A stretch of DNA of 64,000 nt from Tribonema minus (taxonomy: Eukaryota; Sar; Xanthophyceae; Tribonematales; Tribonemataceae): positions 620,001-684,000 of the forward strand of contig JAFCMP010000024.1 in assembly GCA_017506865.1 (NCBI GenBank). Reading direction: 5' to 3'. The translations under genes were made by a program, and so were the position numbers. Of the stretch, positions 1-64,000 are shown one piece after another. Numbering within the stretch: position 1 is the first letter of the stretch; each line of letters begins with the position of its first letter. The notes beneath the pieces are model-generated. The model was not told the DNA's origin, did not search any database, and saw only the letters and a list, made by a program, of their open reading frames with translations.

Positions 1-1142
1 GCCGAACGCCACTGCGGGCGCAGAAGCCGACGAGCTTCGACCCAGGCGGCCGCGTTAGCCCCCCCCCCCCCCCCCCCTTAGTGCGCTGCGTCTGCGGGGT
101 GAAATCGGCCTGCTGCACGAGCTCCATCGCTGCTGTCCGCTGCGGAGGAGGCTGAGGGACGCCAGGCTGTTCTGCAGTGACGCGAGATGCGGCGCCTGCG
201 CCTATTTGCTCCGCTGGAAGTGCTGCCGCGCCTTCTCAAGCGCTGGCCGTGTTTATTCTACTTGAACGGCGGGGCAGACTTGGCCCTTCAGGTCGGATCC
301 ACATTGTGGGGTTCGGGACAGGTCTTCCCTTCCCCTCTCCACCAGAAATGGTACTACACGATGACCAAGTAGGTGATGTGTCGTGCGTCTCCATGGTGTG
401 TGTTGTACATGCAATGTAAGGTGCTGGTCGGAACTCTGGCATGATTAGCACAGCCCCTGTTTACGTACACACATGATGTGCTGCAGGCATGTATGCATGT
501 CTCGACGACGTGGTGCTTCTTAACCACATGGCACAGAAAACAGGGTTACAATTAGCGACAAGCGACAGGACCCCCAACATCTGACAGCACCTTCATCAAC
601 CCGCGCTCATGGGTGTCCTGCTCCAGCAGAGCAGCGCCAGCAGCGGTGGCGGTGGCGCGCGCCACTGTGTCGGCAACACACAGCGGGAGGAGAGCGCAGG
701 GCACGAAGCTCCTCCCCCCCCCGCCCCCCCTCAATCAGCAACATGACTGGCGGCTGGCACGTGTACTGCACGAGGTGATCAGTGCGCAAAAGATTAACAA
801 TCTGTATGAACTTCACTAAAACGCACGTCAGGCGCTCAGCAGGGCCCCCAGCTTCAACGCGTTCTGCTCCGGCGGCGGTGTCCAGAGGCGAGGGCCAGTG
901 ACAGCGACAGGGGGGCTGGGGCGAGCCGTGTGCGCTTGAATACATACATACCCCGTTGTACGGCAATCAGGCAGCAGCACTCACCGCAGAGAGCGGCGCG
1001 CGGCACAGCGTGCTGCCACGGGGCGCGGGCGCGGCACGTCACTCGCACGAGCTGTGTGCAGCACGGCGGCGTGCCGCGGCATGCAATGTTTCTAATTCAG
1101 CGCTCTGAAGTATCAAAGCGTACTCTTGAAGTCAACACACGC

Positions 1143-1560
1143 CGCCCGCACGACTCTCCGGTGGATGACGGCGCGGCGGTCCATGGTGAAGCTCTGGTGC
1201 CGTCGAGCAGCGTCGCTGCTGTTCAAGTTTGCAGTCTTGAAGTACATGCGTACATACCTCCTGCGCGACTCTCTGCTGGATGATGGCGCGGCGCTTCACG
1301 GTGAAGTTCAAGCATCGTTGATTTGAAGTTGGCACTTTTGAAGTATATGTATACATACATACCTCCGGCGCGTCTTTCTGCTGGATGATGGCGAGGCGCA
1401 CCACACGGTGAAGTGGATACCGTCGAGCATCGCTGCTTTGAGGTATACACTCTTGAAGTACATACACACACATATGCATACCTCCTGCGCGACCCTCTGC
1501 TGGATGATGGCGTGGCGCTCCACGGTAGTGGGTACTGTCGAGCATCGCTGCTTTGACGTG
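1143..1560 (-). repeat. Downstream echoes of the PFKFB exon 1745-1596 (about 113 bp unit, four copies)
   Basis: The last codons of the exon (coding AIIQQRVAQE) plus the donor recur with exon-end positions near 1482, 1363, 1258 and 1143; the real end is 1596. Each copy is followed by the same intron stretch with a CTTGAAGTACATACATA-like string (plus strand). Copies differ by substitutions and small indels, so they are decayed and not recent. Confidence 0.85.
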
Positions 1561-1595
1561 CACACTCTCGAAGTACATACATACATAATACACAC

Positions 1596-4500
1596 CTCCT
1601 GCGCGACTCTCTGCTGGATGATGGCGCGGCGCTCCACGGTGAAGTTGGTGCCGTCGAGTATCGCGCACTCGCCGCCGCGGTTGAGGTACTGCAGCATGTC
1701 CTCCACGGCGCGGCTCATCAGCTCCAACCTCAAGTTGACGTTCCCCTGCACGGCGCGCGGGGGGGGGGGGGGGGGGGGGCAGTGCTCGTCAGCGCGCGCC
1801 GCACAGATCTGCTATTTGCGGAGCGCGTTTGCGCGATTTGAAAAACCATATACAGGATCCTTACGACTACTGGTGGCAGAAGAACGATGAGAAGCGCGCA
1901 GAGTAACAGCGCGCTACACCAACCTCAACATACTGACGCCACTCCGCGCGCCATACTTCAATATGCTGACATGCTGACAGCGCTGCGCCACCACCTGACT
2001 GGCGGTCTCGGTTACCACCAACATTGTGAATGTGGCGAGCGGCCGCCTCCTTGGCGGTGTCAGGACATCAGCTCTCAGGCATGCACGCGCGCAGCATGAC
2101 GACGCAGCTGTGACGCAAATTAACGACCGCTCCACAGTTTGATCGCCAATGACTTCTACGCGCCGGAGCGCGCGCAACGCGGGAGCATCACCTGGTTGGT
2201 GTTGTTGGAGAGGTCGGCGGACTGGCAAGCATAACACTAGAGTACACTACTGTATCTTGCACATTTGTAAGGAATGAGGAGCTGAGGAGCTGCAGGAGCG
2301 TTATCTGGTTGGCGTTGTCGAAGAAGTTGGCGGACTGACGCGCGCCGCATCGCTCAATGTTGCCGGTGCGCTGCCGCCGCCGCTCGTGGCCTCCGTATCA
2401 TCACGCGTAGGGCGCCACATGACAATGCAGCTATGACGCCGACAAACCACCACTCCGGAACTCAACATCAACAGCTTCGCAAGAGCGCGCGCTGCGCGGG
2501 AGCATCACCTGGTTGGTGTTGTCGAAGACATCGGTGGACTCTCGAAAACTTCTCTACAGTACACCATCATAAGGTGAATACGTTTCTAAACACGAGGAGC
2601 TGTAGGAGTGTCACCTGGTTGGTGTTGTCAAAGAAGTCGGCGGAGTGGCGCGCGCCGCAGCGCTCGACGCGGTAGCGCGCTGCCGCCGCCACCTTCACAT
2701 TATCACGCGTAGGAGGGCGCTTCAGCGCTACACAACAACGCAGCTATGACGCAGACGAGCCGCTCCACAGTTTGACCAATGACTTCCAGGCGCAAGAGCA
2801 GACGACGCGGCGTGCTGCACGGGAGCGTCATCTGGTTGGTGTTGTCAAAGAAGTCCGCAGACTGGCGCGCGCCGCAGCACTCCACATCGATGCGCCGCCG
2901 CCGTCGCTTGCGGCTTCCGCATCATCACGCATAAGCATAAAGTGCTATATGCCAACGCAGCTATGATGCGAATCACCGCTCCAGACTATCGACATCAACT
3001 GCAAGAGCAGGCGCTGCGTGGGAGCATCACCTGGTTGGTGTTGTCAAAGAAGTCGGCGGACTGGCGCGCGCCGCAGCGCTCGATGCGGTAGCGCGCGAGG
3101 CTGTACGCGCGCGTGCGGTAGTTGATCCAGCGCAGGTAGCGCGCGACCTTGCGCGCAATGTACGTCTTGCCGCGCCCCGGCAGGCCCACCTGAGGGGGCG
3201 CGCGCGCGCACACAGCAGCGCTCAGGGCATGGCAATATACGGCAATATACAAGGCATGCATACACTCCAAAGTACATGTACAGAGAGATGTATACGTGTA
3301 TGGCAAGGTAGCGCGCGACCTTGCGCGCGAGGTACGTCTTGCCGCGCCCCGGCAGGCCGACCTGAGGGGAGGGGGGGGGTGGAGAGCAGCGCTCAGCCCA
3401 CCCACGGCAACTGAGAGTATATGTACGCATGCACGTCGAAAGATATATATATATATATATATGTGTGTATGGCAAGGTAGTGCGCGTGACCTTGCACCTT
3501 GCGTGTGTACCTAACCCTAACCCTAGCCCTGACCACGCCCCGGCAGCCCGGACTGAGGGGGGCATGCGGGCGGCTGTGCAACAGCAGTCGTGCTCAGTGG
3601 CAGCGGGGCGGCCGCGGAATGCTGAATACTGGGCCGCAGCAGCAGCAGCAGCGGTGCGTGGTAGCGGGCAGCAGCAGCAGCAACAGCGCTCAGGCTCGCC
3701 TTGTTGCGCCATGGCAGCACGAGCTGACGGAGGGGGGGGGTGCAGGCAGCAGCGCTGACTGAGCGATGATGCGCGGTGCCTGCATACATACATACCACGG
3801 GTGCGCTCGGGGCCGCGCGCCGCACGCGTGGGAATGCGCATGGGCCGGTAGCACAGCAGTACTGTGCTCACAGAAGGGCGCATTTCTCTGCCGACGCCGC
3901 CGCGCTGCCTCTTCGTTGTAGTCGTTGCGTTGTGGGCAACGTCTCCTGGCCGTTCCCTATGACGATTGCTGCGCGGTATCCACCATGATGCCTGGTAGAG
4001 TAGCCATGCAACAGGGATCGCTGGCCATGTGCGGCGCAGTGGTCACGTCAACCCTGATTCTAACCTAAACCTGACCCTAACCCTAACCGCACCGTCTGCT
4101 GTACCACGGGCGTGAAACGCCCCCTGCCTTCGTGCCCTCGAGTGCTGTCCATGCTGCTGACCCTGATCACAACCCTGACCCTCTCCAGTGCTCAATTCTC
4201 CGACGACAGCCGCGGTGCCGTGCGCAGACGCTCACGGTGTGATGCACCGACCGTGCGCCGCCGGCGCCGCTCTCCCGCTTCATTGCTCAACTCTCGACGA
4301 CGGTCGCGGAGTTGCGCGCAGACGCGGCAGTCGCCTCGAGCGCTGTCAATGCTGCTAGCCCTAACCCTGACCTAACTAACCCTGACCATTTTCAGTTCTC
4401 AACTATCAAACGACAGAGTCGCAGAGCCCCACTCGCAGACGCTCACCATGACGATGACGAGCTTCCCGCCTTTGCTGTGCCCCTTGTGCAGCAGGTCCGT

Positions 4501-5279
4501 CTTGGGGGGAAGGTCCCTGAACAGGGACAGAGCAGAACAGAGTGTGAGGGATGGCCGCATGACGACGAGCGCCGCTTGCGCACACACGGTGCCCCCCCCC
4601 CCCCCCCCCCCCTCGCTCGCTTCTCTCAACACACCGTGGAATACTGCTGTGAGGGACGCCTTCGCCGCTGATGTGCGCTGCATGGCAGGCCACTGTGCAA
4701 CAACGATGACGCGGCCGCCAGCGCGTCGGTCGCACACGCACACCTGACTCTAACCCCAAGGCTAACCCCCACACCTGTGTTTAAACCTAGACACTGCGGA
4801 GTTCGTGCTCGACCCGCCGCCATGGCGTAATTCGCCGCTGACGTGCGCTGCATGGCAGGCCGCCGCGCAACAACGATGACGTGGCCGCCAGCGTGCCGGG
4901 GCGCAAAAGCGCACCTTAACCCTATCCCTAACCCTAACAATGGGGGAGTTCGTGCTCAACCCGCCCGTCGCGACGCGATTCGTCGGTGGCGTTGACCTCA
5001 ATTACCCCCCCCCCCCCCCCCCCCCCTCCCATCCTGACCATAGCTCTTCTCGTACGAAACAGGCCCCCCTCACGACAAGCGCCTCCTCATGAATCACTCA
5101 CTCATGACCCACAATTCACGAACTACTATTGGTGCACCTATGAATTCATGAACTGCGCGCTCACCCCTCCTTCAGGAACCAGTTCTCCGTGGACCCCGGC
5201 CCGATGTTGGGGCCCTCCGGATGGAAGAAGCTGCTCTGGCTCGGCAGCTTCACCCCCATGCCCAGGCCGGAGGATGACG
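1596..5279 (-). CDS. PFKFB: 6-phosphofructo-2-kinase domain protein (PFKFB/F2KP type), 3' part outside window
   Basis: Makes fructose-2,6-bisphosphate from fructose-6-phosphate and ATP, the cytosolic regulator of glycolysis versus gluconeogenesis (family knowledge). Exons read on the minus strand: about 5279-5165, 4516-4447, 3189-3031, 1745-1596. Their phases agree at each junction (2, 0, 0). Joined, they give a beta strand LVIVM running into the Walker A loop VGLPGRGKTYIARK, then ARYLRWINYRTRAYSL, then SADFFDNTNQ, then EDMLQYLNRGGECAILDGTN followed by ERRAIIQQRVAQE, all typical of the 6PF2K kinase half. The 5' exon has strong GC3 but no recognised domain; an ATG at 5259 or an acceptor at 5280 could open it. 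No CBM20 domain was seen. The rest of the kinase and any bisphosphatase half should lie left of position 1596 or off the edge; I could not place them. Confidence 0.85.
2185..2900 (-). repeat. Downstream echoes of the PFKFB exon 3189-3031 (five copies)
   Basis: The exon end coding ERCGARQSADFFDNTNQ with its donor recurs with ends near 2832, 2615, 2511, 2305 and 2192. Spacings are about 199, 217, 104, 206 and 113 bp, that is roughly one or two units of 105 bp. Each copy is flanked by related intron sequence (TATGACGC..., CTCCA/CAGTTTGA...). Confidence 0.85.
3300..3560 (-). repeat. Upstream echoes of the PFKFB P-loop exon (two copies)
   Basis: Upstream (in minus sense) of the real exon start at 3189, the acceptor plus the first codons recur. 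The copy at about 3363-3305 still reads VGLPGRGKTYLARKVARYLA. The copy near 3552-3470 reads SGLPGRGQG and is more decayed, with a CCCTAA-like stretch inserted. Both carry the CCCCTCAG-type acceptor. Confidence 0.8.
4130..4435 (-). repeat. Downstream echoes of the PFKFB exon 4516-4447, with telomere-like filler
   Basis: Two or three units of about 120-130 bp lie below the donor at 4446. Each has a CTCGAGYGCTGTC start, CCCTAA/CCCTGA filler, CTCAAYTCTC plus ACGACRG, and in one unit GCAGACGCTCAC, which is the real donor context. Decay is stronger than in the other arrays. Confidence 0.55.
4655..4940. repeat. Two-copy tandem repeat with CCCTAA filler
   Basis: The segments at about 4661-4745 and 4828-4912 match over roughly 80 bp (both contain GTGCGCTGCATGGCAGGCC and CAACAACGATGACG). 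Each is followed by CCCTAA-like sequence. They lie in an intron of the PFKFB gene. I could not tie them firmly to an exon border. Confidence 0.7.
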
Positions 5280-5309
5280 CTGTGGTGGTGGACGCGCGCT
5301 GCACGTGTG

Positions 5310-5362
5310 TCAAGTCCGCATCTGCCTCACTCTCGCTCGCGCTGTGGTACCTGCGCCGCATA

Positions 5363-5423
<61 letters not shown>

Positions 5424-5538
5424 CCAGCAAGTTGAGGTGGTGCGCGGCGGCGGCGGCGGTGGCGCGCATAGTCGAAGTTCAGTGTCACGTCTGTGTCCGC
5501 TTCGCTCTCGCTCGCGCTGTGGTTTCTGCGGCACGCGG

Positions 5539-5583
<45 letters not shown>

Positions 5584-5880
5584 CAGCAGCATCAAGTTGA
5601 GGTGGCGAGCAGCGGCGGCAGCGGCATGCACAGCATCCGTCTCTTGCGTTGTATCTGCTGCACACGCTTCGGCATCAGCAGCAGCAGTAGGAAGTGGTGG
5701 TTCACGAGCGTGCAGTTGAAGTTCGATGCATATCCGCGTCAGCCTCGCTCTCGCTAGCGCCGTGGTGACATTTGTGGGGCGCCACACATTGAATGCAGTG
5801 GCAGCGGCGCGCGCAGTATGCTGTGACCCGCTCTTGCTTGCGCTGTGGTATATTCCTGTATGGCGCCTCGCGCGTTGAAC
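5310..5880. repeat. Tandem repeat around two long CAG tracts, 5' side of PFKFB
   Basis: A 40-bp segment containing CTCGCTCTCGCTCGCGCTGTGG recurs at about 5325, 5500, 5740 and 5830. The first two copies are followed by CAG runs (about 5361-5422 and 5541-5580) and by an AAGTTGAGGTGG box. The CAG runs can be read as Gln, Ser or Ala, but no frame is supported, so I treat them as intronic or 5' flanking microsatellites. Confidence 0.75.
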
Positions 5881-7365
5881 CAGCGGCAGCAGTCTTGGCG
5901 AGTTGAAGTAGTGCACGGCAGCAGCAGGAGTACAAGGAGCGCAAGTTCAACATTGACTTTGACCCTGTCGGCGCGCCCAAACATCAGCCACAAATGTTAC
6001 GCCACTCTGGCGCGCGCTGTGCAGGGTCTGCCCTTTCGCGGCGCAGTAAAACTAATAATATAATAATAATTTTAAACTATGCTATGTCGCGCATATATGT
6101 ACGATAGGCGCGCTGCAGGAGGCATGAAGGTATGTAGGTATGACAGACGGCGAGTCGTCACACTGGTGTGACGCGTGACGGCAGCATTGTGCGATGAGAA
6201 ACGCGATTGCCGCTGACATTGAGGCACGGGCAATTCAGCGACGATGCATGTTTTATGCAAAGCGACACCAAGTAAAGTGCGGGCAGTAGGGCACTGGCGC
6301 GTGGCGGAGAAGCGGAAGCTGCAGCGGTGGAGGTGTGTGGCGGCGTACGCCCAGCGGCCTTAGACAGCCAGACGTAGTCGTTTGATGGAAGTAACGCTGT
6401 TTGTTGACGGTATGGAAGTTGTGCAGACATGAAATTAAGCTGCGGCCCTGAAGTTGACGATCCGTGGTGATCGCGCGTGCCTGCTGTCTAAGGTCACAAA
6501 GCTCACTTCAGCTCTAGAAGAATCTCGGTTCAGTAAGGCACAAGGCCCGCAGTCAGGAGTGCGTGCACTCCAACGCAAGATATGAAACATGTGCACACGA
6601 AGACTTCAGCTTCACTAAAGGCAGGAGATCGCGCCCGACTGTATAAAATATATTTCTGGCTGGAGGCGCAACAACTGCACTAGCCAGTGCTGTAAAGCAG
6701 CGAAGCACACAACGTCCAAGCAGATGCACTGCCACTGGCCATATAAGTTTCAGCCTCAGCATGTGAGCGATCAAGCGCGATCTTGTACATACGTATGCAC
6801 CAGCCGAAAGGCCAGCGCAAACTTGCGATCACCAGAGCGCACGAGTTTGGCCTGACAGACGATCAGAGTTCCGAAATTCACTTTCAAAGAGGTACATGAT
6901 CTGGCATGAAGTCACCTGTGCCGAGCGTAGTCGTCTCCGTCATCGGGTGCCTTCTTGAGCGACCTCACATTCAGCAGCACCAGGCCCGATACCAGCGTAG
7001 CCGCGACACTGCAGCAGGAACGGCACAGTGGCAAGCGTTTTCAGCCCACACTGTGCTCGGGGATGTGCAAACTGCAGAGAGGAGTGGAGCTTGAGGTGTT
7101 ACTGCAAGTCTTTCGCCAGCATGCCCCCACCTGCCCAGTATCAAGAAGGCGATGCTTGCAGAGTTTGGCTCGCCCAGGGGCCGCTGGCGACTCATTTCAA
7201 CTCCCTCCCTCCTCCAGCCCCGCTGCAAGCCGCGGTTCCTCTGCCTCTTTCCTGTTTCAGCAACTTCAAGTGGGAGCTTGAAGTTTGTCCGGAGAAGTCG
7301 GGGTGAAGTTCGAAGTGAGAGAAGCGCGTTCTGTTCTGGGCGGCGCAGTCACCCCAAGCCCGCCG
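5881..7365. other. Divergent intergenic region between PFKFB and DEK
   Basis: No convincing coding exon was seen on either strand. There is a short AT-rich patch at 6045-6080. The PFKFB 5' end, the DEK 5' UTR (before 7366) and both promoters should lie here, but no TATA-like box stands out. Confidence 0.4.
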
Positions 7366-10300
7366 ATGCCCGACGATGAGGATGCATCAGCTGCTGCCGA
7401 CGTGAGTGTCGACGTGCGCGATCTGGTAGAGGCAAGAGGCAGTTGGGACCTTTCGACCAAACCGCAACATGGTGTCAAGTATATAGCTTTGTAGTGCTTC
7501 CAAGATTCGGTCTGTGTGATACATTTCCTGTTTTCAGGCTCGCTACTACAATGTGTGTTTGCGGCTCGATCTAGCCTAGGACCGAACATTGTTGTCGTGC
7601 TGACATCATCCGTGTGTGCAATGATCTTGATGCAGCTTGGCCATTCTCGTCGTGCACTGCTCGCTGCAGCGAGCAAGCGAGCGAATAGTCGAAGTCGTGA
7701 GCGATGCATGAGCTCCATGATTTCCACAGGACATTCACGATCTAGACGGACAGGAGTGCATGCAATACAGGCTCTGATTGACGCATCCCGCCACATCATG
7801 CGGGATGCACCGCTCTTTATGCGGCCACCCCCTGCTACACACAACCCCCAGGCAGCGGCGGCGCAGGAGCTGCTGGCGGGACCGCGCGTCAGGCAGAGGA
7901 CCAACTTCCTGGAGCCGGAGGCGCCGGTGAAGGAGACCCTGCTGCTGCACGGGAAGGGGGAGAGGCTGGGGCACATTGAGAACGTGAGCGCCGCGATAGA
8001 CGCGCGCAAGCGCGACGACGACGTGCTCAAGAAGCTGCACACGATCGCCTTCGGGCGCGCGGGCAAGGCGACCGAGGTGCGCGCACGCATCTACGACTGG
8101 CTGGCATGTTCCGTAGCAGCAGCTTTTGTGATTGCAACTACGTGTTGAGGCGGGCGTGACACGGTGCAAGCACGATGACGGCAACGCGCTCAAGAAGCTG
8201 CACCCCATCGCTTTTGGGCGTGCTGGCAAGGCGACCGAGGTGCGCGCGCATGCATCTTTTCAACTGGCTAGCGTACGTTGAAGTGTTCTGTAGCAGCAGC
8301 TTTTGTGAATGCAAGCAGTACGTACGGAGGCGGGCGTCACACGGTGTGACGCTGCAAATCGGCGCGTGCAAGCACGACAACGACGGGCTCAAGAAGCTGC
8401 ACACGATTGCGTTCGGGCGCGCGGGCAAGGCGACCGAGGTGCGCGCACGCGCTTGAACGACCAGTGGTATTGTACACAGTCAACCTGGTGCCGGCCGCAG
8501 CAGCAGCGCGAGAATGCAAGTGCTGCGCTGAGGAGTGCGTGACACCGTGCAATGTCGTGAACGAGTGCGCGCAAGCACGGCGCCGGCGGTGGCGGCGGCG
8601 GCAGCGGCGACAGCGGCAGCGGCAGCGGCAGCGCGCTCATGAGGCTGCACGCCGCAAGCCTTGTTGGGTCGATGTAGCTGAAGCGCGCTTTTACCTGCAA
8701 GTTGCTTCCACAGTACATGTCTTGGTCTCTCTGCCTTACCCGTACGTCAAGGTGAACCTCGAGCGGTCCAGCGGACTTGTGCAACACGCGTTTCATACGA
8801 GTGAACGGCGGCCCTGTTGAAGCCGAGCACATGGCTGGGCGCTGCTACATTGCCGCCGCCGCGTGCCGCACCAGATGAAGTCGAGCCTCAAGCTGTTCAG
8901 CGCAGTCGCGCACTGTGTGTCTCACACAGTATGAATGATAGCCTTATCAACAATGAGCTGAGTGCTGCTGCGGTGCCACCGCCGCGTGCCCGCGCAGGTG
9001 AAGACGAACCTCAAGCTGTTCAGCGCAGTCGCGCACTGTGTGTCTCACACAATATGAATGAGGGCCTTATCAACAATGAGCATGTGGCTGAGTGCTGCTG
9101 CGGTGCCATCGCCGCGTGCCCGCGCAGGTGAAGGCGAACCTCAAGCTGTTCAGCGGACTCGCATACTGTGTGTCTTATGCAATATTAACGCTGGCCTCAC
9201 TAACAATGAGCATGTGGCTGAGCGCTGCTGCTTTGCCGCCGCCGCGCGCCGCGAAGGTGAAGGCGAACCTCAAGCGCCACAGCGGACTCATGCACCGCGT
9301 GTCTCATGCAACATGGACGATGGCGTTGTCACCGCGCGGCTGAGCTCTGCTGCATTGCTGCTGCGCGCCCGCGCAGGTGAAGGCGAACCTCAAGCAGTTC
9401 AGCGGGCTCGTGTACACGGGCGACGCGGCGAAGGAGCGCGAGCGCTACACTGCGCGCATCGGCAAGTGGATGCTGTCCACACTCAAGGACTGCATGGTGA
9501 GTGCGCATATGTTACAATGTATTAAGGTATGTTTACGCGTTGCGTATGCTCGTGTACACCGTGTCTGTACCTAAGTTCAACCTGACACGTTGTGCATGTA
9601 CTCAAACGTGTACACATGTGCATATGTTACATATGTGGCCATGCGGCGCGCCTTCGCAAGTGAATGCTGTCCACGCTCAAGGACTGCATGGTAAGTTGCA
9701 CATATATTCATAATGTTTTGAAGTATTTACACGCTGCATTCTTGTGCGATATGCGATTTTCGCCCTCGCACCGACCTACAGTCTACTGCAATCTCGCCCA
9801 AGCAAGCGGGCAGAGGAGGCACCCGAGACTGACGCCTTGCGTGCTCGTGTACACCCATGCGTGTACATGTGAGCATATTCAATGCTGTCCACACTTAAGG
9901 ACTGCATGGCGAGTGCACATAAAGGGTATATTGAGGTATACCCGATGCGTGTGCTTGTGTAAATCGTGTCTGCACCATAGTTGGTACACATTTGTAGTAG
10001 GCGGACTGGCGTGGTATGCGTGTACACATGGTATGCTCACATCTGTGTATGTAGTGTGTGTACATGGGTACTCATGTGCGCTCACTGCATTGTATGTGAT
10101 ATGTTGCGTGAAGTAATATACGCCCCCCCCCCCCCCCTCCCCTACAGGCGCACGGCATAGACACGTTCTGGAAGTCACCGCCCTACCTCTACGCGCGTTT
10201 AGGGCTAGGGTTAGGGTTAGGGTTAGGGCATACACTCATGTGTGTACGCGTGCGTGCCCCCATATACACACGTTCAGGGTTAGCGTTAGGGTAAGCACTA

Positions 10301-12612
10301 ATGTATGTACCCATGCACCCCTGACGTGTGTGAACGCATGCCCCCCTGCCCCCCAGGACCTCCTTGACATACCGCGCGGCATACACGCCTTCCCGGAGCT
10401 GGACGGCAAGTCGCCACCCAAGGAGAAGCTCGTGGAGCGTCTCGTGGAGTGGCTCGAAAACCCCCAGCCCAGCGGCAAGAAGCGCAAGGCGCCGAAGGCC
10501 GCAAAGAAGGGGGCGAAGAAGAAGGCAGCGGGGGGGGGGAAGCCTGGCAAGAAGGCTGGGGCGAAGGGGGACAAGAGAAAGGCCGCGGTGGTGCCGACGG
10601 GGGGGGACAGTACGGAGGAGGAGGAGGGGGGTGAAGAGGAGGAGGAAGAGGGGGAGGAGGGGGGTCAAGAAACGGTCAGTGACTGTGTGCATTTGCATAT
10701 GGGCTAGAATGCGCCTGATAGAGGGGCTGTGATGCTTCTTGTTGTTGTCGCACGTGAGGTATACCGCTCACAGAAATGTACAAGTATCAAGTGGATGGGG
10801 GTAAAGAGGAGGAGGGGGAGGAGCAGTAGGGGGTGAAGGAACGGTAAGAGATTGTCTGCATCTGCAGATATTTTAGGAATGCGCCTGATAGAGGGGCTAT
10901 CGTGCTTCTTGTTGTTGCACTTGTGGCATGCAGCTTGCCAGAAAATGTACAAATATTGAGTGGATCATATCATGTTTGTTGTGGAACGGCGTGCATCTCA
11001 CCGCTCTGGAGCGGGAAGCGCAGGAGGGCGGTGACGGTAAGTGATCGCGCCAAACTGTCAGAAGGGTCGGGAGCAGAAAGACATGGCAAGTGGTCATGTG
11101 CATACGCTCACAAGACTCCGTGACGCTTTTTGTCATTGCAGTTGCAGTTCCCAGCATGCAAGCACCAGGAGTAGTCATGCTTTCAGTGCGTAACAGCACC
11201 CGCCTTTGGAAAGCCACTAGTACTTTCTGGTGTTGTAGATCAACAATGATGACATCGATTGAACTTCAACTTCAAGTCGCTCCTCTGCGCAGTATGACGC
11301 AGAACTGCCCCCCCTTGAAGGCTTCGGCCACCACTGCTGAGCCACTGCGCACCTTTCCTTCCTTTCACGTCCAGGACGAGGAAGAGCCACCGGAGCCGCC
11401 AGCAAGAAAGGCCGCGCCCGCAAAAAAACAGCCTCCCCCCGCAAAGAAACAACCCGCGCCAGCAGCAGCAGCACCAGCAGCAGCAGCGCCAAAAAAGAGC
11501 GGCGGCGGCAGCAGCGGCAGCGGCGGCAGCGGCGGCGGCGGCAGCAGCGGCGGCGGCAGCAGCAACGGCAAGGGTGGTGATGCTCCGAAAGCGGAGCCCA
11601 CGCCCGAGGAGCTGAAGGCGAAGGTGGAAGAGATGCTCGCCGAGGGGGGGCTGGAGATGGACAGCATCACCTTCAAGCAGTTTGCCGCGCAGGTTCGTGC
11701 ATACCTGCATACCCCTGCTTTTGTGGAAACGATTTAATAAGATCATAGAACTCCAAGTAGGTGACAGGGTGTGGCTGGCCGTCAGTGCCTTCTACCGATG
11801 ACCGTGGTCGCCGCTGCTGCAGCAGTTGCTATCATGGCCGCAGGCTTGAGACTGCGTTATCATACGCGTCGACCGGTGCAAGCAGTTCGCCGCGCAGGTG
11901 CGTACCTGCATACCCCTGCTTTTGTGAGGGCGGTGATGCTGCAGACACACACCAGCGATGCGTCCTCTCGACGAACTGCTCGCTGCGTGATCAGCCGAGC
12001 CGCAGCATGCTAGGGCGGGGCCTGCCGTACCAGTCATTTATTTAGGTTGAGGTACATTTCAGATCCATCTCCCATACAAATGCCCACTTTCAGTTTCCCT
12101 ACGCGTCTTAGGGTTAACGTGGCACAACGCACTCGACGGTGGTGATGCTGTGAAGGGGGCTGGCCTGAGGGGCTCTGGTGACACGGTGGTCAGGGGCGCG
12201 TAGCACGGTCTGGCTGAGTGCACGCAGTCGCCAACCACCGTCATCGCCAATGATTGGCGCACGTTTGGGGTCAGGGCTAGGGTTAGGCAGCGCGAAATGA
12301 GTGCTGACGTGTTCAGTAGCGGGTCAACGGACACACGTGTGTGATTTGGACATCAGGATGGCCACAGCGATCTTGGCTGTGTATCCTCTCGGCGGTTGAA
12401 TCGGAGCAAACACTCAAGCGCTCATTCTCATTACTCCGCTGTATTCTCCCTGCGTTTGAATCGCAATGAGCCATGAAGCGCTCACCATTCCGCAACAGGT
12501 CGCGTCTCAATGCGCGCATCATCGCTGCTGGTGTCTGCCGCAGGTGGAGCAGGCATTCGGCGGCGTGTCCCTGGTGCACCGCAGGGCAGAGCTCAAGGCG
12601 ATGCTGGTGTGA
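7366..12612 (+). CDS. DEK: DEK-domain chromatin protein
   Basis: A DNA- and histone-binding nuclear protein of the DEK family. Exons: 7366-7401, 7852-8076, 9377-9496, 10357-10674, 11375-11692, 12544-12612, all joined in phase 0, giving 361 aa. Exon 2 has GKGERLGHIENV and LKKLHTIAFGRAGKATE, running into VKANLKQFSGLVY, the hallmark DEK core. The SAP-like helix pair follows (LKDCM joined to DLLDIPRG, then KEKLVERLVEWLENP). Next come a Lys/Ala-rich basic tract, a Glu-rich acidic tract, a Gly/Ser linker, and the DEK C-terminal domain (TPEELKAKVEEMLAEGGLEM..., ending EQAFGGVSLVHRRAELKAML). Start: the first ATG, reading MPDDEDASAAAD up to GTGAGT. A small open block at 10148-10196 is a possible extra exon but breaks the phase and the SAP alignment, so I left it out. 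Confidence 0.93.
8160..8460 (+). repeat. Downstream echoes of DEK exon 2 (two copies)
   Basis: The exon end coding LKKLHTIAFGRAGKATE plus its donor recurs ending near 8241 and 8440 (real end 8076). The copies read LKKLHPIAFGRAGKATE and LKKLHTIAFGRAGKATE, so protein-level identity is very high. Both keep GAG then GTGCGCGC. The intron stretch TTCYGTAGCAGCAGCTTTTGTG is copied too. Confidence 0.9.
8740..9376 (+). repeat. Upstream echoes of DEK exon 3 (five copies, about 125 bp period)
   Basis: The exon start GTGAAGGCGAACCTCAAGC and its acceptor recur with starts near 8752, 8875, 8998, 9128 and 9257 (real start 9377). Spacings are 123, 123, 130, 129 and 120 bp. Most copies keep GCCGCGYGCC followed by a CAG or AAG acceptor. 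They also share ATATGAATG-type sequence and AACAATGAG farther along. The array is regular enough to look like a small satellite made from an exon border. Confidence 0.92.
9655..9945 (+). repeat. Downstream echoes of DEK exon 3 (two copies)
   Basis: The exon end ATGCTGTCCACRCTCAAGG plus ACTGCATGG and the donor recurs at about 9664-9692 and 9881-9909 (real end 9496), each followed by the related string TGCACATA. Together with the preceding array, exon 3 has 5'-edge copies only upstream and 3'-edge copies only downstream. Confidence 0.88.
10199..10228 (+). repeat. Interstitial telomere-like repeat, about five units of TTAGGG type
   Basis: TTTAGGGCTAGGG is followed by perfect TTAGGG units, inside a DEK intron. 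A further GTTAGCGTTAGGGTAAG relic lies near 10277-10292. Confidence 0.85.
10790..11100 (+). repeat. Downstream echo of DEK exon 4 with its intron flank
   Basis: The block 10793-10920 repeats 10617-10748: GGGTGAAGAGGAGGAGG-like acidic codons, ACGGT donor, then the long intron match AATGCGCCTGATAGAGGGGC and the string CTTCTTGTTGTT. A weaker third relic with a donor lies near 11020-11045. Here the copied unit is mostly intron. Confidence 0.82.
11735..11832. repeat. Dispersed repeat, copy 1 (DEK intron)
   Basis: About 95 bp running from AATAAGATCATAGAACTCC to GACCGTGGTCGCCGCTGCTG plus CAG. It matches 15962-16060 in another gene at roughly 80 percent by eye; the AAGACCGTAGAGCTC part is seen again at 17106-17120. 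Family unknown; it may be a short non-autonomous element. Confidence 0.6.
11868..11945 (+). repeat. Downstream echo of DEK exon 5
   Basis: GCAAGCAGTTYGCCGCGCAGGT plus GTACCTGCATACCCCTGCTTTTGTG copies the exon end (coding KQFAAQ), the donor and the first 35 intron bases, which lie at 11680-11725. Confidence 0.88.
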
Positions 12613-14424
12613 GAGGGGCAGCCCCGCCACCCCCCCCTCCCCACTTCCATCAACAAGATCCCCCCCACCACCCCCCCCGTACACACACGGGCGGATGATG
12701 CTGCTCTCACCGCTAGGGTTCACCGGCAAGACAACTCCCCTCCCCGTGCACACAAAGACAGAAGAGACGCTGCACACGCCGCTAGGCACTGTACGCACTC
12801 ATCCACCAGTCGGTCGGTCGCGCCAGCGTGCGCGCGCACGAGCGGTTCACTCCACTAGCCTTCGCGCGCCTGCCGCGATGGTCTTCTTCCGGTGACAGCA
12901 GACTCAGTGTGGCGTCTGGTGAGGATGGTCGCCCCTCAGCTGCAGCGCAGAAGGCGCTGCGCCACGCACGGCCAGCCCTGGCTCCTGCCGGCAACGGCTA
13001 CTGCTGAGTCGCCAGCTGGCATCGCCGCTAGTCAATGACAACTTTCGCTCATCTGTGGTGTTTTTTCGTCTCTACACTTGCTGATGTACATGCGGCGCAT
13101 ACTTTGCATGCGCTCTCACACCCCATCCTTCCTGTAGTTGAAGTTTCCGTGGTTCCGTTCTCGGGCACAGGCTCCGGGACTGGAACGATGCAACCTCCAG
13201 CATTTTCAGGTCCCCGCTCCTGCTGTGGCACACTAGCCGCTCGGGGCTTGCGCACACATAGCGCAGCCAGCCAGCGGTGCTGTGGACTCTCGCAGACTGA
13301 AGCTTACGCTTCAGCGTCTTGGGGAGAGCCCGGTTTAGGATCTGGATTTCTCCACACCCAAGTCCTGACCAGGCACGAGCTTCGTTGCAGAGGTAATCAT
13401 GTCTCTGTCATTCGCACGACGCTCAGTCTGCTGCAATGCTTCTTACTGCTCAGGGAATCCTGCACGCGCTTGCGTGTTGAGCCACTTCCACTAAGTAGAC
13501 TCTGCGGGTAATTAGGCATCTCAGCATTGCATTCGCCATGATGCGCGCTGATGCTACGATGGGTGGCTTTCAGTTATCAAGTTGGTGATCTGATGCCAGA
13601 AGCGTGTAAGATCTTTCGCCGATGTAGCGAGAATGACCATGCTTTGGGCAAGTGCTGCTTGGCTACAGATTGGTACTGTATCACCAATCTGATCTCAACA
13701 TGGGAGTTTTCACCTTCAACTTGGGTCCTAGTTTTTTTTTTTCAAACGAAGTTCTGTCGGGACAGTTGCCACATACCATTGTTACACCATTGTAACTATT
13801 TCGCCCGTATCTGGCAAGACCGCATGCTGTCTCCCAAGTTGTCCGTTTCACAGACAACCTCACTACCAGTGTGCCCCTGCTGTATATATCCTGGTGCATA
13901 AATCTGAGCAATGCGTACTCCGAGACACACTGCGCCGCCGCGCCGTCGCAGCAACCTTGTTGCGCAGTTTCGCCGCCAGTTTCACAAGCGCCATTCGTGC
14001 ACACCATCCACGACTTTCCTACATAGTCCGAGAGCCACGTCGCCTGGGCGCCAACTCCATCGCCGACCCTCACGTTTGCCTAAAGGCGCGTGCCGTCACG
14101 GTCGCGTCCTCACGAGTGCTCGCGCGCTGTCGAGTGCTCGTGACCGCACCCCGCTTGCCCATCTGCGTGACACCGGGCCTGCCCATTGAGATAACTTCAA
14201 CATGGTAATACAACGTCAACATGATACAAACCGACCCACATACCAGGTTCTCTCGGCGGCACCGCCGTACCGCGCCGCACTCCCAACCACCACTAAACCT
14301 CAAGCGCGCTCGCTCCACACACACACCACCAGCGCCGCACCGCGCTGCGCCCCCAACGACAACCAATCACCTCAAGCGCGCGCTCGCTCCACATGTGCTG
14401 CAGCGCTCAGCGCGAACCAGCACC
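12613..14424. other. Intergenic region between DEK and the CHI-fold gene
   Basis: No coding block with family similarity or sustained codon bias was found. Composition drops in GC around 13700-13900, with a short T run at 13732-13742. The DEK 3' UTR and the CHI-fold promoter and 5' UTR must lie here. Confidence 0.4.
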
Positions 14425-17400
14425 ATGCCAGACACCATCGTCGAGCCCGTCACGGGCATCGCGCTCGCGGCGACCGCCAGCTTCGGCGGCAGCGCTCAGC
14501 TGCGCTGCGTCGGCGCCGGCGCGCGCGTCAAGAGCGTCGCGCTCGCCAGCGTCAAGGTCTACGCGCTCGCGCTGTACGTGGAGCCCGGCGGCGCGGCGCG
14601 CGCGCTGGCGCGGTACGAGGGCGTCGCGCCCGCGGAGCGCGCGCGGGACGTGGGCTTTTACGAGGAGCTCATGAAGGTGTGACCTAGTTCTAACCCTAAC
14701 CCTAACCCTGACCCTACTCCTACCCCTAACCCCATCCCTGACCCTGACCCGAGCCCTAGCTTTCACCGTCGCAGTGGCCTGCGGGCTGCGGGATGCGGGA
14801 TTCTGTGACGCGCTCATGAGAGTCGGCCTGACCCAAACTTCAATTCTACTGAGTTGAGACCTTACTTGAACGCTGGCCAAGTCTGCGGGCGTCGCGCCCG
14901 CGGAGCGCGCCAAGGACGCGGGCTTCTACGAGGAGCTCATGAAGGCGTGACCTAAGTAGTTATAACCCTAACCCTAACCCTAACCCTGGCCCTGACTAGA
15001 GCCCCAGCTGTGACCGCTAGCAGTACCCTGCAGGCTGCGGGGCGCGGGCTTTTGTGACGCGCTCATGTAGGTCGGCGTGACCCAACATTTCAAGTCTACT
15101 CAGTTGAACCCCGCCCTACGCAAACCCTAAGTGGCGCTGGCGGACCGTGCCAAGGACGCGGGCTGGTACGAGGAGCTCATGCAGGTTGGTTTAACTACAG
15201 CCCTAGCCGCAGGCTGAACCCTAATCCGGTGCCGAATGTTAACCCTAACTCTAGCCCAACCCCTGATTTGCGCCTGCGGAGCACGCCAAGGACGCGGGTT
15301 TCTACGAGGCGCTCATGAAGGTGTGACCTAACCCTCACCCCGACCCTAACCCTAACCCTAATCCTAGCGCCATCCCTAAACCTAACCCTAATCCTGACCC
15401 TGACACTGACCCTCAGCCGAGTCCTAACTTTCAAAACAGTCTGCAGGGCCTGCGGACTGGGGGCCGCGGGTGAGGCTAGCCTGATGCAAAGTTCAACTCT
15501 ACTCGGTTGAAATTTGGCTTGAACACACACGATTCGTGCCGATGGCTTGCGCCGAGGGCACGCGTCTCTGTGACGAGCTCATGACGGTCGGTCGGTACTA
15601 ACCCTGCGCCTGACCTCGACTCTCACCCTGAGTTGAAACATGAGCCTAGCCCTGCGTTGCGCCAGCGGATCACTCCAGGGACGCGAGTTGCTGTTACGCG
15701 CTCAGTAGAGGCGGTGCTGTTGCTTGCTCGACGGCGTGCGTCGAGGCGTGGCGGTCACTGTGCGAACACACTAGTGTCGTAATCTCTTGAGCTTCATGAA
15801 CTTCAAGTGCATGTATATGACGCGTGGCGTCCAACCTGGTTCTACTAGCAGATCAACTTGCAGACGCCATTTTTGTGACGCGCAAGTGCAAGCACTGGCG
15901 TCTTATGGTTGTAGTTGGGGTTAGGTACGACGCTCAAGTCATCACAATGCTTCATGAAAAACGAATTAAAGGATCGTAGAGCTCTAGGTGACAAGGGATG
16001 GTTAGCCGCCTTCCACCAATGACCGTGGTCGCCGCTGCTGCAGTCATTGGCCACGAGTCGAACAGTGCCACCATCATCACAGTAGGCGAAAGACTTCGGT
16101 GTGCAAGCGTTTTAGCGTTCGAGGAATGCGTGTACATAGTGGTTGTACGGCCCTGAACGGGCACCCACTTGAACCTGCCCGGCACAATGCATGCAATACC
16201 GCTGTGCACTTTCCATCTCAGACGGTGGCAGTCCTGAGCTGCCTGGTCATGTCATTCGCGCACGACGTGGGGCACGCCTCTGAGTAGGTTAACGCACTAT
16301 ACGGTAGGTATGAATATAAAACCTGACGTGTGCATAGTCCAAGCTGACCTGAGCAGTACAAGTACGTGACATATGCAATACCGCCTCGCGTGCGCATAGT
16401 CCAAACTGACCTGAGCAATACAGGTACTTGACACATGCAATACCGCGTCGCTCTTTCCGTCGCAGCCGGCGGTGTTCCCGCGCTGCCAGTTCATGTCGTT
16501 TGCGAGCGACTTGGGGCTCGCCCGAAGTCGCTCAATTACTAGAGATATGTAACCTTGAAGCTGACGTATAGACAATGTTCTTCAACCTGACGTGCACAGC
16601 ATTTGCGACACCGCGTACTTTCTCCTCTGCAGCCGGCGGCATTCCCGAGCTACCTGGTCATGTCGTTCGCGCGCAACGTGGGCACGCCCAAGGTGGTGGA
16701 GGCGCTGACTTCGGCCGTTCAGGTGATTCACATCCCCCCCCCATGCCCATAAACGCTCCTCCCCAAATTTGATATGCTGCGTTACAACAGGCGACCCGCT
16801 GTTGCACTAATACTGTCGTGATAAATTCTATTGATAGATAACATGCGCCATGTGGTGATGCCCAGGGTGGTGGAGGCCTCAACTTCGGCGGTTCAGGTGA
16901 CTCACACGCCCCCAAAACACCATACAACCACCCCTCCCCAGATTTGATCTGCTGCGTTACAACAGGCGGCCCGCCGTCGCACCGAATGCTTTCGTGACGA
17001 ATGCTCTTCACAGATCAACACGCGCTGACTGCGGCCGTCGAGGTGGTGCGCAGTTTCACCCACGTCGCCCAGGACTTGATTGCACTCCATGTACGCAAAC
17101 GAATCAAAAGACCGTAGAGCTCATTGATACCTCTGTTGCATAGCGAACACTCAAGCTTCAAATGGGCATGTCCGTGCCGGGTCGTGCAGTCTCCCCCGCA
17201 AGCGCACCGCACTGCATGAAGCTGTCGACGTGGCCATGGCGCCTCAGAAGGACAGCAGCAACTGCAAATGCACACTCCGGGAGGCAGTGCGCTGACGTGA
17301 AAAGAAAAAAAACCGTCTGGTGGCGGTTCATCGCAGCCAGACTCCAATGCTAACGGAGGAACTCTAATGCGCGCTTCAACTTCAAGCAGAAAGAAGTCAC

Positions 17401-20400
17401 ACGCCTGATGCGTGCTGCGGTGGCATGGCACCTCGAAGGAGGAGGCTGCCCTGCTAAGTGTGCACAAGCTTTTCAGCGGTTAAGCCAGGGTCACCGCAGT
17501 ACCCTCGGCTATACACTGCGCGCCGCTGGCTGTCTGCGGCCAGGAACATGTCTAGGCGTGCTGTACGCCTCACCCCAACCCCAACCCTATCTGCGGACGC
17601 GCCCAAGTCCGCAGAGACAAGCCACACGCATGCCAGCACACATGTTCTGAGCGGTGCATACGTTTAAGTGCACCGCGCATCATGTACGCCGGCATGCGTC
17701 GGGTATGGCTACTGTTACGGCTTGGGTGTGTGCACCTTAGTTGAGAGGGTGATATGCCATCAGAGAGTCCTGGTACCAGGACTCCATGTTGTCTTTAGGT
17801 GGTTGTATACAACATCATCACATTTGTAGTTCTAACCCTAGGGCCTATATGCCAGAGATTGAGAGCATTACACTTGCCTTCCTGGAAATTGCTGGAGCAA
17901 GACCGAGGGAAGCCCCCCACTGAAAGCATTGGAATGTGCAGCACCTCATAGCCCATCGCGTGAGCTTGCCGTTGCGATCTTGCAACGTCAATGGCCACCT
18001 CACTGCCGCTGCATCTGTCACCGCTGTGGCGGGGGTTAACTTACCCTAGCTATGAAGGTCAACTACACTATAACAGGTCATCCCTAACTTGTCTCAGATG
18101 GTGTGCGTCTGGCACATGCCCGCAGGGTGACCCCAGCTTTGAAGGACAACTACACTCAAACAGGTCATCCCTGACTTGTCTCAGTTGTGCGCGTGTGGCA
18201 CATGCCCGCGCGCACACTGCGCGTACACGCTACTCACCAGCGCCTGTGCCTCTGCGCGAATGTTCACTGCCTGCCAGTTAGCCGCCCCCCCCCCCCCCCC
18301 CCCGTGACCCGACGGTCCCGTCTACTGAGCATGCGTGGCAATGACATCACGGACGCTGAGTATGATGAACATGGTCATTACATCGGCGATGGAGACTTCT
18401 ACACAACCCCCTCCCAGCAAGGTCAACGGGAATTATCAAGAGTATCTTCACTGAGCTTACGCTTTCAGGGACTTCATGCGAGCCCGGCTGTTGGCGCGCC
18501 GCGGCAGCGATCGCCATCACCGCATTTGGCTGCGAATCGGATGTTGTGTGCGCCCAGGTGTTGTCGATACAACGCATCTCGGTAACGCATCTCGGTACCT
18601 GCACCGAGATGCGTTGCATCGACAATACCTGTACCAAGATGCGTTGTATGGACAACACCTGGGCGCACGGTTGCTTGTGTCGTGCCCATCCTCGCCGGCG
18701 AACTCTATGCTCCTGCTCCTCCTCGGTATGTAGGTAGAGAATGCAGTTGAGCACTGCTGCACGCCAGCGCTTAGAGCGTTTTGGAGCCAGCCGGCAGCGC
18801 GCCGACCACTTGTCAAAGGGCCGAAAGCTGGGCTCTCATGAAGTGCCGGAAAGCGTCAGCTCGGTGCAGATGCTTGTAATGACGTCGCTGACCTTGCTAG
18901 GGTCTGCGTAGAAGACTCCATTGCCGATGTAGTGACCGTGTTTATCATAGTAGTCGGCGTCCGTGACGTTATTGCCACACAAGCTCGGCAGACGGAATCG
19001 CCGGGTCACGGGGGGGGGGGGGGGGGTGACTGGCAGCGGCGACTCGCGCGAAGCCGCAGACGATGGTGACCAGAGTACACACGATATGCGCAGCAACAGA
19101 GACAATTAGGGATGACCTGTGCCAGTGTAGACGTCCTCACAGCTAAGGATGGCTACTTGCGCGGCGGCGGCGGCGGCAGCGACGGTGGTCGCCCGCACCT
19201 TCGCCGCTGCGCATGCGGAGGGGAGCGATGACCATCTTTCGTACAAGTCGCGAGCGTCGCGCTACCCTTCAGACCATTCCGACCGTTTCAGCGGGAATCT
19301 GCTGCCCGGTTGCTGGCTCAGCTGCCGCTGCTGCCGCTGGCTCTGCTGCCGCTGCAAGTTCTGCTGGCGCTGCTGGCGCTGCTGCCGCCGGTTCCGCTGC
19401 TGCTGCTGGCTCTGCTGCGGTTGCTGCTGACGCTGCTGCTGCTGCTGCTGCTGCTGCTGCCGCTAGTTCCGCCACTAGCGCTGCTGCTGCTGCTACCCGT
19501 CTCCTGCGCCGTCCCCTGCGCTAAGTGCACCAGGCGTTTGACGCCATTGAATGCCGTTCGAAGCGCGTTCTCATTGCCCTTTGAACGCCACCTTGCGGAT
19601 ATCTCCGCGCCATCGCCACACGTCGACTGCAGCGTCGGCGGTAGCCGTGTTCGCCATCCGCTCTGTGCGCCGCCTTGTTGTTCTCACCGATCCCACTTCA
19701 CACTTTATCACCCGCCACCGCGTTGATGTTTCGTACCACTAGGGTTAGCAGTGAGGTCAGAGGTGGAGGCAGGGGTGAGCTTAGGATTAGGGCTGGGCAC
19801 TGCCACGGGTCAAATTGTACGAGCACAGACTCCCACAGCTGATACCACACCATACACACTTTGTAAGCCTAAACATTATCCCACAAAAGTTAATCATGCA
19901 CCAAATTCCTAAAGATGGTAGCCAACAAAGACTAGCCCCACAAGGAAATAGAAGACAGTGGCGTTCACATTTCTTGCAGGGCGTTGCGCAGGATGTCCTC
20001 AAGAGCTTTGCCGGCCTGCTGAGCGCTGCGACACGGCCCTCCGTGCGCAAGCCATGAGTCACTTTGTGCGAGGGCAGACCTCACAGCTGATACGGCACAC
20101 CATACACGCCCTGTGATGTGTAAATTTCCATGCAGGGCGTCGCGCCGGATGTTCTCAAGAACTTTGCCGGCATGCTGGGCGCTGCAATGGGGCCCTCCAT
20201 GCGCAAGGGGGATGTCGTCGCCATGGGGTGGGAGGGGGAGGGCAGGCTGGCCGTGGTGGTGAGGGGTGTGAGGGTGGGGGAGGTGGCCGACGCGGTGCTC
20301 CCGGGAGCCATCTTCAAGGTGAACTTTGACACTTCAACTGTGCACTTTTTAGCAGTGAGGGTGAGGGAGGTGACCATCTTCAAGGTGAAATTTAACACTT

Positions 20401-21505
20401 CCAACTGTGCAGTTTCAGTGGTGAGGGTGGGGAGGTGACCGATGCGGGGCCATCTTCAAGGTGAAGTTCAACACTTCAACTAGCAGTTGCAGCGAGTAGT
20501 GGCAAATGTCGAGGAGTTGACGACACGCGGCCACATGCAAGGTACCGAAGGGCAGTGTGTTGTGTGTGCTCTGAATGCGTGTGCTTACAGGCACTTGAAA
20601 AACATACTTTAGTACACTCCTTATGTTGTGCGCGCGGGGTGAGGGTGGGGGAGGTGACCCACGCGGTCCTTCCAGGGGCCACATTCAAGGTAAGCATCAT
20701 CCGACGGCCCCAGTTCGCGCTGTGTATGAAGGAGGTGATGGTGCATGGCTACCTGCAAGGTATCATAGATGTCACGTGTGTGCATTGTACGTGTGAATGT
20801 GTGTGTGCGCTGTTTACAGGCACTCACAAGCGTACAATTCTTATTACGGGCATACAATCATACATGTGTGCTTGTGCTGTTTGCGCACTTCAATTTTTGC
20901 CGTGTTAAAGGCTCTCTACGTGAATACATGCGTGCAGACTTCGGTCACAGGCAGGCACGACAACCTCACGAGCACGCTGATTGACAGCCTACAGAAAGTT
21001 TTAGACGCTGTTGGTCCGCTCGCAGTTGCAGCGCGCGAAGTGGTGTTGCCAAGCAGCACGGCTGCTTGAGACTCCGCATGCTGTCGATCCACGTCGCAGC
21101 TCGCGCAGTGCTGCCGCCAAGCAGCACGCTTTCTCTGAAACTATGATGACTCATTGGATGACTCACGCTGCAGCTGCACGCGGGCCACAAGCACGCACAA
21201 CATGCTTGCAGGTGACTTGAGCTGATTGACAGCTCTGGCATTCTGCACGCCGCTGTTCGCGCTGTAGCGCTGTTCGCACTGTAGCGCCACCCAAGCACCG
21301 CGAAGCCTCTACAGCACTCTCGACTCACGGCGCCGCTGCCTCTGCACGTGCTCTCTCTTACTGCGCAGCTTAAGACTTGTGACTCATCGTGCTGCTGCCT
21401 CTGCATGTGCTGTCTCTTACTGTGCAGCTCTACCTGGGTAGCGACCCCGTGTCGCCGCCGGCCAAGGCGGCTTTCGCGAGCGGCGTCTCGGCGATCTACT
21501 GCTGA
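14425..21505 (+). CDS. Chalcone-isomerase-fold protein (CHI-like/FAP-like)
   Basis: Exons 14425-14676, 16633-16722, 20136-20318 and 21428-21505 join in phase 0 to about 200 aa, the usual size of the CHI domain. Exon 1 has the first beta strands (SVALASVKVYALALYVEPGG). Exon 2 reads LVMSFARNVGTPKVVEAL, matching the family's LxFxRdV segment. Exon 3 has VLKNFAGMLG, RKGDVVAMGW and LAVVVRGVRVGEVADAVL. Exon 4 ends with YLGSDPVSPPAKAAF, the family's C-terminal signature. True enzymes, non-catalytic CHI-like proteins and fatty-acid-binding FAPs share this fold; I cannot assign catalysis from sequence. No plastid targeting signal was evident. A short extra exon between exons 2 and 3 is possible. The start is the first ATG before the conserved block (ACCATG context). 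Introns are 1.9, 3.4 and 1.1 kb and full of repeats. Confidence 0.87.
14677..15725 (+). repeat. Downstream echo array of CHI-fold exon 1 with CCCTAA filler (about eight copies)
   Basis: The exon end (coding RARDVGFYEELMK) plus donor recurs with ends near 14818, 14946, 15068, 15184, 15323, a very weak one near 15475, 15587 and 15713 (real end 14676). Spacing is about 112-152 bp. Good copies keep GAGCTCATGAAGG. Weaker ones read GCGCTCATGAG or TAG. Alternate units carry CCCTAA/CCCTGA runs and a CAAAGTTCAACTCTACTCGG-type string. Confidence 0.92.
14690..15420 (+). repeat. Interstitial telomere-like CCCTAA arrays inside the echo units
   Basis: Runs of CCCTAA with CCCTGA and CCTACC variants lie at about 14690-14757, 14966-14996 and 15338-15418. 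Each begins 10-25 bp after an echo donor, so they are part of the repeated unit and not independent insertions. Confidence 0.8.
15962..16060. repeat. Dispersed repeat, copy 2 (CHI-fold intron 1)
   Basis: Matches the copy at 11735-11832 (GATCGTAGAGCTC, then GGTGACA, then CCAATGACCGTGGTCGCCG). The flanks are unrelated, which supports dispersal and not tandem growth. Confidence 0.6.
16185..16545 (+). repeat. Upstream echoes of CHI-fold exon 2 (two copies)
   Basis: The acceptor with its tract and the exon start recur with exon starts near 16213 and 16453 (real start 16633). The copies read VLSCLVMSFAHDVG and VFPRCQFMSFASDLG against the real FPSYLVMSFARNVG. The intron part CATGCAATACCGC before each acceptor is copied as well, and an intronic unit with CATAGTCCAARCTGACCTGA lies at about 16335-16440. 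Confidence 0.9.
16845..17045 (+). repeat. Downstream echoes of CHI-fold exon 2
   Basis: GGTGGTGGAGGCSTCAACTTCGG plus GTTCAGGTGA at 16868-16900 copies the exon end and donor. The following CCCCAAATTTGAT/CCAGATTTGATCTGCTGCG flank is copied too (16760-16790 against 16935-16975). A weaker third relic with GCTGACTGCGGCCGTCGAGG lies at 17024-17044. Confidence 0.85.
18047..18215 (+). repeat. Two-copy tandem repeat, about 80 bp
   Basis: The segments at about 18047-18126 and 18130-18213 share CAACTACACT, AACAGGTCATCCCTRACTTG and TCTCAG, and both end GGCACATGCCCGC. Both contain TTGTCTCAG acceptor-like ends. They lie in CHI-fold intron 2. Confidence 0.75.
18276..19034. repeat. Large inverted repeat with nested palindrome in CHI-fold intron 2
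   Basis: The left arm (about 18276-18490, plus) and right arm (about 19034-18832, minus) match at roughly 80 percent. Both start at CTGCCAGT followed by a run of at least 16 C, then GTGACCCG, and both end near ACTTCATGAGAGC/ACTTCATGCGAGC. Between them, 18549-18667 is a second imperfect palindrome opened by TGCGCCCAGGTGTTGT, containing a perfect 13-base hairpin at 18584-18596/18603-18615. This looks like a terminal-inverted-repeat element or a head-to-head duplication; no transposase was seen. Confidence 0.75.
18836..19105 (-). CDS. Unassigned open frame in the right arm of the inverted repeat
   Basis: A short open frame reads CGNNVTDADYYDKHGHYIG and then NGVFYADPSKVSDV. The left arm (plus, about 18330-18420) encodes the diverged version RGNDITDAEYDEHGHYIG. 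Matching protein between the two arms suggests the unit once carried, or still carries, an exon. CCTAGCAAG followed by GTCAGC could be a donor. No family was recognised. It may be chance, since it is short and sits in a repeat. Confidence 0.25.
   Translation of the reverse strand: MSLLLRISCVLWSPSSAASRESPLPVTPPPPPVTRRFRLPSLCGNNVTDADYYDKHGHYIGNGVFYADPSKVSDVITSICTELTLSGTS
19290..19500. repeat. CTG/GCC-rich microsatellite-like stretch
   Basis: A run of CTGCTG, CTGCCG and GCTGGC triplets that is open in several frames (Leu, Ala or Cys rich). The frames are typical of a GC-rich trinucleotide tract, and no exon is supported. Confidence 0.6.
19810..20060 (+). repeat. Upstream echo of CHI-fold exon 3
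   Basis: At 19972-20055 the acceptor TTGCAG and the exon start are copied. The copy reads GVAQDVLKSFAGLLSAATRPS against the real GVAPDVLKNFAGMLGAAMGPS. The intron part CTCACAGCTGATACSRCACACC is copied before the real acceptor (20080-20105) and again near 19835-19860. Confidence 0.88.
20330..20765 (+). repeat. Downstream echoes of CHI-fold exon 3 (three to four copies)
   Basis: The exon end coding GVRVGEV...IFK plus donor recurs ending near 20386, 20462, 20690 and, weakly, 20758 (real end 20318). The copy at 20637-20690 keeps GVRVGEVTHAVLPGATFK. Several copies are followed by GTGAAATTTAACACTTCC-like intron sequence. Confidence 0.88.
21290..21427 (+). repeat. Upstream echoes of CHI-fold exon 4 acceptor
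   Basis: CTGCCTCTGCAYGTGCT followed by CTCTTACTGYGCAGCT occurs at 21332-21370 and again at the real acceptor (21390-21429). An earlier relic (GACTCACGGCGCCGCTGCC) lies just before. Confidence 0.8.
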
Positions 21506-21549
21506 GAGCTGCTGCGACGGCGGCGGCGCGCCGCGCGCTGCAGCAGTGG

Positions 21550-21712
21550 AGCGCTGCCACAGTGCACAGTGTGTGCTGAGCACTGCAACAATGCGTTGAG
21601 CGCTGCACCAGTAAGTTGAGCGCTGCGGCACCGCGCTGAGCGCTGCAACAGCAAGTTGAGCGCTGCTGCAGTGCGTTGAGCGCTGCCGCAGTGCGTTGTG
21701 CGCAAACGCGGC
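21550..21712 (+). repeat. Minisatellite just after the CHI-fold stop codon
   Basis: Seven or so units of about 20-22 bp share TTGAGCGCTGCNNCAGT. They lie immediately 3' of the stop at 21503-21505, possibly in the 3' UTR. Confidence 0.75.
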
Positions 21713-24310
21713 TCGAGGCGCACATCAGGAACACTGCGCCTGCTCCGCACGGGGACACAAAGCGGGCATCGGCGTTCTAGATGCGCAGCAAGATTGTGAA
21801 GGTCACTCAGGGGGCTGTGGCAGCGTATACGCGCCAAACAGCAGGCTCCTCCTGGGGCGCTTTATTGCATGACGTACAGCTTAATTAGTGCAGTGCGCGC
21901 TTCCATGGAGCGCTTCAGTCAAATGACGCCGTGACTAGCACCGCTGGTCTCTCATGCACTTGAAGTCGTTAAAGTACGTTGTTCTTGATCATGGCATGGT
22001 GTGTCACCGTGGCTCACATAGTATCACTGTCGGTAGGTCGATCGGCAGTGCGGCCTGTGCCTGCAACCCGGCTGACACAGTCTCTGATCCCTTGCGCTCA
22101 GATGCCGCAGTCTACACTCGCAGCCTGTTAATAGCACTGTTTCATAAGGCACTGCTGGCTCTGCCGCTACGCATCTGTGAATCAAGTTTGCCATCTGCTT
22201 CAGGCGCTATACTATAATGCCTTTCATGCCGCAGCACAGAGCAGTACCAGCAGCAGCCACACTATTCCCTTATGTAGATGGTCTGGCCTGGTGCCGGTTG
22301 ATACTTATTCTGCTTTTATCAACGGTTTAGCGACCACTTGCGCCCACTGCCGGTGCTGTAGACCGTAGATAACCCTTCTCCTTTCAGGTCGTGGCCTGTT
22401 GGAACTTTTTAATTTTAAATATGAGCGCCTTGATGAGGATGTGCATTGCGCTTTGTGTGCATGATGGGAGGTATGTTGGGTATGTGAGCAGGCGCGACCA
22501 CATCATCGTACTGCGGAGCACTGCCAACGTATTTGGCTAGAGCTGCCCGATGGCGCGTGACACGCCTCGCATTGTAATCACTTTACACTTTTCAGGCTCA
22601 GCAAGTGCGGGTGGGGGGGGGGGGGGGGGAGGGGCAATTGCCCTGGGCATCAGGAATGGGAAGTTGTGAGAACGCGTTAAGGTACAGATGGGTTATAGCT
22701 CGAAGCCGGTTTAACACACTACATTTCTTTTTGGTTTTTGTTTGCCACAATGGAAAAGGCCCACTCATATCGAAATGCGCTTGATGCAGCACCGTACTTC
22801 CGTGAGGTTAGAAGGCAGCTGTGATTGAACAAAGTTTGCACCCAATGCTGCCAATGCAGCACCTTGCGGTACCTGTATGACCAACCGTGTTGGTTTGGTA
22901 GTGCTTTTTGGGCAAATGCATTGATTTCATTGCCACTACTAAAATAGTGTGGACCATGAATTCTTACAGTACCAATTTTTGTCAAACTTCTCCAGTTTGT
23001 TTAATAGTATGATTGGTGTGTCAATACAACACATACCGTGATATGCACGGCGCTGTGTTCTCGATACAATGCATGCACGCATGTACCTGTACGACAGTGT
23101 ACCATATCGAGATGAGTGTCCAATATACACACACAAACGTGCAATATATCGAGATCAAACGAACAACGTCACGTTCAAGGTTCTCACACAATTGCTGTCC
23201 ATGGTCAACACCAGGTTCAGCTTTACAAGTAAATAGAAGTGCTTACATCGTGTTATGACGCACATGGCATAGTCCAACGGAGAGGGGACAGATGGCTGAG
23301 AACGTAGTGGTGTGTGTGTGTGTGTGTGCAACTTGGCTATGTCGCATAGAAGTTGTTGATGCGCGTTCAAACACTTTGGCACAAGATACATGTTTATAAA
23401 TCCTGGTAGCAGCTTGGACATCCGCCATCTGGGCTTTTTCGCGCCTTTGGTGAATATCCACAGGAACTACACTGATATTCGGTGCAGACTCGTGACATCA
23501 CCTGCCTGCAACATTGTGTGTGCATTCCATTACTCCCCGGACTGAAGCCCCTTTCTTTGAAGATCGAAAGTTTGACACATCTCCACAACAGACTTCACTG
23601 CAGTCTTCACTGAACATTTACTGATGAGTGTGCTCCAGACAGTAGTTATGGAAGAGGGCACATGGCTGCTGTCTCACTTGTGACAATTCTGTCGCCGTCA
23701 AGTACATGCCAAGCAACATTAAAAGTACACGCGCCCCTTGCGAAGCGAAATCAATAAAAGTACACGCGCAGCCTAGGCTGCTGCGTTGACGCAAGCTTTT
23801 CGATTGCATAGGCAACCCGGCCTCCCTTGGGCCTTTATAAATACAAGTCCATACGTACATGCCGTGGGTCAATATAGCCCTTGTGCACCTGTGCTCAAAA
23901 CATACTGTTCCGATGACACATTTGCACGTGCATGACCACAACCCGACATCTGCACCTCCTCTGCGTCCAGACAGCAGGCATAACACTATGCAAGCACGTA
24001 TGACATACAAGCGTACATCGAGCACAAGTTTAACCATCTGTTATTATGCGCAGCAATATGACAACGAAATTGACTACTTATTTCCACAACACTGACATGT
24101 AGCCCTAAGCTTTCTGCTCGTACTTCAACAATCAGTCTAAGCGCAGTTGCACTCGACTGACACCTGAAACTGTTGCCTGACTCAGCGAGGGGTGTGCCAA
24201 GAGGTACTACTCAGAACCTTTGCTTACTTCTTCAAAGCAACCACTCTGGCAGCTATTGAGCTGTTGTCGTGCGTCACTGACATCAGCAAGTGAACCCTCC
24301 TCTCCGACTT
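21713..24310. other. Gene-poor, lower-GC region
   Basis: No recognisable exon. The interval 22380-24100 is visibly more AT-rich than the gene regions. A minus-strand open frame at 23394-23588 has a CxxC...CxxC pattern (CSSCGYSPKARKSPDGGCPSC) that could be a zinc ribbon or chance. A G run lies at 22610-22630 and a GT microsatellite at 23310-23327. Confidence 0.4.
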
Positions 24311-24311
24311 G

Positions 24312-24359
24312 CTCACTCACTCACTCACTCACTCACTCACTCACTCACTCACTCACTCA
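24312..24359 (+). repeat. CTCA tetranucleotide microsatellite
   Basis: About twelve near-perfect CTCA units. They abut the stop codon of the minus-strand membrane-protein frame described next. Confidence 0.95.
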
Positions 24360-24761
24360 TATCCGATGATGACCCCCAAGAACAGCTGCCCAGACAAATG
24401 GTCTAGCATTATGGACTATGGTCGCCGCACGGTCTTTGTCGCACAGTATGCCAATCACTGGCAGGTCGACTCCCGCTTCTGTGGCTTTCACAAGGAAGTT
24501 GAGCGCCCGCACGGCTTGCCCGTATGCCGACAAGAACAGCACGCTCGACATGATGCCATACAGGCAGAGGGTTATGGCATACGGATACGCAGCGCTCTCG
24601 TAGAAGCTGCGGCTGTCTTCGCGCTTGATCAGGGTCGCCAGGGCGACTGCGATGAGCGAGTGGCTAGCGTTCAGCCACGTCATGCGTCTGTTGATGAGCG
24701 TCCTCGTGCTGAACGAGGTTGGACAGGGTCCTCTGCTTTTGCTCCGCTGCTGCAGCGTCAT
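24357..24761 (-). CDS. Putative small membrane protein, C-terminal exon (DUF202-like?)
   Basis: The minus-strand frame from about 24761 to the stop at 24357 has good codon bias. It shows one hydrophobic segment (WLNASHSLIAVALATLI) preceded by TRTLINRRM, a second (YAITLCLYGIMSSVLFLSAY), and a tail with LPVIGILCDKDRA. The NRRxxWLN lead into a first helix, plus a second helix ending in a basic ARALNFL-like exit, resembles the DUF202/VTC membrane domain, where RTxxxWL precedes helix 1. That resemblance is weak. Where the frame begins is unsettled: an ATG at 24761 or an upstream exon. Function unknown. Confidence 0.45.
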   Translation of the reverse strand: MTLQQRSKSRGPCPTSFSTRTLINRRMTWLNASHSLIAVALATLIKREDSRSFYESAAYPYAITLCLYGIMSSVLFLSAYGQAVRALNFLVKATEAGVDLPVIGILCDKDRAATIVHNARPFVWAAVLGGHHRI

Positions 24762-24992
24762 CTCGCGTGAGGAATGTCGGCCACCCAAACTCTTCCAAGT
24801 CGGCAGCCGTCTGTTTGCAGGACCAGCAGCACACGCGGATGCAGTCGATGCTGGTGAGGTGAGCGACAGTGAAGTCTCAATGCGCAGTGAACAAGCAAAC
24901 GCGGTCAACAGTTCAACTGATTGCCAAACATATGTCAAAGGTTGTGCCTCGACCTCCGAGTGCCGGCACGGAAGGTTCCGGGGAGGTAGCAA

Positions 24993-26978
24993 ACGAATAC
25001 TTCATTCGACCCAAGTACTGTGGTACAACTGTTTTGGGGGCAATGGCTGCCAGACAGGCTGTTGTAGGCAGAAAACCTGGTACCTCAGTCCTGTAGAAAG
25101 CAACAGACTTGGCTGAAGCACCGAACGGGCGCTGGTACAGGCAGCAGCAGCATGAACACTCCTCTGTAAGCCCAACCACTAGGCATCAGCCTAAGGTTCA
25201 ACATGTGAGAACAGCCTGAAGCGCCAAGTCTATGTACCACACCAAAGTTATGTAGGAATTTGGGGTCCGGTCATTGGGCCCGTTGGCGACTCCATGCTAG
25301 GGAAGGGTTTACAGACGTTGCGCGGATGCTCGTGTACACGGCAATGAAATACTCATCCTGCAGCAGGATATGCACTGTTGAGGCCAGCAATGACTTTGTT
25401 CAAACGCGCCAGCTTTGGTGCCGCGCGACCGAGTGCCGGCGACTTCATGACGTGCGGATCGGATGGATCCGCTGAATCTGAGAGCCGAGGATTGCCAAAA
25501 CGAATTGCATCAAGACACGCAGCTGTGCGGCGCGCAGCAACGTACCGCGTATTTTTTCATATCCCCGCTGGCGCCGTGGCTCTCGAGGTCGCCCGACGCG
25601 TTCTTCATGCCTCTCTTTGCTGACATGCACATAGCCGCCGTGGAATGGATATTCGTGATGTAGCAGCAATGGATACCCGACCGTGGCAATATCCGTACCG
25701 TGCTACAAAAAACTCCGTGCGCCGTGCCCCGCTTGAAGCTTGAAGTCGGCGGCCAACGGTGAGCATGAGATGCTCAGAGTCCGTGTCGGTTGTCATGGCG
25801 CATGCAATTTGCGGCGTTGTGAATGCCCCTTTCGTTTCTACTGGATCTTGCTGTATCTTAGCTCTGGACTGGCAACAATACCTTCAACTTCAACCTTCAA
25901 CTTCGCGATTATCTCGTGACGGTTGTGCCGATGCCTATCACGCAGTTGCTCTCAGAGTATACACTTCGTGCAGCTTTGACGCCAGCGGCAACGCTGTACC
26001 GCTGTGCATTTTGCAAAATAGGCACAATCAGTCTACATGGCCACCTCGGTGTGGTGTGGTTCATGTGCATCCCACAGACCGGCGCCGAGTCCGTGATAGG
26101 CATCTGCTCAACGCAATGTAGGTTTCGCACCAGTGCGCTGCGTCGACGTAGCAACGCGCGTCACGGTGCCGGTGTCGACAGCAGTTGAGGGCAGCGCGCT
26201 GAGCTATACATGAAGTCCGAAGCGCGGCCATGTGCCGGCGGACCGCGCCACCGATGAGTGGTGCTAGCAGCCAGCAGACCCTTTAAAAACACCAGCTCAT
26301 ATTGTGCCTGAATGGTATTTTTTACCATTTTATGCAATTCTTCGTTCTATTCCTGAGCTTTTGGCGAGATGCCATGATGCGCACATACTGTGACACCATG
26401 ATGCCGCTACTCCACAGGGTTATTTAGCGGGCAATCGACGCTCGCATACACAGCGAACACATACATGCAGGGGGTATTAAATGTCATCCAAGTAGTGCAG
26501 CAAGGAAGGGATTTCTGCCTACTTCACATTCGACAAGGGAGCCGAGTGCAATATGCGATGCACGTTGTTGCGCAGCGGGTGCAGCTGGCGGCAACTAACC
26601 AAGTGCAACCTGTAACAATTTACGCAGTACATCATTGCTCAAAGAACACGCGCCAAGCAGACAGCGGCACCTGCGCGAAGAACCCAGAATTCAGCCTCGC
26701 CATGTACATCCATTACCGCAGTCGCGCAAACTGACCAAACCATCACTTACAAACTGTGTACATGGCGAACACGGCGGGCCCTGGTCACCGACAGTGCGCA
26801 ACGGCAGAGTGAACTGTGTGTGAACACCTCCTCAAGGCTGCCGGAACAGGCGCCCATCGGCACTCAGAGGTGCCCCCCACGCCCTCCCCCACTACGTGAA
26901 CACAACGGGTCCTTGCGCCCCCCCTCCCCCCCCCAACCATCCTCGTCGCCCCCGCTTTCCCCCCCCCCCCCGCCATCA
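24993..26978. other. Intergenic or unassigned stretch
   Basis: Nothing firm. A plus-strand frame at 25463-25663 (with TAYFFISPLAPWLSRSPDAF) and a minus-strand frame at 24940-25110 look mildly protein-like but lack clear splice partners or a family. The ATG4 3' end lies at the right border. Confidence 0.3.
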
Positions 26979-29900
26979 CTACACAAAGACATAAGTGTCC
27001 TCGTCGTGGTCATCGCCGCCGCCGCCGCCGCAGTGGCTCCGCTCGTCGTCGTCCGCGCCGCCGCCCATGTCGTCGCACTCGTAGCTCGGCGGCGCCGCGG
27101 CGAACGCGAACGGCGCCGCTGCCGCGCCGCCCGCGCTGAGCGCTGCCACCGCGCTGCGCAGCGCCGCGACGTCGGCGCGCGACGCCAGGTAGAAGGCGAG
27201 CGCGAGCGAGGGGTCGAGACGCGTGAAGTCCATGGTCGCGGGGAACGCGCAGTGCGTGGTGGCGCAGTACGCGTCGTCGAGCGCGTCGGGGTGCGGCGCG
27301 GCGACCTGTGGTGCGCGCGGGGGCAGGGGGCGGGGGACGGGGGGGGGCGGGGGGCGCAGGGGGGCGGGGGGGCGAATTGCTGAATCTTAAGTTCTGAAGA
27401 TTCTCACTGATTTCATCATGAAGATGACACGTCTTGGGGCGTCGCGAGTGCGGCGGGCGCGGCGCAGCGGGCGGTCGCGCGCGCGCGCAGGCGCAGAGGC
27501 AGGGGGGGGGGGGGCAGATGGGGGAGGGGGTGGCGCGTGAGTGGCAGAAGCCATGGAGACGCTGCAGATGCTGCAAGGGATGTGGACAGCGGTTGCCATG
27601 TGGTTGCCCCAGCTGGCGCAGACCCGTGGCGCGAGTTGTTGTTGTCAAACGCGACTGGGCGGTGCAACTTCAACTTCTCGTCGCGGTGATCTACATTGAT
27701 GACGGATGCGCTCTACGAGGTGACTCGGTGACAAGCGATCACTGCAACGCTTGCAGGTGCTCTCATTCACCGAGTTGACGTCGTGTATCATCAAAGCCAG
27801 ATGTGCTGCCATCCCCCGTCATACACTGCCGAGTGCGCAACACAGAGGAAGCACGTCCAGTTCGCATGTATGAAGTATGCATGTATGTGGCGTGCACCAT
27901 GAACGTCAGGTGCGCGCAGCAGCAGCAGCAGGAGCAGCACAAGGCGACAAATGGCGGGCACGGTAAAGCCCGGCCCGCGCGTCGGACGTACATGAACAAC
28001 GAACCTGTGCAGCGCACGCGTACTGCGGATCGTGCCATGCTACACCAGCCCCAACTAGAGCCCTGCGCACGCACCTGCGTTGTGTGCGGGTCAAGGCACG
28101 TCAATGTCAACGCATCGCCACACCCACATGGCACCGACAGACAGACAACATGATAGAGTTCGGCTCATGCACGGCGAATGCACGCACGGCGCGGAGAGCA
28201 CGCGTTGCTGCTGAGCAGCGAGCGGTGTCGGGACTGGCGCAGCGGCGCGAACCCTAGTGAATGCGCACGCGCACCTGCGTCGTGTGCGGGTCCAGGCACG
28301 AGCAACCTCGTAAACGGTGCCGCCAAGAAGTACTCCAGCGCCACACAAGGCATGGTGCGCAGGCAACAGCGTCGTCACGCTCGACGGCCTCCCATGGAGC
28401 GCATGCGCGACGCGGACTGCGCAACCCTATGCAAACCCTACTAAATGCTATGTAGACCCCGATTGCTGATGGTGTAAACTCTAGTCAACGCCGCGCGCGC
28501 GCACCTGCGTCGTGTGCGGGTCCAGGCACTCTGGCGCGCCGCCATACAAGGCGCTGACAAGGTGGCGCATGGCGCCACTTTCTTTTCGGCCGACCCTCGT
28601 GTGCAGGGAACGCGGGCGTGAGCGCGACACATGACAGCAGACTCAAGCAATCCTACATACACCCCAACTCGTACATGGTGCTGACAAAGAGTAGCGAATG
28701 ACGTGGCTTGGCCAGCCCTCATGCGCAGAGAGCGCAGGGGCAAGCGCGACATGTGGAGGAGCACACGCGCACTGCGATTCACCCCAGCTACCGCCGCGCG
28801 CTCACCTGCGTCGTGTGCGCGTCCAGGCACGTCAACAACAATGCGTCGCCACATATGGCGCCGGCAGAGAACACGGCAGAGTTCAGCTGATGAGCGGCGA
28901 GCGCACGCGCGTTGCAGAGGGCATGCATTGCTGCCGCGGAGGGTACACATTGCGGGACTGGCGCAACATGGCGAACCCTAGTGAATGCGCGCGCGCACCT
29001 GCGTCGTGTGCGGGTCCAGGCATGTGAGCGCGTCGCCGTACATGGTGCCAACAAAGTACATGGCGTGGTTCGGCCGCCCGCCGATGAAGCCCAGGCTCTG
29101 CGGCACGCGCAGCATGTGTTGGAGCGCCGGCACGTAGTCCCTGAGGGTGACGGCGCGCGTGCAGCAGCATTCGCACGGAGTGAGCGCTGACTCATAATGC
29201 TGAAACTGATGAGGGTAAGGGTTGAAGTGGAGATGGTCACTGATCATGCAAAGCCAACATGCAGTCTTGACGGTGGCGCGGTCGCGGCGGCGGCGGTCGC
29301 ACAGGTTGGGCGTTGACTAATGAAACTGATATTTGTGAGGGTTGATGTTGAGTTGGTCACTGATCAATCTGTCCCTGGCGGCGTCGCGTAGACAGCGGCA
29401 TTCGCACAGGTTGAGCGCTGACTACTGATGATTGGCTAGGGTTAGGGTTGTAGTGAGAATGGTCACTGATCATGTGGTGCCAACACTCAGTTCCTGGCGG
29501 CGGCGGTGCGCGCGCAGCGTCGTTCGCACGGGTCAAGCGCTGACTGATAATGAGCACTGTTGGTTGAGCTGAATAACAAGAAGGACGGGCCTGAAAGAGT
29601 TAGAAGTGCGACCACGTCTTGGTAGGCACCGGCCAGCAATGACCAGGCATATGCCTGCGGCAGAAAACTACTTAGCTTGTAAGCTAGCTTGAGAACGCTC
29701 TGCAGCGCGTACAGCAGTTGTTGGAGCGCCGGAACGCAGTGCCTGGCGGCGGCGTGCGCGCAGCAGAATTTGCTGCCGGCTTTTACTCTCTGACTGCATC
29801 AGTCACAAAGTCAGTCACCCCATCTGCACTGTCGAACTTCAACGTAGCACAGGTTCATTCAGACCATGATGTCAGCGGTACTTTAACTGACCTGCATGGC

Positions 29901-31918
29901 AGTCCTCTGCCATCATCCAATCCACCCCCAAGTCTGCATACACCACTCACTAGCTAGCGTCACTGCTCAAGATACTTCGTAGCACCATACGCAGGGCAAT
30001 CTGAGCAGTGCTTCAACTTCAAGCGACACCCACGCGCGTGGCAGCCCTCACTTTATCAGCCCCTCCAGCCCCAGCCGCAGCGGCACCAGCAGCACGACGC
30101 TGCTCTCCCACACGGGCGGCGGCGGCGCCGGCCGCCGCAGGGGGTCCAGATCCCCCTCCCCCCCCCCCTCCCCCTCACCCCCTCCCCCCTCCCCCTCCCC
30201 CCCCACCGCCCCCGCCACCTCATCCAGCTCGCTCTCGTACACGACGCCGCCCTGCGCGACGTGGATGCGCAGCGGCGGCGCACCGGGCCGCAGCGCCTGC
30301 AGCGAATCGACCGCGCCGCCGCCGCTGCTGCGGCAGCGACAGCCACTGCCAGTGCCATTGTGGGACGGCGTAGGTTGTTGTGCGCTGCTGCCGCCGCTGC
30401 CGCTGCCGCCGCCGCTGCCGCTGCCGCCGCTGCTGCCGCTTTCATGGTCGCCGCCGGCGTCACGCCCAGCCGGCGCGCTGCCATTCGCGCCGCAGCAGCA
30501 CTCGCTGCCGCCGCTGCCGCCGCCCGCACCGCCGCCGCCGCACGCGCACGTCGCCGCCGCCGCCGCTGCCGCCGCAGAGGCCTCGTGCGCGTGCGCCAGG
30601 TCGCGCAGCGCGCACGCGGCGGCGCCGGGCCCGTACCACTCCCCCGGCAGGCGGTCGTGGCGCATGCCGATCTGGCACAGGTTGTGGATGCTGTACGGGC
30701 AGCGCGGCCCCGGATGGTCGGAGAACCAGCGCAGCAAGGCGCGGTATGCGGGGTGCGCGGCGCGCGCGCGCGCGGTGCGCGGCCAGCGGTGGCGGCGGCC
30801 GAGCAGGTGGCGCTGCAGCGCCTGCGGCGGCGGCGGCGCGGCGCGCGGGGGGGCGGCGGCGGCGCGCAGCGGTCTGAGATCAGCGCTGCACCTTGAGGAG
30901 TCCTGGCTCCATGAGCGCCCTGGGTCAGTGTACGCTGCAGCTTCCAAGTGCCAGGGCGTGATGGGGCATGCAGTGGGTGCTGGGTACATGCCCTGGGGGC
31001 CACACTGGTCGTGAAGACCGACAGCGGCTGGTGAACTGGAAATGACTCACCCACTGCCATCTACTGCTGAAATGCTAGGCGACTGCGGACATCGCAGCAG
31101 CGCGCAGCGGCGGGCCCGCAGATGCACAGTACCCGCACTTTGAAGCAGCGGCATTCGCCCGCTCGAACAACGCTTGCAGCGGAGCGTTGTCGCTTTGCTG
31201 GAAATAGCCAGAAGCGGTGCGCAACATTTGCGTGAGGCGCAAGAGAGCGTGCTTTGCTATATATATCTACTGTACCACATACCTCTACAGTACATACCTA
31301 CAGTGCATGGAGGGCTCACCTGCGCCATAAGCATCTGCGCGCAGCGCAGCATGCACCCCCAGCCGCTGTCCGACTCTAGTGGGTACGGCGACAGCGGTGG
31401 GAAGCCGCAGCGGTACGACAGCCAGATGACGCTGGCGAGATCGTCCGCATGGGCGTCTGCCTGCAGCTCTGTGATTTGAGAGGTGGGAACATGTCAGCAG
31501 GGGACTGCTTCCGAGGCGACGAAAAAAGGGCAGTACTGTATACTTTTTTTTTGTCGTGCCTGCTGCTGTTGTGGATTTGAATTTAACATCGAGACCGTTG
31601 TGCTGCAGGAAAAGGTGCTGAGGTTAATAGGCTGCATACAATGCATGATGCCTCTAGTGCGGCTCGTGTCGGGCAATTTGCTGCGGAAGAAACACGGATC
31701 GCGTTTCGCCAGCATGTCAATACGTGCAGAATGATACACTTGTTGTCGAAACGCCGCAGCAGCTATGCAACGTGTATATTGCAGCGCGCAGACAGCGTCA
31801 TACCTGTGTAAGGCACACCCAGCAGCCAAGAGCAGGGTTCTTCACTCCGATCAAACTCCGATGACAGCGGATCTGGCTCCCGCTGTCGCACCCTCCGCCT
31901 GGTTGACTCGCTCGCCAT
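26979..31918 (-). CDS. ATG4: ATG4 cysteine protease (autophagy)
   Basis: Cytosolic peptidase (C54) that trims ATG8 to expose its Gly and later releases it from lipid. Exons in minus order: 31918-31804, 31468-31320, 30821-30052, 29140-28999, 27305-26979; phases 1, 0, 2, 0 agree and give 500 aa. Exon 1 ends CSWLLGVPYT. Exon 2 carries DLASVIWLSYRCGFPPL and the catalytic Cys in SDSGWGCMLRCAQM. Exon 3 has RRHRWP, PYSIHNLCQIGMRHDRLPGE, a long Gly/Ala/Ser insertion, then the strand VVLLVPLRLGLEGLI. Exon 4 has PQSLGFIGGRPNHAMYFVG and the catalytic Asp-His in CLDPHTTQ. Exon 5 has MDFTRLDPSLALAFYL and ends in acidic residues plus YVFV, a likely C-terminal LIR for ATG8. The start at 31918 sits in AAAAATGGCG. 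The insertion makes it longer than the common 350-450 aa. Confidence 0.95.
28060..28830 (-). repeat. Downstream echoes of ATG4 exon 4 (four copies)
   Basis: The exon end coding CLDPHTTQ plus the GTGCGC donor recurs with ends near 28804, 28512, 28274 and 28072 (real end 28999). Spacings are about 195, 292, 238 and 202 bp. The copies keep the catalytic Asp-His codons almost unchanged. Longer shared pieces (for example AGAGTTCRGCTSATG with GGCGAGCGCACGC) show that the copied unit includes intron. Confidence 0.92.
29165..29775 (-). repeat. Upstream echoes of ATG4 exon 4 (about 110 bp unit, four or five copies)
   Basis: The acceptor region plus exon start recurs above the real start at 29140. Units begin near 29270, 29375 and 29485. 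A further copy near 29715-29765 keeps the YVPALQ-type exon start (TTGGAGCGCCGG). Units share CATTCGCACRGGTTGAGCGC and TGGTCACTGATCA, and one contains TTAGGG units. Confidence 0.88.
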
Positions 31919-32084
31919 TTTTCGAAGCTGAGAGTTTGGGGTCAACTAGCAACAGGAAACTTGGGGCCGCCAAAGCTCTCAAAACACAAACCTCAAACTG
32001 TATCTTCAACAACCGAACTTCAACCATTTGAACTTCCAACACACCGTTTTGTTCGAGCTCGGGATCCGGAGGCGGAGAGTGGTG
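31919..32084. promoter_or_regulatory. Short bidirectional promoter between ATG4 and the CHORD gene
   Basis: Only 166 bp separate the two divergent ATGs, so both promoters and 5' UTRs must share it or overlap. It is lower in GC than the exons and has several TTCAAC/AACTTC strings. No canonical TATA box was seen. Confidence 0.55.
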
Positions 32085-35000
32085 ATGTCTCGCAAGGTCT
32101 ACCTGCACTATGAAGAGGGCAGCGATGCGGAGCTGCACACCACTCTCAAGCTCACGCTGCCCAGGAAGTGGGTCGCGGAGGGGAGCCCGATGCAAGTATT
32201 GGAGGTGAGTGTCTGGCTGATGGTACCAGCCTGATCGCAGCATACTAGTTGTAAAAGCAACCAAGTATCGAGCAGCACCTTTTTTGATATTGATCCAATC
32301 TCTCAGAAACTGGAAGTAAGCTGAATAGTAAGCTTTTGTTCGGGATCTCTGGTGCCAGTAGCGCAGGCATCGCAGATACAAGGTCGCTGCCGTCTTCGAT
32401 GCCTTTACGGCAAGCGTAGGTCACTGTAGACAATGGCGTCTTTCGGCAAACTCCGAAACCCTCTGCGAGTGCCATGACATCGCCACGGACAAAACACAAA
32501 TTTGGTCCTGCACCAGGGGCTGCAGTTTTCCAAATAACCGCAATCTTGAAAGTTTTTCTTGAGGACAGCGTTGTTGGAAGTTGTGCTGTTACCAGTCGCT
32601 GAGTACTAATAAGACGCTTCGATTGCGCCTCTACCTGATACCGGACTCCAGTGTGCTGGCAGGGTACCTTAGGCCCTAACTCATCTGGCGAGGGGGGGGC
32701 GCGAAGCCAGTCGCTCCTAAGAAAACTTCGCACCATGGAGGTGTCCCGAATCGGAACTGAGCGTACAGGACGTTCTTGGTATGGCGCCTTTTCTGACTTT
32801 TTCAGATCATCTTAAATAGGCTGTCCTCAGGAGAAACTTTCAAGATTGGCCAGTCCACAACAACCCTATCATTTGCGCCAAATTACAAGGGAACTTGAGC
32901 GCCTCTGCAGCTGCGTAAACGCACCCAAAGGCTGTGGCGCAGGGCCGTATGTCGCCCTATGCTATATTGCCGCCTGCATGCCAGCTCACCGCTGCCGCAA
33001 GGCTCACTGGCGTGTGTCCAATCCACCCCCCCCCATTTCAATATATTCGCATACATACGCCCCATTGCTTCGGGAGGGGGGGGGGGGTGGCGCCCCCCAA
33101 GGGGTGTGAACAGTGTGGTACTACACACTACGCTTTAGCGACGGCATACAAGGCCGGCGTCTCAAGCAATAAGGTACTGCATTCAGTGTTGAGTTCATAG
33201 CACCAGGGCGCGGCGTGCGTCGTTTTGACTGGCGCAAGCTGCGCTCTGCCACATCCGATTCAAGAAGTCACTGCAGCCACTGCAGGCAGTGCTAGAGTAG
33301 CAAATGCCGACGCGTACAGAACCGGCTGCTCGACAACAGTCGGCATGTAACATTGTTCAGTGTCCACCATCAAGAATGCCCTGCAGCAAGCGGTGAAGTC
33401 ACGTGTGGGACACAGGGCTTGGAAACATGCATTCAGGGTGCTGTAAAGCTGACGTTCCCCTTATCCTGCAGAGGACACTGATACCATCAGTGGTGCAATG
33501 GCTAGCATGCACTTCAACATTGCCGTCAGCTTGGCTCCCAGTCATCCATTGATGGCCGCACAACGTTGGCAGCGACCTGCCTGCCTGCCTTTTGCTGCTG
33601 CCCCCGCAGCCGTCATTGAAGTATACTGTTGACGTCGCCAACACATGGCACCCATGTAGGACACAGGTAGCGCCGTAATTTGCACACACAATCGGACCAG
33701 CCTTCGTTACATTCCCATTGTGTCGCACGGCATCGCTGCCTCTTCCGCTACCTTCAACAACTTCTTCTGCGAGCACCGCAGTTTTCCTGTGATTGCCGTC
33801 ATCAGCAGACGCAACCAGCCGTGACACCTGATAGTCACTTCAGCGTCAGTGCTCACATTCACTCCAGCGCACACTTAGCTTCACAAACCGGTCCCAGACC
33901 ACCTTCCCCTACCCCCCCCCCCCCCCGCGGGCGTCCCCCCCCCCCCGCAGCTGTTCATCGAGAGCTACAACAAAAAGAAGCCTCAAACACCGCTGTCCGC
34001 GGAGGCGTGCCACCTGGAGAACAGCGACGGTCTTGCACTGAGCGCTGGCGACGTCATCGGCGACGTCATGCGCGATCGCGAGGACATTCGTGTGAGGCCG
34101 GGCGCGACGAAGCCGGGGAAGTCTGACGTGGCGACGGCGGCGGCCGGGGGGGGTGCAGGGGGGAGCGCGGGGGCGGCGGCTGACACTGATGGTGGGAGAA
34201 GCGCCGCTGATGCGTTGCGTCTACGTGCATGTATCGCGGGTACACATGCATGTGTAGATGGGTTGTCGCTGGTACAGGGAGGGGGGGGGGGGGGGGGGGG
34301 GGGCGCGGGGGGGCGGCGACGGCCGCTGTAACTGACGGTGGGCGAAGCGCTTGCTGCCGCGTTGCGTGTACATGCGTGTATCGCAGGTATTTGTGCATGA
34401 GTAGATTTATTGTTGTGGTGCGGTGGATGGGGGGCGCAGGGGGCGCACGCCGCTTGTAAACAGCCGCTGACGCTGACGGTCGCCGACATGACGCGCGTGT
34501 GCTACGTGATGCAGCGAGCGCTTTGAAGAGATTCACGACGATCTTGTTGCGCAGCGCCGCGCAGGACTGTGCAACACGCTGGCGTGTGACAGGCGCGCAT
34601 GTATAGACATATGGAAGTGTATCATGATGGGGTGGGTGGTGGGCGCGTAACGTGACGCAGCCATGTTGTTGTGGACACTGCGGTTCTGGTTGGTAGATCA
34701 GGCCACACCGGGCCGCGTCATGCATTCTTGAGGCCCAAAGTGCAGCTCCTAGCTGTTCAGCAAAGAGCTCTATGCGGAGGTGGTCAGGTGACCTGAACAA
34801 GTCGCCACTGTTGTAACATAATAGTGATGAGCTCTGTCCACCGTGTACCGTAATGCGGTCCAAGCGCACTCCGCACAATCCACCATCAGCAAACGGACCT
34901 TGCGTCTGCGCTGCTGCACACTGTGTGCAGAGGGGGGGGCACACGCGCCGCTCACCACTCGACGGGCGCCCCCCCTCCCCCCTCCCCCCCCCGCACCCCG

Positions 35001-36970
35001 GTCTCGCGTGTCGCTCACCACCCGACGGGCGTCCCTCCCCCCCTCTTCCCCCCCCCCCCAACCACCCGGTCTCACGTGTCGCTGACCACCCAACCCCCCC
35101 CTGCCCCCCCCTCTCCCCTCTTCTCCGCGGCGCGCAGGGCTCCTGCGCTGCCGCAACTACGGCTGCGGCGCGCGCTACGCGGAGGCCGACAACCACGCGC
35201 GCGCGTGCGCGCACCACACGGCGCCGCCCGTCTTCCACGACACCAAGAAGGGCTGGTCGTGCTGCGCGAAGCGCGTCTACGACTGGGACGAGTTCCAGGC
35301 GATCGCGGGGTGCGCGACGGGGCCGCACAGTACGGTGGACCCCAAGGTTCAGATCGCGCCGAGCCCGACGGCGGTGGCGGCGGCGGCAGCGGACGCGGCG
35401 GCGGCGGCGGCGGCAGGGGCGGACGCATGTGAGCGCGGATATGTGGTGGTGTTGTAGGGTCGGTGCGGAGAGGCTGCGTGCGGGGCGGCGCCAGCTAGGG
35501 TTCGGTGTTGATTTTGCGGCGCGGCGTACATGTTTGAAGGCGGATGTGAGCTGCTGCTGCTGAGCGAGCGCTGCTGCGATAGCGTTTCGCGGACCTCGCC
35601 AGAGGTGGGTGCAGCAGTAGTGTGGGTTGTATTGCGCCCTTCAAGGTGCAGATGGCACCGACGTCAACAGTTGCGATTGCCAGCACCAGCACAAGGTGGG
35701 CGTCAACAGCAGCACTCCGTCATGCGCGCGCCGAGACATGCTGCGCGCGCTGTCGGTGCTGTGCAGCAGCACACGATCACCCTAGCGCTAACCCTTCACT
35801 CAAGGCACATCCGCTCTAGCAGCTGCCAGCGCATCTGACGCGCCGCAGCGCTATCCGCGAGTGCAGGTTGGCGAACCGCGACGGCCACGGCTGCATCAGT
35901 GCCGACGTGGCGTCGCGCAAAAGGCGGCATATGAGATGGCTGCAAAAACACGAAATCTGCCTGCGGCACACCTTCACACTGCTCATCACTTGCTCACAGT
36001 CAATTGCAGCGGCAATGCCTGCAGGGCTGCCTTGCGTAGCGCCGAGGCGTGCAGACAACGCTGTGCCCCCGTACCTGCAAGCGGTCAGCTCAGGGTCTCT
36101 CGTGCCCGTGGCTTCTGAGTTCCGTTGAGCGCAGCTGCCGCGGCGGCAGCGGCGCCGGTGCGCAGCAGCAAATGCCATTTGCAGCAGACCATCTGTGTTG
36201 CCGGCAGCATCATCATGCACCGTGGTGCAGCCGATGGAGCTGCGTGCCGCTGCTGTAACAGCGGAGCACCACTTTGCACGAGGAGGGTGCACGCGTACGA
36301 GCCCCTTGCGCCTGCTGCCCTCAATGCAGTGCTCTGTGCTGGCGGCGGCACCAGCATCGCGCGGCGTAGAGGCCAACCGCGCCCCGCGCCGGTGCCGACA
36401 GCGCGCCGGACCCAGGCCCTGGTTACACGCTGCTCTGCCCCCCCCCTTCCCCCCCTTACAACATTCTCCATGCGAGTGCGTGGTAGGGACCTCGCCACGA
36501 GAGCTCACAATTGCCACCCTGCTGTCGTTTGCGCGCTCGCAGCGGCGGCGGCGGCGCCGGCGCCCGTGCGCAGCATCGAGGCGTACAACGCCGCCAACCC
36601 GCAGGCGGCGACGGCCGCGGGCAGCGTGCTCAAGGCCGCGGCGGCGGCGCCGCGCTGCACGCGGCGCGCCGACGGCACGGCGCGCTGCCTGAACAAGGGC
36701 TGCAAGGCGCAGGACTTTGTCGTCGCGGAGAACGCGCGCGACGCGTGCACGCATCACCGCCTCGGCCCCGTGTTCCACGACACGGGCAAATACTGGGCGT
36801 GCTGCCCGGACCGCGTCAAGTACGAGTTCGACGACTTTCTGGCGATTCCGGGCTGCTGCCGCGGCTACCACCAGGACGGCAGCGGGGAGTTTGACAACGG
36901 CGACGGTGGCGTTGGCGGCGGCAGCGGCGGCGGCGATGGTGGCGGCGGTGGCGATGGGGTCAAACCGTGA
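32085..36970 (+). CDS. Twin-CHORD zinc-binding protein
   Basis: CHORD proteins (plant RAR1, animal CHORDC1) are HSP90 co-chaperone-type zinc proteins in stress and immune-receptor pathways. Exons 32085-32204, 33951-34089, 35138-35428 and 36543-36970 have matching phases (0, 1, 1) and give 325 aa. Residues 1-86 form a separate domain (VYLHYEEGSDAELHTTLKL, LPRKWVAEG, LFIESYNKKKP, GDVIGDVMRDRED) that I do not recognise by name. CHORD-I follows: CRNYGCGARY, CAHHTAPPVFHDTKKGWSCC, DWDEFQAIAGC. CHORD-II: CLNKGCKAQ, CTHHRLGPVFHDTGKYWACC, EFDDFLAIPGC. The Cys/His pattern is complete in both. The protein ends in a Gly/Asp tail; no CS domain was found, unlike CHORDC1. Start: the first ATG in the conserved block, 166 bp from ATG4. 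Confidence 0.93.
32205..33950 (+). other. CHORD intron 1
   Basis: A 1.75 kb intron with no clear internal gene. It contains C/G homopolymer patches at 33027-33037 and 33077-33086, and ends with long C runs (33911-33948) that act as the polypyrimidine tract before the CTG of exon 2. Confidence 0.6.
34185..34620 (+). repeat. Tandem intronic repeat in CHORD intron 2 (three units)
   Basis: Units of about 130-150 bp start near 34185, 34325 and 34460. They share CTGACRCTGAYGGTGGGMGAAG, GCGTTGCGTSTACRTGCRTG and TATCGC...TACATGCATG, with a G run in the first. They follow the donor at 34090 and so parallel the echo arrays, although the exon part is weak. Confidence 0.7.
34955..35100 (+). repeat. Three-copy repeat just before CHORD exon 3
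   Basis: A unit of about 60 bp (CGCTCACCACYCGACGGGCG, then C-rich, then CCCGGTCTCRCGTGTCGCT) is repeated at about 34960, 35010 and 35065. It supplies C-rich tracts upstream of the acceptor at 35136. Confidence 0.8.
35640..35700 (+). repeat. Downstream echo of CHORD exon 3
   Basis: TCAAGGTGCAGATGGCACCGAC copies the coding stretch DPKVQIAPSPTAV near the exon 3 end (35339-35380). It is decayed and ends in AAGGTGGGC. Confidence 0.65.
36128..36180 (+). repeat. Upstream echo of CHORD exon 4
   Basis: GCAGCTGCCGCGGCGGCAGCGGCG plus CCGGTGCGCAGCAG copies the acceptor and first codons of exon 4 (36541-36575, coding AAAAPAPVRSI). A second relic with GGCGGCACCAGCATCG lies near 36340-36370. Confidence 0.65.
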
Positions 36971-39284
36971 AGGCCAACGGCGGCGCGTTGGAGTGATCCA
37001 CGGGTGCCGGGGCTGCTGCCGGCGTCAGGTCGACAGTCGCAGGCGGTGCGGAGGCGGTAGCGGCACTCTGTACTGCAGCGTGCCGAGATGATCAACAGCC
37101 ACAGCTGCAAGGGAGGCAGGGAGCACGGCGAGACAGCGCAGCGGCTGCGGCGGCGGCGGCAACGCTAGTCGCAGCAGCTCGCCTGCTGCGGACGTGCGAC
37201 AGCAGCGGGGCTCCAATTGCAGCACGCGCTCCTCAACGGATGACGGCTACTGCCGTATGCCTGTGCGGAGCGTCACTGCCACAGGAGGCGCGCCGTTGCC
37301 GCGCAGCACCAGCATGCTCAAGAGTGGGCCACCTAGTCGCCTCCTGCTGATTGGAGCGCACTCTGCGCACGCCTGGCAAAGCGCCTTCTGGTTGTCATGG
37401 CTGCCTTGAAGCTCGTGCACGCCCCCCGTTGCCATTGGCTGGCACCCGTTCTTGAATATCACCGTTGCTGCAGTTCGCACCCCGTGCGCAGAGTGTTTGT
37501 CGTTCGTCTATGCGCGCATTCGTGTTGTCAATTCTTGCTACATACTGACACTTTCACCATGCACATGTGAGGTGGTAAAGCACGCGGAGCACTGTGGCTT
37601 TTGCTGCCCCCATCCAACCCCCCCTCCGCTAGGGCGCCCATGCTGCCGCGGGGGGGTCTAGTACCACCTTGATGGGCCTGTTGTTGTCCCCCTGGGGCCT
37701 TCCTTTCCCCCCTGCTTTGTCCCTTGTCCCTGGGCCCCTCCCCTGCCCTCTATCTGTCCCTTGAGGGGTAGTAGAGGCAGAGTCCCAGCTGCTGCTGCTG
37801 CTGCTGCTGCTGCTGCTATGCAGACACACTACATCAATGACATCGTTGATGATATTCAAGCGATTAGAATGGCTCCGCATTGATACGGGCGACGGCTGCG
37901 GCGCGGAGCGGCGCACGTGTGCGGCCAAACCGGTCTCATTACTGTCGTTGTGCTGCTGCCACCGCTGCAGCAGCAGGTGAGAACCTTGCGGCGCCGCTTG
38001 CGCAAGCACTGCGACGACAGGGCAAAGCTTGTAGCCTCTGGCGCTTCGCCACATCGCTGCCCATTGCGCTGCCACAGCGGTGCCTCACTACGGCGGCGCC
38101 ATCAAGGCATTTCGCTGCCTCCGCCTGAGCTGCTGCTGCCGCTGGCGCCGCGGCAAATGCTGCCGCCAGCTGAGCTGCCTGCTGCCGCTCCCCACGCTTG
38201 CCGTTCCGCATGCTGCGATGGCGGCAAAACAATGCCACACCGGCGGGCTGCGCCGCTGCTGTCACTATACATACTTCTATAGGACTGCAGGTCGCGACAA
38301 ATGGGGATCCGTACCTTCTGCCAGACTTTATTTGGTGGGCACATGGTGATAGATGCAAAGCATGTAGATTGACATCGGGGAATCACCGTCGTGACAAGAG
38401 TACACCAGCGCAGCAGCAACAGACGCGCCTGTGCGTCATTGGATGCACGCGACGAAACCATGACACTGGATGACATGCAGCCTCATGGACATCTGTTGAA
38501 GCACGCTGTGCTAAGATGGCGTCAAAGAGCACCCCAAGATTGACGAAAAGCTCATGGTGAATTGATGTTTTATTGCCGCATACTGGATTGGTCACAGTCA
38601 TGCCGCCATGTCTGCAATACAGCTTTCTACTCAACCAAGTACAAATACCCCTTGCCCCCCCCCCCCCCCCCCCCCCCTCCCCCCCTCTTCACCCTTCATG
38701 CTGCAACCTGCACACACGCACTGCGTGTTCCTGGATGTCTCCTACACGGTCAAACGCCCTGGCAGCGCAGTAGGTTTACATGTGCATGCAATGGATCTCG
38801 GTCGCGTGATACTGCTAGCATTACAAGTATATGCGCACGAGAAGCACAACTCTCCCGCTGTCAATGGCTGACAATGCGGCGCCGCGCGCACATGAGCCGA
38901 CGCCTCAAGGGCCACAACCGCGTCCGCGTGCGCGCTTCCCGCATCAGACGGCGTGCACAGGGCACAGACCGTGACCCAAGGCGCCGCCGAATGTGCCGCC
39001 GCGGGCTCCTTCCCCACGCGCCGTGGAACGGACCGACCGCCCCTGCCTTAAGTAGCGGGTGTGCTGGTAGATCCGCCCGCCGCTGTCCATCTACACATTG
39101 TTAGGAAAGCAGCATGGAAAAAGTCTCCCCCACAAGGGTGCTAGAACCCGAGCGCCTCGAGCCTTATCCGTCTCGCAAAGCGTCCGAGGAATAATGGCGT
39201 CAGCACCGGGCGTGTCGCGCCGGGCGCCGCCGTAGTGCTCACTTCTGTCCCGACCAACCGTCGATCGGGCCAGGAGCGCTCCGC
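36971..39284. other. Convergent intergenic region between CHORD and the MOS1-like gene
   Basis: No supported gene. It holds a CTG run at 37791-37817, a C run at 38658-38687, and a minus-strand open frame at 37629-37870 (Ser run, then GTDRGQGRGPGTRDKAGGKG and RPIKVVLD) that looks mildly coding but has no family. Both 3' UTRs should lie here. Confidence 0.35.
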
Positions 39285-42200
39285 CTAGGCGCCCACCGCC
39301 GTCTGCGCCCGCTGCTGCTGCGCGCCGTCGCCCCCGCGCGCCTTGTGCTGGTCGCGCTTCGTGTCGCGCCGCACCCACCACGGCTTGCGGCCCGCTTTCT
39401 TACGACCATCCTCGCCCGCCGCCGCCTGCTGCTGCTGCGGCTGCGCGCCCTGCTGCTGCGGCGCCTGCGCGGCACTCTGCGCAGTCGGTGACTGCTGCTG
39501 CTGCTGCGGCGGCGGCGGAGGCGGCGTGCCGGCGCCCTTGCGACCGCCCTTGCGCGATTTGCCACCGTTTGCGCGCTTGTTCTCCGCTTCCGGGCACGCG
39601 CTGCCGTCCGTCCCGGACCGCGGCGACTCCGCCGCCACTGCCGCTGCTGCCGCCGCCGCCGGCGCACCCTTCTTGCCCTTCTGAGGCTTGCTCGTGGTCC
39701 ACAGCTTCGCTGCATTGTCGGAGGGCGCTGCCGCATCAGCAGGGGGAGCTGCGTCAGGAGCAGCGGCCGCAGCGGCAGTGCTGTTCGCGGCAGGCGCAGT
39801 GGCAGCGGCGCTATTGGAGGCCGCAGCAGCAGTGGCGATTGTGGCAGCAGCAGCGGCAGCGGGTGCGGCGGCAGGAGGAGTGCCCGTCGCTTTGCGACCG
39901 GCGGCACCATCGGCGGGCGCCTTGCCAGAATTGGCCTTGTTGTTCATCTTTGCGGTGTGCTTTTTGCCGCCGCGCGGCCTGCGTGCCCTCTCGCTAGGCA
40001 AATCCTGCACAGTAAGCGAGCGTAAGGTATGGTGTTGGTCAACAGTCAGCACAGAGTCCGGAGAACGCGACGCGCAGCAGCGTGCAGCGCATGGCTGCAC
40101 GCTGCCGCTGGTGCAGCCATGCAATCAAGAGAGACATGAGTGCAGCACTACAGCCACGGGTGGTGATTGTGGCACGTGAAGGGCGATATCCTTGTTTGCT
40201 GCCCCTGGGCCCCCGCATGCACCTGTGCTACAGTCCTTTGACTAGCAAGCCGGGCCTTGCGGGCCGTGCCCGTTCATGGCAAACACTATTGAATGCATGT
40301 GTTCTGCATGATCCAAAGCCAACGCTCTTCAGCGTGCCAATCCATTGCAGCTTCATGCAAACTCATTGATAAGCTAGTGCAGCGGCAAGCTGTGCAGCAT
40401 TCACCAAAGCGGACATTATGACATGCATCAAGGCATTGTCTGCAGTGGTGCACGCCAACGGTCACTGGATCTGAGCTGGCAAGCAACCGCCAATGACCTT
40501 TACAGAGCCATTCTCCGAGGCATGTTTCAGACAATACATCCAGCCAGGTTACCTTATCAGCAGGCTGGGCCATGTTGCCGCCAAGCACAGCATCAGACGC
40601 TCCCGGCGCTGCCGCCTCATCCTCCTGCGCGCCAGCCATAGGCGGGGCGCTGCTGCCGCTGAGCTGTGCTGCCGCGCCACCGCTGCTGCTGCCGCCGCCA
40701 GCCCACCCCTCCGGCTCTGCAACAGTTGGCGCAAATGTACCTTCCTGGCTCTGGCTCTCTGCAGCTGCGGCAGGCCCCTCCACACCCCCCTGCTGCTGGA
40801 ACCGCTGTTGCTGCTGCGAGACGAGTGCGTGCTGCGGCGGAGCAAACCCATCCGCAGACTTCGTCACCCAGCCATCATCCGCGACAGGAGCGCACGCTGC
40901 CGGCGCCGCCGCGGCGGCGCTGCGCACCACACCGGCGCCGCTGTCGTACCACACCGGCTGCGCATACTGCTGCAGCGGCGCGACGCCGTAGTGCTCGCCC
41001 GGCCCCCCCGCGCAGGCACCCGCAGCGACGGCGGTGCTCCACACCCAGGATCCGTCGAGCGCAGCCACGGGTTCGCCGCTGCTGCCGTGGTACGCCACGT
41101 GCATCGGGAAGCTCGCCGACATGCTCGTGAACGCCGGCGCCGCCTGTGGCGGCGCGCACACCGCCCACACGGCGGGCTGCGGAGGCATGGCTGCGACGTT
41201 GCTGCTGACTGCTGCAGCTGCCTGCTCCGCACCCTCCCGCGCCGCCGTCGTGCGCTGCTGCGCCAGTGCAGCAGCAGCGCTGCCAGCGCCCGCGCCGCTC
41301 GACTGTGGCTCTGCTGCGGCCGCCGCGACAGGTATGACTGCGACGCCGTCAGGCACGCCTGCTGCGTGGCTGACAGGGCTGTGCGCATCACCGACGCCTG
41401 CGGACGAATGGCGCGCACCATCCGCGTCCTCACCTGTGCGAACACCTTCGTGCTCCGCAGCGGACTGCAAGGCGAGTTCCGCTGGCGCGTGCTCTGCGTC
41501 GTCTGCGGCGTCGGCGGCAGCGTCTGAGCCGGCGAGCAGCGTGCCAAACTGGATGCAGGCGACGTCCGCCACTGCGTCGGGCGGCAGCTCCTCCAGCAGC
41601 CGCGAGCCGTGCCAGCGCAGCGACGGCTGGGCCGCCGCCGCAGCATTGCTCGACGCGGCGCCATCGGCAGGCTCCTCAGCAGCAGCTGCAGCAGACGCTG
41701 CGCCCAGAGGCTGCGCGCCATCGCCGGCGACATCAGCAGCGGCAGCAGCAGCTGGCTCGCAGTCAGCCGTCTGAGATGCCGCCGCCACGGCTTTCGCGGC
41801 GCGCTTGGCTTCGCGCTGCAGCGTCCAGCGCTCCACGCGCTGCGCTGCGAGGGCCGCCCTCTTCTCCTGCAGGCGTGCGAGCACACACGCAAACGGCTGT
41901 TGAGGAGTGCTTGCACCGCAGGCGCGTGATGCTGCTGCTGATGCGCTTGACCGCATGCTTGATTGTCACACTTCAAGGACGCTGTGACGTCCGTATTGCA
42001 AACAAATAAGCCTGCACAAACTGCTTTTGCCATTGATGGTATCTGACCTCCTGACAACATGACAACACGCAGAGGAAGGCGTGATGGCTGCGCAACCTCG
42101 ACTGCAATGGCACAGCTGAAGGTCTACTGCGAGTTAATGCTTTGGCATTTTGATCAACAGCACACCTGTCTGTCTGCCCTTCCTCAACGAGCCAAGCGTG

Positions 42201-45200
42201 CTACACAACCAGCTACGTGTATGCCTTTGCCATCACCAATGTTGAAGCCTACGCATCATGAAATCGCAGCGCTGTCATGGCAATCTTCATGTCGAGAACT
42301 GCTCACCTTGCGCTCCAGCTTCTTGGTCTCTGCAGCCTGGGCATCTGCCTCTGACTGCTCGGCTGCCTCAGGTAACTCACAAGGAGCACCATTCGACTGC
42401 TTGCGTCCCGCACCCACCCCGCCCTCTTGAGGCGCAGCCTGAGGATCCGCCGCCGCTGCGCGCGCTGCCGCCACTGCAACATCCGCCTCAGCGTCCAGCG
42501 CTACGCCAAGCTGCTTGCGCTGACGGCGCTCCTTATTCGTCTCGCGCGGAGTAGCAGCAGCAGCGTCCACGTGGTCAGCAGCACGCGACCCCTGCTGTGC
42601 CGCCATCGCCGCCGCCACTTGCACTGCTGCTGCTCCTGCTGCTGCTGTCGTCATGCTGCTGCCTTCTGCGCGGCGCAGCGGAGCTGGCGTCGCCGCAGAA
42701 GCGAGGCGTCGCCACGCTCCTAAGTGAGGGTCTCCCGCTCCATCAGCGCTCAGCACGGTGCCAGCGGCATCGCGGCAATAAAGGGCGCCGCTGGTGCGCG
42801 GCACACGCGCGGCCCGCTGCTCCCGCCTGCGCTGCGCACGGTCCTCCTGCTTCTGCGCCGCAGCTGCCGCCGCCTGCTCCCTCCGCTGCTTCGCGGCTGC
42901 CGCGTCCGCGTTCTGCTGCTGCAGCTGCTGCGCAGCCGCTGGCGCACCGGCCGGGCCGCGCGCCGCAGGGCTGCCAGCAGCACTCGCCTCGCCCGTTACC
43001 GCGGACGACGTGAGCGGGTCGTGCGGGCTTCCAGATGCGCGCGTCTGAGGCTGCGCGCGAAGCGCGCGCACGGCCGGCGCGGCCTGGACGATGACTGCCG
43101 CCACGAGACCGGTCTTGGGGTCGTACAGGCGCCCCGCGCCGCGCGGCTGCGCCGCAAACGGATCGCTGCTGCTGATGGCGGCGCCCTTCTGCGAACCGTC
43201 TGCCGCTAGTCGCGGCACCGCATCGCCGCCGGGGCGGGCGAGCAGCGCGCGCACCTGCGGCTGCTGCTGCGGCGGTGGCGACGGGTGCCATCCGAGGGGC
43301 TGCGGCTCCGTCCTCTGTTGCGCGGGGTGCGCAGGCTTGGTGGCGGCATCGTTTGGCGCAACTGCCGCTGTGTGCTGCTGCGCATCGAGCGGCCTGCGCG
43401 GCTCCGCGCTGAAGCCGCTGCTGCGCAGCTGCGATGGCGCGCCAGGCTTTGACTGCACCGGCTGCTGTGGCTGCGCGATGGCAGCACGTCGCTCGAACTG
43501 CTGCTGCTGCTGCTGCAGGCGCTGCGCCTGCTGCTCCTGCTGCACCTGCTTCAGGCTCAAAGGCTCCGGCACGGCGGCAGGTGCCCTCCACGGCTGCGTC
43601 AGCGGCGATGGCGCCGCAGCCTGCTGCTGCAGCGCGCTGTGCGCGGGCGGCTGCAGCGGCGACGAAGACGCGCCCGCTGCAGCAGCGAGCTCCGCCGCCG
43701 GCTCCGTAACCACGCTGTAGGGGTCGGCAGCGACGCTTGTGGAGTACGACGCGCGCTGCGGCGCTGTCGCTGCGCACTGCTGCTGCTGCTGCTGCTGCTC
43801 GCGCTCCGCCCTGAGGCGCTCCAGCTCGTGGCGCGCGCGGAGCGCTGCCGCGGTGGCGACCTCGTCGCCGTCGCGCGCCGCCAGCGCCGCCTCGCGCTCC
43901 GCCGTGCGCTGCGCCTCTCCCGCGATGGCCTGTTCCAATGCAGCGCATCGGGAACGTGCTTAGGTGCAGTGGCTTCGCTGGCGACAGTTGCAGTGGCCCA
44001 TCTCAAGTTGTTGCCGGCGCAAGCAACGCAAGGCAGTTTGGTGACATGATTTCTGCGAGGAGGCAGCTGCATTGACCACTGTGGCATTATTGAAGACCGT
44101 CGTGTCATTGCTGGCCAGACTGCTGCTGGTGGTGCAACGGCGCGCTTTCATGTACTCGCAAGTCGTACGATCGGGCAGGCAAGCGGGAGGGCTGCGAAAC
44201 ACGCGATTGCCACAAAGAACAGACACCGAGTGACTCAAACAAAAAACTATGATGCTGCTGATAGCGGCAAGCAATCATGGACACGAAACCCGTCTACAAG
44301 CCCAGCTCATGAGTGTGTCACATTTGCATGCGAATGGTGTGATGTCCGGTCAGCGCATGCCAGGTTCTTCACCCAGGGTGTGGCAGTCAGCATTCAAATC
44401 AAGCAAGAAAAAATGCCAGCTTCTTCACCCAGGGTGTGGCAGTCAGCATTTCAATGCTGACAAAGATAAACCTTGTCTGAATAACAGCATGTAATCATTT
44501 TCAACATGCAAGTTCGACCTGCCGCAGAAAACACAAAACTTGAAGCTTTGAACTTGAGTGTACCTGTTCGCTGACAAACACGCTCGCACGCCTGATCTGA
44601 GGTGATGGCATGGAGTTCAACTGTGGCGATGTTGAAGTAGAATGGGGCGAGTCCCGCCTGCGCCAGCCAGAAGTAACAATGGTAAAGAATGTTGCATTGA
44701 GAATATGACGACAGCGCGTCACATATGTGTAGGGCACTTGAGTATGCTATCAGCAGCTGCTTGTCATACACCACCGCCTGATGAATAGCTACTTCAAAGC
44801 AGCATCTATATACGGGTTATGAAATGGCTTCAACAAGCAAGAATGAAACTATTGAGGTCTGATGGAATACCGGCACTTGGCAATATCGTTCGATGCTCAG
44901 GCGCTGAACAATTTCATAGTGCACACCTAAGAGTTCAAACAGAAAAGCATCGGAAGAGGTATCGCATGTCCTAAACCAGTGACCAGGCGCCAAAACATTG
45001 CTAAACAACACAATGCGAAGCAACGCCAACGCCTGATGGGTGATCGTACGTGCCGCGGCCAGGACTGCCGGTGCTCTCAGCCCGACTTTGGCACGCACAA
45101 TATGCATACAACCTCTAGCATCAGACTGCTCTCCCTGGGTTGCCATGTATTGCTCGTAAATTCCTGAGCACACTCAGTGTTTGTTCCTACGGGAGACATG

Positions 45201-46662
45201 AACGCAGTGCCGAAAGCAAGCAATTGTCGGATGATTGCCAACAAAGCTCCTGCGAACAGGCAGACAACTCTTGCCAACGGTGAGGCGCACATAGCCTGCG
45301 CTGGTGGCGGCTCTCTCTACGTCCTCTACGAAAAAACACTTAGAAATGTGGGTGAAGATGACACACCGCTCACCTCTGCGTAGCGGCGCCGCTGACCGTT
45401 TCGTCGATGGACAAGCGCCACCCCCCCTCGCGCCAGTTGCGGCTGGCATCAGCGCCGCCGCCGCCGCCGACAGCATTGAACCCCCTGACAGGGGGACGCG
45501 CGTCGGCATTCGAGCTGCTCCGCTCGCGCCAGCCGGGCCGTCCAGCCTCGTAACTGCCCTGCCTCGGCCTCTGAGCACTGCTGCCGAAATCAGCCGCCCC
45601 CTCGCCCGATGCGCGCCTCTCCACCGCGCGACGCGGCACGTCCGGCCAGCTGCGGCCGGAGCCAACGTAGTGCTGCTGCTCGCGGCCGTCCTGAGCGCTC
45701 CAACCGTCGCCTCCGCCGCGCTGCTGCCGCCAGTCGCCGCTGCCGCCGCCGCCGCTCCTGTCGGAAAAGCCCCTCGCAACGGGCGCGGAGCCCCTGGTCC
45801 AACGCTCACCGGGCGGTGACGTGCCTCCTGCTGTGGGTGCGGTGCTCTGCTGGGACGCTCGGCCCCACGCGGCGGGGGTGCGCGCAGACTCATCTGCAAC
45901 AGTTCCGCTGCCGCTGCTGCTGCTGCGTGCGGGCGCTGCAGCAGGAGCGATGGGCGGCGACAGTACAGCGGTGGCGGCTGTGTCGTACGTGTTACCAGGG
46001 CTGCTGCTGCTGCTGCTGCTGCCGACGGTGACGCCATTGGGCGGATGCTGAGCCTGGCTGTCACAGCCGGCCAGGCTGCCGCCAGCGCGCGCGCCGCTGC
46101 TGCCGCCAGGGCGCAGTTGCAAAGGCGGCGGGCGAGGTTCGTTCTCGCGACCAAGATCTGGAAACTCGCTGCTCTTCAGGGTGGCAATGCCAACGCTGCC
46201 ACCAGCTGGCGCCGCGTCGCCGCCGCTGCTCCACGGGGTCTTCGCCTTGGCGGATGCTGGCGCCAGCGACGGCGAGCCGCCGGCAGGCTGCTGTTGCGCA
46301 GACAAACTGTCCTTTGCAGCCCCCCAACTGGGAGTCCCTGTGCCCGCAGATGCACCGTCATCCTGTGCGCTGTTGGTGCCGCGCAGGGCGGCTGAAGATG
46401 TGGGCGCGGACGCCGCGGCCGGGCCGCTTGGAGCTTTGTTGCCCGTGAGGACGAGCAATCTGCCGCCGGCGCCGAAGCGGGTGGCCGCGCGGGGTGCATT
46501 GTTGACTGGAGCCTTGGTGAGAGCGTGAGCGTTCAAATTCTTGGATGCGAAGGTCTTGCGAGACACGGTCTGGCCCGAGAAAGGGGCTGGCTGGCTTTGC
46601 GCGGCATCGTTGCTAGTAGCACTCCCTCCCCCATTTTGGATACTGCTGTCCCTGCCATGCAT
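39285..46662 (-). CDS. Large low-complexity protein with BAT2/PRRC2/MOS1-like N-terminus
   Basis: Coding blocks on minus: 46662-45374, about 43932-42307, 41866-40553, 40004-39285; the last three are mutually in phase 0. Roughly 1,650 aa. The N-terminal block has ATRFGAGGRLLVLTGNKAP, TPSWGAAKD and IATLKSSEFPDLGREN, the pattern of the BAT2_N region of plant MODIFIER OF SNC1 and animal PRRC2, followed by an RG/SY-rich stretch. Middle blocks hold charged helices (AQRTAEREAALAARDGDEVA, LERLRAEREQ plus a Gln run; KRAALAAQRVERWTLQREAKR) within Ala/Gln/Pro filler. The C-terminus is basic (RKKAGRKPWWVRRDTKRD). MOS1/PRRC2 proteins act in RNA and transcription regulation; that role is inferred. The link between the first and second blocks does not keep phase, so a small exon is missing or a border is wrong. 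The ATG at 46662 could also be an acceptor-led exon start. Confidence 0.7.
44358..44457. repeat. Two-copy tandem repeat, about 52 bp
   Basis: GCCAGSTTCTTCACCCAGGG plus TGTGGCAGTCAGCATT occurs twice, almost unchanged, at 44358-44395 and 44413-44450, in an intron of the MOS1-like gene. Confidence 0.9.
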
Positions 46663-47838
46663 GAGACAGAAGTTGACGAGTCAGTCGCATCGAGGCCATA
46701 GACAGAGCGAGACTACCAAGCAGACATTACAAGGGCTGCCGGGCTTGATTATCGTGAAAGATCGAACTAACGGCAAATCCAGTTTTTTGATGAGAGACAC
46801 AGCGGAGGCCAGAGGTTCACTGAGGGAGGTCAAGCAAGCTTTCACCAGTTAAGCTCATTGGAATCTCTCCTGGGGTTTGCTCGAAGCTACGTCGCGTGCC
46901 ACAGGCTGGCGTTGCTTTGTTGCTGTTTGTTGGCGTCCTGAGGGGGGTTTCAATATCTATCTCTCCGATGACGCCCGCTCCTAGGCGTGGGTGGCAGCAA
47001 GCAGCGAATGAAGCAGGGAAACAGCTCAGAGCCATCTCACCTTTCGGTCGGCTTGCTGTTCATCCAGGTTGCGGATCAATCGTCGTGTGTGAATAGAGTT
47101 TTTGAAAAAAAATCTGCTGAGGGCTGCCGCGCCAGAGCCAACCTAGCGCACACACAGGTTGCGCGCGCGCCGTCCCAAGTGCTCCTGGCAAGCAGTGACG
47201 ATAAAACACATTGCGGAGCACATCTGAGGCTGCAGCAGGATTGAGGGCACTGCGTGCACAGCTTTGCAAACTTCACTCTCTCAGCTCAGTCAAGACCCAA
47301 TGGCGAAGTTCATGTTGCCAGCAGGTGCTGCTGCTGTTTGAGGGGAATCTGAAGGCGTGGAACCTGCTTTGACTGCTGCCAGACCTGTTGGTGCCGTGGA
47401 TGCAGCGGGCAGAGGGCAGAAAGCACCTGGCCGCGAAGGAGGTCTGCTGCAGCTTTCAAAAGTATTCCTAGGCGAGCCTGGGCAAGGTGAGCCTTGCACG
47501 CGCTCAACTCTGTCATTTTGCTGGCACGGCACCGCGCTTGCATGCAGCAGCAGTGCAGCAGCACAAGCAACAGCAGGACACAGCACCAAGCTGCCTCAGT
47601 CATGGCAAATGAGGAAGGGAACCCAAAGGAATGAAGGCGCAACACTGAGCAGCAGCAACACAGGCAGGAGCCCAGCTGCAATGCCCTGTCTATTCTGAAT
47701 CGAAGTCAGCTGTTGGTGTGCAGCACAGCACCCCTCACTTGACCCCTGACATGGCCTATTCCCCTAAGGTCTGCACACCTTACACAGCCGTTGCCGCCGC
47801 CGCCGCCGCCGCCACCCTGCCGCCAGACCGCCGCCGCG
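46663..47838. other. Divergent intergenic region between MOS1-like and CLEC16A-like genes
   Basis: No supported exon. A minus-strand open frame at 47290-47589 (with RPGAFCPLPAAS and AGNMNFAIGS) is possible 5' sequence of the MOS1-like gene, but it ends in a stop and has no clear donor. Confidence 0.35.
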
Positions 47839-50800
47839 ATGAAGCCGCTGGCGCGGCGGGGGCGTGCGCCGGCGTCGCCCCCAGTCCGCCCCCCCGTCAT
47901 GATCAACGGCCAGGCCAACACGCTCGCGCGCCTGCAGCGGCTGCACGAGGCGCTCATGGCGACGCTCGCGCAGCCGCAGACGGCGCGCGGCAGCGATGCA
48001 GAGCTCGTCGAGACGCTGCGCGCGATCGCGGAGTGCGTGGCGTACGGCGAGGCCGCGGGCGACGCGCAGTTCTTCGAGCTCTTCTGCGAGGTCGGGCTCA
48101 TGCAGACGTTCGTGGACATTGCGCAGGGCGCGGGGCACAGCCCCGCCGCCAAGACCCAGGTGCGCTTGCCCCCCTTCCCCCTGTCCTTGTTAGTGTGGGG
48201 TTTGGCTTGGCCGTGTGCGCGGTGCCTGTGTGTGCAAAGACGTGGCTCAGTGATTCTTCAGCACAAAACCTCCATATGTGAAGGGGGGTAAAGCATAGGC
48301 CATGTGTAGACATGACACCCTGCAAGGCGCAGGTGCAAGAGCCTGCTGATCAAACTCAGGTACGCATGCACCCCCTTCGCGTTCATTCGTTGATCGGTGG
48401 TTCGCTACACGGGCATTGCAGTGCCATTTCTCTTTAGTAAAGCATCTTCCAGTTCAACATGAACTCCAACTCTGGAGTGGTTGAGACAGTTCAGCTGCCA
48501 CGCTGCAGGTGCGCTGCACAGGACTGCCACCAGTGCCACTTGTGTGGCTGCAATTGGTACCCGGTAGTTCACTGCCGCGTCACGCGCTAAGCACAATAGG
48601 CATGCGGGGCTATCTTGACGGGCGAACCTGAAGCTCTCATGTGCAGGCGGCTTGTCTTTCGGAGTACTCACGGCAGTGCTCATCCATCTGGCACCTCCCC
48701 CCCCCGGGGCCTGCGCTGACAGTTACACCCCCCCCCCCCCCTCTCCCCCCTGGCAGGTCATCCAGAGCGTCGCGCTGCTCGTCCAGAACATCCGCTCCAC
48801 GACGTCGCTGTATCTGCTGCTCTCAAACAACCACATCAACCGCCTCATCTCGCCGGCCGCGGGCGCGGGCGCGCTGCCGCTCGACCACGAGGAGTTCCTG
48901 AGCCACTACGCGTCGTTCCTCAAGGCGCTGTCCGTGCGCCTCGGCCCCGCGACGGTGCAGTTCTTCCTCGACGCCGCCGCGGACGCGTTCCCGCTCTTCT
49001 GGCGCGCGCTGCCGCTGCTCAGCGCGCCCGACGCGCTCGTGCGCACGAGCGGCCTCAACATACTGCTGCACGTGTGCGGCGTCGACGACGCCGGCGTGCG
49101 CGCGTTCTGCGCCGCGCCCGCCAACTGCGGCGCGCTGCTGGCGCGCCTCGCCGCGCTGCTCGCCGCCGCACACGCCGCGCTCGCGGGGCGCGCGCGCGAC
49201 GCTGCGGCGGCGGCGGACGCTGCCGCAGCAGCAGCAGCGGGAGCGGCGGGGGCGGCGGCGGCGGCGCGCGAGGCGCTGCGCGGCGCCGCCGACGCGCTGC
49301 AGGACCTGCTGTACTACGTGGAGGATCTGGCGGCGCTGGGGGTGGAGCCGCTGGGTGCGCGGCTGGCGGAGGAGCTCGCGAGGGGGTTTGTGGGGGTGCT
49401 GCTGTGCGAGGGGCTGGCGCAGGTGAGGCCGTGGTGCACTTGAGCATGAGCATGGCAGCAGTTTGGTGTGACTGTGACGTGCCTGTCAAAGCGTGCAGCA
49501 GGGGGCATTAGGAGGGGGGGGGGGGGGGGGGGGGAGGCTGGCGCAGGTGAGCGAGCGGCGGCGTGCGCGTGCGGGGCAGCAGTCCAGTGGTGATGCTCAG
49601 CGCAGCAAAGCGACAGGTCCGGCGCGCGGGGGAGAGCGCGTCACGCAGCCGCGGCCGTCGTCGGTCAGGACGGCTGGGAGCTCTCACTCAGGGTTAGGGT
49701 TAGGATTAAGGGTAGGGTTAGGGTTAGTCCAGGACGTCCGCCGGCGCTTCGTCTTAGACCGCTTCGGACGCACGCCTACGCAGCGTGCAGCCACCCGAAC
49801 GCCGCCTCCGCGCCTGCTCAGCCCCCCCCCCCCCACCCCCAACCCCCCACCCCACACCAACCACACACACACACACACGCACTTCTGCAACTGCAAATGC
49901 CTGCTCAGCCCCCTCCCCACACACACACCGACACCGCACCTCTGCAACCGCAAACGCCTGCTCAGCAACCCCCCCCCCCCCCCGCCCCCCCAATTCCGCA
50001 TCTCTGCGACCGCATTTTGCGCTTGCACGCCAGGCCTGCGGCGCGTCGCCGGAGGAGGGCCCCCTCTTGGAGCGGCGCGTGATGCTGCCGGCGGGCGCGG
50101 AGGCGCAGGCGCGCGTGGCGCTGTATGCGCTGGCGGCGCTGTTCAGGGTGGTGGCGCACGCAGGGCTCGCGCGCGCGTGCGCGCGGGAGCTGCTGCTGGG
50201 CGGTGGCGGGCGGTACCGGCGCGCGCTGCTGAGCTGCATGCTGCTGGTGAGCCATGATTACGCTCGGTGCGGGGAAAGTCCGGTGCGCATGTACGCGTGC
50301 ATTGGGCATATGGATGGGCTTCAGCCGCGCGGTAATGTGCCGCGGGAGCTGCTGCTCGGCGGCGGCGGGCGCGGTACCGGCGCGCGCTGCTCAGCTGCAT
50401 GCTGCTGGTGAGCCGCGGCGGCGGCGGCGCCCCTGCGTGTGCCTGTATGCGTGTGTGCGTATAGTTCCCATGACTAGCCTGTCGACAGGCTGCACGCGTG
50501 CGCGTGCACGTGGGCGTGCGTGCATGCGGGCGTGCGTACGCTTTTTATCTTGCGAAAGCGCACACGCTGCGCCGTGGCCTCGCTCCTGCTGAGCACTGAC
50601 GGCTGCGCACGCGCGCTCGCCGGCACATGCCCCCGCGCAAGCGTTCAGCGGCAGTTCTGCTGCGGTGCGATCATGCTGCACGTGGTGCGTGGCACTGGGC
50701 GCTGCAGTGAGGCGCGCGCCGCTGAAGCTGAGCGCTGCTGAGCATGGCTCTCATTTTTGAGTATTATGTCTTAATTTTACTTGAATTTTTAGGTTTATGC

Positions 50801-53800
50801 TTTGTAACAATCATGATATAATATCAGAATATTTGTCTTTAGAACTATGATATGTACATGTTGCGCTCTGTCACTCACGCACGCCGCCGCGGGGTGCTCG
50901 CTAAGCGCGCGGGAGCGGTTACAATGGGAGGCGCGCCGCGCGCCGACGCTGAGCGCCACTCACTGAGCACTTATGATGCAAAGTGCATACCCTACAGAAA
51001 AGCTCTATTAAGAGCTCCTTTGCGCCCCTCGCACGCGGCAATATTTGTGCATCATGGGAGTTGCACGTACCGCCTTGTGCCAGCACGGCACCACTGAACT
51101 CTGTGCGCGCTGCCGCCGCCGCTGCCGCTGCTGCTGCTGCTGCCGCTTCTGCTGCTGCAGCGCGAGAGCGACCGCCTGCGGTTGGGCGCCATCACCGTGG
51201 TGCGCGCAGTGGCGTGCTGCAGGGGTATCGACGCCGCGACGCTAGAGGAGCTCGAGCTCTCCCCTAGAAGGTATGAGGAGCACTACACGCCAGCACGTCG
51301 AGGGTGTCAACGCATGTTGTCCTCACCAGATACTTCACGGCACGCAATTTTTGTATGGTACGTATGCAGGGCGGCAGCGCGGAGGTGCTGAAGCTGTCGG
51401 TTCAGAGGCGCTGAAAGGATTTGTACGAGGGGCTGCAGGCCTGTCGTCAAAACATACCTTTGCTGGAGAGAGGAAGGGTATGTATGTAGACTGGGACCAA
51501 CTGCATCGGTGATTTGCGTCGACCTTCCACGTCTCAGAGGCGCTGAAATGAGTCGCAGAGGGGCTGCAGGCGTGTCGTGGACACACGTGCGTGCGCTGAG
51601 GAGGGGGTGGGTATGTATGTTGGCTGCGTATCAGCAAGGACGTCGGTGATGAGCTTCTCGTCAAAGCCTTGACTGATTTACAAAGGGGGCGCTGGCTCAT
51701 GTGGCGCGCATCTCGAATCCCTCCACACAACCATGGTAACTACAAAGAAGTACATACTTTGAAGCAGGCGTGTGTCAATTGAAGTTTGCATTACATGCAG
51801 TGTGGCGCATCAGAGCCAAAACTGCAACATGCTGCAGTGCTTGCCGCATCATACCCCCTTCCGCCCCTGCCCCCGCCCCCCGCGCCCCCCCTCCCCCCCT
51901 CTGCCGCAATTTCAGATTCACCACGCCGCCAAATACACCAGTGCCCATGACGCCCCCTCCACCCACAAGGCTGAGCGCAGCAGCAGCTGCGCAGTCACCC
52001 TTGTTACACAATGGCGCCGCATTTTATGACAATAGTGCAGCAACATCCTTTGCTGATATCGACGACACCCTGCAAGAAAACGGCGCCGGTCCGGCGGCGG
52101 CAGCTGTGCACGGCGGCGGTGGCGGCACCGGCCCTCGCGTCAACGGCGCGATGCACCTTAACGGCAATGCCGTCAACGGCTCAAGCCACGCAGCGCAGCG
52201 CGTTCCGCAGGAGCACACTGACGGTGCGGACTTGGCGGCAGCAGCAGCCTCGCACCCGCAGCACAGCGGCGCTGACGCGGCGACAGCGGAAGCTGCCGCC
52301 GCCTTACTTGAAGAAGCGCCGCCAGCGCCGCCGCCGCCGCCGCTGGCCATCTCTGTACCGGAAGACGATGACCTCATGCCGCCGCCGCCGCTCGCGCCGC
52401 TCGAGTTCGCTGCCGCCGTCGCCGCTGCCAACGACAGCGAGGCCGACATGATGATGTTCACGGACGGCGGCGCGACGCCGCCGCTGTCGCCGCCGCCGCT
52501 GCCGGGCGCGGACGGCGCCGCGGACGACGCGACCGCGCCGCTGTCGCCGCCGCCGCCGGGCGGCAGCAGCAGCTTCGCAGCGGCGCTCGCGGACCAGCGG
52601 TGGGGCGACGAGGAGCCGCTCACCGCGGCCTCTGCCGTTGCCGCCGCTGCCGCCGACGCCGCAGCGGCGGAGGAGGACGCAGCGCGGCGGCGCTGGGGGG
52701 AGGAGCCGGCGCCGCCGCTGTGCGCCGCGAGCACGGGGCCGGAGGAGGTCGCCGCGGCGCTGCTGGGGGTGCTGGCGGATCAGCCGCCGAGGAGCAATGC
52801 TGCGGTGGTGGCAGCGGCAGCAGCGCTCAGGGATGTGGGCGCGGCGCGGCTGGGGGGTGACGGCGGCGGCGGCGGCAGCGGCGGCGGCGTGGAGGGCGGC
52901 GGGCTGGGGGCGCTCGTGCTGCAGGCGGCTGCGGCGGCGGCGGCGGTGCTGCTGGACGGCGTGGGGAGGTGGCCTGCGCGTGAGGTACGCTTTTGTTTGT
53001 GTGGGGGACACATGTTTGCACACATTTGTTGCACATGACTGGCGTGGTGACCTGCCTGTGAGTTACGCTTTTGTCTGTTTGGGGACACGTATTCAGACAT
53101 TCGTAGCGCATGAGTGGTGTTCATATTTAGACATCAAAAAGCATGGGTACATGGCGCGGCAGTGAGCTGAGGATACGCAATGCTGGTGTAGTGGTCGGCG
53201 ATGTTGCTCGGGGCATCGCGTCTTAGGGTTAGGGTTAGGGTTAGGGTTAGGGTTAGGGCAGAGCAGCGCTGCAAAGCGGCTCGATGGCGTCATTGTCGCA
53301 CTGCTCCTCGAGCACCGCGCATTCCAACGGCATACCGCAACATACCAATCAAGCAGTGCTCGGCACGGTCAGCCAACGTCAACAGTGTCATCATTCGACT
53401 TGTCTTTCTGGCGTACTGAGCTGACAAAGTACTCGTAGTGGTAGGGCAGGCGCAGCCACGAACTGGAGGCTCCTGCTTGAACGGTGGTGCCTTGAACTTC
53501 AACATTGCGCGACGCTCAGCTCGCAGTGACGTGCCAACAACCTCTTTCTCACAGCAGGAGCAACATCGCATGTCACCTACTGCTGCTACCATCAGCTGCA
53601 GCAGAGCTCAGCCGTAGCCGGACACAGCAGGTGCCTTGAAGTGTGACTCCCATTTCTGCTGGCTGGTGCTGCCATCTGCTTCACGCAGGTGTTGGATGCG
53701 CTGGAAACTGCGGTTGCGTGCGTGCAGCGGTGCGGTTCGCCGAGCACTGAGGTGAGGACACTTGGGTCTCTAGCGTACTTACCCTGCTACATATCGTAAC

Positions 53801-56514
53801 GTCTGGGTGCAGCACCCACATGAAGCGGTTGAATGCATGCACAGTGTGTGCGCCGCACCCACTTGAATCCTTACATGGCGTACCCACCCCTGCTACACAT
53901 ATACCTCCGCCTGCTACCCATCAATACCGCCCTGCAGCGTCCGCTCAAAACCGTTCACTGCATACACGATGTTGAATGTGTGCACTCTCACTACCTTGCA
54001 GTGCTGGCATTGCCAGGTCAGTGCTGGTGAAACTGGTTGCTGACGTCGGTGGTGCATGTGGCCAGCTGCTTTGTTTCAAGTTCTGTGGCCTACAATCACT
54101 GAGCTGCAGAGCCGCATGGCCGTGTTCTTTCCATGCTACTCATGCCCAAAGCCAGCAAACATGTGACTGGAGAAGCAAAAGCGGTTGGGTAGCGCCTTGC
54201 AGGTCGGAAATGGGGGCCTTCTGGCGGGTGATGCCGACCAGCGGTGTCACAGATAGACTTGAGATCCCCAACCGTGGCTCAAGCTTGCACCCAACATACC
54301 CGCAACGTGAGCACCTCAGTTCTTAGCGTCGATCAACTAGAGCCATGGCCTCAATCACCAGATGAGCGCTGCTGATAGTGCAGCGCTCAGCAGCATTGCA
54401 TCGCCACGGACAGACCGGGGTGGGCCAGTCTCTTTCGCTTGGCAGCTTGTCCATTCCTTCACGCACGCGTGCACGGTGTCTGATGTGTCCTCACCGGTCG
54501 CCGCAAGGGGGTGCCGTCTTCTGACCGCAGCGCAGTGCTCAGCAGTCAGCAGTATCGCGCGCGCAACTGCTACTGCTGCTGCTGCTGCGCCGCCTGGGTT
54601 GCTGCAGCGGCGCTGTCCCCTGTGTTGCGTGCGCGCGCACGGCGTGCAGACGGGTCACGTCACATGTGCGCGTGACATGGGCGCTGCAGTTCAAACGCCG
54701 ACGCTTACCGCACCTGACCCCCCCCCCCCTTCCTCCCCCCACTTCCCCCCTGCCCCCCCTGCGCATACAGGGCCTCGACCTAGATGCCTTCGCGGGCAGC
54801 TACGCGCTCCTCCTCCCCCCCTCACCCCCCCCGCCGCGCGCGCCGAGACCCCCGCCAGCGCCATCGCCGCATTCCTCATCACGCGGCACCTCTGCAGCAC
54901 CCTGGGCCCCGCCGCTGCTGCTGCCACCGCCGCGCCGCCGCCGCCGATGCCCAAGCACCACCTGGTCGCCGTGGATGCCGCCGTCGCGCGCATCGCGGCG
55001 GCGCTCGTGTGCCACGACTGCGGCGCGAGCGCCGGCGCCGCCGCCGCGTGCACGCCGGCGGCGCCCGGCGACGCGCTGCCGCTGGAGGGGCGGCGCCGGC
55101 TGCCGTGCCGGCTGCGCGGCGGCGGCGGCGGCGGCAGCGGCGGCGCGCCGGCGTCCCTTTCTGGTGAGTGCCTTGCGGCATGCACGCTGAGAGCGCGTCG
55201 ATGATGACTTAGGTGCGTAAGATTTATGGCGCAAGGCTGGTCTGCAGCAGGGGCGGCCGTGGCAGGCGCTGGGTTGCGCGGCAGCGGCGGCGCCGGCGTC
55301 GGCGGCAGCGGCGGCGCCGGCGCGGGTGCCAGTGGCAGCTCAACGTCTCTGGTGTGCAGCGGAGATATTCTATTCATGCCTACCGCATGTGGTCATGCGC
55401 GGCGCGCTCACGCAGCACCTGTGTCCATCGCGTGCGGCGCGAGAGGGTTGTGCTCAGGACAACGGGAGGACCGCGTCTGGCTCATCCAGAGCAGCCGTGT
55501 CCCGCTCCTGCAACACAACGAGCGTGACTTGCGCTAGTGGAACGCAGGGATCCTTCGCTCCTGCAACACAACGAGCGTGACTTGCGGATCCTTCGCTCCT
55601 GCAACACAACGAGCGTGACTTGCGCTAGTGGAACGCAGGGATCCTTCCGCAAGCGCACAATCATGTGCTGTTGAGACGTGCACGCTCCATGGCATGCCCC
55701 CATCCCAGCGTGTGCTGCGCGAACCCAGTCAGTAAGACAGCTTTGGTGCCCCGCTCACACACACACCCCTTTCCTCTGCGCAGCGTCCGCAGCGGCGGCG
55801 GCGTCGGTTGCGTGGGCCGTGCTCGACCACCCGCTGCAGCTGCTGCTCGTCACCGCAAGCGGCCGCGTCGTCGCCGCCGTCGCGTACGCCGGCGCGCGCA
55901 CCGGCCCGCTGCCCGGCGACAAGCGCGCGCTGGAGGTGTGGACGGAGCGCGCGTGCGCGCCGGCCGTGGCGGCGGCAGCGGCGGCGGCAGCAGCGGCGCC
56001 GCCGCCGCCGCGGCCGCTGTCGCGCAGCCCGTCGCGCGCCATGGCGGCGGCGGCGGGCTCGCCGGCGCGCGCCATGATCGCCGCGCACCGCGGCTCGCGC
56101 GCGCTGCTGCCGGCGCTCGGCCGCGCGTCGCTCTCGCTCGCGGCGATGATGCCGGCGGCGGCGGCGGCGGCGGTCGGCGGCGCGGCCGGCGGCCTCGTGC
56201 AGGGCATGGGCGGCGGCGGCGGCGCGGCGGCGCACGCCGGCGGCGTCGCCATCGTCATGGAGTGCGTGGAGGACAAGTCGACGGTCATGGCGCATATAGA
56301 GGTGGCGCGGCAGCGCTCCGAGCTGGCGCGTGTGGACGCATTAGCCGAGCTCGCGCGGCAGGCGTTGGGGTCGCTCGCGGGGGCGGTGGCGCCGCCGCTG
56401 CTGCCGCCGCCGCCGCGGCCGCCTTCGCCGCAGCTGCAGCCGCCGCCGCTGCTGCCGCACCTGGCGGCGGCGGCGGCGCGCGGCAGCGAGGAGCCGCCGA
56501 GCGCCCGCGAATAG
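47839..56514 (+). CDS. CLEC16A: CLEC16A/FPL-domain endolysosomal trafficking protein
   Basis: Family members (animal CLEC16A/Ema, plant TT9/GFS9) act on endolysosomal traffic, autophagy and mitophagy. Exons 47839-48159, 48757-49422, 50034-50246, 51161-51270, 51916-52984, 54771-55163, 55784-56514; phases 0,0,0,2,0,1. About 1,165 aa. The FPL domain spans exons 1-2: LVETLRAIAECVAYGE, FFELFCEVGLMQTFVDI, then VALLVQNIRSTTSLYLLLSN, NHINRLI and HYASFLKALSVRLGPATVQF, a near-diagnostic match. Exon 5 is a long Ala/Pro/Gly-rich insertion. Exon 6 opens GLDLDAFAGSY. Exon 7 has AWAVLDHPLQLLLVTASGRV and a helix AHIEVARQRSELARVDALAE. Within exon 6 the opening frame and the ITRHLCSTLG frame differ by one base in a C-rich stretch (about 54805-54835). 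The start at 47839 is the first ATG giving the conserved lead-in. Confidence 0.9.
49520..49560 (+). repeat. Downstream echo of CLEC16A exon 2
   Basis: GGCTGGCGCAGGTGAGCGAG copies the exon 2 end (coding GLAQ) and donor (real end 49422), preceded by a run of about 20 G. Confidence 0.75.
49690..49727 (+). repeat. Interstitial telomere-like TTAGGG repeat
   Basis: Six or so TTAGGG-type units, some altered (TTAGGATTAAGGG), in CLEC16A intron 2. Confidence 0.85.
49803..50032 (+). repeat. Upstream echoes of CLEC16A exon 3 acceptor region (three units)
   Basis: CTGCTCAG followed by a C run, then a CACA tract, then CTTCTGCAACTGCAAATGC-like sequence, repeats at about 49810, 49895 and 49960. The last unit leads into the real acceptor at 50033 through CTCTGCGACCGCATTTTGCG. 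Confidence 0.8.
50338..50415 (+). repeat. Downstream echo of CLEC16A exon 3
   Basis: Copies about 70 bp of the exon end and donor (real end 50246): GCGGGAGCTGCTGCTSGGCG and AGCTGCATGCTGCTGGTGAG. A single inserted C pair shifts the frame of the copy, which argues it is not a used exon. Confidence 0.93.
51405..51585 (+). repeat. Two-copy repeat after CLEC16A exon 4
   Basis: CAGAGGCGCTGAAAKGA plus CGNAGGGGCTGCAGGCSTG occurs at 51402-51447 and 51535-51578, about 130 bp apart, each followed by GTATGTATGT-type sequence. Confidence 0.8.
53035..53115 (+). repeat. Downstream echo of CLEC16A exon 5
   Basis: GGTGACCTGCCTGTGAGTTACGCTTTTGTC copies the exon end (coding RWPARE), its donor and about 50 bp of intron (52968-53035). 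The offset is about 78 bp. Confidence 0.88.
53223..53264 (+). repeat. Perfect interstitial telomere repeat (TTAGGG)7
   Basis: Seven uninterrupted TTAGGG units in CLEC16A intron 5, the cleanest array in the window. Perfect units imply recent insertion or ongoing slippage. Confidence 0.97.
55230..55375 (+). repeat. Downstream echoes of CLEC16A exon 6
   Basis: Two or three GCGGCAGCGGCGGCGCCGG-type units, the last followed by a TCTCTGGTGTGC donor-like end, copy the Gly-rich exon end (GGGGSGGAPASLS, real end 55163). Confidence 0.75.
55503..55650 (+). repeat. Near-identical three-copy tandem repeat
   Basis: Three units of CTCCTGCAACACAACGAGCG plus TGACTTGCG; the outer two also share CTAGTGGAACGCAGGGATCC. 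Unlike most repeats here the copies are almost identical, so this is recent. It lies in CLEC16A intron 6. Confidence 0.95.
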
Positions 56515-57543
56515 TGGTTACGAGAGCGCGTCGCGTTGCGTTGCGTGTGCATGTAAGTAATGTAACAATCGACGCCCGCGGGGGGGGTTCGTTCCGCAGT
56601 GGTGACGGCCTTGACATGCGAACGTCTCGTGATGCCATCTTTTTGCAGCGCAGGCGCTGCCCTTCGGCGCGCCTCATGCTCTGTGTTGCTGAAAGTGCTG
56701 CTGAATGCATGGCTCTGGTTTGCTGAAAGTGCTGCTGAATGCATGGTTCTGGTTTTGTTGCACCCGTCGCTGCTGTGCGCTGTTGCTGAGCATTGCTACT
56801 TCAAGGTGCTGCTCGACGATCATGTGACACCCCAGCCGCGACGATTGTTTCAGCAGCCATCGCGCTCGCATCGGTGTGCGCGACTCTCGTCGCTGCCCTT
56901 CTTGTGAGCAGCAGTGGCTTGGAGCTGTGATCATGTTTGCACGGCACGCGTGCGCGACTTACTTGCTTTGGTGCGCTTGCAAGGAGCAGTGCTCAGCAAC
57001 CGGTTGCGCCTGCGCGGAGTGCGGTCCCGCGTCGGCTCGGCGCCTGTGGTAATGACAAGGGCTCTTGTCGCTCGTGCACCGTCTACTGCCAAGTGCGAGG
57101 TGATGGGCACTGCAAAAAGCTGATGAACACCAGCAGCAAAAGGATCTCGCTTCGAAGCACGCCCTTGTTTGTGTGCTGAGCAGGTGATGGTCCCAGCTTT
57201 GGCGGCCCTTGCTGCGCACTGCCCCCTGGCCGTGACATGTTGATATGACGAGTTGTGACCTCTGGCCAGGTGCTGCAAGTGCATGTCAAGACAGTCCAAC
57301 CGCAACTGCATACAGCAGACGCACGTCTGCTCGTGAGGAAGCATGCTTGCGTCTGTACTCACAACCTGACAGCAACTGCACGCCATCGCACGAGCATTTG
57401 CGTACACAGAAGTCGTCATTCACTGCGTGGCTGTACGCCACACGACACCGCACCTCACAACAACCACACTCAACGGACAACATTGGCGAGCCACCCCGGA
57501 CCTGCACACGACCAAAACCGCGCGCGCGCACACGCCGGCGCCT
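56515..57543. other. Convergent intergenic region between CLEC16A-like and CEP19-like genes
   Basis: No supported gene. A tandem pair of about 34 bp (GAAAGTGCTGCTGAATGCATGG) lies at 56688-56757. Two TGTAA strings sit at about 56550-56565, some 35-50 bp after the CLEC16A stop; in some algae TGTAA marks polyadenylation, so they are candidates. Confidence 0.4.
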
Positions 57544-59491
57544 TCACGCGTCCTCTATCTCGAAACTGGCATCGAACTCTTCCTCCTCGTACTCTACTTC
57601 GTTCGCAATGCTACCCACGTCCCCCCCCTCGCTCCCTGCCGCGCCGCCGCTGCCGCCGCCGCCGCCATCGAGCCCCTCCACGGCGTCCCAGTCGCTGCTC
57701 TCCGTGGGCGCGAACGCGAGGCGCTTGTCGTGCACGTACCCCTCCTCCCCCGGCAGCACGCGGTTCTTCACGAACCCCACGCTCATCTGCGCCTTCGCCG
57801 CTGCGAGCACCGCCTCATCGGCCTTGTTAAGGTCCACGGCCTGAAGGTCCGGCAGCGGCGGCGCCGCGCGCGCAGCAGCAGCGGCGCGCGCGGCGGCGGC
57901 GGCGGCGCCAGCGTCGGAAGCGCCCAGCTCCGTGCTGATGGCATTGATCGCAGCATCGCCGCCTGCAAGCGCGGCGCTGAGAGTCGCAACGTCGCCGAGC
58001 GCACTAGCGGCGGCGGCAGCAGCAGCGGCAACTTCGGCAGAGGCAGCGTCAGCAGGCGCTGCTGCGGCGGCGGCAGCGCTCGACAGGAGGCGCGACTGCA
58101 GCGCGGCGACGAGCGCCTCCAGCTGCGCGCGCCGCACGCGCCGCGGCCCCATAAAGTCGGGCCAGCGAGCGGCGAGGCGCCGCGCAACGCGCGCGGGCGC
58201 AACGCGCCCCTCCAGACCCCTGATGAGGAAGCGCCGGTGGTACACGGCGCCGCTGCCGCCGCCGCCGCTGCCGCTGCTGCTGCCGCTCAGCGTGTACTCC
58301 AGGACCAGCGCGGGCGGGCTCAGCACTGCCGCCAGCCGCAGCGGCACCACATCTGCCGCCGCTGCTGCCGGCGCTGGCGCCGCTGCTGCCGCTGCCGTCT
58401 GCTCCGCTGGTGCGGCTGCTGCCGGGACGTCTGCCGCTGGCTGCGCAGCCGCGCGCTGCGCTGCTGCGGATGGCGGAGGCGGCGGCTGAAGAACCTCCGC
58501 TTCCTGAGATGAGGGCGGCTCGGGGGTTGGCGGCGCGTCCGTGGGCGGCACTGCCGCCGCAGCAGCGGCGGCGGCGGCGGCCCTGTTGGGGTTCCAGCCG
58601 ATGCGTGGCTTGTTTTGCGGCGGCGCTGCATCTGCAGCCGCCGCGGCTGCGGGGACGGCGGGGGGCGCGACCGCTGCGGCGCCCGCGCCGGCATCTGCAG
58701 GGGCGCAGGGCACGCAAATTGTGTTGAGCGATGCTCGCGATCATTAAGCAAGTCATGCAGAGCGCCACTCGAGCTCGAGGAGACAATGAAGGTTCACGGG
58801 TGCACTACTAGAAGCGGCAACGATTGTGTGCGTCTGCCGCTGCTGCAGTCGCCGCGCAGCACTGCTGCAGCCGCCTGTGCGCCACGGCCCTTGGCACCCT
58901 GGGCGCTGCCTGCTGCCAGCGGCGCCAGAGGTGTGCGCGGTGGCACCGCGCAACTGGCCAGCTCTCGTGTACCCAATGCCAGCGCCGTACGCAGCAAGGC
59001 CCAACTCACTCACGGGGTCATCAGCTGTGCGCAGCGTTGCGTGCGTGCCCACGCTGGTCTCACTCGTTCGCAATGGCGGCGACAACATGGCATGAGCGCC
59101 GTGCCGCGTCGGCAGCAGCGCGGCATCGGCAGAAATGGCGGGGCGCCGCCTGACGTGCTGAGCGCTTCCTTCACAACACAGTGTGACATTGCTCAGACGG
59201 CAAGCACGCCAACTGCTCCTCACCTGCGTCCGCCGCCGGCGTCGCCGCTGCCGCCGCCGCCCGATTGGCGTTCCACCCTATCCTGTTGGGCTTCTTCGGC
59301 GGCGCAGCGGCGCTGCCGCCGCCGGGCGCCGTGGCAGCAGTGGCGCGCAGCTCGTCAATGCCGTGCGCCGTGGTGGTGGTGGTGACGCCTCCGTCAACGG
59401 TGGTGGCGGCGGCGCTGCTGCCGCTGCCGTTGCTGCCCGCGTCAGTGCTCAAGGGGCCACCGGCGGGGGGCGCAGTGGGCGCCACCGCGAC
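57544..59491 (-). CDS. CEP19: CEP19-like centriole/ciliary protein
   Basis: CEP19 sits at the mother centriole and helps start intraflagellar transport through RABL2 (family knowledge). Exons on minus: 59491-59224 (an in-frame ATG exists at 59536, but the bases between form a C-rich tract ending in CAG, so an acceptor is likelier) and 58694-57544, joined in phase 1. The family blocks are all in the second exon: SPPALVLEYTLSG, GAVYHRRFLIRGL, then VDLNKADEAVLAAAKAQM, GFVKNRVLPGEEGYVHDKRL and SSDWDAVEGL, then an acidic tail. It is far longer than the 163-aa human protein because of Ala/Pro-rich N-terminal filler. RIGWNANRAAAAAA in exon 1 and RIGWNPNRAAAAAA in exon 2 are an internal repeat straddling the intron. 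A further 5' exon is probable. Confidence 0.82.
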
Positions 59492-59536
59492 CTGATCGGC
59501 GGAAGGCGGCAGGGGAGGGGGGGAGGGGGGGGGCAT

Positions 59537-60626
59537 TCAGCAGCCAGCGCGCGGCAGCGGCGCATGTCGGGGGTGTGCATGCGGTGGAGGTGCTGAATGC
59601 TGGCGTGCGTGCGCGATCGTCGTGCTGGCGGCGGCGGCCGCAACGCTGCCATCTGCGTCGGCGGTCGTCACGCCAGCGCCCTTGTGAGCGCTGCTGTTGC
59701 TGCACGATTCGGCGCCTGCGGGAGCGCTCTCGTGGCGGCGCCGCGAGCCTCGCAGCGGCTCGCGGCCGACGAGGTCAGCATGCGCGCGTTGCACGGCTGC
59801 GCTGCAAATCGCCGCAGCGCGTGTGATTGCCGCACGCACGTACGGCGCAGGCAGTCACGCAGGCGCGTCGGCAGCAGCTTATGGTAGGGGCGCGCAGAAG
59901 CGCTTTATGTGATGCGGACCGAGGCCCTGATCAGCATGCGGCGCAGGCGCCCGGCGCGTGCCGGTGGGTGCTGCGTTACGGGCAGCGCTGCTGCCGCCAC
60001 GCCGTGCATCTCACCATCAGCGACTCTAGGATAGAATTGCGGCGGGGGGAAGGCGGCCGGCGCGCCGCAGCATAGCAGCGCACGCCGCGCTGCTGCAGGG
60101 CGCTCAAGCAAGGGATGCTGCGGATGGCAGCGGCGGCAACGCATGCTCGGCGACGAAACTATTGCACCGCAAAGGATGCGCTTGCGACTCAGATGGTGTC
60201 CGTCGCTGTAGGTCTCCCGCGCGTGTAGCGATGAGGAAAACGGCATCAGCTTGACGGAATGGCGACCAGTGCGTCTGACACCTGGCCCGCTGCTCTGGGT
60301 GGTTGCGCTGCTGCTTTGGAGTTGGGCTCAGAAATAGGGCTATGGCTAGAGTTAGGCCACGTGAGCAATGCTCATGCGTGCCCCGTCAGCTCAAGACAAG
60401 ATACGCGCAGATAGCATGAGGGCGCTGTCGCTTTGACTGGCAGCTTAAGGCGTGTGCCATGACATTCTGCCACGAAAGCATCTGCAATGGCAATCAACTG
60501 CCTGCAGCTGCCACGGCCCGTGATCGCCACCGTGCCGACAGAGAGGCCTGCCCGCGGCTCAGACTTGAAGTTGTGTACATTCCTTGCACTTCAACTTGAA
60601 GTTCAACTTGAATTGTACATGCTCAC
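59537..60626. other. Unassigned stretch between CEP19-like and TBCC genes
   Basis: Should contain the CEP19 5' end and the last exon of the TBCC gene. No exon could be placed with confidence. A CTTCAACTTGAAGTTCAACT string lies at 60588-60607. Confidence 0.35.
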
Positions 60627-63378
60627 CTCGGCGTCGTCATCCAGCGGCAGCCACGCTGGCACCTGCTGACGCAGGGGGGAATCAAAGCAGTGTTCAGGTG
60701 GACGTGAGCTCACCGGTGACGTGCCATGGTGCTTGAAGTTGAGATGAGCTGACAGCAGTGACCGAGACGTGCCAGCGTGCTTGAGGTTGAAGTGAGCTGA
60801 CAGCAGGAGCTGCGGAGTCGTCAAGTTGAGTGCATCCGGTAGGAGACAGTTGGAGGCTCTGGCGCATGGTCAGAGGCGAATTCAGCCACGCAACAGCGAA
60901 GCGCATTCGCGGCAGATGACATTTGCAGGGACAGCGGAGAGCCTGTGCCAGCAACCGCCGGGCTCGGTGGCGCGGGTGCAATTGTGTCTGCGCGCTGTGA
61001 GTGCTGGTCGCGTGGTGCAAGTGCTTCAAATAATGGCATCAGTTCTCTCTGCTCGCTTTGTTGGGGCAAAGGCGGGCGCACAGCAGGCGTGGCGCATGCG
61101 CTGCGAGGCGCTCCGGCTAGGCTTGCGCCGCTTTGCAAGGTGGAAAACGGTTGAGATGCGCACGCCGCTTGTGGTCGCTTCCGGAGTACCGCTGGTAGTT
61201 GTAAGTTTGTGGCCCACCGGCAAGCGGACGATTTTACGCTGCGACACAGGCGCGCATGGCGTGGTGCCTGTCCGCCGCGGAGGCGAGCGCTCGCCCAAAC
61301 TTCAACCCACGGCTGCTGCTACTTCAACAAGCATACTGGTGTTACGCTCACCATCTGCATAGACCGGCGTTGTAGCCCGGGCACACTCCATGCGATGCCG
61401 GTACCGGTACTGTACAGACACAAAGCTGCAGTCGCAACCCCACTGCTGCTACTTTAAGGAAGTACCGGTTTCACGTACACCACTTGCATAGACCGGTCTT
61501 GCAGCCGGCGCCTACACCAGTACCACCGGCATTACGCAGGCCACAAGGCCGCAGCCGCGATGGTGGCGCTGAGCACTGCTGATCATACATACCTACATAC
61601 CCACCTCCGACTCGCCGACCAGCGACCAGTTCTTGCCGGTCTTCGCCTCGTCGTTGAAGTCGAAGATCGCGTACCAGACGCTCGGGGTCATGAGGTTGGA
61701 TGCCTGCAGGTGGCTCGCATGGTCTGCGTACGCGCCGTTGAAGGGCCCAAACTTCATGCCGCTGCTGGTCTCTATGATCGGCTGCACGTGCAAGAGGCAC
61801 AGCAGCGGGGCGGGTTGCGGGGGGGGTGGGGGGGTTTGGGGGTGGTGACGGGAGGGGAGTACACTGGTGAGTTCACGCGTGCACTGGCAACAGGCAATTG
61901 TGCCGTTTGTGCACTGCAGGTTTGACACCAGCAGTAGCAGCGGCAGCAGTGGCGGCAGGCAGCACAAATGCTGTGCGCTACCGATGCTGTCTGGCCAATG
62001 CCTTGAAGGCGGCCGACGCAATTGATAGTGCTCAACAGTTGCACCATTGGACATATACGGCATTCATTGCGCGCTCCTGGTGTGCTGCTGCTGCTGGTCC
62101 AAGAAAAAAAGCTGGCAAGCAGACGAGCTCAGGCTGGCATAGGTGTGTGACGCATCGCAGCGCGGTGCGTGGCGATAGCGCCGCGCATCAACGCTGCACA
62201 TGCTGCACTTCTGCACTTTAGCATCTTCTAGAGGCTCTCTGCGTGTGGCACCCACTCACAGTTACGGCAAAAAAGGATAGGCGTTCAATATGTACCGGGC
62301 AGATTGCCTTGTGATGGCCCGAACGACAAGCCGGTTACGACCACACGGCACTGTGCAGCGTTGCGTTGACGACCACGCTCGACCAGTTAGCACGCAAACA
62401 CTGCACCGCAGCACAGATCATCCTCTGCTTTGCCTGCGCCATGCCCGCCAGCCCTCACGCCCTTGGCCACTCACCGCGTCATGCGCAGTAATAAGATCGT
62501 GATCGTCCACATTTGGGTACGTTTGCCTGCCCCCCCCCCCCTGAGTGACCCACCTCAGTCTTGCTGTACAGGCTGAAGAGGCAGTTCTGGCAGTCCCGCG
62601 TCCTCAGCTGCAGCAGCCAAGCGACACAGAGACCGCACAGCCTGAGTCAGGGTGCACATGCCTCTGTGCTGAGCGCTTTATCAGCGCAGCGGCGGTTGTG
62701 TTGCACAAGCAGTGCCAAGCACGGCACTGTCGTCGGTGACATGTCTACCAATGAGGTAAGTGACAGTCGCGCGCCTGAGTGCTCTCATGGACGACAACAT
62801 GGCAGACATCTGCATTGAGTTGTCGCTGCCAATCTCCAGCGTGAGGAGACACGGCATGGCACGCGAAGCTGCTGGCAACCCATGTCGGTGCTCACAACAG
62901 GTATGCAGAGGAGCACCAGCTTAGTTCAGGTACATGCGTAATTTTTGTTGACTCACGCCGTGCACCGCACGCTCAGATCCCAGGCAATCAACGGATGCAA
63001 TTTGAAATATTGCTGCTGCTCTAAGGTCTGCTTAAGCTGTAGGCGCCTTGGATCGCACTGAAGAGCACGCACCTGCTTGCAGGCAGCGTAAAACGTGCAA
63101 CCCGAGCAGTTCCTGACGAACAGGGATTCCGCACAAGCAGCCACAAACACCCTGCAGTCCACCAGGTTGTCGCACTGCACCATGTCACTGGCATCCAGCA
63201 GCTGCACCTCGCACCGGCTCAGGTCACTGAGGTCGAAGGGCTGCCCCTGCACTGCACCAGGCAGTTTGATCAGAGTCTGGTCGACGGCATTTCTGAAGGT
63301 ATACTGAGTCTCGAACTCATGCTTGCGCCAGGCTTTTCTGTCCGTGAAGACTGTACCGTCGGTAGCCGTGAACACCAT
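60627..63378 (-). CDS. TBCC/C-CAP domain protein (RP2-like)
   Basis: TBCC-domain proteins include tubulin cofactor C and the ciliary ARL3 GAP RP2. Exons on minus: 63378-63073, 62607-62554, 61781-61605, 60662-60627, all phase 0; 191 aa so far. Exon 1: MVFTATDGTVFTDRKAWRKH, then repeated beta-helix turns (CEVQLLDASDMVQCDNLVDC, RVFVAACAESLFVRNCSGCT). Exon 2 is the 18-residue turn LRTRDCQNCLFSLYSKTE. Exon 3: PIIETSSGMKFGPFNGAY, then WYAIFDFNDEAKTGKNWSLV. Exon 4: VPAWLPLDDDAE. The usual RP2/TBCC catalytic Arg lies in a QxRxxxC context; here exon 1 ends in KQ and exon 2 opens LRTRDC, so the motif spans the junction. The final exon was not found. With CEP19 next door it fits a flagellar or tubulin role, though adjacency may be chance. 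Confidence 0.88.
60695..60825 (-). repeat. Upstream echoes of TBCC exon 4
   Basis: Two units of about 58 bp share GTGCCAKSGTGCTTGARGTTG and GAGCTGACAGCAG. On the minus strand they copy the acceptor side of the exon (CAG, then GTGCCAGCGTGG, real start 60662). Confidence 0.75.
61310..61560. repeat. Two-copy tandem repeat, about 125 bp, after TBCC exon 3
   Basis: GCTGCTGCTACTTCAACAAG...GCATAGACCGGCGTTGTAGCC at about 61310-61378 recurs at about 61441-61506. Flanking GCCGGTACCGGTACT/CACCAGTACCACCGGC pieces match less well. Confidence 0.75.
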
Positions 63379-63622
63379 CCTATGATGGAAAGGGCTGCGG
63401 GTGCCCGTGCTAGGCTTTTGGATGTTTACAGTTGAGGACAGTTCTGAAGCGCGTTCGGGGCCTTCGTTGTGCCAGGTGCAGTGTGTGGACACACACCAGA
63501 GATGGTGTTCTGAGGTGCGAGCGCGTTACTCCAGCGCTAGGATCCCCGTGTGGTCATCCAATTTTTCTTCCCTGTGTTGCTGCCTGCAAGCGGTGCGGTA
63601 AAAGAGGGCCGCCTGCCTCAGC
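63379..63622. promoter_or_regulatory. Divergent promoter region, TBCC gene and right-edge gene
   Basis: 244 bp between two divergent start codons. No defined motif was seen; placement rests on the two gene starts. Confidence 0.4.
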
Positions 63623-64000
63623 ATGCCGACGACGGAGGAGGCTATTGCTATGGTGAGCAGGTTGTCTCTTGGAAGCGGTGCTAAGTCGTCATCTTCTACG
63701 ACATCCTCGAAGCAAAAGCCACCATCATCCGTTAGCTGGGCAGACAGCGACGATGAAGCTCAAGCCGCACCAGGTGAACTCGCGCCCAGGAGCCAAGACA
63801 CCGACACATTGCAGGCAGTGGCATCGCCGCCAACGCAGGACGTCCCCGCTGAAGCTTTTGCAGTGGATCCCTCTGTACAGGTTATAGCACAAAAGCAGCA
63901 GCAACAGCTGCCGCCGCAGCGTCAGCATCAACAGCAACGAAGGCAAGGCGGCGGGGGCAAGCGGCACGGACAAGCGGCTAGCAGCCCTACTACCCAGCCA
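63623..64000 (+). CDS. Unidentified protein, N-terminal part, runs off the right edge
   Basis: Open from ATG 63623 to the window end, 126 codons. MPTTEEAIAM is followed by a Ser/Lys stretch, SVSWADSDDEAQ, a Pro/Thr region and a Gln/Arg-rich stretch ending in GGGGKRHG. It is predicted disordered and basic-Gln rich. SWADSDDE-like motifs occur in several RNA-binding proteins, but that is not enough for an assignment. ATG followed by GTGAGC at 63653 could instead be an early donor after ten codons. Confidence 0.55.
   Translation, partial: MPTTEEAIAMVSRLSLGSGAKSSSSTTSSKQKPPSSVSWADSDDEAQAAPGELAPRSQDTDTLQAVASPPTQDVPAEAFAVDPSVQVIAQKQQQQLPPQRQHQQQRRQGGGGKRHGQAASSPTTQP

Follow-up and report, generated by a model that had tools for sequence, protein, structure and literature searches.

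The window, a 64-kb stretch of DNA, carries a PFKFB gene on its minus strand, genes named DEK and CHI-like on the plus strand (both names come from an earlier reading of the sequence, without a Pfam match), an ATG4 gene on the minus strand with a Peptidase_C54 match in Pfam, and CHORD, TBCC and CLEC16A genes. Many introns contain small arrays made of decaying copies of the adjacent exon edge together with its splice site, and these copies are referred to here as echoes. The features mapped in the window are as follows.

1596..1752, minus strand: PFKFB exon ending ...RVAQE, then GTGTGT (Pfam 6PF2K match, donor read; start at 1752 approximate)
1134..1664, minus strand: PFKFB donor array of 69 nt of exon edge plus intron start, with four echoes (+114, +233, +338, +453)
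3031..3189, minus strand: PFKFB exon ending ...FFDNTNQ, then GTGATG (Pfam 6PF2K 19-71)
2099..3096, minus strand: PFKFB donor array with five echoes (+199, +416, +522, +726, +839)
3134..3495, minus strand: PFKFB acceptor array of exon 3031..3189, taking 56 nt of exon
4136..4446, minus strand: PFKFB array starting at the first intron base past the upstream exon (donor 4447)
8001..8450, plus strand: DEK donor array, donor 8076, echoes +163 and +362
8746..9415, plus strand: DEK acceptor array, acceptor 9377, five echoes upstream at a spacing of 120-130
9452..9982, plus strand: DEK donor array, donor 9496, echoes +194 and +412
10623..10965, plus strand: DEK donor array of period 170, donor 10674 or 10684
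11674..11926, plus strand: DEK donor echo, donor 11692, echo +205
14603..15470, plus strand: CHI-like gene donor array, predicted donor 14676
16168..17025, plus strand: repeat arrays further along the same predicted CHI-like gene, at predicted exon 16633-16722
20265..20691, plus strand: array at predicted exon 20136-20318
28049..29057, minus strand: ATG4 donor array, edge ...CLDPHTTQ, then GTGCGC, repeats +193, +494, +724, +924
29095..29773, minus strand: ATG4 acceptor-side repeats, predicted acceptor near 29162
34146..34443, plus strand: weak donor echo of the CHORD gene, predicted donor 34191, marginal in the border test

The last 69 nt of the PFKFB exon at 1596..1752 serve as master copy for the array at 1134..1664. 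The exon at 3031..3189 and the one that follows it, once manually joined, give a gapless match to the Pfam profile across the five-echo intron, and the intron part of the array at 2099..3096 is of two kinds. An exact 38-bp doublet was also observed at 55548-55624, between predicted exons.

When the window is compared against itself, 73 direct and 7 inverted matches are found within 4 kb, and direct matches number zero in each of three dinucleotide shuffles. Local direct repeats are not peculiar to the window and occur elsewhere in the genome, with 122 direct versus 18 inverted local matches in 20 random 10-kb pieces, which supports the original prediction in so far as the process extends to unrelated genes and to other parts of the genome. 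An assembly artefact would be an unlikely source of the echoes, because most copies are inexact.

A small gene-finding program, trained on the same data, supplied the exon borders; it over-calls short exons and merges genes, and its self-trained splice model has AG|GTG donors and TGCAG acceptors. Several echoes were themselves taken for exons by this program. Borders were considered strong when the coding score exceeded 25 and the exon measured at least 90 nt; the comparison of edges with their own intron additionally required that intron to measure 150 nt or more, and windows with more than 30% masked letters were left out. Among these strong exons, 11 of 57 donor edges matched their own intron better than every control segment by at least 6, whereas the controls were exceeded by none of the 57 donor edges on the reverse strand, by none of 54 comparisons with the intron on the opposite side of the exon, and by none of 51 mid-exon windows. 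Acceptor edges had own-intron matches in 4 of 69 cases. The recurrence of the exon edge in the adjacent intron is therefore confined to the same strand and lies far above the controls, and own-intron matches exceed those to other loci, contrary to the refuting outcome named in the original prediction. These totals do not sustain the claim that arrays surround most exons, although it holds for some genes, such as the kinesin C516.

Within the window, 20 of the 42 borders tested in PFKFB, DEK, the CHI-like region and ATG4 were flagged, 18 of them scoring 40-110 versus control maxima of 22-32, some of the flagged "borders" (e.g., 2744 and 2615) being echoes miscalled as exons by the gene finder. 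The two of six borders flagged in the CHORD gene (31 and 31 vs controls of 25 and 23) and the two of 16 in CLEC16A (32 and 36 vs 27 and 29) are all marginal, none of the 11 TBCC borders was flagged, and a long ORF at 37-47 kb had one in 19. Echoes had been announced for all seven named genes, more weakly for TBCC, and they are clear in the first four, marginal in the next two and not found at the TBCC borders. The observation of exon-edge echoes is thus real and the prediction partly confirmed, if over-generalised.

A set of seven genes defined by homology consists of the five PFKFB genes, every one that had a Pfam match, and the kinesins C141 and C516, which were picked for their many Pfam exon hits before any repeats had been seen. 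Several exon ends (some in C24, C190, C115, C141 and C516) were set from the Pfam match without a clean splice site, which adds noise to the counts. An internal border is covered in 15 of the 29 exons of these genes, the proportion ranging from 0/3 in the PFKFB gene C190, where the repeat analysis found no array, to 4/5 in C516 and 2/2 in the PFKFB gene C79. Recognisable local copies account for 7,433 of the 24,733 intron bases (30%), and nearly all of them lie within arrays that touch an exon border.

The spacing of primary pairs falls between 60 and 240 bp in 119 of 132 cases, without a single peak, which is broader than the 105-150 bp, or double that, originally described. Nucleosome length was rejected as the period, since the periods are broad and have no single peak near 147. 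Several arrays have a common exon limit (67, 67, 67 and 69 nt in C115; 55, 56 and 56 nt in C79; 69, 69, 51 and 71 nt in PFKFB), as expected if one duplicated unit had been amplified; against amplification of a single unit, the limits are unequal within the ATG4, PFKFB 3031 and DEK arrays. Same-strand neighbours with a common period and common ends, in the manner of minisatellites, are seen in the PFKFB 1596, DEK 9377 and C115 arrays, and spacing and ends are uneven in those of ATG4 and PFKFB 3031. Young contiguous duplications of 331 bp (99.7% identity), about 291 bp (99.3%) and 92 bp (98.9%) show gaps between copies of 0, -2 and 0, their junctions having been read by eye. In 69% of 253 pairs, a count that takes in non-neighbouring copies of one array, the two copies are set apart by over 30 bp of unmatched sequence. 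Certain short copies, though 95-97% identical, are separated by unmatched spacers (L035 69 bp, L028 44 bp), which is not what a simply decayed contiguous duplication would give. The motif AACTTCAA/TTGAAGTT is over-represented, but it was rejected as a breakpoint signal, as it does not clearly peak where repeats end. Duplicated non-coding DNA is richer in ACTTCAA/TTGAAGT, with 60 occurrences in 29.5 kb versus 194 in 213 kb of non-coding DNA elsewhere.

The best explanation, with a probability of about 0.7, is that short tandem duplications spanning exon borders, mostly of 60-240 bp, multiply in a minisatellite-like manner and lengthen introns that already existed. The current model proposes that such border-straddling duplications recur in genes of this organism, and that a duplication across a donor would place exon edge and intron start twice in tandem. 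Splicing at the outermost site would presumably leave the protein unchanged, so that the extra copy becomes intron, and the array would afterwards expand and contract like a minisatellite. Purifying selection would hold the exon copy while the intronic copies decay neutrally, and echoes would remain recognisable by their exon part because the exon copy stays constant. The outcome would be existing introns lengthened at both ends. The duplication step itself would most likely be end-joining repair of staggered nicks or overhanging breaks. Decayed local copies of borders in unrelated genes fit expansion by local duplication, so that the intron expansion contemplated in the original prediction is the suggestion that fares best.

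The duplication step, the use of the outermost splice sites and the cause of the border excess are the parts of this explanation that we infer; the excess itself is observed. In the seven genes, 24 of 27 repeat arrays straddle an exon border, versus 13.2 expected with a double detectability weight (P=1e-5) or 17.0 when the null is placed on array spans rather than units (P=0.002), these nulls and those of the two counts that follow assuming uniform placement and rough unit lengths; a first null, with 1.3 expected, ignored straddling and was discarded. With exons masked, and with the exon-derived parts of echoes left unmasked, no more than 25 nt separates an array from a border in 15 of 20 cases, versus 5.3 expected. 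The exon part exceeds 80 nt in only one of 24 arrays, versus 9.1 expected; the array and overlap figures behind the exon-masked and exon-limit expectations were entered by hand from earlier counts. In a tally of 30 overlaps with predicted exons, two that fall in long exons of L019, measuring 373 and 384 nt, were set aside. Arrays at borders therefore exceed equal-chance placement, and their exon part is rarely longer than 80 nt.

It can be argued that duplication is uniform along genes, and that the excess only reflects longer survival or easier detection of copies tied to an exon that is conserved and cannot be deleted. This reading is a serious contender, at a little under even odds. Local duplicates also occur in interior introns (12 of 160 windows, a random draw from a larger number, 4 of the 160 having reverse-strand matches too) and in 9 of 124 intergenic windows. 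The acceptor-side intron of the gene-finder set, with exons masked, is no richer than the interior (0.05 in its first 25 nt vs 0.09-0.13 further in), and matches of acceptor edges are few. No clear preference for borders is seen among the youngest duplications, of which only one in three touches a predicted exon, and the exact 38-bp doublet lies between such exons. In addition, loss of border-adjacent sequence should be slower, because deletions that cross into the exon would be purged. Uniform duplication is opposed by both straddling nulls and by the exon-masked count, it does not predict the limit of about 80 nt on the exon part, and the donor-side intron of the same set, again with exons masked, is richer near the border, with 0.18-0.24 in the first 100 nt versus 0.09-0.12 at 300-700 nt and 0.16 at 700-1000 nt. 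That borders are true duplication hot spots, where a border-tied process copies a segment repeatedly and drives intron growth from both ends, is proposed more tentatively still. The copied segment would then comprise at most some 80 nt of exon together with anything from a few tens to more than 100 nt of intron, and the candidate process would be nicking linked to transcription or splicing, an R-loop or a nucleosome positioned on the exon.

The decay of the copies was described on 22 borders chosen for their visible repeats, which characterise echoes and not their frequency. For the 12 of these with a settable phase, the echo-echo pN/pS is 1.15 and differences per codon position are 0.176, 0.170 and 0.184, without bias, although echo pairs inside one array are not independent. 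Stops are present in some echoes. At donors, exon-echo identity over the first 30 nt on each side is about 0.89 in the exon part and about 0.75 in the intron part (34 echoes), a divergence of about 2.4 to 1 between intron and exon, near the 2:1 expected if the exon copy alone is constrained; at acceptors the contrast is weak (0.83 vs 0.78, 16 echoes). Accordingly, the intronic copies look neutral, with the exon copy held by selection, and the echoes look like non-coding debris from repeated local duplication. That selection conserves the exon edge within echoes was considered and rejected, the apparent peak coming mostly from the conserved exon copy and the detection window; ATG4 remains an oddity, with a core of 35-37 bp that is 91-97% identical between copies and flanks mostly decayed. 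This core, the retention of GT in 19 of 27 donor echoes and of AG in four of five echoes of the DEK acceptor array, and the gene finder's acceptance of several echoes as exons would all suit selected functions as alternative exons or as decoy or backup splice sites. Such functions are nevertheless improbable, and the idea that echoes are a source of alternative exons finds little comfort in the absence of codon-position bias, in the stops, in periods that fall evenly across the remainders modulo 3 (43, 48 and 41), or in the lower conservation, at donors, of the initial intron bases compared with the exon part.

Another origin considered at the outset, that the echoes are relics of introns born when an exon segment containing AG|GT was tandemly duplicated (the Rogers model), is less probable again. 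Tandem copies do exist, and with AG|GTG donors and TGCAG acceptors a duplicated AG|GT could make an intron. However, an intron start resembling the downstream exon start was found in none of 22 introns and an intron end resembling the upstream exon end in one, versus 10 and 8 of the same introns with the border-echo pattern, and the copies take in intron sequence that was already there. Moreover, the PFKFB paralogues C540 and C115 have the same introns and not all the same arrays, two borders that carry arrays in C540 lacking them in C115. They do have one donor array in common, with two versus five copies and periods of 120 and 128, whose intron part is 93% identical (52/56) while other intron ends hardly align. 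As 40 of 99 fourfold sites differ between the two genes, conversion between paralogues or constraint is possible at this array. Insertion beside exons of dispersed mobile elements such as introners would account for repeated sequence in many introns, but it is scarcely credible, given that matches lie only on the strand of the adjacent exon and that four arrays searched against the whole genome, by a search that ignores very common words and would let short shared motifs escape, matched only their own gene and, for one array, its paralogue.

Border-spanning duplication shares traits with several known systems. Intronic minisatellites (variable-number tandem repeats) have units of tens to hundreds of bp and variable copy number. 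The arrays are like them in unit size, in variable copy number and, in several cases, in ends common to the copies, and differ in having, as their first or last unit, a coding exon edge complete with splice site, a pattern that recurs at many borders. Excerpts of a paper on potato RdRp genes (PMC4974935) describe a duplicate of an upstream intron-exon structure and an 83-bp intronic tandem duplication that left gene structure unaltered, and cite fission yeast introns spanning several copies of a 24-bp exonic segment. Local tandem duplication supplying splice sites is common to the potato case, as excerpted, and to the present one, which differs in its pre-existing introns, border-spanning unit, many copies and lack of a birth signature. 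According to the abstract and outline of PMC8355091, small tandem duplications arise from fill-in at staggered breaks by Pol alpha-primase and CST, the near-blunt ends being joined by end-joining; they are small and contiguous like the youngest ones here, and that abstract and outline contain no link to exon borders or arrays. Introners, such as those of Amoebophrya, are repeated sequences tied to introns in a protist, as are the present arrays. They belong to dispersed families whose boundaries bear inverted repeats and short direct repeats, in the excerpted text of PMC7789003, whereas the four arrays searched here are private to one gene or its paralogue.

For gene annotation the echoes are a warning, as they retain open frames and splice sites and can pass as exons. 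For the biology of this organism, intron growth becomes traceable unit by unit, and the little-changing exon serves as a reference that assists in dating each copy. Should the border excess arise at the birth of the copies, splicing or exon chromatin would be linked to DNA breakage.

Seven genes fixed by homology, five PFKFB genes matched by a whole-genome Pfam search and two intron-rich kinesin genes, harbor 27 repeat arrays, most of them consisting of decayed intronic copies of an exon edge with its splice site (echoes) together with the exon edge that acts as their master copy. An exon border is straddled by 24 of the 27 arrays, and two of the other three start no more than 2 bases from a donor. 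Uniform placement of array spans predicts 12.8 straddling arrays. As the exon copy of a straddling array does not decay, such arrays were also given double weight, with 17.0 expected (P=0.002), or 13.2 when the original units are placed instead (P=1e-5). Masking the exons leaves 15 of 20 arrays no farther than 25 nt from a border; equal-detection placement of units predicts 5.3, and 200,000 simulations never produced as many as 15. Of the 31 nt surrounding a border, 25 or more are covered by copies at 8/22 donors and 10/22 acceptors, so that both border types are involved in these homology-defined genes; an internal border is covered in 15 of their 29 exons. The number of arrays varies by gene, from none in C190 and one in C115 (both PFKFB) to seven in the kinesin gene C516, and copies account for 30% of intron bases overall, ranging from 0 (C190) to 59% (C24, the PFKFB gene of the window). 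Kinesin motor-domain matches number at least 132 in the whole genome, which suggests dozens of kinesin genes.

Donor arrays begin within the exon and extend into the intron, and acceptor arrays are their mirror image. Successive echoes are spaced 58-301 bp apart at the 22 borders followed; 119 of 132 primary pairs fall within 60-240 bp, and the periods modulo 3 number 43, 48 and 41. The exon part measures 13-95 nt in the seven genes; it is longer than 80 nt in one array out of 24, against an expectation of 9.1. One exon limit is largely common to the copies in C115, in the acceptor array of C79 (another PFKFB gene) and in the window's PFKFB array at 1596, as if the unit had been made once and then amplified. 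The limits vary among copies in ATG4, DEK and the PFKFB array at 3031, which suggests several duplications, each including the border.

A looser set of exons comes from a small gene finder trained on the window, twenty 10-kb pieces of other contigs and four PFKFB loci, which learned the donor AG|GTG[AC]G and the acceptor TGCAG|. The last 60 nt of each strong exon were compared with its own downstream intron and had to beat all control segments. This was the case for 11/57 donor edges, against 0/57 on the reverse strand, 0/54 in the intron on the opposite side of the exon and 0/51 for mid-exon windows, in agreement with the original observation that exon edges recur in the adjacent intron. Acceptor edges beat the controls in 4/69 cases. 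Duplicates spanning -20 to +20 are present at 6/23 donors and 1/27 acceptors in the window, 8/45 and 4/48 in the twenty pieces, and 2/10 and 2/10 in the PFKFB loci. Duplicate coverage computed with masked exons is elevated beside donors and not beside acceptors; given this and the few acceptor matches, the effect in this set is mainly on the donor side. Exon overlap is 13-77 nt in 28 of 30 cases, the other two (373 and 384 nt) being in long exons. Intron-only windows match in 10/57 cases for the first 100 nt after the donor and 5/70 for the last 100 nt before the acceptor, interior intron windows in 12/160 (reverse strand, 4/160) and intergenic windows in 9/124.

Flagged borders by gene in the window (score at least 4 higher than for any of 60 controls and for the reverse strand; donors and acceptors pooled; part of the borders tested are echoes mistaken for exons by the gene finder)
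PFKFB: 6/10
DEK: 5/12
CHI-like gene and the region after it: 7/12
ATG4: 2/8
CHORD: 2/6, marginal
CLEC16A: 2/16, marginal
Long ORF at 37-47 kb: 1/19
TBCC: 0/11

From the list of echo-bearing genes first proposed, PFKFB, DEK, the CHI-like gene and ATG4 stand, CHORD and CLEC16A are marginal, and TBCC drops out. Pfam confirms PFKFB, ATG4, CHORD and TBCC, as well as an FPL domain that corresponds to the gene called CLEC16A. The submitted DEK and CHI-like pieces gave no Pfam match, and their names are assumed here as originally assigned. A direct match 1534 bp apart (35126-35413 vs 36660-36948), overlapping two predicted CHORD exons, is probably an internal protein repeat rather than an echo, and an ARAGORN tRNA-His (anticodon atg) at 50303-50395, overlapping predicted CLEC16A exons, is probably spurious. 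Telomere-like TTAGGG/CCCTAA runs are scattered at 10199-10228, 14690-14758, 14963-14987 and 53223-53258, and two CAG runs (5363-5429 and 5542-5591) lie within a larger tandem duplication of period 175.

Self-comparison of the window, positions 620001-684000 of contig C24, gives 73 direct and 7 inverted matches less than 4 kb apart, with no direct match in any of three dinucleotide shuffles. The twenty pieces, chosen by coordinate alone, contain 122 direct vs 18 inverted local matches, and 15 of them carry at least one direct match. Short-range duplication on the same strand is therefore widespread and no peculiarity of the window, in line with the proposal of a genome-wide process. The octamer AACTTCAA/TTGAAGTT is about 20-fold over-represented (129 vs 5.6 expected, both strands) in the window, the twenty pieces and loci L028-L031; its core ACTTCAA/TTGAAGT is scarce in strong exons, with 7 occurrences in 44 kb, and reaches a higher density in non-coding DNA that is duplicated.

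In 12 arrays, differences among echoes are equal across codon positions (90/511, 88/517 and 95/517; pN/pS 1.15), whereas the real exon differs from its echoes with a third-position excess (45/412, 46/417 and 64/418; pN/pS 0.71). Such a pattern is expected of neutral copies made from an exon under constraint. In balanced windows covering the first 30 nt on either side of the border, echoes at donors are identical to the real copy at about 0.89 of positions in the exon part and 0.75 in the intron part (34 echoes); the corresponding acceptor values are 0.83 and 0.78 (16 echoes). GT is retained in 19/27 donor echoes. Apparent extra conservation of the exon edge within echoes is mostly accounted for when detection windows are varied, except for a 35-37-bp core in ATG4, 91-97% identical between copies.

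Duplication is recent, as shown by three near-exact contiguous cases of 331 bp (99.7%), about 291 bp (99.3%) and 92 bp (98.9%), with gaps of 0, -2 and 0. Small contiguous duplications have been tied to staggered-break repair (PMC8355091, available part), and the contiguous copies here may have arisen in this way. Against a simple duplication story, more than 30 bp are unmatched between copies in 69% of 253 pairs, a count that includes non-neighbouring copies, a predicted exon is touched by just one of the three young cases, and positions 55548-55624, between predicted exons, hold an exact doublet of 38 bp. For these reasons, border targeting is kept alongside a second reading, in which borders merely preserve copies better; the flat acceptor-side coverage in the gene-finder set favors this survival bias, which we hold possible at somewhat under even odds.

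Searches of the 158-Mb, 554-contig assembly found no match of the DEK array beyond itself; for the PFKFB C24 and ATG4 arrays the hits were confined to the array itself and its own exon edge, and the C115 array additionally matches its paralogue C540. Introner-type dispersal, as in Amoebophrya (PMC7789003, available part), is excluded for these four arrays at the sensitivity of the search. Among the matches listed, in a search lying mostly outside subscription journals, border-anchored echo arrays around many exons are not named in titles or abstract openings; along with introners, the nearest known cases are those in a paper on potato RdRp and, as cited by it, in fission yeast (PMC4974935, available part). 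That the arrays are relics of intron gain, as had been considered, is not supported: the Rogers-model signature of intron birth through tandem duplication is seen at 0/22 intron starts and 1/22 intron ends, against border echoes at 10/22 and 8/22.

From sequence comparison, existing introns appear to have come first, the arrays arising later. The paralogues C540 and C115 have five matching exons and, at one intron, a common array (2 copies of 120 bp vs 5 of about 128 bp); C540 has further arrays at a donor (3380) and an acceptor (4296), neither of which C115 has. The hand-joined C24 exons around a five-echo intron match 6PF2K as a single stretch (residues 1-102 to positions 19-121). Between the loci of this paralogue pair (L029 1337-1490 vs L030 1380-1530), the array-bearing exon edge is 95% identical and the adjoining intron part 93%, while 40/99 fourfold sites differ over matched exons and other tested intron ends hardly align; gene conversion between the paralogues or local constraint could possibly account for this. 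Our main reading, to which we assign a probability of about 0.7, is that short tandem duplications spanning exon borders, followed by minisatellite-like multiplication, lengthen the existing introns of Tribonema minus.
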